NCBI RefSeq assembly: GCF_949987515.2
Contig: NC_082694.2
Location: 46,214,451-46,278,450 of the forward strand
Direction of reading: 5' to 3'
Length of the DNA: 64,000 nt
Source of the DNA: Delphinus delphis
Lineage: Eukaryota; Chordata; Mammalia; Artiodactyla; Delphinidae
Shown here: one piece after another, positions 1-64,000 of the stretch
Layout of the letters: each line of letters starts with the position of its first letter
How positions within the stretch are numbered: position 1 is the stretch's first letter
Notes under the pieces: model-generated
Told to the model about the DNA's origin: nothing
Databases searched by the model: none
The model's input: only the letters and a program-made list of their open reading frames with translations
Program-made: the position numbers and the translations under genes

Positions 1-3000
1 TTAGGGTTAGGGGACGGGGACGGGTTAGGGTCCAGGTGAGGATATGACAACGCTTTAGGGGGAGCGTACGTGTGAGGGCGCAGGTTAGTGTTAGCGTACG
101 GGTTAGGATTAGGGGAAGGCTGAGGGTCAGGCTTCGGGGAAGGGTTAGGGTTAGGGTTCGGGCTAGGGTTAGGGTGAGGGGACGGGGACGGTTTAGGGTC
201 CAGGTGAGGGTACAACAACGCTTTAGGGGGAGCGTACGTGTGAGGGCGCGGGTTAGTGTTAGCGTACGGGTTAGGATTAGGGGACAGCTGAGGGTCAGGC
301 TTCGGGGAAATGTTAGGGTTAGGGTTCGGGCTAGGGTTAGGGTAAGGGGACGGGGACGGTTTAGGGTCCAGGTGAGGGTACGACAACGCTTTAGGGGGAG
401 CGTACGTGTGAGGACGCGGGTTAGTGTTAGCGTACGGGTCAGGATTAGGGGACGGGTGAGGTTCAGGCTTCGGGGAAGTGTTAGGGTTCGGGCTAGGGTT
501 AGGGTTAGGGGACGGGAACGGTTTAGGGTTCAGGTGAGGGTACAACAATGCTTTAGTGGGAGCGTACGTGTGAGGGCGCGGGTAAGTGTTAGCGTACGGG
601 TTAGGATTAGGGGACAGCTGAGGGTCAGGCTTCGGGGAAGGGTTAGGGTTGTGGTTCGGGCTAGGGTTAGGGTTAGGGGACGGGGACGGTTTAGGGTCCA
701 GGTGAGGGTACGACAACAGTTTAGGCGGAGCGTACGTGTGAGGGCGCGGGTTAGTGTTCGCGTACGGGTTACGATTAGGGGACGGCTGAGGGTCAGGCTT
801 CGGGGAAGGGTTAGGGTTAGGGTTCGGCCTAGGGTTAGGGTTAGGGGACGGGGACCGTTTAGGGTCCAGGTGAGGGTACGACAACGCTTTAGGGGGAGCC
901 TACGTGTGAGGGCGCGGGTTAGTGTTAGCGTACGGGTTAGGATTAGGGGACGGGTGAGGGTCAGGCTTCCGGAAAGGGTTAGGGTTAGGGTTCGTGCTAG
1001 TGTTAGGGTTAGGGGACGGGGACGGTTTAGGGTCCAGGTGAGGGTACCACAATGCTTTAGGGGGAGCGTACGTGGGAGGGCGCGGGTAAGTGTTAGCGTA
1101 CGGGTTAGGATTAGGGGACGGCTGAGGGTCAGGCTTCGGGGAAGGGTTAGGGTTAGGGTTCGGCCTAGGGTTAGGGTTAGGGGACGGGGACGGTTTAGGG
1201 TCCAGGTGAGGGCACGACAACGCTTTATGGGGCGCGTATGTGTGAGGGCGCGGGTTAGTGTTAGCTTACGGGTTAGGATTATGGGATGGGTGAGGGTCAG
1301 GCTTCGGGGAAGGGTTAGGGTTAGGGTTTGGCCTAGGGTTAGGGTTAGGGGACGGGGACGGTTTAGGGTCCAGAAGAGGGTATGACAACGCTTTAGGGGG
1401 AGCGTACGTGTGAGGGCGCAGGTTAGTGTTAGCATACGGCTTAGGATTAGGGGACAGGTGAGGGTCAGGCTTCGGGGAAGGCTTAGGGTTAGGGTTCGGC
1501 CTGGGTTAGGGGACGGGGACGGTTTAGGGTCCAGGTGAGGGTACGACAACGCTTTAGGGGGAGCGTACGTGTGAGGGCGCGGGTTAGTGTTAGCGTACGG
1601 GTTAGGATTAGGGGACGGCTGAGGGTCAGGCTTCGGGGAAGGGTTAGGGTTAGGGTTCGGGCTAGGGTTAGGGTTAGGGGGCGGGGACGGTTTAGGGTCC
1701 AGGTGAGGGTACGACAACGCTTTAGGGGGAGCCTACGTGTGAGGGCGCGGGTTAGTGTTAGCGTATGGGTTAGGATTAGGGGACGGGTGAGGGTTAGGCT
1801 TCGGGGAAGTGTTAGGGTTAGTGTTCGGGCTAGGGTTAGGGTTAGGGGACGGGGACGGTTTAGGGTCCAGGTGAGGGTACGACAACGCTTTAGGAGGGGC
1901 GTACGTGTGAGGGCGCGGGTTAGTGTTAGCGTACGGGTTAGGATTAGGGGACGGCTGAGGGTCAGGCTTCGGGGAAGTGTTAGGGTTAGGGTTCGGGCTA
2001 GGGTTAGGGTTAGGGGACGGGGACGGTTTAGGGTCCAGGTGAGGGTACGACAACGCTTTAGGGGGAGCGTACGTGTGAGGGCGCGGGTTAGTGTCAGCGT
2101 ACGGGTTAGGATTAGGGGACGGGTGAGGGTCAGGCTTCGGGGAAGGGTTAGGGTTAGGGTTCGGGCTAGGGTTAGGGTTAGGGGACGGGGACGGTTTAGG
2201 GTCCAGGTGAGGGTACGAGAACGCTTTAGGGGGAGCGTACGTGTGAGGGCGCGGGTTAGTGTTAGCGTACGGGTTAGGATTAGGGGACGTGTGAGGGTCA
2301 GGCTTCGGGGAAGGGTTAGGTTTAGGGTTCGGGCTAGGGTTAGGGTTAGGGGACGGAGACGGTTTAGGGTCCAGGTGAGGGTACGACAACGCTTTAGGGG
2401 GAGCGTACGTGTCAGGGCGTGGGTTAGTGTTAGCGTACGGGTTAGGATTAGGGGACGGCTGAGGGTCAGGCTTTCGGGAAGGGTTAGGGTTAGGGTTCGG
2501 GCTAGGGTTAGGGTTAGGGGACGGGGAAGGTTTAGGGTCCAGGTGAGGGTACGACAACGGTTTTGGGGGAGCGTACGTGTCAGGGCGCGTGTTAGTGTTA
2601 GCGTGTGGGTTTGGATTAGGGGACGGCTGAGGGTCAGGCTTTGGGGAAGGGTTAGGGTTAGGGTTCGGGCTAGGGTTAGGGTTAGGGGACGGGGACGGTT
2701 TAGGGTCCAGGTGAGGGTACGACAACGCTTTAGGGGGAGCGTACGTGTGAGGGCGCGGGTAAGTGTTAGCGTACGGGTTAGGATTAGGGTACAGCTGAGG
2801 GTCAGGCTCCGGGGAAGGGTTAGGGTTAGGGTTCGGGCTAGGGTTAGGGTTAGGGGACGGGGACGGTTTAGGGTCCAGGTGAGGGTACGACAACGTTTTA
2901 GGGGGAGCGTACGTGTGAGGGCGCGGGTTAGTGTTAGCGTACGGGTTAGGATTAGGGGACGGGTGAGGGTCAGGCTTCGGGGAAGGGTTAGGGTTAGGGT

Positions 3001-5570
3001 TCGGGCTAGGGTTAGGGTTAGGGGACGGGGACGGTTTATGTCCAGGTGAGGGTACGACAACGCTTTAGGGGGAGCGTACGTGTGAGGGCGCGGGTTAGTG
3101 TTAGCGTACGTGTTAGGATTAGGGGACGGGTGAGGGTCAGGCTTCGGGGAAGGGTTAGGGTTAGGGTTCCGGCTAGGGTTAGGGTTAGGGGACGGGGACG
3201 GTTTAGGGTCCAGGTGAGGGTACAATAACGCTTTAGGGGGAGCATACGTGTGAGGGCGCGGGTTAGTGTTAGCGTACGGGTTAGGATTAGGGGACGGCTG
3301 AGGGTCAGGCTTCGGGGAAGGGTTAGGGTTAGGGTTCGGGCTAGGTTTAGAGTTGGGGACGGGGACAGTTTAGGGTCCAGGTGAGGGTACGACAACGATT
3401 TAGGGGGAGCGTACGTGTGAGGGCGCAGGTTAGTGGTAGAGTACGGGTTAGGATTAGGGGAAGGCTGAGGGTCAGGCTTCGGGGAAGGGTTAGGGTTAGG
3501 TATCGGGCTAGGGTTAGGATTAGGGGACGGGGACGATTTAGGGTCCAGGTGAGGGTACGACAACGCTTTAGGGGGAGTGTACGTGTGAGGGCGTGGGTTA
3601 GTGTTAGCGTACGGATTAGGATTAGGGGACAGGTGAGGGTCAGCCTTCGGGGAAGGGTTAGGGTTAGGGTTCGGGCTAGGGTTAGGGTTAGGGGACTGGG
3701 ACGGTTTAGGGTCCAGGTGAGGGTACGACAACGCTTTAGGGGGAGCGTACGTGTGAGGGCGCGGGTTAGTGTTAGCGTACGGGTTAGGATTAGGGGACGG
3801 GTGAGGGTCAGGCTTCGGGGAAGGGTTAGGGTTAGGGTTCGGGCTAGGGTTAGGGTTAGGGGACGGGGACGGTTTAGGGTCCAGGTGAGGGTACGACAAC
3901 GCTTTAGGGGGAGCGTACGTGTGAGGACGCGGGTTACTGTTAGCGTACGGGTTAGGATTAGGGGACAGCTGAGGGTCAGGTTGGGGAAGGGTTAGGGTTA
4001 GGGTTCGGGTTAGGGTTAGGGTTAGGGGACGGGGACGGTTTAGGGTCCAGGTGAGGGTACGACAACGCTTTATGGGGCGTGTACATGTGAGGGCGCGGGT
4101 TATTGTTAGCGTACGGGTTAGGATTAGGGGACGGGTGAGGGTCAGGCTTCGGGGAAGGGTTAGGTTTAGGGTTCGGGCTAGGGTTAGGTTTAGGGGTCGG
4201 GGACGGTTTAGGGTCCATGTGAGGGTACGACAACGCTTTAGGGGGAGCGTACGTGTGAGGGCGCGGGTTAGTGTTAGCGTACGGGTTAGGATTAGGGGAC
4301 GGGTGAGGGTCAGGCTTCGGGGAAGGGTTAGGGTTAGGGTTCGGGCTAGGGTTAGGGTTAGGGGACGGGGACGGTTTAGGGTCCAGGTGAGGGTACGACA
4401 ACGCTTTAGGGGGAGCGTACGTGTGAGGACGCGGGTTAGTGTTAGCGTACGGGTTAGGATTAGGGGACAGCTGAGGGTCAGGTTGGGGAAGGGTTAGGGT
4501 TAGGGTTCGGGTCAGGGTTAGGGTTAGGGGACGGGGACGGTTTAGGGTCCAGGTGAGGGTACGACAACGCTTTATGGGGCGTGTACGTGTGAGGGCGCGG
4601 GTTAGTGTTAGCGTACGGGTTAGGATTATGGGATGGGTGAGGGTCAGGCTTCGGGGAAGGTTTAAGGTTAGGGTTCGGGCTAGGGTTAGGGTTAGGGGAC
4701 GGGGACGATTTAGGGTCCAGGTGAGGGTATGACAACGCTTTAGGAGGCACGTACGTTTGAGGGCGCAGGTTAGTGTTAGCGTACGGGTTAGGATTAGGGG
4801 ACGGCTGAGGGTCAGGCTTCGGGGAAGGGTTAGGGTTAGGGTTCGGGCTAGGGTTAGGGTTAGGGGACGGGGACGGTTTAGGGTCCAGGCGAGGGTACGA
4901 CAACACTTTAGGGGGAGCGTACGTGTGAGAGTGTGGGTTAGTGTTAGCGTACGGGTAAGGATTAGGGGACGACTGAGGGTCAGGCTTCGGGGAAGAGATA
5001 GGGTTAGGGTTAGGGTTCGGGCTAGGGTTAGGGTTAGGGGACGGGGACGGTTTAGGGTCCAGGTGAGGGTACGACAACGCTTTAGGGGGAGCGTACGTGT
5101 GAGGGCGCGGGTTAGTGTTAGCGTACGGGTTAGGATTAGGGGACGGCTGAGGGTCAGGCTTCGGGGAAGGGTTAGGATTAGGGTTCGGGCTAGGGTTAGA
5201 GTTAGGGGATGGGGACGGTTTAGGGTCCAGGTGAGGGTACGACAACGCTTTAGGGGGAGCGTACGTGTGAGGGCGTGGGTTAGTGTTAGCGTACGGTTTA
5301 GGATTAGGGGACGGCTGAGGGTCAGGCTTCGGGGAAGGGTTAGTGTTAGGGTTCGGGCTAGGATTAGGGTTAGGGGACGGGGACGGTTTAGGGTCCAGGT
5401 GAGGGTACGACAACGCTTTATAGGGAGCGTACGTGTGAGGGCGCGGGTTAGTGTTAGCGTACGGGTTAGGATTAGGGGACGGGTGAGGGTCAGGCTTCGG
5501 GGAAGGGTTAGGGTTAGGGTTCCGGCTAGCGTTAGGGTTAGGGGACGGGGGCGGTTTAGGGTCCAGGTGA
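1..5570 (+). repeat. Left zone of relatively diverged monomers
   Basis: Monomers here carry more private substitutions than those further right. Examples are tacaac for tacgac at about 205 and 535, a gtggttcgg form near 650, an altered hexamer 23 at about 968, and the tatggggcgcg form at about 1208. Apart from one local 502-bp duplication I see no long block copied elsewhere. A variant near 1455-1510 (gacagg, then aaggcttagg and ggcctggg) resembles the junction variant that later marks the left side of every X block. Satellite arrays are commonly more diverged near their edges, so this may be the side closer to the array margin. That is inference. Confidence 0.6.
3900..4640 (+). repeat. Local tandem duplication of three monomers (502 bp)
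   Basis: A marked variant, gtcaggttgggg, lacking two bases of the usual gtcaggcttcgggg, occurs at about 3976 and again 502 bp later at about 4478. Each copy is followed by a monomer with the tatggggcgtg form, at about 4070 and 4572. 502 is three monomers minus the 2-bp loss. This shows that duplication also works at the scale of a few monomers. Confidence 0.8.
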
Positions 5571-5574
5571 GGGT

Positions 5575-6400
5575 ACGACAACGCTTTAGGGGGAGCGTAC
5601 GTGTGAGGGCGTGGCTTAGCGTTAGCGTACGGGTTAGGATTAGGGGACGGCTGAGGGTCAGGCTTCGGGGAAGGGTTAGGGTTAGGGTTCGGGCTAGGGT
5701 TAGGGTTAGGGGACGGGGACGGTTTAGGGTCCAGGTGAGGGTACGACGCTTTAGGGGGAGCGTACGTGTGAGGGCGCGGGTTAGTGTTAGCGTACGGGTT
5801 AGGATTAGGGGACGGGTGAGGGTCAGGTTTCGGGGAAGGGTTAGGGTTAGGGTTCGGGCTAGGGTTAGGGTTGAGGACGGGGACGGTTTAGGGTCCAGGT
5901 GAGGGTACGACAACGCTTTAGGGGGAGCGTACGTGTGAGGGCGCGGGTTAGTGTTAGCGTACGGGTTAGGATTAGGGGACGGCTGAGGGTCAGGCTTCGG
6001 GGAAGGGTTAGGGAGAGGGTTCGGGCTAGGGTTAGGGTTAGGGGACGGGGACGGTTTAGGGTCCAGGTGAGGGTACGACAACGCGTTAGGGGGAGCGTAC
6101 GTGTGAGGGCGCGGGTTAGTGTTAGCGTACGGGTTAGGATTAGGGGACGGGTGAGGGTCAGGCTTCGGGGAAGGGTTAGGGTTAGGGTTAGAGGACGGGG
6201 ACGGTTTAGGGTCCAGGTGAGGGTACGATAACGCTTTAGGGGGAGCGTACGTGTGAGGGCGCAGGTTAGTGTTAGCGTACGGGTTAGGATTAGGGGACGG
6301 CTGAGGGTCAGGGTTCGGGGAAGGGTTAGTGTTAGGGTTCGGGCTAGGGTTAGGGTTGGGGACGGAGACAGTTTAGGGTCCAGGTGAGGGTACGACAACG
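5575..6400 (+). repeat. Block Z, copy 1 (five monomers, 817 bp)
   Basis: Five monomers with a distinctive set of deletions: 3 bp lost at about 5747 (gtacgacgct), 1 bp at about 5873, a gagagg change at about 6013, an acgcgttagg form at about 6082, 18 bp lost at about 6187, and 1 bp lost at about 6357. The same series recurs 6006 bp to the right. Five monomers minus 23 bp equals 817 bp, the exact length of the extra segment described for copy 2. Confidence 0.85.
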
Positions 6401-7239
6401 ATTTAGGGGGAGCGTACGTGTGATGGCGCAGGTTAGTGTTAGCGTATGGGTTAGGATGAGAGGCCGGGTGAGGGTCAGGCTTCGGGGAAGGGTTAGGGTT
6501 AGGGTTCGGGCTAGGGTTAGGGTTAGGGGACGGGGACGGTTTAGGGTCCAGGTGAGGGTACGACAACGCTTTAGGGGGAGCGTACGTGTGAGGGCACGGG
6601 TTAGTGTTAGCGTACGGGTTAGGATTAGGGGACGGGTGAGGGTCAGGCTTCGGGGAAGGGTTAGGGTTAGGGTTCGGGCTAGGGTTAGGGTTAGGGGACG
6701 GGGACGGTTTAGGGTCCAGGTGAGCGTACGACAACGGTTTAGGGGGAGCGTACGTGTGAGGGCGCGGGTTAGTGTTAGCGTACGGGTTAGGATTAGGGGA
6801 AGGCTGAGGGTCAGGCTTCGGGGAAGGGTTACGGTTAGTGTTCGGGCTTGGGTTAGGGGATGGGGACGGTTTAGGGTCCAGGTGAGGGTACGACAACGCT
6901 TTAGGGGGAGCGTACGTGTGAGGGCGGAGGTTAGTGTTAGCGTACGGGTTAGGATTAGGGGACGGTTGAGGGTCAGGTTTCGGGGAAGGGTTAGGGTTAG
7001 GGTTCGGGCTAGGGTTAGGGTTAGGGGACGGGGACGGTTTAGGGTCCAGGTGAGGGTACGACAACGCTTTAGGGGGAGCGTACGTGCGAGGGCGCGGGTT
7101 AGTGTTAGTGTGCGGGTTAGGATTAGGGGCCGGGTGAGGGTCAGGCTTCGGGGAAGGGTTAGGGTTAGGGTTCGGGCTAGGGTTAGGGTTAGGGGACGGG
7201 GACGGTTTAGGGTCCAGGTGAGGGTACGACAACGCTTTA

Positions 7240-8880
7240 GGGGGAGCGTACGTGTGAGGGCGCGGGTTAGTGTTAGCGTACGGGTTAGGATTAGGGGACG
7301 GCTGAGGGTCAGGATTCGGGGAAGGGTTAAGGTTAGGGTTCGGGCTAGGGTTAGGGTTAGGGGACGGGGACGGTTTAGGGTCCAGGTGAGGGTACGACAA
7401 CGCTTTAGGGGGAGCGTACGTGTGAGGGCGCGGGTTAGTGTTAGCTTACGGGTTAGGATTAGGGGACGGCTGAGGGTCAGGCTTCGGGGAAGGGTTAGGG
7501 TTAGGATTCGGGCTAGGGTTAGGGTTAGGGGACGGGGACGGTTTAGGGTCCAGGTGAGGGTACGACAACGCTTTAGGGGGAGCGTACGTGTGAGGGCGCG
7601 GGTTAGTGTTAGCGTACGGGTTAGGATTAGGGGACGGGTTAGGGTCAGGCTTCGGGGAAGGGTTAGGGTTAGGGTTTGGGCTAGGGTTAGGGTTAGGGGA
7701 CGGGGACGGTTTAGGGTCCAGGTGAGGGTACGACAACGCTTTAGGGGGAGCGTACGTGTGAGGGCGCGGGTTAGTGTTAGCGTACGGGTTAGGATTAGGG
7801 GACGGGTGGGGGTCAGGCTTCGGGGAAGGGTTAGGGTTAGGGTTCGGGCTAGGGTTAGGGTTAGGGGACGGGGACGGTTTAGGGTCCAGGTGAGGGTACG
7901 ACAACGCTTTAGGGGGAGCGTACGTGTGAGGGCGCGGGTTAGTGTTAGCGTACGGGTTAGGATTAGGGGACGGCTGAGGGTCAGGCTTCGGGGAAGGGTT
8001 AGGGTTAGGGTTCGGGCTAGGGTTAGGGTTGGGGACGGGGACAGTTTAGGGTCCAGGTGAGGGTACGACAACGATTTAGGGGGAGCGTACGTGTGAGGGC
8101 GCGGGTTAGTGTTAGCGTACGGGTTAGGATTAGGGGAAGGCTGAGGGTCAGGCTTCGGGGAAGGGTTAGGGTTAGGGTTCGGGCTAGGGTTAGGGTTAGG
8201 GGACGGGGACGGTTTAGGGTCCAGGTGAGGATACGACAACGCCTTAGGGGGAGCGTACGTGTGAGGGCGTGGGTTAGTGTTAGCGTACGGGTTAGGATTA
8301 TGGGACGGGTGAGTGTCAGGCTTCGGGGAAGGGTTAGGGTTAGGGTTCGGGCTAGGGTTAGGGTTGGGGACGGGGACAGTTTAGGGTCCAGGTGAGGGTA
8401 CGACAACGATTTAGGGGGAGCGTACGTGTGAGGGCGCGGGTTAGTGTTAGCGTACGGGTTAGGAATAGGGGAAGGCTGAGGGTCAGGCTTCGGGGAAGGG
8501 TTAGGGTTAGGGTTCGGGCTAGGGTTAGGGGACGGGGACGGTTTAGGGTCCAGGTGAGGGTACGACAACGCTTTAGGGGGAGCGTACGTGTGAGGGCGCG
8601 GGTTAGTGTTAGCGTACGTGTTAGGATTAGGGGACGGCTGAGGGTCAGGCTTCGGGGAAGGGTTAGGGTTAGGGTTCGGGCTAGGGTTAGGGTTAGGGGA
8701 CGGGGACGGTTTAGGGTCCAGGTGAGGGTACGACAACGCTTTAGGGGGAGCGTACGTGTGAGGGCACGGGTTAGTGTTAGCGTACGGGTTAGGATTGGGG
8801 CCGGGTGAGGTTCAGGCTTCGGGGAAAGGTTAGGGTTATGGTTCGGGCTAGGGTTAGGGTTAGGGGACGGGGACGGTTTA
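7240..8880 (+). repeat. Block W, copy 1
   Basis: Shared rare variants tie this block to copy 2. The form aggattcggg at 7311 and ggattcggg at 7504 recur 2007 bp later. The ttggggac deletion at about 8030, the ggaatagggg form at about 8462 and the gattggggcc form at about 8795 recur 1671 bp later. The change of offset, 336 bp, is exactly two monomers, which copy 1 has (about 7.6-7.9 kb, with the gggttagggtc and gggtggggg forms) and copy 2 lacks. Confidence 0.8.
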
Positions 8881-9249
8881 GGGTCCAGGTGAGGGTACGA
8901 AAACGCTTTAGGGGGAGCGTACGTGTGAGGGCGTGGGTTAGTGTTAGCGTACGGGTTAGGATTAGGGGACGGCTGAGGGTCAGGCTTCGGGGAATGGTTA
9001 GGGTTAGGGTTCAGGCTAGTGTTAGGGTTAGGGGACGGGGACAGTTTAGGGTCCAGGTGAGGGTACGACAACGCTTTAGGGGGAGCGTACGTGTGAGGGC
9101 GCGGGTTAGTGTTAGTGTGCGGGTTAGGATTAGGGGACGGCTGACGGTCAGGCTTCAGGGAAGTGTTAGGGTTAGGGTTCGGGCTAGGGTTAGGGTTAGG
9201 GGACGGGGACGGTTTAGGGTCCAGGTGAGGGTACGACAACGCTTTAGGG

Positions 9250-10550
9250 GGAGCGTACGTGTGAGGGCGCGGGTTAGTGTTAGCGTACGGGTTAGGATTA
9301 GGGGACGGCTGAGGGTCAGGATTCGGGGAAGGGTTAAGGTTAGGGTTCGGGCTAGGGTTAGGGTTAGGGGACGGGGACGGTTTAGGGTCCAGGTGAGGGT
9401 ACGACAACGCTTTAGGGGGAGCGTACGTGTGAGGGCGCGGGTTAGTGTTAGCGTACGGGTTAGGATTAGGGGACGGCTGAGGGTCAGGCTTCGGGGAAGG
9501 GTTAGGGTTAGGATTCGGGCTAGGGTTAGGGTTAGGGGACGGGGACGGTTTAGGGTCCAGGTGAGGGTACGACAACGCTTTAGGGGGAGCGTACGTGTGA
9601 GGGCGCGGGTTAGTGTTAGCGTACGGGTTAGGATTAGGGGACGGCTGAGGGTCAGGCTTCGGGGAAGGGTTAGGGTTAGGGTTCGGGCTAGGGTTAGGGT
9701 TGGGGTCGGGGACAGTTTAGGGTCCAGGTGAGGGTACGACAACGATTTAGGGGGACCGTACGTGTGAGGGCGCGGGTTAGTGTTAGCGTACGGGTTAGGA
9801 TTAGGGGAAGGCTGAGGGTCAGGCTTCGGGGAAGGGTTAGGGTTAGGGTTCGGGCTAGGTGTAGGGTTAGGGGACGGGGACGGTTTAGGGTCCAGGTGAG
9901 GATACGACAACGCTTTAGGGGGAGCGTACGTGTGAGGGCGTGGGTTAGTGTTAGCGTACGGATTAGGATTATGGGACGGGTGAGGGTCAGGCTTCGGGGA
10001 AGGGTTAGGGTTAGGGTTCGGGCTAGGGTTAGGGTTGGGGACGGGGACAGTTTAGGGTCCAGGTGAGGGTACGACAACGATTTAGGGGGAGCATACGTGT
10101 GAGGGCGCGGGTTAGTGTTAGCGTACGGGTTAGGAATAGGGGAAGGCTGAGGGTCAGGCTTCGGGGAAGGGTTAGGGTTAGGGTTCGGGCTAGGGTTAGG
10201 GGACGGGGACGGTTTAGGGTCCAGGTGAGGGTACGACAACGCTTTAGGGGGAGCGTACATGTGAGGGCGCGGGTTAGTGTTAGCGTACGGGTTAGGGTTA
10301 GGGGACGGCTGAGGGTCAGGCTTCGGGGAAGGGTTAGGGTTAGGGTTCGGGCTAGGGTTAGGGTTAGGGGACGGGGACGGTTTAGGGTCCAGGTGAGGGT
10401 ACGACAACGCTTTAGGGGGAGCGTACGTGTGAGGGCGCGGGTTAGTGTTAGCGTACGGGTTAGGATTGGGGCCGGGTGAGGTTCAGGCTTCGGGGAAGGG
10501 TTAGGGTTATGGTTCGGGCTAGGGTTAGGGTTAGGGGACGGGGACGGTTT
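9250..10550 (+). repeat. Block W, copy 2 (two monomers shorter)
   Basis: This is the copy of 7240-8880, with offset 2007 bp in its left part and 1671 bp in its right part. Two monomers have been removed between the landmarks at 9511 and 9701. The right part also starts block V and is present a third time near 15.4-15.9 kb, so this junction has been copied more than once. Confidence 0.8.
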
Positions 10551-13500
10551 AGGGTCCAGGTGAGGGTACGACAACGCTTTAGGGGGAGCGTACGTGTGAG
10601 GGCGCGGGTTAGTGTTAGCGTACGGGTTAGGATTAGGGGACGGCTGAGGGTCAGGCTTCGGGGAAGGGTTAGGGTTAGGGTTCGGGCTAGGGTTAGAGTT
10701 AGGGGACGGGGACGGTTTAGGGTCCAGGTGAGGGTACGACAACGCTTTAGGGGTAGCAAACGTGTGAGGGCGCGGGTTAGTGTTAGCGTACGGTTTAGGA
10801 TTAGGGGACGGCTGAGGGTCAGGCTTCGGGAAAGTGTTAGTGTTAGGGTTCGGGCTAGGGTTAGCGTTAGGGTTAGGGGACGTGGACGGTTTAGGGTCCA
10901 GGTGAGGGTACGACAACGCTTTAGGGGGAGCGTACGTGTGAGGGCGCGGGTTAGTGTTAGCGTACGGGTTAGGATTAGGGGACGGGTGGGGGTCAGGCTT
11001 CGGGGAAGGGTTAGGGTTAGGGTTCGGGCTAGAGTTAGGGTTAGGGGACGGGGACGGTTTAGGGTCCAAGTGAGGGTACGACAACGCTTTAGGGGGAGCG
11101 TACGTGTGAGGGCGCGGGTTAGTGTTAGCGTACGGGTTAGGATTAGGGGACGGGTGAGGGTCAGGCTTCGGGGAAGGGTTAGGGTTAGGGTTCGGGCTAG
11201 GGTTAGGGTTAGGGGACGGGGACGGTTTAGGGTCCAGGTGAGGGTACGACAACGCTGTAGGGGGAGCGTACGTGTGAGGGCGCGGGTTAGTGTTAGCGTA
11301 CGGGTTAGGATTAGGGGACGGCTGAGGGTCAGGCTTCGGGGAAGGGTTAGGGTTAGGGTTCGGGCTAGGGTTAGGGTTGGGGACGGGGACGGTTTAGGGT
11401 CCAGGTGAGGGTACGACAACGCTTTACGGGGAGCGTACGTGTGAGGGCGTGGGTTAGTGTTAGCGTACGGGTTAGGATTAGGGGACGGCTGAGGGTCAGG
11501 CTTCGGGGAAGGGTTAAGGTTAGGGTTCGGGCTAGGGTTAGGGTTAGGGGACGGGGACGGTTTAGGGTCCAGGTGAGGGTACGACAACGCTTTAGGGGGA
11601 GCGTACGTGTGAGGGCGTGGGTTAGTGTTAGCGTACGGGTTAGGATTAGGGGACGGCTGAGGGTCAGGCTTCGGGGAAGGGTTAGGGTTAGGGTTCGGGC
11701 TAGGGTTAGGGTTAGGGGACGGGGACGGTTTAGGGTCCAGGTGAGGGTACGACGCTTTAGGGGGAGCGTACGTGTGAGGGCGCGGGTTAGTGTTAGCGTA
11801 CGGGTTAGGATTAGGGGACGGGTGAGGGTCAGGTTTCGGGGAAGGATTAGGGTTAGGGTTCGGGCTAGGGTTAGGGTTGGGGACGGGGACGGTTTAGGGT
11901 CCAGGTGAGGGTACGACAACGCTTTAGGGGGAGCGTACGTGTGAGGGCGCGGGTTAGTGTTAGCGTACGGGTTAGGATTAGGGGACGGCTGAGAGTCAGG
12001 CTTCGGGGAAGGGTTAGGGAGAGGGTTCGGGCTAGGGTTAGGGTTAGGGGACGGGGACGGTTTAGGGTCCAGGTGAGGGTATGACAACGCGTTAGGGGGA
12101 GCGTATGTGTGAGGGCGCGGGTTAGTGTTAGCGTACGGGTTAGGATTAGGGGACGGGTGAGGGTCAGGCTTCGGGGAAGGGTTAGGGTTAGGGTTAGAGG
12201 ACGGGGACGGTTTAGGGTCCAGGTGAGGGTACGATAACGCTTTAGGGGGAGCGTACGTGTGAGGGCGCAGGTTAGTGTTAGCGTACGGGTTAGGATTAGG
12301 GGACGGCTGAGGGTCAGGCTTCGGGGAAGTGTTAGTGTTAGGGTTCGGGCTATGGTTAGGGTTGGGGACGGGGACAATTTAGGGTCCAGGTGAGGGTACG
12401 ACAACGCTTTAGAGGGAGCATACGTGTGAGGGCGCGGGTTAGTGTTAGCGTACGGGTTAGGATTAGGGGACGGGTGAGGGTCAGGCTTCGGGGAAGGGTT
12501 AGGGTTAGGGTTCGGGCTAGGGTTAGGGTTAGGGGACGGGGACGGTTTAAGGTCCAGGTGAGGGTACGACAACGCTTTAGGGGGAGCGTACGTGTGAGGG
12601 CGCGGGTTAGTGTTAGCGTACGGTTTAGGATTAGGGGACGGCTGAGGGTCAGGCTTCGGGGAAGGGTTAGGGTTAGGGTTCGGGCTAGGGTTAGGGTTAG
12701 GGGACGGGGACGGTTTAGGGTCCAGGTGAGGGTACGACAACGCTTTAGGGGGAGCGTACGTGTGAGGGCGCGGGTTAGTGTTAGCGTACGGGTTAGGATT
12801 AGGGGACGGGTGGGAGTCAGGCTTCGGGGAAGGGTTAGGGTTAGGGTTCGGGCTAGGGTTAGGGTTAGGGGACGGGGACGGTTTAGGGTCCAGGTGAGGG
12901 TACGACAACGCTTTAGGGGGAGCTTACGTGTATGGGCGCGGGTTAGTGTTACCATACGGGTTAGGATTAGGGGACGGCTGAGGGTCAGTCTTCGGGGAAG
13001 GGTTAGGGTTAGGGTTCGGGCTAGGGTTAGGGTTAGGGGACGGGGACGGTTTAGGGTCCAGGTGAGGGTACGACAACGCTTTAGGGGGAGCGTACTGTGA
13101 GGGCGCGGGTTAGTGTTAGCGTACGGGTTAGGATTAGGGGACGGGTGAGGGTCAGGCTTCGGGGAAGGGTTAGGTTTAGGGTTCGGACTAGGGTTAGGGT
13201 TAGGGGACGGGGACGGTTTAGGGTCCAGGTGAGGGTACGACAACGCTTTAGGGGGAGCGTACGTGTGAGGGCGTGGGTTAGTGTTAGCGTACGGGTTAGG
13301 ATTAGGGGACGGATGAGGGTCAGGCTTCGGGGAAGGGTTAGGGTTAGGGTTCGGGCTAGGGTTAGGGTTAGGGGACGGGGACGGTTTAGGGTCCAGGTGA
13401 GGGTACGACAACGCTTTAGGGGGAGCGTACGTGTGAGGGCGCGGGTTAGTGTTAGCGTACGGGTTAGGATTAGGGGACGGGTGAGGGTCAGGCTTCGGGG

Positions 13501-15230
13501 AAGGATTAGGGTTAGGGTTCGGGCTAGGGTTAGGGTTAGGGGACGGGGACGGTTTAGGGTCCAGGTGAGGGTACGACAACGCTTTAGGGGGAGCTTACGT
13601 GTATGGGCGCGGGTTAGTGTTAGCGTATGGATTAGGATTAGGGGACGGCTGAGGGTCAGGCTTCGGGGAAGGGTTAGGGTTAGGGTTCGGGCTAGGGTTA
13701 GGGTTAGGGGACGGGGACGGTTTAGGGTCCAGGTGAGGGTACGACAATGCTTTAGGGGGAGCGTACGTGTGAGGGCGCGGGTTAGTGTTAGCGTACGGGT
13801 TAGGATTAGGGGACGGGTGAGGGTCAGGCTTCGGGGAAGGGTTAGGGTTAGGGTTCGGGCTAGGGTTAGGGTTGGGGACGGGGACGGTTTAGGGTCCATG
13901 TGAGGGTACGAGAACGCTTTAGGGGGAGCGTACGTGTGAGGGCGCGGGTTAGTGTTAGCGTACGGGTTAGGATTAGGGGACGGGTGAGGGTCAGGCTTCG
14001 GGGAAGGGTTAGGGTTAGGGTTCGGGCTAGGGTTAGGGTTAGGTGACGGGGACGGTTTAGGGTCCAGGTGAGGGTACGACAACGCTTTAGGGGGAGCGTA
14101 CGTGTGAGGGCGCGGGTTAGTGTTAGCGTACGGGTTAGGATTAGGGGACGGGTGAGGGTCAGGCTTCGGGGAAGGGTTAGGGTTAGGGTTCGGGCTAGGG
14201 TTAGGGTTGGGGACGGGGACAGTTTAGGGTCCAGGTGAGGGTACGACAACGATTTAGGGGGAGCGTACGTGTGAGGGCGCGGGTTAGTGTTAGCGTACGG
14301 GTTAGGAATAGGGGAAGGCTGAGGGTCAGGCTTCGGGGAAGGGTTAGGGTTAGGGTTCGGGCTAGGGTTAGGGGACGGGGACGGTTTAGGGTCCAGGTGA
14401 GGGTACGACAACGCTTTAGGGGGAGCGTACGTGTGAGGGCGCGGGTTAGTGTTAGCGTACGGGTTAGGTTTCGGGGACGGGTGAGGGTCAGGCTTCGGGG
14501 AAGAGTTACGGTTAGGGTTCAGGCTAGGGTTAGGGTTAGGGGACGGGGACGGTTTAGGGTCCAGGTGAGGGTACGACAACGCTTTAGGGGGAGCGTACGT
14601 GTGAGGGCGCGGGTTAGTGTTAGCGTACGGGTTAGGATTAGGGGACGGGTGAGGGTCAGGCTTCGGGGAAGGGTTAGGGTTAGGGTTCGGGCTAGGGTTA
14701 GGGTTAGGGGACGGGGACGGTTTAGGGTCCAGGTGAGGGTACGACAACGCTTTAGGGGGAGCGTACGTGTGAGTGCGCGGGTTAGTGTTAGCGTATGGGT
14801 TAGGATTAGGGGACGGCTGAGGGTCAGGCTTCGGGGAAGGGTTAGGGTTAGGGTTCGGCCTAGAGTTAGGGTTAGGGGACGGGGACGGTTTAGGGTCCAG
14901 GTAAGGGTACGACAACGCTTTAGGGGGAGCGTACGTGTGAGGGCGCGGGTTAGTGTTAGCGTACGGGTTAGGATTAGGGGACAGGTGAGGGTCAGGCTTC
15001 GGGGAAGGCTTAGGGTTAGGTTTCGGCCTGGGTTAGGGTACGGGGACGGTTTAGGGTCCAGGTAAGGGTACGACAACGCTTTAGGGGGAGCGTACGTGTG
15101 AGGGCGTGGGTTAGTGTTAGCGTGCGGGTTAGGATTAGGGGACGGGTGAGGGTCAGGCTGCGGGGAAGGGTTAGGGTTAGGGTTCGGGCTAGGGTTAGTG
15201 TTAGGGGACGGGGACGGTTTAGGGTCCAGG
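10030..15230 (+). repeat. Block V, copy 1 (contains block Z)
   Basis: The stretch matches 15.36-20.0 kb. From 10.03 to about 11.7 kb the offset is 5334 bp, with shared rare forms: ggaatagggg about 10133, gattggggcc about 10466, tagcaaacg about 10756, a 6-bp gain about 10866, and gctgtaggg about 11255. From about 12.4 kb the offset is 4517 bp, with shared forms tttaaggtcc about 12547, gtactgtgag about 13093, and ggtttcgggg about 14467. Summing the visible insertions and deletions between 10063 and 15397 gives 32 monomers minus 42 bp, which equals the observed 5334 bp. Confidence 0.85.
11580..12405 (+). repeat. Block Z, copy 2, inside block V copy 1 and absent from block V copy 2
   Basis: The deletion series of 5575-6400 recurs here: 3 bp at 11747, 1 bp about 11878, gagagg about 12019, 18 bp about 12193, and 1 bp about 12362. 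The V copies are offset by 5334 bp to its left and 4517 bp to its right. The difference, 817 bp, equals the Z length (840 minus 3, 1, 18 and 1). So Z was either inserted into V copy 1 or cleanly removed from V copy 2. Confidence 0.85.
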
Positions 15231-15364
15231 TGAGGGTACGAAAACGCTTTAGGGGGAGCGTACGTGTGAGGGCGCGGGTTAGTGTTAGCGTACGGGTTAG
15301 GATTAGGGGACGGCTGAGGGTCAGGCTTCGGGGAAGGGTTAGGGTTAGGGTTCGGGCTAGGGTT

Positions 15365-18300
15365 AGGGTTGGGGACGGGGACAGTTTAGGGTCCAGGTGA
15401 GGGTACGACAACGATTTAGGGGGAGCATACGTGTGAGGGCGCGGGTTAGTGTTAGCGTACGGGTTAGGAATAGGGGAAGGCTGAGGGTCAGGCTTCGGGG
15501 AAGGGTTAGGGTTAGGGTTCGGGCTAGGGTTAGGGGACGGGGACGGTTTAGGGTCCAGGTGAGGGTACGACAACGCTTTAGGGGGAGCGTACGTGTGAGG
15601 GCGCGGGTTAGTGTTAGCGTACGGGTTAGGATTAGGGGACGGCTGAGGGTCAGGCTTCGGGGAAGGGTTAGGGTTAGGGTTCGGGCTAGGGTTAGGGTTA
15701 GGGGACGGGGACGGTTTAGGGTCCAGGTGAGGGTACGACAACGCTTTAGGGGGAGCGTACGTGTGAGGGCGCGGGTTAGTGTTAGCGTACGGGTTAGGAT
15801 TGGGGCCGGGTGAGGTTCAGGCTTCGGGGAAGGGTTAGGGTTATGGTTCGGGCTAGGGTTAGGCTTAGGGGACGGGGACGGTTTAGGGTCCAGGTGAGGG
15901 TACGACAACGCTTTAGGGGGAGCGTACGTGTGAGGGCGCGGGTTAGTGTTAGCGTACGGGTTAGGATTAGGGGACGGCTGAGGGTCAGGCTTCGGGGAAG
16001 GGTTAGGGTTAGGGTTCGGGCTAGGGTTAGAGTTAGGGGACGGGGACGGTTTAGGGTCCAGGTGAGGGTACGACAACGCTTTAGGGGTAGCAAACGTGTG
16101 AGGGCGCGGGTTAGTGTTAGCGTACGGTTTAGGATTAGGGGACGGCTGAGGGTCAGGCTTCGGGAAAGTGTTAGTGTTAGGGTTCGGGCTAGGGTTAGCG
16201 TTAGGGTTAGGGGACGTGGACGGTTTAGGGTCCAGGTGAGGGTACGACAACGCTTTAGGGGGAGCGTACGTGTGAGGGCGCGGGTTAGTGTTAGCGTACG
16301 GGTTAGGATTAGGGGACGGGTGGGGGTCAGGCTTCGGGGAAGGGTTAGGGTTAGGGTTCGGGCTAGAGTTAGGGTTAGGGGACGGGGACGGTTTAGGGTC
16401 CAAGTGAGGGTACGACAACGCTTTAGGGGGAGCGTACGTGTGAGGGCGCGGGTTAGTGTTAGCGTACGGGTTAGGATTAGGGGACGGGTGAGGGTCAGGC
16501 TTCGGGGAAGGGTTAGGGTTAGGGTTCGGGCTAGGGTTAGGGTTAGGGGACGGGGACGGTTTAGGGTCCAGGTGAGGGTACGACAACGCTGTAGGGGGAG
16601 CGTACGTGTGAGGGCGCGGGTTAGTGTTAGCGTACGGGTTAGGATTAGGGGACGGCTGAGGGTCAGGCTTCGGGGAAGGGTTAGGGTTAGGGTTCGGGCT
16701 AGGGTTAGGGTTGGGGACGGGGACGGTTTAGGGTCCATGTGAGGGTACGACAACGCTTTACGGGGAGCGTACGTGTGAGGGCGTGGGTTAGTGTTAGCGT
16801 ACGGGTTAGGATTAGGGGACGGCTGAGGGTCAGGCTTCGGGGAAGGGTTAAGGTTAGGGTTCGGGCTAGGGTTAGGGTTAGGGGACGGGGACGGTTTAGG
16901 GTCCAGGTGAGGGTACGACAACGCTTTAGGGGGAGCGTACGTGTGAGGGCGTGGGTTAGTGTTAGCGTACGGGTTAGGATTAGGGGACGGCTGAGGGTCA
17001 GGCTTCGGGGAAGGGTTAGGGTTAGGGTTCGGGCTAGGGTTAGGGTTAGGGGACGGGGACGGTTTAAGGTCCAGGTGAGGGTACGACAACGCTTTAGGGG
17101 GAGCGTACGTGTGAGGGCGCGGGTTAGTGTTAGCGTACGGTTTAGGATTAGGGGACGGCTGAGGGTCAGGCTTCGGGGAAGGGTTAGGGTTAGGGTTCGG
17201 GCTAGGGTTAGGGTTAGGGGACGGGGACGGTTTAGGGTCCAGGTGAGGGTACGACAACGCTTTAGGGGGAGCGTACGTGTGAGGGCGCGGGTTAGTGTTA
17301 GCGTACGGGTTAGGATTAGGGGACGGGTGGGAGTCAGGCTTCGGGGAAGGGTTAGGGTTAGGGTTCGGGCTAGGGTTAGGGTTAGGGGACGGGGACGGTT
17401 TAGGGTCCAGGTGAGGGTACGACAACGCTTTAGGGGGAGCTTACGTGTATGGGCGCGGGTTAGTGTTACCGTACGGGTTAGGATTAGGGGACGGCTGAGG
17501 GTCAGTCTTCGGGGAAGGGTTAGGGTTAGGGTTCGGGCTAGGGTTAGGGTTAGGGGACGGGGACGGTTTAGGGTCCAGGTGAGGGTACGACAACGCTTTA
17601 GGGGGAGCGTACTGTGAGGGCGCGGGTTAGTGTTAGCGTACGGGTTAGGATTAGGGGACGGGTGAGGGTCAGGCTTCGGGGAAGGGTTAGGGTTAGGGTT
17701 CGGACTAGGGTTAGGGTTAGGGGACGGGGACGGTTTAGGGTCCAGGTGAGGGTACGACAACGCTTTAGGGGGAGCGTACGTGTGAGGGCGTGGGTTAGTG
17801 TTAGCGTACGGGTTAGGATTAGGGGACGGATGAGGGTCAGGCTTCGGGGAAGGGTTAGGGTTAGGGTTCGGGCTAGGGTTAGGGTTAGGGGACGGGGACG
17901 GTTTAGGGTCCAGGTGAGGGTACGACAACGCTTTAGGGGGAGCGTACGTGTGAGGGCGCGGGTTAGTGTTAGCGTACGGGTTAGGATTAGGGGACGGGTG
18001 AGGGTCAGGCTTCGGGGAAGGATTAGGGTTAGGGTTCGGGCTAGGGTTAGGGTTAGGGGACGGGGACGGTTTAGGGTCCAGGTGAGGGTACGACAACGCT
18101 TTAGGGGGAGCGTACGTGTGAGGGCGTGGGTTAGTGTTAGCGTATGGGTTAGGATTAGGGGACGGCTGAGGGTCAGGCTTCGGGGAACGGTTAGGGTTAG
18201 GGTTCGGGCTAGGGTTAGGGTTAGGGGACGGGGACGGTTTAGGGTCCAGGTGAGGGTACGACAATGCTTTAGGGGGAGCGTACGTGTGAGGGCGCGGGTT

Positions 18301-20000
18301 AGTGTTAGCGTACGGGTTAGGATTAGGGGACGGGTGAGGGTCAGGCTTCGGGGAAGGGTTAGGGTTAGGGTTCGGGCTAGGGTTAGGGTTGGGGACGGGG
18401 ACGGTTTAGGGTCCATGTGAGGGTACGAGAACGCTTTAGGGGGAGCGTACGTGTGAGGGCGCGGGTTAGTGTTAGCGTACGGGTTAGGATTAGGGGACGG
18501 GTGAGGGTCAGGCTTCGGGGAAGGGTTAGGGTTAGGGTTCGGGCTAGGGTTAGGGTTAGGTGACGGGGACGGTTTAGGGTCCAGGTGAGGGTACGACAAC
18601 GCTTTAGGGGGAGCGTACGTGTGAGGGCGCGGGTTAGTGTTAGCGTACGGGTTAGGATTAGGGGACGGGTGAGGGTCAGGCTTCGGGGAAGGGTTAGGGT
18701 TAGGGTTCGGGCTAGGGTTAGGGTTGGGGACGGGGACAGTTTAGGGTCCAGGTGAGGGTACGACAACGATTTAGGGGGAGCGTACGTGTGAGGGCGCGGG
18801 TTAGTGTTAGCGTACGGGTTAGGAATAGGGGAAGGCTGAGGGTCAGGCTTCGGGGAAGGGTTAGGGTTAGGGTTCGGGCTAGGGTTAGGGGACGGGGACG
18901 GTTTAGGGTCCAGGTGAGGGTACGACAACGCTTTAGGGGGAGCGTACGTGTGAGGGCGCGGGTTAGTGTTAGCGTACGGGTTAGGTTTCGGGGACGGGTG
19001 AGGGTCAGGCTTCGGGGAAGAGTTACGGTTAGGGTTCAGGCTAGGGTTAGGGTTAGGGGACGGGGACGGTTTAGGGTCCAGGTGAGGGTACGACAACGCT
19101 TTAGGGGGAGCGTACGTGTGAGGGCGCGGGTTAGTGTTAGCGTACGGGTTAGGATTAGGGGACGGGTGAGGGTCAGGCTTCGGGGAAGGGTTAGGGTTAG
19201 GGTTCGGGCTAGGGTTAGGGTTAGGGGACGGGGACGGTTTAGGGTCCAGGTGAGGGTACGACAACGCTTTAGGGGGAGCGTACGTGTGAGGGCGCGGGTT
19301 AGTGTTAGCGTACGGGTTAGGATTAGGGGACAGGTGAGGGTCAGGCTTCGGGGAAGGCTTAGGGTTAGGTTTCGGCCTGGGTTAGGGTACGGGGACGGTT
19401 TAGGGTCCAGGTAAGGGTACGACAACGCTTTAGGGGGAGCGTACGTGTGAGGGCGCGGGTTAGTGTTAGCGTACGGGTTAGGATTAGGGGACGGGTGAGG
19501 GTCAGGCTTCGGGGAAGGGTTAGGGTTAGGGTTCGGGCTAGGGTTAGGGTTAGGGGACGGGGACGGTTTAGGGTCCAGGTGAGGGTACGACAACGCTTTA
19601 GGGGGAGCGTACGTGTGAGTGCGCGGGTTAGTGTTAGCGTATGGGTTAGGATTAGGGGACGGCTGAGGGTCAGGCTTCGGGGAAGGGTTAGGGTTAGGGT
19701 TCGGCCTAGAGTTAGGGTTAGGGGACGGGGACGGTTTAGGGTCCAGGTAAGGGTACGACAACGCTTTAGGGGGAGCGTACGTGTGAGGGCGCGGGTTAGT
19801 GTTAGCGTACGGGTTAGGATTAGGGGACAGGTGAGGGTCAGGCTTCGGGGAAGGCTTAGGGTTAGGTTTCGGCCTGGGTTAGGGTACGGGGACGGTTTAG
19901 GGTCCAGGTAAGGGTACGACAACGCTTTAGGGGGAGCGTACGTGTGAGGGCGTGGGTTAGTGTTAGCGTGCGGGTTAGGATTAGGGGACGGGTGAGGGTC
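15365..20000 (+). repeat. Block V, copy 2 (lacks block Z)
   Basis: This is the copy of 10.03-15.2 kb. At about 17.0-17.07 kb the sequence passes directly from the part matching 11.7 kb to the part matching 12.5 kb, skipping Z. Near 19.33-19.76 kb two further monomers (329 bp) are present relative to copy 1. They are a tandem duplicate including the 7-bp-deleted junction ggcctgggttagggtacg, seen at about 15026 in copy 1 and at about 19375 and 19872 here. Confidence 0.8.
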
Positions 20001-22147
20001 AGGCTGCGGGGAAGGGTTAGGGTTAGGGTTCGGGCTAGGGTTAGGGTTAGGGGACGGGGACGGTTTAGGGTCCAGGTGAGGGTACGACAACGCTTTAGGG
20101 GGAGCGTACGTGTGAGGGCGCGGGTTAGTGTTAGCGTACGGGTTAGGATTAGGGGACGGCTGAGGGTCAGGCTTCGGGGAAGGGTTAGGGTTAGGGTTCG
20201 GGCTAGGGTTAGGGGACGGGGACGGTGTAGGGTCCAGGTGAGGGTACGACAACTCTTTAGGGGGAGAGTACGTGTGAGGGCGCGGGTTAGTGTTAGCGTA
20301 CGGGTTAGGATTAGGGGACGCCTGAGGGTCAGGCTTCGGGGAAGGGTTAGGGTTAGGGTTCGGGCTAGGGTTAGGGTTAGGGGACGGGGACGGTTTAGTG
20401 TACAGGTGAGGGTACGACAACGCTTTAGGGGGAGCGTACGTGTGAGGGCGCGGGTTAGTGTTAGCGTACGGGTTAGGATTAGGGGACGGGTGAGGGTCAG
20501 GCTTCGGGGAAGGGTTACGGTTAGGGTTCGGGCTAGGGTTAGGGTTAGGGGACGGGGACGGTTTAGGGTCCAGGTGAGGGTACGACAACGCTTTAGGGGG
20601 AGCGTACGTGTGAGGGCGCGGGTTAGTGTTAGCGTACGGTTTAGGATTAGGGGACGGGTGAGGGTCAGGCTTCGGGGAAGGGTTAGGGTTAGGGTTCGGG
20701 CTAGGGTTAGGGTTAGGGGACGGGGACGGTTTAGGGTCCAGGTGAGGGTACGACAACGCTTTAGGGGGAGCGTACGTGTGAGGGCGCGGGTTAGTGTTAG
20801 CGTATGGGTTAGGATTAGGGGACGGCTGAGGGTCAGGCTTCGGGGAAGGGTTAGGGTTAGGGTTCGGCCTAGGGTTAGGGTTAGGGGACGGGGACGGTTT
20901 AGGGTCCAGGTGAGGGTACGACAACGCTTTAGGGGGAGCGTACGTGTGAGGGCGCGGGTTAGTGTTAGCGTATGGGTTAGGATTAGGGGACGGCTGAGGG
21001 TCAGGCTTCGGGGAAGGGTTAGGGTTAGGGTTCGGCCTAGAGTTAGGGTTAGGGGACGGGGACGGTTTAGGGTCCAGGTAAGGGTACGACAACGCTTTAG
21101 GGGGAGCGTACGTGTGAGGGCGCGGGTTAGTGTTAGCGTACAGGTTAGGATTAGGGGACAGGTGAGGGTCAGGCTTCGGGGAAGGCTTAGGGTTAGGTTT
21201 CGGCCTGGGTTAGGGTACGGGGACGGTTTAGGGTCCAGGTAAGGGTACGACAACGCTTTAGGGGGAGCGTACGTGTGAGGGCGTGGGTTAGTGTTAGCGT
21301 GCGGGTTAGGATTAGGGGACGGGTGAGGGTCAGGCTGCGGGGAAGGGTTAGGGTTAGGGTTCGGGCTAGGGTTAGTGTTAGGGGACGGGGACGGTTTAGG
21401 GTCCAGGTGAGGGTACGACAACGCTTTAGGGGGAGCGTACGTGTGAGGGCGCGGGTTAGTGTTAGCGTACGGGTTAGGATTAGGGGACGGCTGAGGGTCA
21501 GGCTTCGGGGAAGGGTTAGGGTTAGGGTTCGGGCTAGGGTTAGGGGACGGGGACGGCGTAGGGTCCAGGTGAGGGTACGACAACTCTTTAGGGGGAGAGT
21601 ACGTGTGAGGGCGCGGGTTAGTGTTAGCGTACGGGTTAGGATTAGGGGACGCCTGAGGCTCAGGCTTCGGGGAAGGGTTAGGGTTAGGGTTCGGGCTAGG
21701 GTTAGGGTTAGGGGACGGGGACGGTTTAGTGTCCAGGTGAGGGTACGACAACGCTTTAGGGGGAGCGTACGTGTGAGGGCGCGGGTTAGTGTTAGCGTAC
21801 GGGTTAGGATTAGGGGACGGGTGAGGGTCAGGCTTCGGGGAAGGGTTACGGTTAGGGTTCGGGCTAGGGTTAGGGTTAGGGGACGGGGACGGTTTAGGGT
21901 CCAGGTGAGGGTACGACAACGCTTTAGGGGGAGCGTACGTGTGAGGGCGCGGGTTAGTGTTAGCGTACGGTTTAGGATTAGGGGACGGGTGAGGGTCAGG
22001 CTTCGGGGAAGGGTTAGGGTTAGGGTTCGGGCTAGGGTTAGGGTTAGGGGACGGGGACGGTTTAGGGTCCAGGTGAGGGTACGACAACGCTTTAGTGGGA
22101 GCGTACGTGTGAGGGCGCGGGTTAGTGTTAGCGTACGGGTTAGGATT
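19860..22147 (+). repeat. Block X, first pair (two tandem copies, 1331-bp spacing)
   Basis: Each copy opens with the ggcctgggttagggtacg junction (about 19872 and 21203), followed by gttagcgtgcgg and aggctgcgggg. It then runs through a monomer with one hexamer lost (about 20206), the pair caactcttta and gggagagtacg, gacgcctgag, and tttagtgt. The spacing is 1331 bp, which is eight monomers minus 13 bp (7 bp at the junction plus one hexamer). The second copy ends close to 22.15 kb, where block Y starts. Confidence 0.85.
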
Positions 22148-23599
22148 ATGGGATGGGTGAGGGTCAGGCTTCGGGGAAGGTTTAGGGTTAGGGTTCGGGC
22201 TAGGGTTAGGGTTAGGGGACGGGGACGGTTTAGGGTCCAGGTGAGGGTATTACAACGTTTTAGGGGGAGCATACGTGTGAGGGCGCAGGTTAGTGTTAGC
22301 GTACGGGTTAGGATTAGGGGACGGGTGAGGGTCAGGCTTCGGGGAAGGGTTAGGGTTAGGGTTCGGGCTAGGGTTAGGGTTAGGGGACGGGGACGGTTTA
22401 GGGTCCAGGTGAGGGTACGACAACGCTTTAGGGGGAGCGTACGTGTGAGGGGGCGGGTTAGTGTTAGCGTACGGGTTAGGATTACGGGACGGGTGAGGGT
22501 CAGGCTTCGGGGAACGGTTAGGGTTAGGGTTCGGGCTAGGGTTAGGGTTAGGGGACGGGGACGGTTTAGGGTCCAGGTGAGGGTACGACAACGCTTTAGG
22601 GGGAGCGTACGTGTGAGGGCGCGTGTTAGTGTTAGCGTACGGGTTAGGATTAGGGGACGGGTGAGGGTCAGGCTTCAGGGAAGGCTTAGGGTTAGAGTTC
22701 GGGCTAGGGTTAGGGTTACGGGACGGGGACGGTTTAGGGTGCAGGTGAGGGTACGACAACGCTTTAGGGGGAGCGTACGTGTGAGGGCGCGGGTTAGTGT
22801 TAGCGTACGGGTTAGGATTAGGGGACGGCTGAGGGTCAGGCTTCGGGGAAGGGTTAGGGTTAGGGTTCGGGCTAGTGTTAGGATTAGGGGACGGGGACGG
22901 TTTAGGGTCCAGGTGAGGGTACGACAACGCTTTAGGCGGAGCGTATGTGTGAGGGCGCAGGTTAGTGTTAGCGTACGGGTTAGGATTAGGGGACGGCTGA
23001 GGGTCAGGCTTTGGGGAAGGGTTAGGGTTAGGGTTCGGGCTAGGGTTAGGGTTAGGGGACGGGGACGGTTTAGGGTCCAGGTGAGGGTACGACAACGCTT
23101 TAGGGGGAGCGTACATGTGAGGGCGCGGGTTAGTGTTAGCGTACGGGTTAGGATTATGGGACGGGTGAGGGTCAGGCTTCGGGGAAGGGTTAGGGTTAGG
23201 GTTCGGGCTAGGGTTAGGGTTAGGGGACGGGGACGGTTTAGGGTCCAGGTGAGGGTACGACAACGCTTTAGGGGGAGCGTACGTGTGAGGGGGCGGGTTA
23301 GTGTTAGCGTACGGGTTAGGATTAGGGGACGGGTGAGGGTCAGGCTTCGGGGAACGGTTAGGGTTAGGGTTCGGGCTAGGGTTAGGGTTAGGGGACGGGG
23401 ACCGTTTAGGGTCGAGGTGAGGGTACGACAACGCTTTAGGGGGAGCGTACGTGTGAGGGCGCGGGTTAGTGTTAGCGTACGGGTTAGGATTAGGGGACGG
23501 GTGAGGGTCAGGCTTCGGGGAAGGGTTAGGGTTAGGGTTCGGGCTAGGGTTAGGGTTAGGGGACCGGGACGGTTTAGGGTCCAGCTGAGTGTACGACAA

Positions 23600-25950
23600 C
23601 GCTTTATGGGGCGCGTACGTGTGAGGGCGCAGGTTAGTGTTAGCGTACGGGTTAGGATTATGGGATGGGTGAGGGTCAGGCTTCGGGGAAGGTTTAGGGT
23701 TAGGGTTCGGGCTAGGGTTAGGGTTAGGGGACGGGGACGGTTTAGGGTCCAGGTGAGGGTATTACAACGCTTTAGGGGGAGCGTACGTGTGAGGGCGCAG
23801 GTTAGTGTTAGCGTACGGGTTAGGATTAGGGGACGGCTGAGGGTCAGGCTTCGGGGAAGGGTTAGGGTTAGGGTTCGGGCTAGGGTTAGGGTTAGGGGAC
23901 GGGGACGGTTTAGGGTCCAGGTGAGGGTACGACAACGCTTTAGGGGGAGCGTACGTGTGAGGGGGCGGGTTAGTGTTAGCGTACGGGTTAGGATTACGGG
24001 ACGGGTGAGGGTCAGTCTTCGGGGAACGGTTAGGGTTAGGGTTCGGGCTAGGGTTAGGGTTAGGGGACGGGGACGGTTTAGGGTCCAGGTGAGGGTACGA
24101 CAACGCTTTAGGGGGAGCGTACGTGTGAGGGCGCGTGTTAGTGTTAGCGTACGGGTTAGGATTAGGGGACGGGTGAGGGTCAGGCTTCAGGGAAGGCTTA
24201 GGGTTAGGGTTCGGGCTAGGGTTAGGGTTAGGGGACGGGGACGGTTTAGGGTGCAGGTGAGGGTACGACAACGCTTTAGGGGGAGCGTACGTGTGAGGGC
24301 GCGGGTTAGTGTTAGCGTACGGGTTAGGATTAGGGGACGGCTGAGGGTCAGGCTTCGGGGAAGGGTTAGGGTTAGGGTTCGGGCTAGTGTTAGGATTAGG
24401 GGACGGGGACGGTTTAGGGTCCAGGTGAGGGTACGACAACGCTTTAGGCGGAGCGTATGTGTGAGGGCGCAGGTTAGTGTTAGCGTACGGGTTAGGATTA
24501 GGGGACGGCTGAGGGTCAGGCTTTGGGGAAGTGTTAGTGTTAGGGTTCGGGCTAGGGTTAGGGTTAGGGGACGGGGACGGTTTAGGGTCCAGGTGAGGGT
24601 ACGACAACGCTTTAGGGGGAGCGTACCTGTGAGGGCGCGGGTTAGTGTTAGCGTACGGGTTAGGATTAGGGGACGGGTGAGGGTCAGGCTTCGGGGAAGG
24701 GTTAGGGTTAGGGTTCGGGCTAGGGTTAGGGTTAGGGGACGGGGACGGTTTAGGGTCCAGGTGAGGGTACGACAACGCTTTAGGGGGAGCGTACGTGTGA
24801 GGGGGCGGGTTAGTGTTAGCGTACGGGTTAGGATTAGGGGACGGGTGAGGGTCAGGCTTCGGGGAACGGTTAGGGTTAAGGTTCGGGCTAGGGTTAGGGT
24901 TAGGGGACGGGGACGGTTTAGGGTCCAGGTGAGGGTACGACAACGCTTTAGGGGGAGCGTACGTGTGAGGGCGCGTGTTAGTGTTAGCGTACGGGTTAGG
25001 ATTAGGGGATGGGTGAGGGTCAGGCTTCAGGGAAGGCTTAGGGTTAGGGTTCGGGCTAGGGTTAGGGTTAGGGGACGGGGACGGTTTAGGGTGCAGGTGA
25101 GGGTACGACAACGCATTAGGGGGAGCGTACGTGTGAGGGCGCGGGTTAGTGTTAGCGTACGGGTTAGGATTAGGGGACGGCTGAGGGTCAGGCTTCGGGG
25201 AAGGGTTAGGGTTAGGGTTCGGGCTAGTGTTAGGATTAGGGGACGGGGACGGTTTAGGGTCCAGGTGAGGGTACGACAACGCTTTAGGCGGAGCGTATGT
25301 GTGAGGGCGCAGGTTAGTGTTAGCGTACGGGTTAGGATTAGGGGACGGCTGAGGGTCAGGCTTTGGGGAAGTGTTAGTGTTAGGGTTCGGGCTAGGGTTA
25401 GGGTTAGGGGACGGGGACGGTTTAGGGTCCAGGTGAGGGTACGACAACGCTTTAGGGGGAGCGTACATGTGAGGGCGCGGGTTAGTGTTAGCGTACGGGT
25501 TAGGATTAGGGGATGGGTGAGGGTCAGGCTTCGGGGAAGGGTTAGGGTTAGGGTTCGGGCTAGGGTTAGGGTTAGGGGACGGGGACGGTTTAGAGTCCAG
25601 GTGATGGTACGAAAATGCTTTAGGGGGAGCGTACGTGTGAGGGCGCGGGTTAGTGTTAGAGTACGGATTAGGATAAGGGGACGGCTGAGGGTCAGGCTTC
25701 GGGGAAGGGCTAGGTTTAGGGTTCGGGCTAGGGTTAGGGTTGGGGACGCGGACGGTTTAGGGTCCAGGTGAGGGTACGACAACGCTTTAGGGGGAGGGTT
25801 CGTGTGAGGGCGTGGGTCAGTGTTAGCATACGGGTTAGGATTAGGGGACGGGTGAGGGTCAGGCTTCGGGGAAGGGTTAGGGTTAGGGTTCGGGCTAGGG
25901 TTAGGGTTAGGGGACCGGGACGGTTTAGGGTCCAGCTGAGTGTACGACAA
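23600..25950 (+). repeat. 14-monomer higher-order repeat unit (2351 bp), complete copy 1
   Basis: Reading one diagnostic change per monomer gives the order A B C D E F G C D E F G H I. A = tatggggcgcg; B follows gtattacaac; C = gagggggcgg; D = gcgcgtgtt; E follows gtgcagg; F = ggcggagcgtatg; G = gtacatg or gtacctg; H follows gtacgaaaatgc; I = gggagggttcg. The gtgcagg mark falls at 24253 and 25093 (840 bp apart), then 26604 and 27444. So five monomers (C-G) are duplicated inside a 14-monomer unit. The next unit starts 2351 bp later, one base short of 14 x 168 because of the ttggggac deletion before I. Confidence 0.85.
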
Positions 25951-28301
25951 CGCTTTATGGGGCGCGTACGTGTGAGGGCGCAGGTTAGTGTTAGCGTACG
26001 GGTTAGGATTATGGGATGGGTGAGGGTCAGGCTTCGGGGAAGGTTTAGGGTTAGGGTTCGGGCTAGGGTTAGGGTTAGGGGACGGGGACGGTTTAGGGTC
26101 CAGGTGAGGGTATTACAACGCTTTAGGGGGAGCGTACGTGTGAGGGCGCAGGTTAGTGTTAGCGTACGGGTTAGGATTAGGGGACGGCTGAGGGTCAGGC
26201 TTCGGGGAAGGGTTAGGGTTAGGGTTCGGGCTAGGGTTAGGGTTAGGGGACGGGGACGGTTTAGGGTCCAGGTGAGGGTACGACAACGCTTTAGGGGGAG
26301 CGTACGTGTGAGGGGGCGGGTTAGTGTTAGCGTACGGGTTAGGATTACGGGACGGGTGAGGGTCAGTCTTCGGGGAACGGTTAGGGTTAGGGTTCGGGCT
26401 AGGGTTAGGGTTAGGGGACGGGGACGGTTTAGGGTCCAGGTGAGGGTACGACAACGCTTTAGGGGGAGCGTACGTGTGAGGGCGCGTGTTAGTGTTAGCG
26501 TACGGGTTAGGATTAGGGGACGGGTGAGGGTCAGGCTTCAGGGAAGGCTTAGGGTTAGGGTTCGGGCTAGGGTTAGGGTTAGGGGACGGGGACGGTTTAG
26601 GGTGCAGGTGAGGGTACGACAACGCTTTAGGGGGAGCGTACGTGTGAGGGCGCGGGTTAGTGTTAGCGTACGGGTTAGGATTAGGGGACGGCTGAGGGTC
26701 AGGCTTCGGGGAAGGGTTAGGGTTAGGGTTCGGGCTAGTGTTAGGATTAGGGGACGGGGACGGTTTAGGGTCCAGGTGAGGGTACGACAACGCTTTAGGC
26801 GGAGCGTATGTGTGAGGGCGCAGGTTAGTGTTAGCGTACGGGTTAGGATTAGGGGACGGCTGAGGGTCAGGCTTTGGGGAAGTGTTAGTGTTAGGGTTCG
26901 GGCTAGGGTTAGGGTTAGGGGACGGGGACGGTTTAGGGTCCAGGTGAGGGTACGACAACGCTTTAGGGGGAGCGTACATGTGAGGGCGCGGGTTAGTGTT
27001 AGCGTACGGGTTAGGATTAGGGGACGGGTGAGGGTCAGGCTTCGGGGATGGGTTAGGGTTAGGGTTCGGGCTAGGGTTAGGGTTAGGGGACGGGGACGGT
27101 TTAGGGTCCAGGTGAGGGTACGACAACGCTTTAGGGGGAGCGTACGTGTGAGGGGGCGGGTTAGTGTTAGCGTACGGGTTAGGATTAGGGGACGGGTGAG
27201 GGTCAGGCTTCGGGGAACGGTTAGGGTTAGGGTTCGGGCTAGGGTTAGGGTTAGGGGACGGGGACGGTTTAGGGTCCAGGTGAGGGTACGACAACGCTTT
27301 AGGGGGAGCGTACGTGTGAGGGCGCGTGTTAGTGTTAGCGTACGGGTTAGGATTAGGGGATGGGTGAGGGTCAGGCTTCAGGGAAGGCTTAGGGTTAGGG
27401 TTCGGGCTAGGGTTAGGGTTAGGGGACGGGGACGGTTTAGGGTGCAGGTGAGGGTACGACAACGCTTTAGGGGGAGCGTACGTGTGAGGGCGCGGGTTAG
27501 TGTTAGCGTACGGGTTAGGATTAGGGGACGGCTGAGGGTCAGGCTTCGGGGAAGGGTTAGGGTTAGGGTTCGGGCTAGTGTTAGGATTAGGGGACGGGGA
27601 CGGTTTAGGGTCCAGGTGAGGGTACGACAACGCTTTAGGCGGAGCGTATGTGTGAGGGCGCAGGTTAGTGTTAGCGTACGGGTTAGGATTATGGGACGGC
27701 TGAGGGTCAGGCTTTGGGGAAGTGTTAGTGTTAGGGTTCGGGCTAGGGTTAGGGGACGGGGACGGGGACGGTTTAGGGTCCAGGTGAGGGTACGACAACG
27801 CTTTAGGGGGAGCGTACATGTGAGGGCGCGGGTTAGTGTTAGCGTACGGGTTAGGATTAGGGGATGGGTGAGGGTCAGGCTTCGGGGAAGGGTTAGGGTT
27901 AGGGTTCGGGCTAGGGTTAGGGTTAGGGGACGGGGACGGTTTAGAGTCCAGGTGATGGTACGAAAATGCTTTAGGGGGAGCGTACGTGTGAGGGCGCGGG
28001 TTAGTGTTAGAGTACGGATTAGGATAAGGGGACGGCTGAGGGTCAGGCTTCGGGGAAGGGCTAGGTTTAGGGTTCGGGCTAGGGTTAGGGTTGGGGACGC
28101 GGACGGTTTAGGGTCCAGGTGAGGGTACGACAACGCTTTAGGGGGAAGGTTCGTGTGAGGGCGTGGGTCAGTGTTAGCATACGGGTTAGGATTAGGGGAC
28201 GGGTGAGGGTCAGGCTTCGGGGAAGGTTTAGGGTTAGGGTTCGGGCTAGGGTTAGGGTTAGGGGACGGGGACCGTTTACGGTCCAGGTGAGGGTACGACA
28301 A
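25951..28301 (+). repeat. 14-monomer higher-order repeat unit, complete copy 2
   Basis: This copies the preceding unit at 2351-bp offset. The same A-to-I order is seen, with marks at 26604 and 27444 (gtgcagg), about 27959 (gtacgaaaatgc) and about 28141 (gggaaggttcg, a further change from gggagggttcg). A shorter related unit lies upstream at about 22.25-23.6 kb. It has B-G once, another C, and one further monomer before the next A, so the family has variable unit length. Confidence 0.85.
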
Positions 28302-28589
28302 CGCTTTAGGGGGAGCGTACGTGTGAGGGCGCGGGTTAGTGTTAGCGTACGGGTTAGGATTAGGGGACGGGTGAGGGTCAGGCTTCGGGGAAGGGTTAGG
28401 GTTAGGGTTCGGGCTAGGGTTAGGGTTAGGGGACGGGGACGGTTTAGGGTCCAGGTGAGGGTACGACAACGCTTTAGGGGGAGCGTACGAGTGAGGGCGC
28501 GGGTTAGTGTTAGCGTACGGGTTAGGATTAGGGGACGGCTGAGGGTCAGGCTTCGGGGAAGGGTTAGGGTTAGGGTTCGGGCTAGGGTT

Positions 28590-31500
28590 AGGGTTGGGGA
28601 CAGGGACGGTTTAGGGTCCAGTTGAGGGTACGACAACGCTTTAGGGGGAGCGTACGTGTGAGGGCGTGGGTTAGTGTTAGCGTAAGGATTAGGATTAGGG
28701 GACGGCTGAGGGTCAGGCTTAGGGGAAGGGTTAGGGTTAGGGTTCGGGCTAGGGTTAGGGTTAGGGGACGGGGACGGTTTAGGGTCCAGGTGAGGGTACG
28801 ACAACGCTTTAGGGGGAGCGTACGTGTGAGGGCGCGGGTTAGTGTTAGCGTACGGGTTAGGATTAGGTGACGGGTGAGGGTCAGGCTTCGGGGAAGGGTT
28901 AGGGTTAGGGTTCGGGCTAGGGTTAGGGTTAGGGGACGGGGACTGTTTAGGGTCCAGGTAAGGGTACGACAACGCTTTAGGGGGAGCGTACGTGTGAGGG
29001 CGCGTGTTAGTGTTAGCGTACGGGTTAGGATTAGGGGACGGGTGAGGGTCAGGCTTTGGGGAAGGGTTAGGGTTAGGGTTCGGGCTAGGGTTAGGGTTGG
29101 GGACAGGGACGGTTTAGGGTCAAGTTGAGGGTACGACAACGCTTTAGGGGGAGCGTACGTGTGAGGGCGTGGGTTAGTGTTAGCGTACGGATTAGCATTA
29201 GGGGACGGCTGAGGGTCAGGCTTAGGGGAAGGGTTAGGGTTAGGGTTCGGGCTAGGGTTAGGGTTAGGGGACGGGGACGGTTTAGGGTCCAGGTGAGTGT
29301 ATGACACGCTTTAGGGGGAGCGTACGTGTGAGGGCGCGGGTTAGTGTTAGCGTACGGGTTAGGATTAGGGGACGGGTGAGGGTCAGGCTTCGGGGAAGGG
29401 TTAGGGTTAGGGTCCGGGCTAGGGTTAGGGTTAGGGGACGGGGACGGTTTAGGGTCCAGGTGAGGGTACGACAACGCTTTAGGGGGAGCGTACGTGTGAG
29501 GGCGCGGGTTAGTGTTAGCGTACGGGTTAGGATTAGGGGACGGGTGAGGGTCAGGCTTCGGGGAAGGGTTAGGGTTAGGGTTCGGGCTAGGGTTAGGGTT
29601 AGGGGACGGGGACGGTTTAGGGTCCAAGTGAGGGTACGACAACGCTTTAGGGGGAGCGTACGTGTGATGGCGCGGGTTAGTGTTAGCGTACGGGTTAGGA
29701 TTAGGGGACGGCTGAGTGTCAGGCTTTGGGGAAGGGTTAGGGTTAGGGTTCGGGCTAGGGTTAGGGTTAGGGGACGGGGACGGTTTAGGATCCAGGTGAG
29801 GGTACAACAACGCTTTAGGGGGAGAGTACGTGTGAGGGCGCGGGTTAGTGTTAGCGTACGGGTTAGGATTAGGGGACGGGTGAGGGTCAGGCTTCGGGGA
29901 AGGGTTAGGGTTAGGGTTCGGGCTAGGGTTAGGGTTAGGGGACGGGGACAGTTTAGGGTCCAGGTGAGGGTACGACAACGCTTTAGGGGAAGCGTTCGTG
30001 TGAGGGTGCGGGTTAGTGTTAGCGTACGGGTTAGTATTAGGGGACGGGTGAGGGTTAGGCTTCGGGGAAGGGTTAGGGTTAGTGTTCGGGCTAGGGTTAG
30101 GGGACGGGGACGGTTTAGGGTCCAGGTGAGGGTGCGACAACGCTTTAGGGGGAGCGTACGAGTGAGGGCGCGGGTTAGTGTTAGCGTACGGGTTAGGATT
30201 AGGGGACGGCTGAGGGTCAGGCTTCGGGGAAGGGTTAGGGTTAGGGTTCGGGCTAGGGTTAGGGTTGGGGACAGGGACGGTTTAGGGTCCAGTTGAGGGT
30301 ACGACAACGCTTTAGGGGGAGCGTACGTGTGAGGGCGTGGGTTAGTGTTAGCGTACGGATTAGGATTAGGGGACGGCTGAGGGTCAGGCTTAGGGGAAGG
30401 GTTAGGGTTAGGGTTCGGGCTAGGGTTAGGGTTAGGGGACGGGGACGGTTTAGGGTCCAGGTGAGGGTACGACAACGCTTTAGGGGGAGCGTACGTGTGA
30501 GGGCGCGGGTTAGTGTTAGCGTACGGGTTAGGATTAGGGGACGGGTGAGGGTCAGGCTTCGGGGAAGGGTTAGGGTTAGGGTTCGGGCTAGGGTTAGGGT
30601 TAGGGGACGGGGACGGTTTAGGGTCCAGGTAAGGGTACGACAACGCTTTAGGGGGAGCGTACGTGTGAGGGCGCGTGTTAGTGTTAGCGTACGGCTTAGG
30701 ATTAGGGGACGGGTGAGGGTCAGGCTTCGGGGAAGGGTTAGGGTTAGGGTTCGGGCTAGGGTTAGGGTTAGGGGACGGGGACGGTTTAGGGTCCAGGTGA
30801 GGGTACGACAACGCTTTAGGGGGAGCGTACGTGTGAGGGCGCGGGTTAGTGTTAGCGTACGGGTTAGGATTAGGGGACGGCTGAGGGTCAGGCTTCGGGG
30901 AAGGGTTAGGGTTAGGGTTCGGGCTAGGGTTAGGGTTAGGGGACGGGGACGGTTTAGGGTCCAGGTGAGGGTACGACAACGCTTTAGGGGGAGCGTACGT
31001 GTGAGGGCGCGGGTTAGTGTTAGCGTACGGGTTAGGATTAGGGGACGGGTGAGGGTCAGGCTTCGGGGAAGGGTTAGGGTTAGGGTTCGGGCTAGGGTTA
31101 GGGTTAGGGGACGGGGACGGTTTAGGGTCCAGGTGAGGGTACGACAACGCTTTAGGGGGAGCGTACGTGTGAGGGCGCGGGTTAGTGTTAGCGTACGGGT
31201 TAGCATTAGGGGACGGGTGAGGGTCAGGCTTCGGGGAAGGGTTAGGGTTAGGGTTCGGGCTAGGGTTAGGGTTAGGGGACGGGGACCGTTTAGGGTAGGG
31301 TGAGGGTACGACAACGCCCTAGGGGGAGAGTACGTGTGAGGGCGCAGGTTAGTGTTAGCCTACGGGTTAGGATTAGGGGACGGGTGAGGGTCAGGCTTCG
31401 GGGAAGTGTTAGGGTTAGGGTTGGGGCTAGGGTAAGGTTTAGGTGACGGGGACGGTTTAGGGTCTAGGTGAGGGTACGACAACGCTTTAGGGGGAGCGTA

Positions 31501-32000
31501 CGTGTGAGGGGGCTGGTTAGTGTTAGAGTACGGGTTAGGATTGGGGACGGGTGAGGGTCAGGCTTCGAGGAAGGGTTAGGGTTAGGGTTCGGGCTAGGGT
31601 TAGGGTTAGGGGACGGGGACGGTTTAGGGTCCAGGTGAGGGTACGACAACGCTTTAGGGGGAGCGTACATGTGAGGGCGCGGGTTAGTGTTAGCGTACGG
31701 GTTAGGATTAGGGGACGGGTGAGGGTCAGGCTTCGGGGAAGGGTTAGGGTTAGGGTTCGGGCTAGGGTTAGGGTTAGGGGACGGGGACGGTTTAGGGTCC
31801 AGGTGAGGGTACGACAACGCTTTAGGGGGAGCGTACGTGTGAGGGCGCGGGTTAGTGTTAGCGTACGGGTTAGGATTACGGGACGGGTGAGGGTCAGGCT
31901 TCGGGGAAGGGTTAGGGTTAGGGTTCGGGCTAGGGTTAGGGTTAGGGGACGGGGACGGTTTAGGGTCCAGGTGAGGGTACGACAACGCTTTAGGGGGAGC
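28590..32000 (+). repeat. Right half of block Y, copy 1
   Basis: Landmarks are the 1-bp loss ttggggacagg at about 28594, 29097 and 30266; caggcttagggg at about 28716, 29219 and 30388; gtgtatgacacgc at about 29298; gtgatggcg about 29665; taggatcc about 29788; gtgcgacaac about 30131; gggtagggtgag about 31296; and gggggctgg about 31510. The first two losses are 503 bp apart (three monomers minus 1). This half is the source or relative of several partial copies further right. Confidence 0.8.
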
Positions 32001-32043
32001 GTATATGTGAGGGCGCGGGTTAGTGTTAGCGTACGGGTTAGGA

Positions 32044-34370
32044 ATAGGGGACAGGTGAGGGTCAGGCTTCGGGGAAGGCTTAGGGTTAGGTTTCGGCCTG
32101 GGTTAGGGTACGGGGACGGTTTAGGGTCCAGGTAAGGGTACGACAACGCTTTAGGGGGAGCGTACGTGTGAGGGCGTGGGTTAGTGTTAGCGTGCGGGTT
32201 AGGATTAGGGGACGGGTGAGGGTCAGGCTGCGGGGAAGGGTTAGGGTTAGGGTTCGGGCTAGGGTTAGTGTTAGGGGACGGGGACGGTTTAGGGTCCAGG
32301 TGAGGGTACGACAACGCTTTAGGGGGAGCGTACGTGTGAGGGCGCGGGTTAGTGTTAGCGTACGGGTTAGGATTAGGGGACGGCTGAGGGTCAGGCTTCG
32401 GGGAAGGGTTAGGGTTAGGGTTCGGGCTAGGGTTAGGGGACGGGGACGGTGTAGGGTCCAGGTGAGGGTACGACAACTCTTTAGGGGGAGAGTACGTGTG
32501 AGGGCGCGGGTTAGTGTTAGCGTACGGGTTAGGATTAGGGGACGCCTGAGGGTCAGGCTTCGGGGAAGGGTTAGGGTTAGGGTTCGGGCTAGGGTTAGGG
32601 TTAGGGGACGGGGACGGTTTAGTGTACAGGTGAGGGTACGACAACGCTTTAGGGGGAGCGTACGTGTGAGGGCGCGGGTTAGTGTTAGCGTACGGGTTAG
32701 GATTAGGGGACGGGTGAGGGTCAGGCTTCGGGGAAGGGTTACGGTTAGGGTTCGGGCTAGGGTTAGGGTTAGGGGACGGGGACGGTTTAGGGTCCAGGTG
32801 AGGGTACGACAACGCTTTAGGGGGAGCGTACGTGTGAGGGCGCGGGTTAGTGTTAGCGTACGGTTTAGGATTAGGGGACGGGTGAGGGTCAGGCTTCGGG
32901 GAAGGGTTAGGGTTAGGGTTCGGGCTAGGGTTAGGGTTAGGGGACGGGGACGGTTTAGGGTCCAGGTGAGGGTACGACAACGCTTTAGGGGGAGCGTACG
33001 TGTGAGGGCGCGGGTTAGTGTTAGCGTATGGGTTAGGATTAGGGGACGGCTGAGGGTCAGGCTTCGGGGAAGGGTTAGGGTTAGGGTTCGGCCTAGGGTT
33101 AGGGTTAGGGGACGGGGACGGTTTAGGGTCCAGGTGAGGGTACGACAACGCTTTAGGGGGAGCGTACGTGTGAGGGCGCGGGTTAGTGTTAGCGTATGGG
33201 TTAGGATTAGGGGACGGCTGAGGGTCAGGCTTCGGGGAAGGGTTAGGGTTAGGGTTCGGCCTAGAGTTAGGGTTAGGGGACGGGGACGGTTTAGGGTCCA
33301 GGTAAGGGTACGACAACGCTTTAGGGGGAGCGTACGTGTGAGGGCGCGGGTTAGTGTTAGCGTACAGGTTAGGATTAGGGGACAGGTGAGGGTCAGGCTT
33401 CGGGGAAGGCTTAGGGTTAGGTTTCGGCCTGGGTTAGGGTACGGGGACGGTTTAGGGTCCAGGTAAGGGTACGACAACGCTTTAGGGGGAGCGTACGTGT
33501 GAGGGCGTGGGTTAGTGTTAGCGTGCGGGTTAGGATTAGGGGACGGGTGAGGGTCAGGCTGCGGGGAAGGGTTAGGGTTAGGGTTCGGGCTAGGGTTAGT
33601 GTTAGGGGACGGGGACGGTTTAGGGTCCAGGTGAGGGTACGACAACGCTTTAGGGGGAGCGTACGTGTGAGGGCGCGGGTTAGTGTTAGCGTACGGGTTA
33701 GGATTAGGGGACGGCTGAGGGTCAGGCTTCGGGGAAGGGTTAGGGTTAGGGTTCGGGCTAGGGTTAGGGGACGGGGACGGCGTAGGGTCCAGGTGAGGGT
33801 ACGACAACTCTTTAGGGGGAGAGTACGTGTGAGGGCGCGGGTTAGTGTTAGCGTACGGGTTAGGATTAGGGGACGCCTGAGGCTCAGGCTTCGGGGAAGG
33901 GTTAGGGTTAGGGTTCGGGCTAGGGTTAGGGTTAGGGGACGGGGACGGTTTAGTGTCCAGGTGAGGGTACGACAACGCTTTAGGGGGAGCGTACGTGTGA
34001 GGGCGCAGGTTAGTGTTAGCGTACGGGTTAGGATTAGGGGACGGGTGAGGGTCAGGCTTCGGGGAAGGGTTACGGTTAGGGTTCGGGCTAGGGTTAGGGT
34101 TAGGGGACGGGGACGGTTTAGGGTCCAGGTGAGGGTACGACAACGCTTTAGGGGGAGCGTACGTGTGAGGGCGCGGGTTAGTGTTAGCGTACGGTTTAGG
34201 ATTAGGGGACGGGTGAGGGTCAGGCTTCGGGGAAGGGTTAGGGTTAGGGTTCGGGCTAGGGTTAGGGTTAGGGGACGGGGACGGTTTAGGGTCCAGGTGA
34301 GGGTACGACAACGCTTTAGTGGGAGCGTACGTGTGAGGGCGCGGGTTAGTGTTAGCGTACGGGTTAGGAT
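32044..34370 (+). repeat. Block X, second pair (offset 12,224 bp from the first)
   Basis: The two-copy X structure of 19.82-22.15 kb recurs, with junctions at about 32096 and 33427 (again 1331 bp apart) and the tagtggg form at about 34320 matching 22096. The stretch 19.8-34.4 kb therefore reads X-Y-X, a tandem repeat with a 12,224-bp period whose second unit breaks off inside X. Confidence 0.85.
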
Positions 34371-36310
34371 TAGGGGACGGGTGAGGGTCAGGCTTCGGGG
34401 AAGTGTTAGGGTTAGGGTTCGGGCTAGGGTTAGGGGACGGGGACGGGGACGGTTTAGGGTCCAGGTGAGGGTACGACAACGCTTTAGGGGGAGCGTACGT
34501 GTGAGGGCGCGGGTTTGTGTTAGCGTACGGGTTAGGATTATGGGACGGCTAAGGGTCAGGCTTCGGGGAAGGGTTAGGGTTAGGGTTCGGGCTAGGGTTA
34601 GGGTTAGGGGACGGGGACGGTTTAGGGTCCAGGTGAGGGTACGACAACGCTTTAGGGGGAGCGTACGTGTGAGGGCGCGGGTTAGTGTTAGCGTACGGGT
34701 TAGGATTAGGGGACGGGTGAGGGTCAGGCTTCGGGGAAGGGTTAGGGTTGGGGTTCGGGCTAGGGTTAGGGTTAGGGGACGGGGACGGTTTAGGGTCCAG
34801 GTGAGGGTACGACAACGCTTTAGGGGGAGCGTACGTGTGAGGGCGCGGGTTAGTGTTAGCGTACGGGTTAGGATTAGGGGACGGGTGAGGGTCAGGCTTC
34901 GGGGAAGGGTTAGGGTTAGGGTTCCGGCTAGGGTTAGGGTTAGGGGACGGGGACGGTTTAGGGTCCAGGTGAGGGTACGACAACGCTTTAGGGGGAGCGT
35001 ACGTGTGAGGGCGCGGGTTAGTGTTAGCGTACGTGTTAGGATTAGGGGACGGCTGAGGGTCAGGCTTCGGGGAAGGGTTAGGGTTAGGGTTTGGCCTAGG
35101 GTTAGGGTTAGGGGACGGGGACGGTTTAGGGTCCAGGTGAGGGTACGACAACGCTTTCGGGGGAGCGTACGTGTGAGGGCGCGGGTTAGTGTTAGCGTAC
35201 GGGTTAGGATTAGGGGACGGGTGAGGGTCAGGCTTCGGGGAAGGGTTAGGGTTAGGGTTCGGGCTAGGGTTAGGGTTAGGGGATGGGGACGGTTTAGGGT
35301 CCAGGTGAGGGTACGACAACGCTTTAGGGGGAGCGTACGTGTGAGGGCGCGGGTTCGTGTTAGCGTACGGGTTAGGATTATGGGACGGCTAAGGGTCAGG
35401 CTTCGGGGAAGGGTTAGGGTTAGGGTTCGGGCTAGGGTTAGGGTTAGGGGACGGGGACGGTTTAGGGTCCAGGTGAGGGTACGACAACGCTTTAGGGGGA
35501 GCGTACGTGTGAGGGCGCGGGTTAGTGTTAGCGTACGGGTTAGGATTAGGGGACGGGTGAGGGTCAGGCTTCGGGGAAGGGTTAGGGTTAGGGTTCCTGC
35601 TAGGGTTAGGGTTAGGGGACGGGGACGGTTTAGGGTCCAGGTGAGGGTACGACAACGCTTTAGGGGGAGCGTACGTGTGAGGGCGCGGGTTAGTGTTAGC
35701 GTACGGGTTAGGATTAGGGGACGGGTGAGGGTCAGGCTTCGGGGAAGGGTTAGGGTTGGGGTTCGGGCTAGGGTTAGGGTTAGGGGACGGGGACGGTTTA
35801 GGGTCCAGGTGAGGGTACGACAACGCTTTAGGGGGAGCGTACGTGTGAGGGCGCGGGTTAGTGTTAGCGTACGGGTTTGGATTAGGGGACGGGTGAGGGT
35901 CAGGCTTCGGGGAAGGGTTAGGGTTAGGGTTCCGGCTAGGGTTAGGGTTAGGGGACGGGGACGGTTTAGGGTCCAGGTGAGGGTACGACAACGCTTTAGG
36001 GGGAGCGTACGTGTGAGGGCGCGGGTTAGTGTTAGCGTACGTGTTAGGATTAGGGGACGGCTGAGGGTCAGGCTTCGGGGAAGGGTTAGGGTTAGGGTTT
36101 GGCCTAGGGTTAGGGTTAGGGGACGGGGACGGTTTAGGGTCCAGGTGAGGGTACGACAACGCTTTCGGGGGAGCGTACGTGTGAGGGCGCGGGTTAGTGT
36201 TAGCGTACGGGTTAGGATTAGGGGACGGGTGAGGGTCAGGCTTCGGGGAAGGGTTAGGGTTAGGGTTCGGGCTAGGGTTAGGGTTAGGGGATGGGGACGG
36301 TTTAGGGTCC
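34370..36310 (+). repeat. Block T, copies 1 and 2 (5- and 6-monomer units)
   Basis: Marked by gacggctaagg at about 34546 and again 840 bp later at about 35386. In copy 1 this is followed by ggttgggg (about 34748), gttccgg (34923), gtttggcc (35089) and gctttcgggg (35154). Copy 2 has the same order with one extra monomer carrying gttcctgc (about 35595). So copy 1 is five monomers (840 bp) and copy 2 is six. Confidence 0.8.
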
Positions 36311-36439
36311 AGGTGAGGGTACGACAACTCTTTAGGGGGAGCGTACGTGTGAGGGCGCGGGTTAGTGTTAGCGTACGGGTTAGGATTAGGGGACGGGTGA
36401 GGGTCAGGCTTCGGGGAAGGGTTAGGGTTAGGGTTCGGG

Positions 36440-37262
36440 CTAGGGTTAGGGGACGGGGACGGTGTAGGGTCCAGGTGAGGGTACGACAACTCTTTAGGGG
36501 GAGAGTACGTGTGAGGGCGCGGGTTAGTGTTAGCGTACGGGTTAGGATTAGGGGACGCCTGAGAGTCAGGCTTCGGGGAAGGGTTAGGGTTAGGGTTCGG
36601 GCTAGGGTTAGGGTTAGGGGACGGGGACGGTTTAGTGTACAGGTGAGGGTACGACAACGCTTTAGGGGGAGCGTACGTGTGAGGGCGCGGGTTAGTGTTA
36701 GCGTACGGGTTAGGATTAGGGGACGGGTGAGGGTCAGGCTTCGGGGAAGGGTTACGGTTAGGGTTCGGGCTAGGGTTAGGGTTAGGGGACGGGGACGGTT
36801 TAGGGTCCAGGTGAGGGTACGACAACGCTTTAGGGGGAGCGTACGTGTGAGGGCGCGGGTTAGTGTTAGCGTACGGTTTAGGATTAGGGGACGGGTGAGG
36901 GTCAGGCTTCGGGGAAGGGTTAGGGTTAGGGTTCGGGCTAGGGTTAGGGTTAGGGAACGGGGACGGTTTAGGGTCCAGGTGAGGGTACGACAACGCTTTA
37001 GGGGGAGCGTACGTGTGAGGGCGCGGGTTAGTGTTAGCGTATGGGTTAGGATTAGGGGACGGCTGAGGGTCAGGCTTCGGGGAAGGGTTAGGGTTAGGGT
37101 TCGGCCTAGAGTTAGGGTTAGGGGACGGGGACGGTTTAGGGTCCAGGTAAGGGTACGACAACGCTTTAGGGGGAGCGTACGTGTGAGGGCGCGGGTTAGT
37201 GTTAGCGTACGGGTTGGGATTAGGGGACAGGTGAGGGTCAGGCTTCGGGGAAGGCTTAGGGT
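36440..37262 (+). repeat. Partial block X
   Basis: X landmarks start abruptly: one hexamer lost and gacggtgtag at about 36456, caactcttta with gggagagtacg at about 36487, gacgcctgag at about 36555, tttagtgtacagg at about 36631. They run to the next X junction at about 37272. The left part of X is missing, which marks a recombination joint with block T near 36.3-36.4 kb. Confidence 0.75.
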
Positions 37263-40200
37263 TAGGTTTCGGCCTGGGTTAGGGTACGGGGACGGTTTAG
37301 GGTCCAGGTAAGGGTACGACAACGCTTTAGGGGGAGCGTACGTGTGAGGGCGTGGGTTAGTGTTAGCGTGCGGGTTAGGATTAGGGGACGGGTGAGGGTC
37401 AGGCTGCGGGGAAGGGTTAGGGTTAGGGTTCGGGCTAGGGTTAGTGTTAGGGGACGGGGACGGTTTAGGGTCCAGGTGAGGGTACGACAACGCTTTAGGG
37501 GGAGCGTACGTGTGAGGGCGCGGGTTAGTGTTAGCGTACGGGTTAGGATTAGGGGACGGCTGAGGGTCAGGCTTCGGGGAAGGGTTAGGGTTAGGGTTCG
37601 GGCTAGGGTTAGGGGACGGGGACGGTGTAGGGTCCAGGTGAGGGTACGACAACTCTTTAGGGGGAGAGTACGTGTGAGGGCGCGGGTTAGTGTTAGCGTA
37701 CGGGTTAGGATTAGGGGACGCCTGAGGGTCAGGCTTCGGGGAAGGGTTAGGGTTAGGGTTCGGGCTAGGGTTAGGGTTAGGGGACGGGGACGGTTTAGTG
37801 TCCAGGTGAGGGTACGACAACGCTTTAGGGGGAGCGTACGTGTGAGGGCGCGGGTTAGTGTTAGCGTACGGGTTAGGATTAGGGGACGGGTGAGGGTCAG
37901 GCTTCGGGGAAGGGTTACGGTTAGGGTTCGGGCTAGGGTTAGGGTTAGGGGACGGGGACGGTTTAGGGTCCAGGTGAGGGTACGACAACGCTTTAGGGGG
38001 AGCGTACGTGTGAGGGCGCGGGTTAGTGTTAGCGTACGGGTTAGGATTAGGGGACGGGTGAGGGTCAGGCTTCGGGGAAGGGTTAGGGTTAGGGTTCGGG
38101 CTAGGGTTAGGGTTAGGGGACGGGGACGGTTTAGGGTCCAGGTGAGGGTACGACAACGCTTTAGTGGGAGCGTACGTGTGAGGGCGCGGGTTAGTGTTAG
38201 CGTACGGGTTAGGATTAGGGGACGGGTGAGGGTCAGGCTTCGGGGAAGTGTTAGGGTTAGGGTTCGGGCTAGGGTTAGGGTTAGGGGACGGGGACGGTTT
38301 AGGGTCCAGGTGAGGGTACGACAACGCTTTAGGGGGAGCGTACGTGTGAGGGCGCGGGTTCGTGTTAGCGTACGGGTTAGGATTATGGGACGGCTAAGGG
38401 TCAGGCTTCGGGGAAGGGTTAGGGTTAGGGTTCGGGCTAGGGTTAGGGTTAGGGGACGGGGACGGTTTAGGGTCCAGGTGAGGGTACGACAACGCTTTAG
38501 GGGGAGCGTACGTGTGAGGGCGCGGGTTAGTGTTAGCGTACGGGTTAGGATTAGGGGACGGGTGAGGGTCAGGCTTCGGGGAAGGGTTAGGGTTAGGGTT
38601 CCTGCTAGGGTTAGGGTTAGGGGACGGGGACGGTTTAGGGTCCAGGTGAGGGTACGACAACGCTTTAGGGGGAGCGTACGTGTGAGGGCGCGGGTTAGTG
38701 TTAGCGTACGGGTTAGGATTAGGGGACGGCTGAGGGTCAGGCTTCGGGGAAGGGTTAGGGTTGGGGTTCGGGCTAGGGTTAGGGTTAGGGGACGGGGACG
38801 GTTTAGGGTCCAGGTGAGGGTACGACAACGCTTTAGGGGGAGCGTACGTGTGAGGGCGCGGGTTAGTGTTAGCGTACGGGTTAGGATTATGGGACGGGTG
38901 AGGGTCAGGCTTCGGGGAAGGGTTAGGGTTAGGGTTCCGGCTAGGGTTAGGGTTAGGGGACGGGGACGGTTTAGGGTCCAGGTGAGGGTACGACAACGCT
39001 TTAGGGGGAGCGTACGTGTGAGGGCGCGAGTTAGTGTTAGCGTACGTGTTAGGATTAGGGGACGGCTGAGGGTCAGGCTTCGGGGAAGGGTTAGGGTTAG
39101 GGTTTGGCCTAGGGTTAGGGTTAGGGGACGGGGACGGTTTAGGGTCCAGGTGAGGGTACGACAACGCTTTCGGGGGAGCGTACGTGTGAGGGCGCGGGTT
39201 AGTGTTAGCGTACGGGTTAGGATTAGGGGACGGGTGAGGGTCAGGCTTCGGGGAAGGGTTAGGGTTAGGGTTCGGGCTAGGGTTAGGGTTAGGGGATGGG
39301 GACGGTTTAGGGTCCAGGTGAGGGTATGACAACTCTTTAGGGGGAGCGTACGTGTGAGGGCGCGGGTTAGTGTTAGCGTACGGGTTAGGATTAGGGGACG
39401 GGTGAGGGTCAGGCTTCGGGGAAGGGTTAGGGTTAGGGTTCGGGCTAGGGTTAGGGTTAGGGGACGGCGACGATTTAGGGTCCAGGTGTGGGTACGACAA
39501 CGCGTTAGGGGGAGCGTACGTGCGAGGGCGTGGGTTAGTGTTAGCGTACGGGTTAGGATTAGGGGACGGCTGAGGGTCAGGCTTCGGGGAAGGGTTAGGG
39601 TTAGGTTTCCGGCTAGGGTTAGGGTTAGGGGACGGGGACGGTTTAGGGTCCAGGTGAGGGTACGACAACGCTTTAGGGGGAGCGTACGTGTGAGGGCGCG
39701 GGTTAGTGTTAGCGTACGGGTTAGGATTAGGGGACGGCTGAGGGTCAGGCTTCGGGGAAGTGTTAGGGTTAGGGTTCGGGCAAGGTTTAGAGTTGGGGAA
39801 GGGGACAGTTTAGGGTCCAGGTGAGGGTACGACAACGATTTAGGGGGAGCGTACGTGTGAGGGCGCAGGTTAGTGGTAGCGTACGGGTTAGGATTAGGGG
39901 ACGGCTGAGGGTCAGGCTTCGGGGAAGGGTTAGCGTTAGGGTTTGGGCTAGGGTTAGGGTTAGGAGACTGGGACGGTTTAGGGTCCAGGTGAGGGTACGA
40001 AAACGCTTTAGGGGGAGCGTACGTGTGAGGGTGCGGGTTAGTGTTAGCGTACGTGTTAGGATTAGGGGACGGGTGAGTGTCAGGCTTCGGGGAAGGGTTA
40101 GGGTTAGGGTTCGGGCTAGGGTTAGGGTTAGGGGACGGGGACGGTTTAGGGTCCAGGTGAGGGTACGACAACGCTTTAGGGGGATCGTACGTGTGAGCGC

Positions 40201-43199
40201 GTGGTTAGTGTTAGCGTACGGGATACGATTAGGGCACGGCTGAGGGTCAGGCTTCGGGGAAGGGTTAGGTTTAGGGTTCGGGCTAGGGTTAGGGTTAGGG
40301 GACGGGGACGGTTTAGGGTCCAGGTGAGGGTACGACAACGCTTTAGGGGGAGCGTACGTGTGAGGGCGCGGGTTAGTGTTAGCGTACGGGTTAGGATTAG
40401 GGGACGGCTGAGGGTCAGGCTTTCAGGAAGGGTTAGGGTTAGGGTTCGGGCTAGGGTTAGGGTTAGGGGACGGGGACGGTTTAGGGTCCAGGTGAGGGTA
40501 CAACAACGGTTTAGGGGGAGTGTACGTGTCAGGGCGCGGGTTAGTGTTAGCGTATGGATAAGGATTAGGGGACGGCTGAGGGTCAGGCTTCGGGGAAGGG
40601 TTAGGGTTAGGGTTCGGGCTAGGGTTAGGGTTAGGGGACGGGGACGGTTTAGGGTCCAGGTGAGGGTACGACAACGCTTTAGGGGGAGCGTACGTGTGAG
40701 GGCGCGGGTTAGTGTTAGCGTACGGGTTAGGATTAGGGGACGGGTGAGAGTCAGGCTTCGGGGAAGGGTTAGGGTTAGGGTTCCGGCTAGGGTTAGGGTT
40801 AGGGGACGGGGACGGTTTAGGGTCCAGGTGAGGGTACGACAACGCTTTAGGGGGAGCGTACGTGTGAGGGCGTGGGTTAGTGTTAGCGTACGGGTTAGGA
40901 TTAGGGGACGGGTGAGGGTCAGGCTTCGGGGAAGCGTTAGGGTTAGGGTTCGGGCTAGGGTTAGGGTTAGGGGACGGGGACGGTTTAGGGTCCAGGTGAG
41001 GGTACGACAACGCGTTAGGGGGAGCGTACGTGTGAGGGCGCGGGTTAGTGTTAGCGTACGGGTTAGGATTAGGGGACGGGTGAGGTTCAGGCTTCGGGGA
41101 AGGGTTAGGGTTAGGGTTCGGGCTAGGGTTAGGGTTAGGGGACGGGGACGGTTTAGGGTCCAGGTGAGGGTACGACAACGCTTTAGGGGGAGCGTACGTG
41201 TGAGGGCGCGGGTTAGTGTTAGCGTACGGGTTAGGATTAGGGGACGGCTGAGGGTCAGGCTTCGGGGAAGGGTTAGGGTTAGGGTTCGGGCTAGGGTTAG
41301 GGTTAGGGGACGGGGACGGTTTAGGGTCCAGGTGAGGGTACGACAACGCTTTAGGGGGAGCGTAGGTGTGAGGGAGTGGGTTAGTGTTAGCGTACGGCTT
41401 AGGATTAGGGGACGGGTGAGGGTCAGGCTTCGGGGAAGGGTTAGGGTTAGGGTTCGGGCTAGGGTTAGGGTTAGGGGACGGGGACGGTTTAGGGTCCAGG
41501 GGAGGGTACGACAACGCTTCAGCGGGAGCATACGAGTGAGGACGCGGGTTAGTGTTAGCGTACGGGTCAGGATTAGGGGACGGGTGAGGGTCAGGCTTCG
41601 GTGAACGGTTAGGGTTAGGGTTCGGGCTAGGGTTAGGGTTAGGGGACGGGGACGGTTTAGGGTCCAGGTGAGGTTACGACAACGCTTTAGGGGGAGCGTA
41701 CGTGTGAGGGCGCGGGTTAGTGTTAGCATACGGGTTAGGATTAGGGGACGGCTGAGGGTCAGGCTTCGGGGAAGGGTTAGGTTTAGGGTTCGGGCTAGGG
41801 TTAGGGTTAGGGGACGGGGACGGTTTAGGGTCCAGGTGAGGGTACGACAACACTTTAGGGGGAGCGTACGTGTGAGGGCGCGGGTTAGTGTTCGCGTACG
41901 GGTTACGATTAGGGGACGGGTGAGGGTCAGGCTTCGGGGAAGGGTTAGGGTTAGGGTTCGGGCTAGGGTTAGGGTTAGGGGACGGGGACGGTTTAGGGTC
42001 CAGGTGAGGGTACGACAACGCTTTAGGGGGATCGTACGTGTGAGCGCGTGGTTAGTGTTAGCGTACGGGTTACGATTAGGGGACGGCTGAGGGTCAGGCT
42101 TCGGGGAAGGCTTAGGGTTAGGGTTCGGGCTAGGGTTAGGGTTAGGGGACGGGGACGGTTTAGGGTCCAGGTGAGGGTACGACAACGCTTTAGGGGGAGC
42201 GTACGTTTGAGGGCGCGGGTAAGTGTTAGCGTACGGGTTAGGATTAGGGGACAGCTGAGGGTCAGGCTTCGGGGAAGGGTTAGGGTTAGGGTTCGGGCTA
42301 GGGTTAGGGTTAGGGGACGAGGACGGTTTAGGGTCCAGGTGAGGGTATGACTACACTTTAGGAGGCGCGTACGTGTGAGGGCGCAGGTTAGTGTTAGCGT
42401 ACGGGTTAGGATTAGGGGACGGCTGAGGTTCAGGCTTCGGGGAAGTGTTAGGGTTCGGGTTCGGGCTAGGGATAGGGTTAGGGGACGGGGACGGTTTAGG
42501 GTCCAGGTGAGGGTACGATAACGCTTTAGGGGGAGCGTACATGTGAGGGCGCGGGTTAGTGTTAGCGTACGGGTTAGGATTAGGGGACGGCTGAGGGTCA
42601 GGCTTCGGGGAAGGGTTAAGGTTAGGGTTCGGGCTAGGGTTAGGGTTAGGGGACGGGGACGGTTTAGGGTCCAGGTGAGGGTACGACAAACCTTTAGGGG
42701 GAGCGTACGTGTGAGGGCGCGGGTTAATGTTAGCGTACGGGTTAGTATTAGGGGACGGGTGAGGGTTAGGCTTCGGGGAAGGGTTAGGGTTAGGGTTCGG
42801 GCTAGGGATAGGGGACGGGGACGGTTTAGGGTCCAGGTGAGGGTGCTACAACGCTTTAGGGGGAGCTTACGAGTGAAGGCGCGGGTTAGTGTTAGCGTAC
42901 GGGTTAGGATTAGGGGACGGCTGAGGGTCAGGCTTCGGGGAAGGGTTAGGGTTAGGGTTCGGGCTAGGGTTAGGGTTAGGGGACGGGGACGGTTTAGGGT
43001 CCAGGTGAGGGTACGACAACGCTTTAGGGGGAGCGTACGTGTGAGGGCGCGGGTTAGTGTTAGCGTACGGGTTAGGTTAGGGGACGGCTGAGGGTCAGGC
43101 TTCGGGGAAGGGTTAGGGTTAGGGTTCGGGCTAGGGTTAGGGTTGGGGACGGGGACGGTTTAGGGTCCAGGTGAGGGTATGAAAACGCTTTAGGGGGAG

Positions 43200-43670
43200 C
43201 GAACGTGTGAGGGCGCGGGTTAGTGTTAGCGTACGGGTTAGGATTAGGGGCCGGGTGAGGATCAGGCTTCGGGGAAGGGTTAGGGTTAGGGTTAAAGCTA
43301 GGGTTACGGGACGGGGACGGTTTAGGGTCCAGGTGAGGGTACGACAACGCTTTAGGGGGAGCATACGTGTGAGGGCGCGGGTTAGTGTTAGCGTACGGGT
43401 TAGGATTAGGGGACGGGTGACGGTCAGGCTTCGGTGAAGGGTTAGGGTTAGGGTTCGGGCTAGGGTTAGGTTTAGGGGACGGGGACGGTTTAGGGTCCAG
43501 GTGAGGGTACGACAACGCTTTAGGGGGAGCGTACGTGTGAGGGCGCGGGTTAGTGTTAGCGTACGGGTTAGGATTAGGGGCCGGGTGAGGGTCAGGCTTC
43601 GGGGAAGGGTTACGGTTAGGGTTAAAGCTAGGGTTACGGGACGGGGACGGTTTAGGGTCCAGGTGAGGGT
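43200..43670 (+). repeat. Local two-monomer duplication (330 bp)
   Basis: The rare form gttaaagcta, with gttacgggac after it, occurs at 43291 and 43621, 330 bp apart, which is two monomers minus one lost hexamer. It is among the strongest departures from the telomeric register in the window, since both ttaggg and ttcggg have become ttaaag-like there. Confidence 0.8.
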
Positions 43671-44829
43671 ACGACAACGCTTTAGGGGGAGCGTACGTGT
43701 GAGGGCGCGGGTTAGTGTTAGCGTACGGGTTAGGATTAGGGGACGGGTGAGGGTCAGGCTTCGGGAAAGGGTTAGGGTTAGGGTTCGGGCTAGGGTTAGG
43801 GTTAGGGGACGGGGACGGTTTAGGGTCCAGGTGAGGGTACGACAACGCTTTAGGGGGACCGTACGTGTGAGGGCGTGGATTAGTGTTAGCGTACGGGTTA
43901 GGATTACGGGACGGGTGAGGGTCAGGCTTCGGGGAAGGGTTAGGGTTAGGGTTCGGGCTAGGGTTAGGGTTAGTGGACGGGGACGGTTTAGGGTCCAGGT
44001 GAGGGTACGACAACGCTTTAGGGGGAGCGTACGTGTGAGGGCGCGGGTTACTGTTAGCGTACGGGTTAGGATTAGGGGACGTGTGAGGGTCAGGCTTCGG
44101 GGAAGGGTTAGGGTTAGGGTTCGGGCTAGGGTTAGGGTTAGGGGACGGGGACGGTTTAGGGTCCAGGTGAGGGTACGACAACGCTTTAGGGGGAGCGTAC
44201 GTGTGAGGGCGCTTGTTAGTGTTAGCGTACGGGTTAGGATTAGGGGACGGCTGAGTGTCAGGCTTCGGGGAAGGGTTAGGGTTAGGGTTCGGGCTAGGGT
44301 TAGGGTTAGGGGACGGGGACGGTTTAGGGTCCAGGTGAGGGTACAACAAAAGTTTAGGGGGAGCGTACGTGTGAGGGCGCGGGTTAGTGTTACCGTACGG
44401 GTTAGTATTAGGGGACGGGTGAGGGTTAGCTTCGGGGAAGGGTTAGGGTTAGGTTTCGGGCTAGGGTTAGGGGACGGGGATGGTTTAGGGTCCAGGTGAG
44501 GGAACGACAACGCTTTAGGGGGAGCGAACATGTGAGGGCGCGGGTTATTGTTAGCGTACGGGTTAGTATTAGGGGACGGGTGAGGGTCAGGCTTCGGGGA
44601 AGGGTTAGGGTTAGGGTTCGCGCTAGGGTTAGGGTTAGGGGACGGGGACGGTTTAGGGTCCAGGTGAGGGTACGACAACACTTTAGGGGGAGCGTACGTG
44701 TGAGGGCGCGGGTTAGTGTTAGCGTACGGGTTAGGATTAGGGGACGGGTGAGGGTCAGGCTTCGGGGAAGGGTTAGGGTTAGGGTTCGGGCTAGGGTTAG
44801 GGTTAGGGGACGGGGACGCTTTAGGGTCC

Positions 44830-45720
44830 AGGTGAGGGTACGATACGCTTTAGGGGGAGCGTACGTGTGAGGGCGCGGGTTAGTGTTATCGTACGGGTTA
44901 GGATTAGGGGACGGCTGAGGGTCAGGCTTTGGGGAAGGGTTAGGGTTAGGGTCCGGGCTAGGGTTAGGGTTAGGGGACTGGGACGGTTTAGGGTCCAGGT
45001 GAGGGTACGACAACGCTTTAGGGGGTGCGTACGTGTGAGGGCGCGGGTTAGTGTTAGCGTACGGGTTAGGATTAGGGGACGGGTGAGGGTCAGGTTTCGG
45101 GGAAGGGTTAGCGTTAGGGTTCGGGCTAGGGTTAGGGTTAGGGGACGGGGACGGTTTAGGGTCCAGGTGAGGGTACGACAACGCTTTAGGGGGAGCGTAC
45201 GTGTGAGGGCGCGGGTTAGTGTTAGCGTACGGGTTAGGATTAGGGGACGGCAGAGGGTCAGGCTTCGGGGAAGGGTTAGGGTTAGGGTTCGGGCTAGGGT
45301 TAGGGTTAGGGGACGGGGACGCTTTAGGGTCCAGGTGAGGGTACGACACGCTTTAGGGGGAGCGTACGTGTGAGGGCACGGGTTAGTGTTAGCGTACGGG
45401 TTACGATTAGGGGACGGCTGAGGGTCAGGCTTTGGGGAAGCGTTAGGGTTAGGGTCCGGGTTAGGGTTAGAGTTAGGGGACTGGGACGGTTTAGGGTCCA
45501 GGTGAGTGTACGACAACGCTTTAGGGGGAGCGTACGTGTGAGGGCGTGGGTTAGGGTTAGCGTACGGGTTAGGATTAGGGGACGGCTGAGGGTCAGGCTT
45601 CGGGGAAGGATTAGGGGTAGGGTTCGGGCTAGGGTTACGGTTAGGGGACGGGGACGGTTTAGGGTCCAGGTGAGGGTACGACAACGCTTTAGGGGGAGCG
45701 TGTGAGGGCACGTGTTAGTG
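44830..45720 (+). repeat. Local three-monomer duplication (503 bp)
   Basis: The shortened forms gtacgatacgc (about 44838) and gtacgacacgc (about 45341) are 503 bp apart. Both are followed by caggctttgggg, gtccggg and gactgggacgg forms. 503 is three monomers minus 1. A further monomer at about 45700 has lost part of hexamers 11-12 (gagcgtgtgag). It marks the approach to the second Y block. Confidence 0.75.
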
Positions 45721-46028
45721 TTAGCGTACGGGTTAGGATTAGGGGACGGGTTAGGGTCAGGCTTCGGGGAAGGGTTAGGGTTAGGGTTCGGGCTAGGGTT
45801 AGGGTTAGGGGACGGGAATGGTTTAAGGTCCAGGTGAGGGTACGACAACGCTTTAGGGGGAGCGTACGTGTGAGGACGCGAGTTAGTGTTAGCGTACGGG
45901 TTAGGATTAGGGGACGGCTGAGGGTCAGGCTTCGGGGAAGGGTTAGGGTTAAGGTTCGGGCTAGGGTTAGGGTTAGGGGACGGGGACCGTTTAGGGTCGA
46001 GGTGAGGGTACGACAACGCTTTAGGGGG

Positions 46029-49000
46029 AGCGTACGTGTGAGGGCGCGGGTTAGTGTTAGCGTACGGGTTAGGATTATGGGATGGGTGAGGGTCAGGCTT
46101 CGGGGAAGGTTTAGGGTTAGGGTTCGGGCTAGGGTTAGGGTTAGGGGACGGGGACGGTTTAGGGTCCAGGTGAGGGTATTACAACGCTTTAGGGGGAGCA
46201 TACGTGTGAGGGCGCGGGTTAGTGTTAGCGTACGGGTTAGGATTAGGGGACGGGTGAGGGTCAGGCTTCGGGGAAGGGTTAGGGTTAGGGTTCGGGCTAG
46301 GGTTAGGGTTAGGGGACGGGGACGGTTTAGGGTCCAGGTGAGGGTACGACAACGCTTTAGGGGGAGCGTACGTGTGAGGGGGCGGGTTAGTGTTAGCGTA
46401 CGGGTTAGGATTACGGGACGGGTGAGGGTCAGGCTTCGGGGAACGGTTAGGGTTAGGGTTCGGGCTAGGGTTAGGGTTAGGGGACGGGGACGGTTTAGGG
46501 TCCAGGTGAGGGTACGACAACGCTTTAGGGGGAGCGTACGTGTGAGGGCGCGTGTTAGTGTTAGCGTACGGGTTAGGATTAGGGGACGGGTGAGGGTCAG
46601 GCTTCAGGGAAGGCTTAGGGTTAGGGTTCGGGCTAGGGTTAGGGTTAGGGGACGGGGACGGTTTAGGGTGCAGGTGAGGGTACGACAACGCTTTAGGGGG
46701 AGCGTACGTGTGAGGGCGCGGGTTAGTGTTAGCGTACGGGTTAGGATTAGGGGACGGCTGAGGGTCAGGCTTCGGGGAAGGGTTAGGGTTAGGGTTCGGG
46801 CTAGTGTTAGGATTAGGGGACGGGGACGGTTTAGGGTCCAGGTGAGGGTACGACAACGCTTTAGGCGGAGCGTATGTGTGAGGGCGCAGGTTAGTGTTAG
46901 CGTACGGGTTAGGATTAGGGGACGGCTGAGGGTCAGGCTTTGGGGAAGGGTTAGGGTTAGGGTTCGGGCTAGGGTTAGGGTTAGGGGACGGGGACGGTTT
47001 AGGGTCCAGGTGAGGGTACGACAACGCTTTAGGGGGAGCGTACATGTGAGGGCGCGGGTTAGTGTTAGCGTACGGGTTAGGATTATGGGACGGGTGAGGG
47101 TCAGGCTTCGGGGAAGGGTTAGGGTTAGGGTTCGGGCTAGGGTTAGGGTTAGGGGACGGGGACGGTTTAGGGTCCAGGTGAGGGTACGACAACGCTTTAG
47201 GGGGAGCGTACGTGTGAGGGGGCGGGTTAGTGTTAGCGTACGGGTTAGGATTAGGGGACGGGTGAGGGTCAGGCTTCGGGGAACGGTTAGGGTTAGGGTT
47301 CGGGCTAGGGTTAGGGTTAGGGGACGGGGACCGTTTAGGGTCGAGGTGAGGGTACGACAACGCTTTAGGGGGAGCGTACGTGTGAGGGCGCGGGTTAGTG
47401 TTAGCGTACGGGTTAGGATTAGGGGACGGGTGAGGGTCAGGCTTCGGGGAAGGGTTAGGGTTAGGGTTCGGGCTAGGGTTAGGGTTAGGGGACCGGGACG
47501 GTTTAGGGTCCAGCTGAGTGTACGACAACGCTTTATGGGGCGCGTACGTGTGAGGGCGCAGGTTAGTGTTAGCGTACGGGTTAGGATTATGGGATGGGTG
47601 AGGGTCAGGCTTCGGGGAAGGTTTAGGGTTAGGGTTCGGGCTAGGGTTAGGGTTAGGGGACGGGGACGGTTTAGGGTCCAGGTGAGGGTATTACAACGCT
47701 TTAGGGGGAGCGTACGTGTGAGGGCGCAGGTTAGTGTTAGCGTACGGGTTAGGATTAGGGGACGGCTGAGGGTCAGGCTTCGGGGAAGGGTTAGGGTTAG
47801 GGTTCGGGCTAGGGTTAGGGTTAGGGGACGGGGACGGTTTAGGGTCCAGGTGAGGGTACGACAACGCTTTAGGGGGAGCGTACGTGTGAGGGGGCGGGTT
47901 AGTGTTAGCGTACGGGTTAGGATTACGGGACGGGTGAGGGTCAGTCTTCGGGGAACGGTTAGGGTTAGGGTTCGGGCTAGGGTTAGGGTTAGGGGACGGG
48001 GACGGTTTAGGGTCCAGGTGAGGGTACGACAACGCTTTAGGGGGAGCGTACGTGTGAGGGCGCGTGTTAGTGTTAGCGTACGGGTTAGGATTAGGGGACG
48101 GGTGAGGGTCAGGCTTCAGGGAAGGCTTAGGGTTAGGGTTCGGGCTAGGGTTAGGGTTAGGGGACGGGGACGGTTTAGGGTGCAGGTGAGGGTACGACAA
48201 CGCTTTAGGGGGAGCGTACGTGTGAGGGCGCGGGTTAGTGTTAGCGTACGGGTTAGGATTAGGGGACGGCTGAGGGTCAGGCTTCGGGGAAGGGTTAGGG
48301 TTAGGGTTCGGGCTAGTGTTAGGATTAGGGGACGGGGACGGTTTAGGGTCCAGGTGAGGGTACGACAACGCTTTAGGCGGAGCGTATGTGTGAGGGCGCA
48401 GGTTAGTGTTAGCGTACGGGTTAGGATTAGGGGACGGCTGAGGGTCAGGCTTTGGGGAAGTGTTAGTGTTAGGGTTCGGGCTAGGGTTAGGGTTAGGGGA
48501 CGGGGACGGTTTAGGGTCCAGGTGAGGGTACGACAACGCTTTAGGGGGAGCGTACATGTGAGGGCGCGGGTTAGTGTTAGCGTACGGGTTAGGATTAGGG
48601 GACGGGTGAGGGTCAGGCTTCGGGGAAGGGTTAGGGTTAGGGTTCGGGCTAGGGTTAGGGTTAGGGGACGGGGACGGTTTAGGGTCCAGGTGAGGGTACG
48701 ACAACGCTTTAGGGGGAGCGTACGTGTGAGGGGGCGGGTTAGTGTTAGCGTACGGGTTAGGATTAGGGGACGGGTGAGGGTCAGGCTTCGGGGAACGGTT
48801 AGGGTTAAGGTTCGGGCTAGGGTTAGGGTTAGGGGACGGGGACGGTTTAGGGTCCAGGTGAGGGTACGACAACGCTTTAGGGGGAGCGTACGTGTGAGGG
48901 CGCGTGTTAGTGTTAGCGTACGGGTTAGGATTAGGGGATGGGTGAGGGTCAGGCTTCAGGGAAGGCTTAGGGTTAGGGTTCGGGCTAGGGTTAGGGTTAG

Positions 49001-52000
49001 GGGACGGGGACGGTTTAGGGTGCAGGTGAGGGTACGACAACGCATTAGGGGGAGCGTACGTGTGAGGGCGCGGGTTAGTGTTAGCGTACGGGTTAGGATT
49101 AGGGGACGGCTGAGGGTCAGGCTTCGGGGAAGGGTTAGGGTTAGGGTTCGGGCTAGTGTTAGGATTAGGGGACGGGGACGGTTTAGGGTCCAGGTGAGGG
49201 TACGACAACGCTTTAGGCGGAGCGTATGTGTGAGGGCGCAGGTTAGTGTTAGCGTACGGGTTAGGATTAGGGGACGGCTGAGGGTCAGGCTTTGGGGAAG
49301 TGTTAGTGTTAGGGTTCGGGCTAGGGTTAGGGTTAGGGGACGGGGACGGTTTAGGGTCCAGGTGAGGGTACGACAACGCTTTAGGGGGAGCGTACATGTG
49401 AGGGCGCGGGTTAGTGTTAGCGTACGGGTTAGGATTAGGGGATGGGTGAGGGTCAGGCTTCGGGGAAGGGTTAGGGTTAGGGTTCGGGCTAGGGTTAGGG
49501 TTAGGGGACGGGGACGGTTTAGAGTCCAGGTGATGGTACGAAAATGCTTTAGGGGGAGCGTACGTGTGAGGGCGCGGGTTAGTGTTAGAGTACGGATTAG
49601 GATAAGGGGACGGCTGAGGGTCAGGCTTCGGGGAAGGGCTAGGTTTAGGGTTCGGGCTAGGGTTAGGGTTGGGGACGCGGACGGTTTAGGGTCCAGGTGA
49701 GGGTACGACAACGCTTTAGGGGGAGGGTTCGTGTGAGGGCGTGGGTCAGTGTTAGCATACGGGTTAGGATTAGGGGACGGGTGAGGGTCAGGCTTCGGGG
49801 AAGGGTTAGGGTTAGGGTTCGGGCTAGGGTTAGGGTTAGGGGACCGGGACGGTTTAGGGTCCAGCTGAGTGTACGACAACGCTTTATGGGGCGCGTACGT
49901 GTGAGGGCGCAGGTTAGTGTTAGCGTACGGGTTAGGATTATGGGATGGGTGAGGGTCAGGCTTCGGGGAAGGTTTAGGGTTAGGGTTCGGGCTAGGGTTA
50001 GGGTTAGGGGACGGGGACGGTTTAGGGTCCAGGTGAGGGTATTACAACGCTTTAGGGGGAGCGTACGTGTGAGGGCGCAGGTTAGTGTTAGCGTACGGGT
50101 TAGGATTAGGGGACGGCTGAGGGTCAGGCTTCGGGGAAGGGTTAGGGTTAGGGTTCGGGCTAGGGTTAGGGTTAGGGGACGGGGACGGTTTAGGGTCCAG
50201 GTGAGGGTACGACAACGCTTTAGGGGGAGCGTACGTGTGAGGGGGCGGGTTAGTGTTAGCGTACGGGTTAGGATTACGGGACGGGTGAGGGTCAGTCTTC
50301 GGGGAACGGTTAGGGTTAGGGTTCGGGCTAGGGTTAGGGTTAGGGGACGGGGACGGTTTAGGGTCCAGGTGAGGGTACGACAACGCTTTAGGGGGAGCGT
50401 ACGTGTGAGGGCGCGTGTTAGTGTTAGCGTACGGGTTAGGATTAGGGGACGGGTGAGGGTCAGGCTTCAGGGAAGGCTTAGGGTTAGGGTTCGGGCTAGG
50501 GTTAGGGTTAGGGGACGGGGACGGTTTAGGGTGCAGGTGAGGGTACGACAACGCTTTAGGGGGAGCGTACGTGTGAGGGCGCGGGTTAGTGTTAGCGTAC
50601 GGGTTAGGATTAGGGGACGGCTGAGGGTCAGGCTTCGGGGAAGGGTTAGGGTTAGGGTTCGGGCTAGTGTTAGGATTAGGGGACGGGGACGGTTTAGGGT
50701 CCAGGTGAGGGTACGACAACGCTTTAGGCGGAGCGTATGTGTGAGGGCGCAGGTTAGTGTTAGCGTACGGGTTAGGATTAGGGGACGGCTGAGGGTCAGG
50801 CTTTGGGGAAGTGTTAGTGTTAGGGTTCGGGCTAGGGTTAGGGTTAGGGGACGGGGACGGTTTAGGGTCCAGGTGAGGGTACGACAACGCTTTAGGGGGA
50901 GCGTACATGTGAGGGCGCGGGTTAGTGTTAGCGTACGGGTTAGGATTAGGGGACGGGTGAGGGTCAGGCTTCGGGGATGGGTTAGGGTTAGGGTTCGGGC
51001 TAGGGTTAGGGTTAGGGGACGGGGACGGTTTAGGGTCCAGGTGAGGGTACGACAACGCTTTAGGGGGAGCGTACGTGTGAGGGGGCGGGTTAGTGTTAGC
51101 GTACGGGTTAGGATTAGGGGACGGGTGAGGGTCAGGCTTCGGGGAACGGTTAGGGTTAGGGTTCGGGCTAGGGTTAGGGTTAGGGGACGGGGACGGTTTA
51201 GGGTCCAGGTGAGGGTACGACAACGCTTTAGGGGGAGCGTACGTGTGAGGGCGCGTGTTAGTGTTAGCGTACGGGTTAGGATTAGGGGATGGGTGAGGGT
51301 CAGGCTTCAGGGAAGGCTTAGGGTTAGGGTTCGGGCTAGGGTTAGGGTTAGGGGACGGGGACGGTTTAGGGTGCAGGTGAGGGTACGACAACGCTTTAGG
51401 GGGAGCGTACGTGTGAGGGCGCGGGTTAGTGTTAGCGTACGGGTTAGGATTAGGGGACGGCTGAGGGTCAGGCTTCGGGGAAGGGTTAGGGTTAGGGTTC
51501 GGGCTAGTGTTAGGATTAGGGGACGGGGACGGTTTAGGGTCCAGGTGAGGGTACGACAACGCTTTAGGCGGAGCGTATGTGTGAGGGCGCAGGTTAGTGT
51601 TAGCGTACGGGTTAGGATTATGGGACGGCTGAGGGTCAGGCTTTGGGGAAGTGTTAGTGTTAGGGTTCGGGCTAGGGTTAGGGTTAGGGGACGGGGACGG
51701 TTTAGGGTCCAGGTGAGGGTACGACAACGCTTTAGGGGGAGCGTACATGTGAGGGCGCGGGTTAGTGTTAGCGTACGGGTTAGGATTAGGGGATGGGTGA
51801 GGGTCAGGCTTCGGGGAAGGGTTAGGGTTAGGGTTCGGGCTAGGGTTAGGGTTAGGGGACGGGGACGGTTTAGAGTCCAGGTGATGGTACGAAAATGCTT
51901 TAGGGGGAGCGTACGTGTGAGGGCGCGGGTTAGTGTTAGAGTACGGATTAGGATAAGGGGACGGCTGAGGGTCAGGCTTCGGGGAAGGGCTAGGTTTAGG

Positions 52001-55000
52001 GTTCGGGCTAGGGTTAGGGTTGGGGACGCGGACGGTTTAGGGTCCAGGTGAGGGTACGACAACGCTTTAGGGGGAAGGTTCGTGTGAGGGCGTGGGTCAG
52101 TGTTAGCATACGGGTTAGGATTAGGGGACGGGTGAGGGTCAGGCTTCGGGGAAGGTTTAGGGTTAGGGTTCGGGCTAGGGTTAGGGTTAGGGGACGGGGA
52201 CCGTTTACGGTCCAGGTGAGGGTACGACAACGCTTTAGGGGGAGCGTACGTGTGAGGGCGCGGGTTAGTGTTAGCGTACGGGTTAGGATTAGGGGACGGG
52301 TGAGGGTCAGGCTTCGGGGAAGGGTTAGGGTTAGGGTTCGGGCTAGGGTTAGGGTTAGGGGACGGGGACGGTTTAGGGTCCAGGTGAGGGTACGACAACG
52401 CTTTAGGGGGAGCGTACGAGTGAGGGCGCGGGTTAGTGTTAGCGTACGGGTTAGGATTAGGGGACGGCTGAGGGTCAGGCTTCGGGGAAGGGTTAGGGTT
52501 AGGGTTCGGGCTAGGGTTAGGGTTGGGGACAGGGACGGTTTAGGGTCCAGTTGAGGGTACGACAACGCTTTAGGGGGAGCGTACGTGTGAGGGCGTGGGT
52601 TAGTGTTAGCGTACGGATTAGGATTAGGGGACGGCTGAGGGTCAGGCTTAGGGGAAGGGTTAGGGTTAGGGTTCGGGCTAGGGTTAGGGTTAGGGGACGG
52701 GGACGGTTTAGGGTCCAGGTGAGGGTACGACAACGCTTTAGGGGGAGCGTACGTGTGAGGGCGCGGGTTAGTGTTAGCGTACGGGTTAGGATTAGGGGAC
52801 GGGTGAGGGTCAGGCTTCGGGGAAGGGTTAGGGTTAGGGTTCGGGCTAGGGTTAGGGTTAGGGGACGGGGACTGTTTAGGGTCCAGGTAAGGGTACGACA
52901 ACGCTTTAGGGGGAGCGTACGTGTGAGGGCGCGTGTTAGTGTTAGCGTACGGGTTAGGATTAGGGGACGGGTGAGGGTCAGGCTTTGGGGAAGGGTTAGG
53001 GTTAGGGTTCGGGCTAGGGTTAGGGTTGGGGACAGGGACGGTTTAGGGTCAAGTTGAGGGTACGACAACGCTTTAGGGGGAGCGTACGTGTGAGGGCGTG
53101 GGTTAGTGTTAGCGTACGGATTAGCATTAGGGGACGGCTGAGGGTCAGGCTTAGGGGAAGGGTTAGGGTTAGGGTTCGGGCTAGGGTTAGGGTTAGGGGA
53201 CGGGGACGGTTTAGGGTCCAGGTGAGTGTATGACACGCTTTAGGGGGAGCGTACGTGTGAGGGCGCGGGTTAGTGTTAGCGTACGGGTTAGGATTAGGGG
53301 ACGGGTGAGGGTCAGGCTTCGGGGAAGGGTTAGGGTTAGGGTCCGGGCTAGGGTTAGGGTTAGGGGACGGGGACGGTTTAGGGTCCAGGTGAGGGTACGA
53401 CAACGCTTTAGGGGGAGCGTACGTGTGAGGGCGCGGGTTAGTGTTAGCGTACGGGTTAGGATTAGGGGACGGGTGAGGGTCAGGCTTCGGGGAAGGGTTA
53501 GGGTTAGGGTTCGGGCTAGGGTTAGGGTTAGGGGACGGGGACGGTTTAGGGTCCAAGTGAGGGTACGACAACGCTTTAGGGGGAGCGTACGTGTGATGGC
53601 GCGGGTTAGTGTTAGCGTACGGGTTAGGATTAGGGGACGGCTGAGTGTCAGGCTTTGGGGAAGGGTTAGGGTTAGGGTTCGGGCTAGGGTTAGGGTTAGG
53701 GGACGGGGACGGTTTAGGATCCAGGTGAGGGTACAACAACGCTTTAGGGGGAGAGTACGTGTGAGGGCGCGGGTTAGTGTTAGCGTACGGGTTAGGATTA
53801 GGGGACGGGTGAGGGTCAGGCTTCGGGGAAGGGTTAGGGTTAGGGTTCGGGCTAGGGTTAGGGTTAGGGGACGGGGACAGTTTAGGGTCCAGGTGAGGGT
53901 ACGACAACGCTTTAGGGGAAGCGTTCGTGTGAGGGTGCGGGTTAGTGTTAGCGTACGGGTTAGTATTAGGGGACGGGTGAGGGTTAGGCTTCGGGGAAGG
54001 GTTAGGGTTAGTGTTCGGGCTAGGGTTAGGGGACGGGGACGGTTTGGGGTCCAGGTGAGGGTGCGACAACGCTTTAGGGGGAGCGTACGAGTGAGGGCGC
54101 GGGTTAGTGTTAGCGTACGGGTTAGGATTAGGGGACGGCTGAGGGTCAGGCTTCGGGGAAGGGTTAGGGTTAGGGTTCGGGCTAGGGTTAGGGTTGGGGA
54201 CAGGGACGGTTTAGGGTCCAGTTGAGGGTACGACAACGCTTTAGGGGGAGCGTACGTGTGAGGGCGTGGGTTAGTGTTAGCGTACGGATTAGGATTAGGG
54301 GACGGCTGAGGGTCAGGCTTAGGGGAAGGGTTAGGGTTAGGGTTCGGGCTAGGGTTAGGGTTAGGGGACGGGGACGGTTTAGGGTCCAGGTGAGGGTACG
54401 ACAACGCTTTAGGGGGAGCGTACGTGTGAGGGCGCGGGTTAGTGTTAGCGTACGGGTTAGGATTAGGGGACGGGTGAGGGTCAGGCTTCGGGGAAGGGTT
54501 AGGGTTAGGGTTCGGGCTAGGGTTAGGGTTAGGGGACGGGGACGGTTTAGGGTCCAGGTAAGGGTACGACAACGCTTTAGGGGGAGCGTACGTGTGAGGG
54601 CGCGTGTTAGTGTTAGCGTACGGCTTAGGATTAGGGGACGGGTGAGGGTCAGGCTTCGGGGAAGGGTTAGGGTTAGGGTTCGGGCTAGGGTTAGGGTTAG
54701 GGGACGGGGACGGTTTAGGGTCCAGGTGAGGGTACGACAACGCTTTAGGGGGAGCGTACGTGTGAGGGCGCGGGTTAGTGTTAGCGTACGGGTTAGGATT
54801 AGGGGACGGCTGAGGGTCAGGCTTCGGGGAAGGGTTAGGGTTAGGGTTCGGGCTAGGGTTAGGGTTAGGGGACGGGGACGGTTTAGGGTCCAGGTGAGGG
54901 TACGACAACGCTTTAGGGGGAGCGTACGTGTGAGGGCGCGGGTTAGTGTTAGCGTACGGGTTAGGATTAGGGGACGGGTGAGGGTCAGGCTTCGGGGAAG

Positions 55001-55972
55001 GGTTAGGGTTAGGGTTCGGGCTAGGGTTAGGGTTAGGGGACGGGGACGGTTTAGGGTCCAGGTGAGGGTACGACAACGCTTTAGGGGGAGCGTACGTGTG
55101 AGGGCGCGGGTTAGTGTTAGCGTACGGGTTAGCATTAGGGGACGGGTGAGGGTCAGGCTTCGGGGAAGGGTTAGGGTTAGGGTTCGGGCTAGGGTTAGGG
55201 TTAGGGGACGGGGACCGTTTAGGGTAGGGTGAGGGTACGACAACGCCCTAGGGGGAGAGTACGTGTGAGGGCGCAGGTTAGTGTTAGCCTACGGGTTAGG
55301 ATTAGGGGACGGGTGAGGGTCAGGCTTCGGGGAAGTGTTAGGGTTAGGGTTGGGGCTAGGGTAAGGTTTAGGTGACGGGGACGGTTTAGGGTCTAGGTGA
55401 GGGTACGACAACGCTTTAGGGGGAGCGTACGTGTGAGGGGGCTGGTTAGTGTTAGAGTACGGGTTAGGATTGGGGACGGGTGAGGGTCAGGCTTCGAGGA
55501 AGGGTTAGGGTTAGGGTTCGGGCTAGGGTTAGGGTTAGGGGACGGGGACGGTTTAGGGTCCAGGTGAGGGTACGACAACGCTTTAGGGGGAGCGTACATG
55601 TGAGGGCGCGGGTTAGTGTTAGCGTACGGGTTAGGATTAGGGGACGGGTGAGGGTCAGGCTTCGGGGAAGGGTTAGGGTTAGGGTTCGGGCTAGGGTTAG
55701 GGTTAGGGGACGGGGACGGTTTAGGGTCCAGGTGAGGGTACGACAACGCTTTAGGGGGAGCGTACGTGTGAGGGCGCGGGTTAGTGTTAGCGTACGGGTT
55801 AGGATTACGGGACGGGTGAGGGTCAGGCTTCGGGGAAGGGTTAGGGTTAGGGTTCGGGCTAGGGTTAGGGTTAGGGGACGGGGACGGTTTAGGGTCCAGG
55901 TGAGGGTACGACAACGCTTTAGGGGGAGCGTATATGTGAGGGCGCGGGTTAGTGTTAGCGTACGGGTTAGGA
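46029..55972 (+). repeat. Block Y, copy 2 (offset 23,929 bp, nearly identical)
   Basis: This matches 22.10-32.04 kb at a constant offset of 23,929 bp, including all insertions, deletions and the two full 14-monomer units (starting about 47529 and 49880). Differences noticed by eye number only about ten. Examples, copy 1 to copy 2: about 22257 t to c; about 22286 a to g; about 22695 and 22718; about 24627 c to a; a ttaggg/gacggg exchange at about 27756; about 28685 a to c; about 28868 t to g; and about 30119 a to g at 54048. That is about 99.9% identity over 9.9 kb. Its left neighbour is not X, unlike copy 1. Confidence 0.9.
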
Positions 55973-57410
55973 TTAGGGGACGGCTGAGGGTCAGGCTTCG
56001 GGGAAGGGTTACGGTTAGGGTTCGGGCTAGGGTTAGGGTTAGGGGACGGGGACGGTTTAGGGTCCAGGTGAGGGTACGACAACGCTTTAGGGGGAGCGTA
56101 CGTGTGAGGGCGCGGGTTAGTGTTTGCGTACGGGTTAGGATTAGGGGACGGCTGAGGGTCAGGCTTCGGGGAAGGGTTAGGGTTAGGGTTCGGGCTAGGG
56201 TTAGGGTTAGGGGACGGGGACGGTTCAGGGTCCAGGTGAGGGTACGACAACACTTTAGGGGGAGCGTACGTGTGAGGGTGCGGGTTAGTGTTAGCGTACG
56301 GTTTAGGATTAGGGGACAGCTGAGGGTCAGGCTTCGGGGAAGGGTTAGGGTTAGGGTTCGGGCTAGGGTTAGGGTTCGGGCACGGGGACGGTTTAGGGTC
56401 CAGGTGAGGGAACGACAACGCTTTAGGGGGAGCGTACGTGTGAGGGCGCGGGTTAGTGTTAGCGTACGGGTTAGGATTAGGGGACGGGTGAGGGTCAGGC
56501 TTCGGGGAAGGGTTAGGGTTAGGGTTCGGGCTAGGGTTAGGGTTAGGGGACGGGGACGGTTTAGGGTCCAGGTGAGGGTACGACAACGCTTTAGGGGGTG
56601 CGTACGTGTGAGGGCGCGGGTTAGTGTTAGCGTACGGGTTAGGATTAGGGGACGGCTGAGGGTCAGGCTTCGGGGAAGGGTTAGGGTTAGGGTTCGGGCT
56701 AGGGTTAGGCTTAGGGGACGGGGACGGTTTAGGGTCCAGGTGAGGGTACGACAACGCTTTAGGGGGAGCGTACGTGTGAGGGCGCGGGTTAGTGTTAGCG
56801 TACGGGTTAGGATTAGCGGACGGGTGAGGGTCAGGCTTCCGGGAAGGGTTAGGGTTAGGGTTCGGGCTAGGGTTAGGGTTAGGGGACGGGGACGGTTTAG
56901 GGTCCACGTGAGGGTACGACAACGCTTTAGGGGGAGCGTACGTGTGAGGGCGCGGGTTAGTGTTAGAGTACGGGTTAGGATTAGGGGACGGGTGAGGGTC
57001 AGGCTTCGAGGAAGGGTTAGGGTTAGGGTTCGGGCTAGAGTTAGGGTTAGGGGACGGGGACGGTTTAGGATCCAGGTGAGGGTACAACAACGCTTTAGGG
57101 GGAGCGTACGTGTGAGGGCGCGGGTTAGTGTTAGCGTACGGGTTAGGATTAGGGGACGGGTGAGGGTCAGGCTTCGGGGAAGGGTTAGGTTTAGGGTTAG
57201 GGTTAGGGTTAGGGGACGGTTTAGGGTCCGGGTGAGGGTACAACAACGCTTTAGGGGAAGCGTACATGTGAGGGCGCGGGTTACTGTTAGCGTACGGGTT
57301 AGTATTAGGGGACGGGTGAGGGTTAGGCTTCGGGGAAGGGTTAGGGTTAGGGTTCGGGCACGGGGACGGTTTAGGTTCCAGGTGAGGGTGCGACAACGCT
57401 TTAGGGGGAG
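55973..57410 (+). repeat. Segment right of block Y copy 2
   Basis: These monomers are absent next to Y copy 1. Landmarks are gtttgcgtacg (about 56122), ggttcaggg (about 56223), acagctgag (about 56325), gggcacgggg with gagggaacgac (about 56387-56420), ggtccacgtg (56901), taggatcc (about 57065) and gtgcgacaac (57389). The last part, 57.05-57.4 kb, resembles 53.7-54.1 kb. The 56.1-56.9 kb part recurs near 59.9 kb (offset 3488 bp at the gaacgac mark) and near 63.3-63.7 kb (offset 7158 bp). Confidence 0.75.
57191..57214 (+). repeat. Longest perfect telomeric run noticed (four TTAGGG)
   Basis: Four perfect ttaggg hexamers in a row occur here because the usual ttcggg and ctaggg are missing or converted. 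Elsewhere the run is two, occasionally three (about 60674). Long uninterrupted telomere repeats are absent from the window, so it is not the chromosome end itself. Confidence 0.85.
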
Positions 57411-59730
57411 CGTACGAGTGAGGGCGCGGGTTAGTGTTAGCGTACGGGTTAGGATTAGGGGACGGGTGAGGGTCAGGCTTCGGGGAACGGTTAGGGTTAG
57501 GGTTCGGGCTAGGGTTAGGGTTGGGGACGGGGACAGTTTAGGGTCTAGGTGAGGGTACGACAACGCTTTAGGGGGAGCGTACGTGTGAGGGCGTGGGTTA
57601 GTGTTAGCGTACGGGTTAGGATTAGGGGACGGCTGAGGGTCAGGCTTAGGGGAAGGGTTAGGGTTAGGGTTCGGGCTAGGGTTAGGGTTAGGGGACGGGG
57701 ACGGTTTAGGGTCCAGGTGAGGGTACGACAACGCTTTAGGGGGAGCGTACGTGTGAGGGCCCGGGTTAGTGTTAGCGTACGGGTTAGGATTAGGGGACGG
57801 GTGAGGGTCAGGCTTCGGGGAAGGGTTAGGGTTAGGGTTCGGGCTAGGGTTAGGGTTAGGGGACGGGGACTGTTTAGGGTCCAGGTGAGGGTACGACAAC
57901 GCTTTAGGGGGAGCGTACGTGTGATGGCGCGTGTTAGTGTTAGCGTACGGGTTAGGATTAGGGGACGGGTGAGGGTCAGGCTTTGGGAAAGGGTTAGGGT
58001 TAGGGTTCGGGCTAGGGTTAGGGTTGGGGACAGGGACGGTTTAGGGTCCAGTTGAGGGTACGACAACGCTTTAGGGGGAGCGTACGTGTGAGGGCGTGGG
58101 TTAGTGTTAGCGTACGGATTAGCCTTAGGGGACGGCTGAGGGTCAGGCTTAGGGGAAGGGTTAGGGTTAGGGTTCGGGCTAGGGTTAGGGTTAGGGGACG
58201 GGGACGGTTTAGCCTCCAGGTGAGTGTATGACACGCTTTAGGGGGAGCGTACGTGTGAGGGCGCGGGTTAGTGTTAGCGTACGGGTTAGGATTAGGGGAC
58301 GGGTGAGGGTCAGGCTTCGGGGAAGGGTTAGGGTTAGGGTCCGGGCTAGGGTTAGGGTTAGGGGACGGGGACGGTTTAGGGTCCAGGTGAGGGTACGACA
58401 ACGCTTTAGGGGGAGCGTACATGTGAGGGCGCGGGTTAGTGTTAGCGTACGGGTTAGGATTAGGGGACGGGTGAGGGTCAGGCTTCGGGGAAGGGTTAGG
58501 GTTAGGGTTCGGGCTAGGGTTAGGGTTAGGGGACGGGGACGGTTTAGGGTCCAAGTGAGGGTACGACAACGCTTTAGGGGGAGCGTACGTGTGATGGCGC
58601 GGGTTAGTGTTAGCGTACGGGTTAGGATTAGGGGACGGCTGAGTGTCAGGCTTTGGGGAAGGGTTAGGGTTAGGGTTCGGGCTAGGGTTAGGGTTAGGGG
58701 ACGGGGACGGTTTAGGATCCAGGTGAGGGTACAACAACGCTTTAGGGGGAGAGTACGTGTGAGGGCGCGGGTTAGTGTTAGCGTACGGGTTAGGATTAGG
58801 GGACGGGTGAGGGTCAGGCTTCGGGGAAGGGTTAGGGTTAGGGTTCGGGCTAGGGTTAGGGTTAGGGGACGGGGACAGTTTAGGGTCCAGGTGAGGGTAC
58901 GACAACGCTTTAGGGGAAGCGTTCGTGTGAGGGTGCGGGTTAGTGTTAGCGTACAGGTTAGTATTAGGGGACGGGTGAGGGTTAGGCTTCGGGGAAGGGT
59001 TAGGGTTAGTCTTCGGGCTAGGGTTAGGGGACGGGGACGGTTTAGGGTCCAGGTGAGGGTGCGACAACGCTTTAGGGGGAGCGTACGAGTGAGGGCGCGG
59101 GTTAGTGTTAGCGTACGGGTTAGGATTAGGGGACGGCTGAGGGTCAGGCTTCGGGGAAGGGTTAGGGTTAGGGTTCGGGCTAGGGTTAGGGTTGGGGACA
59201 GGGACGGTTTAGGGTCCAGTTGAGGGTACGACAACGCTTTAGGGGGAGCGTACGTGTGAGGGCGTGGGTTAGTGTTAGCGTACGGATTAGGATTAGGGGA
59301 CGGCTGAGGGTCAGGCTTAGGGGAAGGGTTAGGGTTAGGGTTCGGGCTAGGGTTAGGGTTAGGGGACGGGGACGGTTTAGGGTCCAGGTGAGGGTACGAC
59401 AACGCTTTAGGGGGAGCGTACATGTGAGGGCGCGGGTTAGTGTTAGCGTACGGGTTAGGATTAGGGGACGGGTGAGGGTCAGGCTTCGGGGAAGGGTTAG
59501 GGTTAGGGTTCGGGCTAGGGTTAGGGTTAGGGGACGGGGACGGTTTAGGGTCCAGGTAAGGGTACGACAACGCTTTAGGGGGAGCGTACGTGTCAGGGCG
59601 CGTGTTAGTGTTAGCGTACGGCTTAGGATTAGGGGACGGGTGAGGGTCAGGCTTCGGGGAAGGGTTAGGGTTAGGGTTCGGGCTAGGGTTAGGGTTAGGG
59701 GACGGGGACGGTTTAGGGTCCAGGTGAGGG
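57410..59730 (+). repeat. Partial copy of block Y right half (offset 4998 bp)
   Basis: This matches 52.41-54.73 kb, with cgtacgagtg at 57411, caggcttagggg about 57643, gtgtatgacacgc about 58225, gtgatggcg about 58592, taggatcc about 58713, gtgcgacaac about 59059, and ttggggacagg about 59192. It carries more private changes than the two Y copies show between themselves (for example gcctccagg at about 58212 and gtacatg at about 59409), so it is an older or independently evolving copy. Confidence 0.8.
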
Positions 59731-62022
59731 TACGACAACGCTTTAGGGGGAGCATACGTGTGAGGGCAAGGGTTAGTGTTAGCCTACGGTTTAGTATTAG
59801 GTGACGGCTGAGGTTCAGGCTTCGGGGAAGGGTTAGGGTTAGGGTTCGGGCTAGGGTTAGGGTTCGGGCACGTGGACGGTTTAGGGTCCAGGTGAGGGAA
59901 CGACAACGCTTTAGGGGGAGCGTACGTGTGAGGGCGCGGGTTAGTGTTAGCGTACGGGTTAGGATTAGGGGACGGGTGAGGGTCAGGCTACGGGGAAGGG
60001 TTAGGGTTACGGCTCGGGCTAGGGTTAGGGTTAGGGGACGGGGACGGTTTAGGGTCCACGTGAGAGTACGACAACGCTTTAGGGGGAGCATACGTGTGAG
60101 GGCGCGGGTTAGTGTTAGCGTACGGGTTAGGTTTAGGGAACGGGTGAGGGTCAGGCTTCGGGGAAGGGTTAGGGTTAGGGTTCGGGCTAGGGTTAGAGTT
60201 AGGGGACGGGGACGGTTTAGGGTCCAGGTGAGGGTACGACAACGCTTTAGGGGGAGTGTACGTGTGAGGGCGCGGGTTAGTGTTAGCGTACGGGTTACGA
60301 TTAGGGGACGGGTGAGGGTCAGGCTTCGGGGAAGGGTTAGGGTTAGGGTTCGGGCTAGGGTTAGGGTTAGGAGACGGGGACGGTTTAGGGTCCAGGTGAG
60401 GGTACGACAACGCTTTAGGGGGAGCGTACGTGTGAGGGCGCGGGTTAGTGTTAGCGTACGGGTTAGGATTAGGGGACGGGTGAGCGTCAGGCTTCAGGGA
60501 AGGGTTAGGGTTAGGGTTCGGGCTAGGGTTAGGGTTAGGTGATGGGGACGGTTGAGGGTCCAGGTGAGGGTACGACAACGCTTTAGGGGGAGCGTACGTG
60601 TGAGGGCGCGGGTTAGTGTTAGCGTACGGGTTAGGATTAGGGGACGGCTGAGGGTCAGGCTTCGGGGAAGGGTTAGGGTTAGGGTTAGGGGACGGGGACG
60701 GTTTAGGGTCCAGGTGAGGGTACGACAACGCTTTAGGGGGAGCGTACGTGTGAGGTCGCGGGTTAGTGTTAGCGTACGGGTTAGGATTAGGGGACGGGTG
60801 AGGGTCAGGATTCGGGGAAGGGTTCGGGTTAGGATTCGGGCTAGGGTTAGGGTTAGGGGACGGGGACGGTTTAGGGTCCAGGTGAGGGTACGACAACGCT
60901 TTAGGGGGAGCGTACGTATGAGGGCGCGGGTTAGTGTTAGCGTACGGGTTAGGATTAGGGGACGGGTGAGGGTCAGGCTTCGGGGAAGGGTTAGGGTTAG
61001 GGTTCGGGCTAGGGATAGGGTTAGGGGACGGGGACGGTTTAGGGTCCAGGTGAGGGTACGACAACGCTTTAGGGGGAGCGTACGTGTGAGGGCACGGATT
61101 AGTGTTAGCGTACGGTTTAGGATTAGGGGACGGCTGAATGTCAGGCTTCGGGGAAGGGTTAGGGTTAGGGTTCGGGCTAGGGTTAGGGTTAGGGGACGGG
61201 GACGGTTTAGGGTCCAGGTGAGGGTACGACAACGCTTTAGGGGGAGCGTACGTGTGAGGGCGCGGGTTAGTGTTAGCGTACGGGTTAGGATTACGGGACG
61301 GGTGAGGGTCAGGCTTCGGGGAAGGGTTAGGGTTAGGGTTCGGGCTAGGGTTAGGGTTAGGGGACGGGGACGGTTTAGGGTCCAGGTGAGGGTACGACAA
61401 CGCTTTAGGGGGAGCGTACGTGTGAGGGCACGGGTTAGTGTTAGCGTACGGGTTAGGATTAGGGGACGGGTGAGGGTCAGGCTTCGGGGAAGGGTTAGGG
61501 TTAGGGTTCGGGCTAGGGTTAGGGTTAGGGGACGGGGACGGTTTAGGGTCCAGGTGAGGGTACGACAACGCTTTAGGGGGAGCGTACGTGTGAGGGCGCG
61601 GGTTAGTGTTAGCGTACGGGTTAGGATTAGGGGACGGCTGAGGGTCAGGCTTCGGGGAAGGGTTAGGGTTAGGGTTCGGGCTAGGGTTAGGGTTAGGGGA
61701 CGGGGACGGTTTAGGGTCCAGGTGAGGGTACGACAACGCTTTAGGGGGAGCGTACGTGTGAGTGCGCGGGTTAGTGTTAGCGTACGGGTTAGGATTAGGG
61801 GACGGCTGAGGGTCAGGCTTCGGGGAAGGGTTAGGGTTAGGGTTCGGGCTAGGGTTAGGGTTAGCGGACGGGGACGGTTTAGGGTCCAGGTGAGGGTACG
61901 ACAACGCTTTAGGGGGAGCGTACGTGTGAGGGCGCGGGTTAGTGTTAGCGTACGGGTTAGGATTAGGGGACGGCTGAGGGTCAGGCTTCGGGGAAGGGTT
62001 AGGGTTAGGGTTCGGGCTAGGG

Positions 62023-62190
62023 TTAGGGTTAGGGGACGGGGACGGTTTAGGGTCCAGGTGAGGGTACGACAACGCTTTAGGGGGAGCGTACGTGTGAGGG
62101 CGCGGGTTAGTGTTAGCGTACGGGTTAGGATTAGGGGACGGGTGAGGGTCAGGCTTCGGGGAAGGGTTAGGGTTAGGGTTCGGGCTAGGG
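62023..62190 (+). repeat. Reference monomer (consensus-like, 168 bp)
   Basis: This monomer matches the majority sequence at every position I checked and is a good reference for naming variants. Hexamers in order: 1-2 ttaggg; 3 gacggg; 4 gacggt; 5 ttaggg; 6 tccagg; 7 tgaggg; 8 tacgac; 9 aacgct; 10 ttaggg; 11 ggagcg; 12 tacgtg; 13 tgaggg; 14 cgcggg. Hexamers 15-18 are ttag or tacg types ending in tg, cg, gg or ga; 19 is ttaggg; 20 is gacggg here and gacggc in the other common form; 21 tgaggg; 22 tcaggc; 23 ttcggg; 24 gaaggg; 25-26 ttaggg; 27 ttcggg; 28 ctaggg. The most diverged stretch is hexamers 6-17. The stretch 23-28 plus 1-3 stays closest to telomere sequence. Confidence 0.95.
62087..62122. 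other. Paired CGTACG palindromes, 30 bp apart, in each consensus monomer
   Basis: The six-base palindrome cgtacg occurs at 62087-62092 (junction of hexamers 11 and 12) and 62117-62122 (junction of 16 and 17). The pair recurs in most monomers. It contains two CpGs and is a restriction site (BsiWI type), so digestion would give a 30/138-bp ladder. Many monomers have lost one member by a change at a CpG, such as catacg, gtacatg or gtatgtg forms. No binding protein is proposed. Confidence 0.8.
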
Positions 62191-62208
62191 TTAGGGTTAG
62201 GGGACGGG
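62155..62208 (+). other. Representative G-quadruplex-capable tract, repeated in nearly every monomer
   Basis: Hexamers 23-28 and the next monomer's 1-3 give nine consecutive GGG tracts, each separated by exactly three bases (ttc, gaa, tta, tta, ttc, cta, tta, tta, gac). Four such tracts are enough for the well-known telomeric three-layer G-quadruplex, so each monomer could hold up to two side by side, with i-motif potential on the C-rich strand. The tract recurs every 168 bp, so there are roughly 380 of them in the window. Some monomers lose part of it, for example near 6185, 12190 and 60680 where 18 bp are missing. Folding in the cell is inferred. Confidence 0.85.
62167..62193 (+). promoter_or_regulatory. 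Representative TRF-type Myb binding sites (YTAGGGTTR) in each monomer
   Basis: The shelterin proteins TRF1 and TRF2 bind YTAGGGTTR. In the reference monomer there are matches at 62167-62175 (ttagggtta), 62185-62193 (ctagggtta) and 62023-62031 (ttagggtta), so each consensus monomer carries three. All lie in the conserved telomere-like stretch, while hexamers 6-17 carry none. The match to the consensus is seen. Whether the host has TRF-type proteins and whether they bind here is inference. Confidence 0.5.
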
Positions 62209-64000
62209 GACGGTTTAGGGTCCAGGTGAGGGTACGACAACGCTTTAGGGGGAGCGTACGTGTGAGGGCGCGGGTTAGTGTTAGCGTACGGGTTAGCATT
62301 AGGGGACGGGTGAGGGTCAGGCTTCGGGGAAGGGTTAGGGTTAGGGTTCGGGCTAGGGTTAGGGTTAGGGGACGGGGACCGTTTAGGGTAGGGTGAGGGT
62401 ACGACAACGCTTTAGGGGGAGCGTACGTGTGAGGGCGCAGGTTAGTGTTAGCCTACGGGTTAGGATTAGGGGACGGGTGAGGGTCAGGCTTCGGGGAAGT
62501 GTTAGGGTTAGGGTTGCGGCTAGGGTAAGGTTTAGGTGACGGGGACGGTTTAGGGTCTAGGTGAGGGTACGACAACGCTTTAGGGGGAGCGTACGTGTGA
62601 GGGCGCTGGTTAGTGTTAGAGTACGGGTTAGGATTGGGGACGGGAGAGGGTCAGGCTTCGAGGAAGGGTTAGGGTTAGGGTTCGGGCTAGGGTTAGGGTT
62701 AGGGGACGGGGACGGTTTAGGGTCCAGGTGAGGGTACGACAACGCTTTAGGGGGAGCGTACATGTGAGGGCGCGGGTTAGTGTTAGCGTACGGGTTAGGA
62801 TTAGGGGACGGGTGAGGGTCAGGCTTCAGGGAAGGGTTAGGGTTAGGGTTCGGGCTAGGGTTAGGGGACGGGGACGGTTTAGGGTCCAGGTGAGGGTACG
62901 ACAACGCTTTAGGGGGAGCGTACGTGTGAGGGCGCGGGTTAGTGTTAGCGTACGGGTTAGGATTACGGGACGGGTGAGGGTCAGGCTTCGGGGAAGGGTT
63001 AGGGTTAGGGTTCGGGCTAGGGTTAGGGTTAGGGGACGGGGACGGTTTAGGGTCCAGGTGAGGGTACGACAACGCTTTAGGGGGAGCGTACATGTGAGGG
63101 CGCGGGTTAGTGTTAGCGTACGGGTTAGGATTAGGGGACGGCTGAGGGTCAGGCTTCGGGGAAGGGTTAGGGTTAGGGTTCGGGCTAGGGTTAGGGTTAG
63201 GGGACGGGGACGGTTTAGGGTCCAGGTGAGGGTATGACAACGCTTTAGGGGGAGCGTACGTGTGAGGGCGCGGGTTAGTGTTTGCGTACGGGTTAGGATT
63301 AGGGGACGGCTGAGGGTCAGGCTTCGGGGAAGGGTTAGGGTTAGGGTTCGGGCTAGGGTTAGGGTTAGGGGACGGGGACGGTTCAGGGTCCAGGTGAGGG
63401 TACGACAACACTTTAGGGGGAGCGTACGTGTGAGGGTGCGGGTTAGTGTTAGCGTACGGTTTAGGATTAGGGGACAGCTGAGGGTCAGGCTTCGGGGAAG
63501 GGTTAGGGTTAGGGTTCGGGCTAGGGTTAGGGATCGGGCACGGGGACGGTTTAGGGTCCGGGTGAGGGAACGACAACGCTTTAGGGGGAGCGTACGTGTG
63601 AGGGCGCGGGTTAGTGTTAGCGTACGGGTTAGGATTAGGGGACGGCTGAGGGTCAGGCTTCGGGGAAGGGTTAGGGTTAGGGTTCGGGCTAGGGTTAGGG
63701 TTAGGGGACGGGGACGGTTTAGGGTCCACGTGAGGGTACGACAACGCTTTAGGGGGAGCGTACGTGTGATGGCGCAGGTTAGTGTTAGCGTACGGGTTAG
63801 GATTAGGGGACGGCTGAGGGTCAGGCTTCGGGGAAGGGTTAGGGTTAGGGTTCGGGCTAGGGTTAGGGTTAGGGGACGGGGACGGTTTAGGGTCCAGGTG
63901 AGGGTACGACAACGCTTTAGGGGGAGCGTACGTGTGAGGGCGCGGGTTAGTGTTAGCGTACGGGTTAGGATTAAGGGACGGGTGAGGGTCAGGCTTCGGG

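Follow-up and report, generated by a model that had tools for sequence, protein, structure and literature searches.

Satellite units rarely let their origin be seen, and most have lost every trace of their parent. The locus described here raises the question of whether such a parent can still be recognised: the window (i.e., the whole stretch of 64,000 nucleotides that was analysed) is filled by a 168-bp unit in which a six-base register runs along 28 words, and this register makes the parent of the unit readable. The candidate parent is the telomere word TTAGGG, and the points to be settled are how far the likeness extends along the unit, in what manner the unit departs from TTAGGG, and which kind of parent stretch would leave such a pattern.

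The array and its unit

Throughout the window, the DNA forms a single head-to-tail tandem array, to which TRF assigns a period of 168 bp and 94% matches; a long head-to-tail array of similar units, here 382.8 copies over 64 kb, is satellite DNA in the usual sense. Cyclic alignment of the window to the TRF consensus returns the same consensus and 383 monomer starts, of which the last (383rd) belongs to a monomer truncated by the window end, leaving 382 whole monomers; in this alignment, 267 monomers are 168 bp and 70 are 167 bp long. The mean identity of the monomers to the consensus is 97.1%, and, when compared by alignment columns, 247 of the 382 are distinct and 11 match the consensus exactly. 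All copies share a single orientation (TTAGGG occurs 2373 times on the + strand and 0 times on the - strand), the base composition stays flat along the window (about 60% G+C, with a GC skew of about 0.59), and identity to the consensus shows no trend from one end of the window to the other (Spearman 0.07, P 0.16). Both edges of the array lie outside the window. The features discussed below are located in Table 1.

Table 1. Coordinates of the array, of its reference monomer and of the features found within the window.
Feature	Positions	Strand	Basis or remark
Satellite array, 168-bp unit, about 382.8 copies	1..64000	+	TRF, cyclic alignment
First monomer, 168 bp = 28 hexamers; register reference (hexamer 1 from base 1)	1..168	+	Sequence, alignment
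Hexamers 6-17 of first monomer, more degenerate but in register	31..102	+	45/72 letters in consensus
Hexamers 18-28 of first monomer and 1-5 of the next, more telomere-like	103..198	+	77/96 consensus letters (122 minus 45); run of GGG tracts fits G-quadruplex motif
10,008-bp block, first copy	22071..32078	+	99.85% identity to block 23,929 bp downstream
10,008-bp block, second copy	46000..56007	+	Lag 23,929 bp
Longest pure run, four TTAGGG	57191..57214	+	
150-bp monomer, three hexamers short	60529..60678	+	

The TTAGGG register along the unit

The initial annotation had described the monomer as 28 hexamers in TTAGGG register, and the consensus bears this out: in the best register, 122 of the 168 letters match TTAGGG, compared with 64, 34, 13, 37 and 79 in the other registers. 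Neither letter shuffles nor dinucleotide shuffles, each scored by the best of six registers, attain this value (0/5000 in both nulls, with maxima of 80 and 87), and the same applies to sequences generated by Markov models of order 1, 2 and 3 (0/3000 each). The majority word among the consensus hexamers is TTAGGG itself, which also scores best among all 4096 hexamers in its register, and the words lying within one mismatch of TTAGGG, 16 out of 16, fall in one common register. The seven perfect copies noted at the outset are located at hexamers 1, 2, 5, 10, 19, 25 and 26, and nine further hexamers carry one change; the accompanying description of most other words as nnaGGG or nncGGG is barely true, applying to 11 of the 21 imperfect hexamers (18/28 overall). 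That 168 is divisible by six would alone be a one-in-six coincidence, and the evidence consists in the shared register.

The more degenerate stretch, hexamers 6-17, had been chosen beforehand as the place where the likeness to TTAGGG might fail to exceed that of shuffled sequence. It retains more telomere letters than any shuffle (0/5000 in each null; maxima of 39 for letter and 41 for dinucleotide shuffles), and Markov sequences of order 1, 2 and 3 reach its score in 0, 0 and 6 of 3000 cases. Order-4 sequences reach the score more often, in 37/3000 cases for the whole unit and 973/3000 for hexamers 6-17, because at that order a model built from few letters (72 for hexamers 6-17) reproduces much of the unit. 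Moreover, the signal is more than a rhythm of GGG, since letters of the TTA part are retained beyond expectation: the 21 imperfect hexamers keep 29 of 63 such letters versus 19.0 expected (8/20,000 permutations), and within hexamers 6-17 the 11 imperfect words keep 15 of 33 versus 10.0, a weaker excess (300/20,000). The poorest words are hexamers 4 and 8, with two retained letters each, and hexamer 9, with one; as hexamers 8 and 9 together retain 3 of 12 letters, the claim is limited to the absence of out-of-register sequence and does not extend to recognising every word, and a short foreign piece may lie at these two hexamers. The unit thus resembles the telomere motif along its length more closely than chance would allow, which is the mark of a telomere-derived satellite, and on this sequence evidence a telomere origin is likely.

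The register is also the main argument against convergence, i.e., the expansion of a G-rich hexamer repeat that merely resembles TTAGGG without kinship to telomeres. Repeats of this type may arise anywhere, and seven hexamers of the unit have AC rather than TA at positions 2-3, as such an origin would allow; on the other hand, it would leave to chance that a majority word obtained blindly is exactly TTAGGG, that all near matches share one register, and that TTA letters persist beyond what composition provides. Convergence is therefore considered a distinctly improbable source of the unit.

Departures from TTAGGG and the origin of the unit

Altogether, 46 of the 168 unit letters differ from TTAGGG, and they are unevenly distributed within the word. 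The letters lost at positions 1 to 6 over the 28 hexamers number 8, 15, 11, 1, 6 and 5, which amounts to 34/84 departures in TTA versus 12/84 in GGG (Fisher P 0.0002), with the G of position 4 retained in 27 of 28 hexamers. Changes at position 3 are uniform, being A to C in 11 out of 11; each such change creates a CpG instead of removing one. An A at position 2 tends to accompany a C at position 3, the combination being present in seven of the eight hexamers with A at position 2, versus four with C at position 3 among the other 20 (Fisher P 0.0019), so that seven hexamers contain AC, a pattern that looks as though a single variant hexamer had spread. The nine one-change hexamers comprise TGAGGG (three), TTCGGG (two), CTAGGG (one) and three words altered in GGG, namely TTAGTG, TTAGCG and TTAGGA.

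These departures resemble those of human telomere variant repeats, in most of which, according to excerpts of two sources, the changes fall on positions 1-3 and GGG is usually left intact (PMC7073516, PMC3919612); among the nine one-change hexamers of the unit, six correspond to variants that these sources name. In the 168-bp unit, the pattern holds as a bias and not as an absolute rule, given its 12 GGG changes. The likeness extends to human proximal variant repeats and subtelomeric degenerate TTAGGG blocks as these excerpts and a third source portray them (PMC7073516, PMC3919612, PMC8122249), for they share with the unit the register, the mostly retained GGG and the varied TTA, and TGAGGG, TTCGGG and CTAGGG occur in both the human variant repeats and the unit. 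The human repeats are described as gaining and losing words by slippage; in the present array, 26 of the 43 larger length changes are multiples of six, and 70 further monomers lack one base. The difference is one of organisation: the human variant repeats are stretches at chromosome ends, whereas the array repeats one fixed unit of 28 hexamers hundreds of times over.

The variation among present copies does not run in the same direction as the departures of the consensus. For the comparison of GGG with TTA, it was counted in 323 of the 383 monomers (monomers starting in the second copy of the 10-kb block and the incomplete last one being set aside, together with CpG letters, columns no longer matching TTAGGG and the two-state site 120). 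Among non-CpG letters that still match TTAGGG, variants amount to 474/18,932 (2.50%) in GGG versus 138/16,013 (0.86%) in TTA, and variants present in at most two copies are about equal (0.52% versus 0.44%); at non-CpG A, 31 of 86 changes are A to C. With present variation either biased towards GGG or nearly even, and with A to C at this frequency, point mutation as it is now seen would hardly make the unit from TTAGGG. Where a column has departed from TTAGGG, the telomere letter reappears in 89 of 424 variants, which gives no sign of current exchange with canonical telomere.

These counts bear most directly on passive ageing, in which a pure TTAGGG tract decayed by point mutation and 28 hexamers of it were amplified afterwards. 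Such a history would account for the register and for TTAGGG as the majority word; it does not account for departures that pile up in TTA, for the near-invariant G of position 4, for the exclusive and CpG-creating change of A to C at position 3, or for present variation whose bias is opposite or, among rare variants, nearly absent. It is judged unlikely. Consequently, the initial annotation, which regarded the whole monomer as aged telomere sequence that kept its register, is upheld as to the register, hexamers 6-17 as a whole included, and finds no support in the TTA/GGG split as to passive decay; its proposed birth event, in which a degenerate telomere stretch became a fixed 28-hexamer unit and was amplified, agrees with the pattern provided that the degeneracy is not attributed to simple ageing.

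From a TTA part that varies and a GGG part that is retained, as in human telomere variant repeats, we infer a captured stretch of variant repeats; the satellite was thus probably born from telomere variant repeats that were captured and amplified. In this process, a run of some 28 hexamers, situated either at the inner end of a telomere or in a telomeric tract within the chromosome, would have been copied as one block, the parent stretch being a mixture of TTAGGG with variants such as TGAGGG, TTCGGG, CTAGGG and [GT]ACGGG. The copied block would then have become the repeat unit of a tandem array, which would later have grown as blocks measuring up to ten kilobases were copied and exchanged unequally. 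The division into conserved GGG and varied TTA offers a simple test, applicable to other satellites too, for distinguishing telomere decay from variant-repeat capture, and the spread of variants, the capture and the block amplification could be dated by means of sister species.

Some observations speak against a birth from captured variant repeats. Position 2 is the most changed (15/28), yet human telomerase, as reported in parts of PMC3919612, errs at positions 1 and 3 and not at position 2; the same source mentions TCAGGG and TGAGGG, both changed at position 2, as common in the proximal telomere. In addition, three of the nine one-change hexamers alter GGG, and the commonest length change, present in 70 of the 115 monomers of altered length, is the loss of one base.

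Array growth, predicted properties and comparable satellites

A length other than 168 bp is found in 115 of the 382 whole monomers, of which 70 are one base short, two are two bases short, and 43 deviate by at least 3 bp. Many of the larger changes are hexamer-sized, with 26 of the 43 off by a multiple of six and another 12 shorter by 5 or 11 bases, although these counts include monomers related by shared descent and may represent few events. Likewise, all 16 deletions of exactly six bases are placed by the alignment in hexamer 28, so the independent events may be few. Copying has also involved larger blocks, the longest being the duplicated 10-kb block (Table 1), whose copies differ at about 15 sites per 10 kb; differences of this number argue against an assembly that simply re-used the same reads. 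Blocks of about 0.6-2.5 kb are repeated at seven other lags examined, and a pattern with a lag of 2,351 bp is found inside both copies of the 10-kb block and hence probably predates its duplication. A short higher-order repeat was considered and rejected, as neighbouring monomers (94.5%) are no more alike than all pairs (94.6%); apart from lag 381, which is represented by one pair, the highest monomer lag is 143 monomers and corresponds to the long block copy; a strict megablast self-comparison, which yielded no row above 1500 bp, was set aside. An origin of the unit by multiplication of a smaller internal repeat finds no support: the score of the best lag (84 bp) is reached by 452/5000 hexamer reorderings, or by 1483/5000 if any lag is allowed, and that of the best internal segment, at lag 24, is reached by 224/3000.

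At CpG sites, transitions are raised (C to T 3.1%, G to A 3.2%) relative to other sites (0.9% and 0.7%, respectively; site 120 omitted, duplicated block included), which suggests that the CpG are methylated. The excess is confined to variants present in at least three copies, those in at most two copies comprising four C to T and no G to A changes; this would fit recurrent change at a few sites and would not by itself demonstrate methylation. At the same time, CpG is undepleted in the array, with an observed/expected ratio of 1.27. The G strand contains 381 G-quadruplex motifs and the other strand none. Similarly, YTAGGGTTR, which we take to be a form of telomere-protein site, is found 990 times on the G strand in 64 kb and 0 times on the other. 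Both counts are predicted capacities, not activities, and both features would be passengers inherited from the parent stretch. The CENP-B box, scanned with a core sequence that we presume to be the relevant one, has no match on either strand of the whole window with up to two substitutions allowed, so that the array does not group with centromeric satellites carrying this box.

In its present state, the array would most likely yield no product and, placed close to a centromere or a chromosome end, would behave as heterochromatin with methylated CpG. In searches for genes, the window gave no tRNA and no Rfam match at the gathering threshold. Stop-free frames of up to 1658 residues result from a unit length divisible by three, and pieces of three reading frames (199-200 residues), each compared with about 7990 candidate proteins, gave 26, 1 and 10 weak matches; among these 37, the 15 inspected are low-complexity runs (PNPN, LTLT, VRVR) and not the satellite. 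It is hardly probable that the whole unit, free of any out-of-register insert, represents frozen telomere variant repeats that became a satellite and now form chromosome ends or centromeres in an organism with TTAGGG telomeres, where they would work in telomere-protein binding or recombination-based end maintenance; if true, this would be a direct record of the conversion of a telomere into a complex satellite. Least probable of all is that the array is a chromosome-end structure in use, maintained by recombination and binding telomere proteins after the manner of Chironomus ends: its single orientation, its predicted protein sites and G-quadruplexes on the G strand, its gain and loss of hexamers and its block copying are compatible with such a structure but are expected from descent alone, the window lies wholly inside the array, and 21 of the 28 hexamers are non-canonical. 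As to such hexamers, an excerpt on binding in vitro reports that TRF1 and TRF2 binding is diminished by the CTAGGG variant and abolished by TTGGGG (PMC3919612).

Sequence searches for relatives were directed at several collections. Prokaryote genome contigs have no match to two exact 23-letter words of the unit, and viral contigs none to one 23-letter, one 24-letter and one 17-letter word or to one degenerate pattern; among plasmids and phages, about four monomers (window positions 505-1180) found no match by BLAST in distant mode. A literature search by sequence words from the unit returned no paper describing it, and the portions available of genome papers on the bearded dragon and a skink contain no 168-bp telomere-like satellite.

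Telomere-related satellites are nevertheless a known kind, with precedents in Chironomus, the chaffinch and the Chinese hamster. Telomere-associated satellites of Chironomus are said to have been treated by Nielsen and Edstrom in 1993. An excerpt of a later source gives their units as about 350 bp and their maintenance as recombinational (PMC9498494); these satellites form chromosome ends, and their comparison with the 168-bp unit is by description, not by sequence. In the chaffinch (Fringilla coelebs), a satellite monomer contains TTAGGG repeats, for which the citing text finds no direct link to chromosomal rearrangement (PMC7348932, citing Liangouzov et al. 2002); judging by the title, these are short TTAGGG clusters within a monomer, in contrast to a register maintained throughout the unit. 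In the Chinese hamster, heterochromatic interstitial telomeric repeats were amplified into a main satellite DNA component (PMC6410037), in large blocks for which the excerpt mentions no fixed longer unit; here, there is a 168-bp unit with 46 letters changed, and the array is not mainly canonical, as only 7 of 28 hexamers are TTAGGG and the longest pure run is four. The bearded dragon repeat srfclass-30, a larger tandem repeat with 84 copies on scaffold 4, has the telomeric repeat embedded in it (PMC12360841, in part), so that, by description, the telomeric repeat constitutes part of that unit and the whole length of the present one. What stands out in the present array is a unit that is entirely in register with no out-of-register insert, making it an unusually complete-looking example of its kind.

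The unit length itself recurs elsewhere. PSAT1 of Petunia, a subtelomeric satellite, is also 168 bp long but, unlike the present unit, is reported in the text available without degenerate telomere motifs (PMC10587573). PFL-MspI of the habu snake, a heterochromatic satellite, has a 168-bp unit as well (PMC8466491, PMC8303610, PMC7397244); what the partial accounts give is its name, length and heterochromatic place, and the likeness concerns the unit length.

Stop-free reading frames of the array

Long stop-free frames run across the array because the 168-bp unit is divisible by three and stops are absent from three of the six frames of its consensus. The longest comprise up to 1658 residues; two are tabulated below, and further frames of this kind traverse the array. 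No sign of translation was found for the stop-free frames of the array.

Stop-free frames in the window
Feature	Position	Strand
Stop-free frame	33417-38393	-
Stop-free frame	21197-25771	+

Matching database proteins

Among the examined database proteins matching two array frames, low-complexity PNPN or VRVR runs are present in P0004, P0005, P0015, P0022, P0027, P0028, P0031-P0037, and P0040; for P0004, kinesin motor domains are listed, and P0027 is assigned by name to the haptophyte Phaeocystis antarctica. In some matched proteins, these runs sit within otherwise ordinary-looking sequence. Such runs are the expected product of degenerate TTAGGG-like hexamers if read through; therefore, judged from the protein sequences, some protists may commonly have stretches of telomere-like hexamers within their genes.

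Base changes at guanine and a two-state site

At guanines outside CpG, compared over 323 of the 383 monomers, G-to-T changes are commoner than G-to-A changes (224 versus 155 of 22,153), an excess behind which guanine oxidation in the GGG tracts might lie. Among variants carried by at most two copies, the excess disappears (27 G-to-T versus 45 G-to-A), and it may therefore stem from shared descent.

Consensus position 120, in hexamer 20, occurs in two states across the array: of 382 monomers, 213 carry G there and 166 carry C, while most other sites exceed 90% uniformity.
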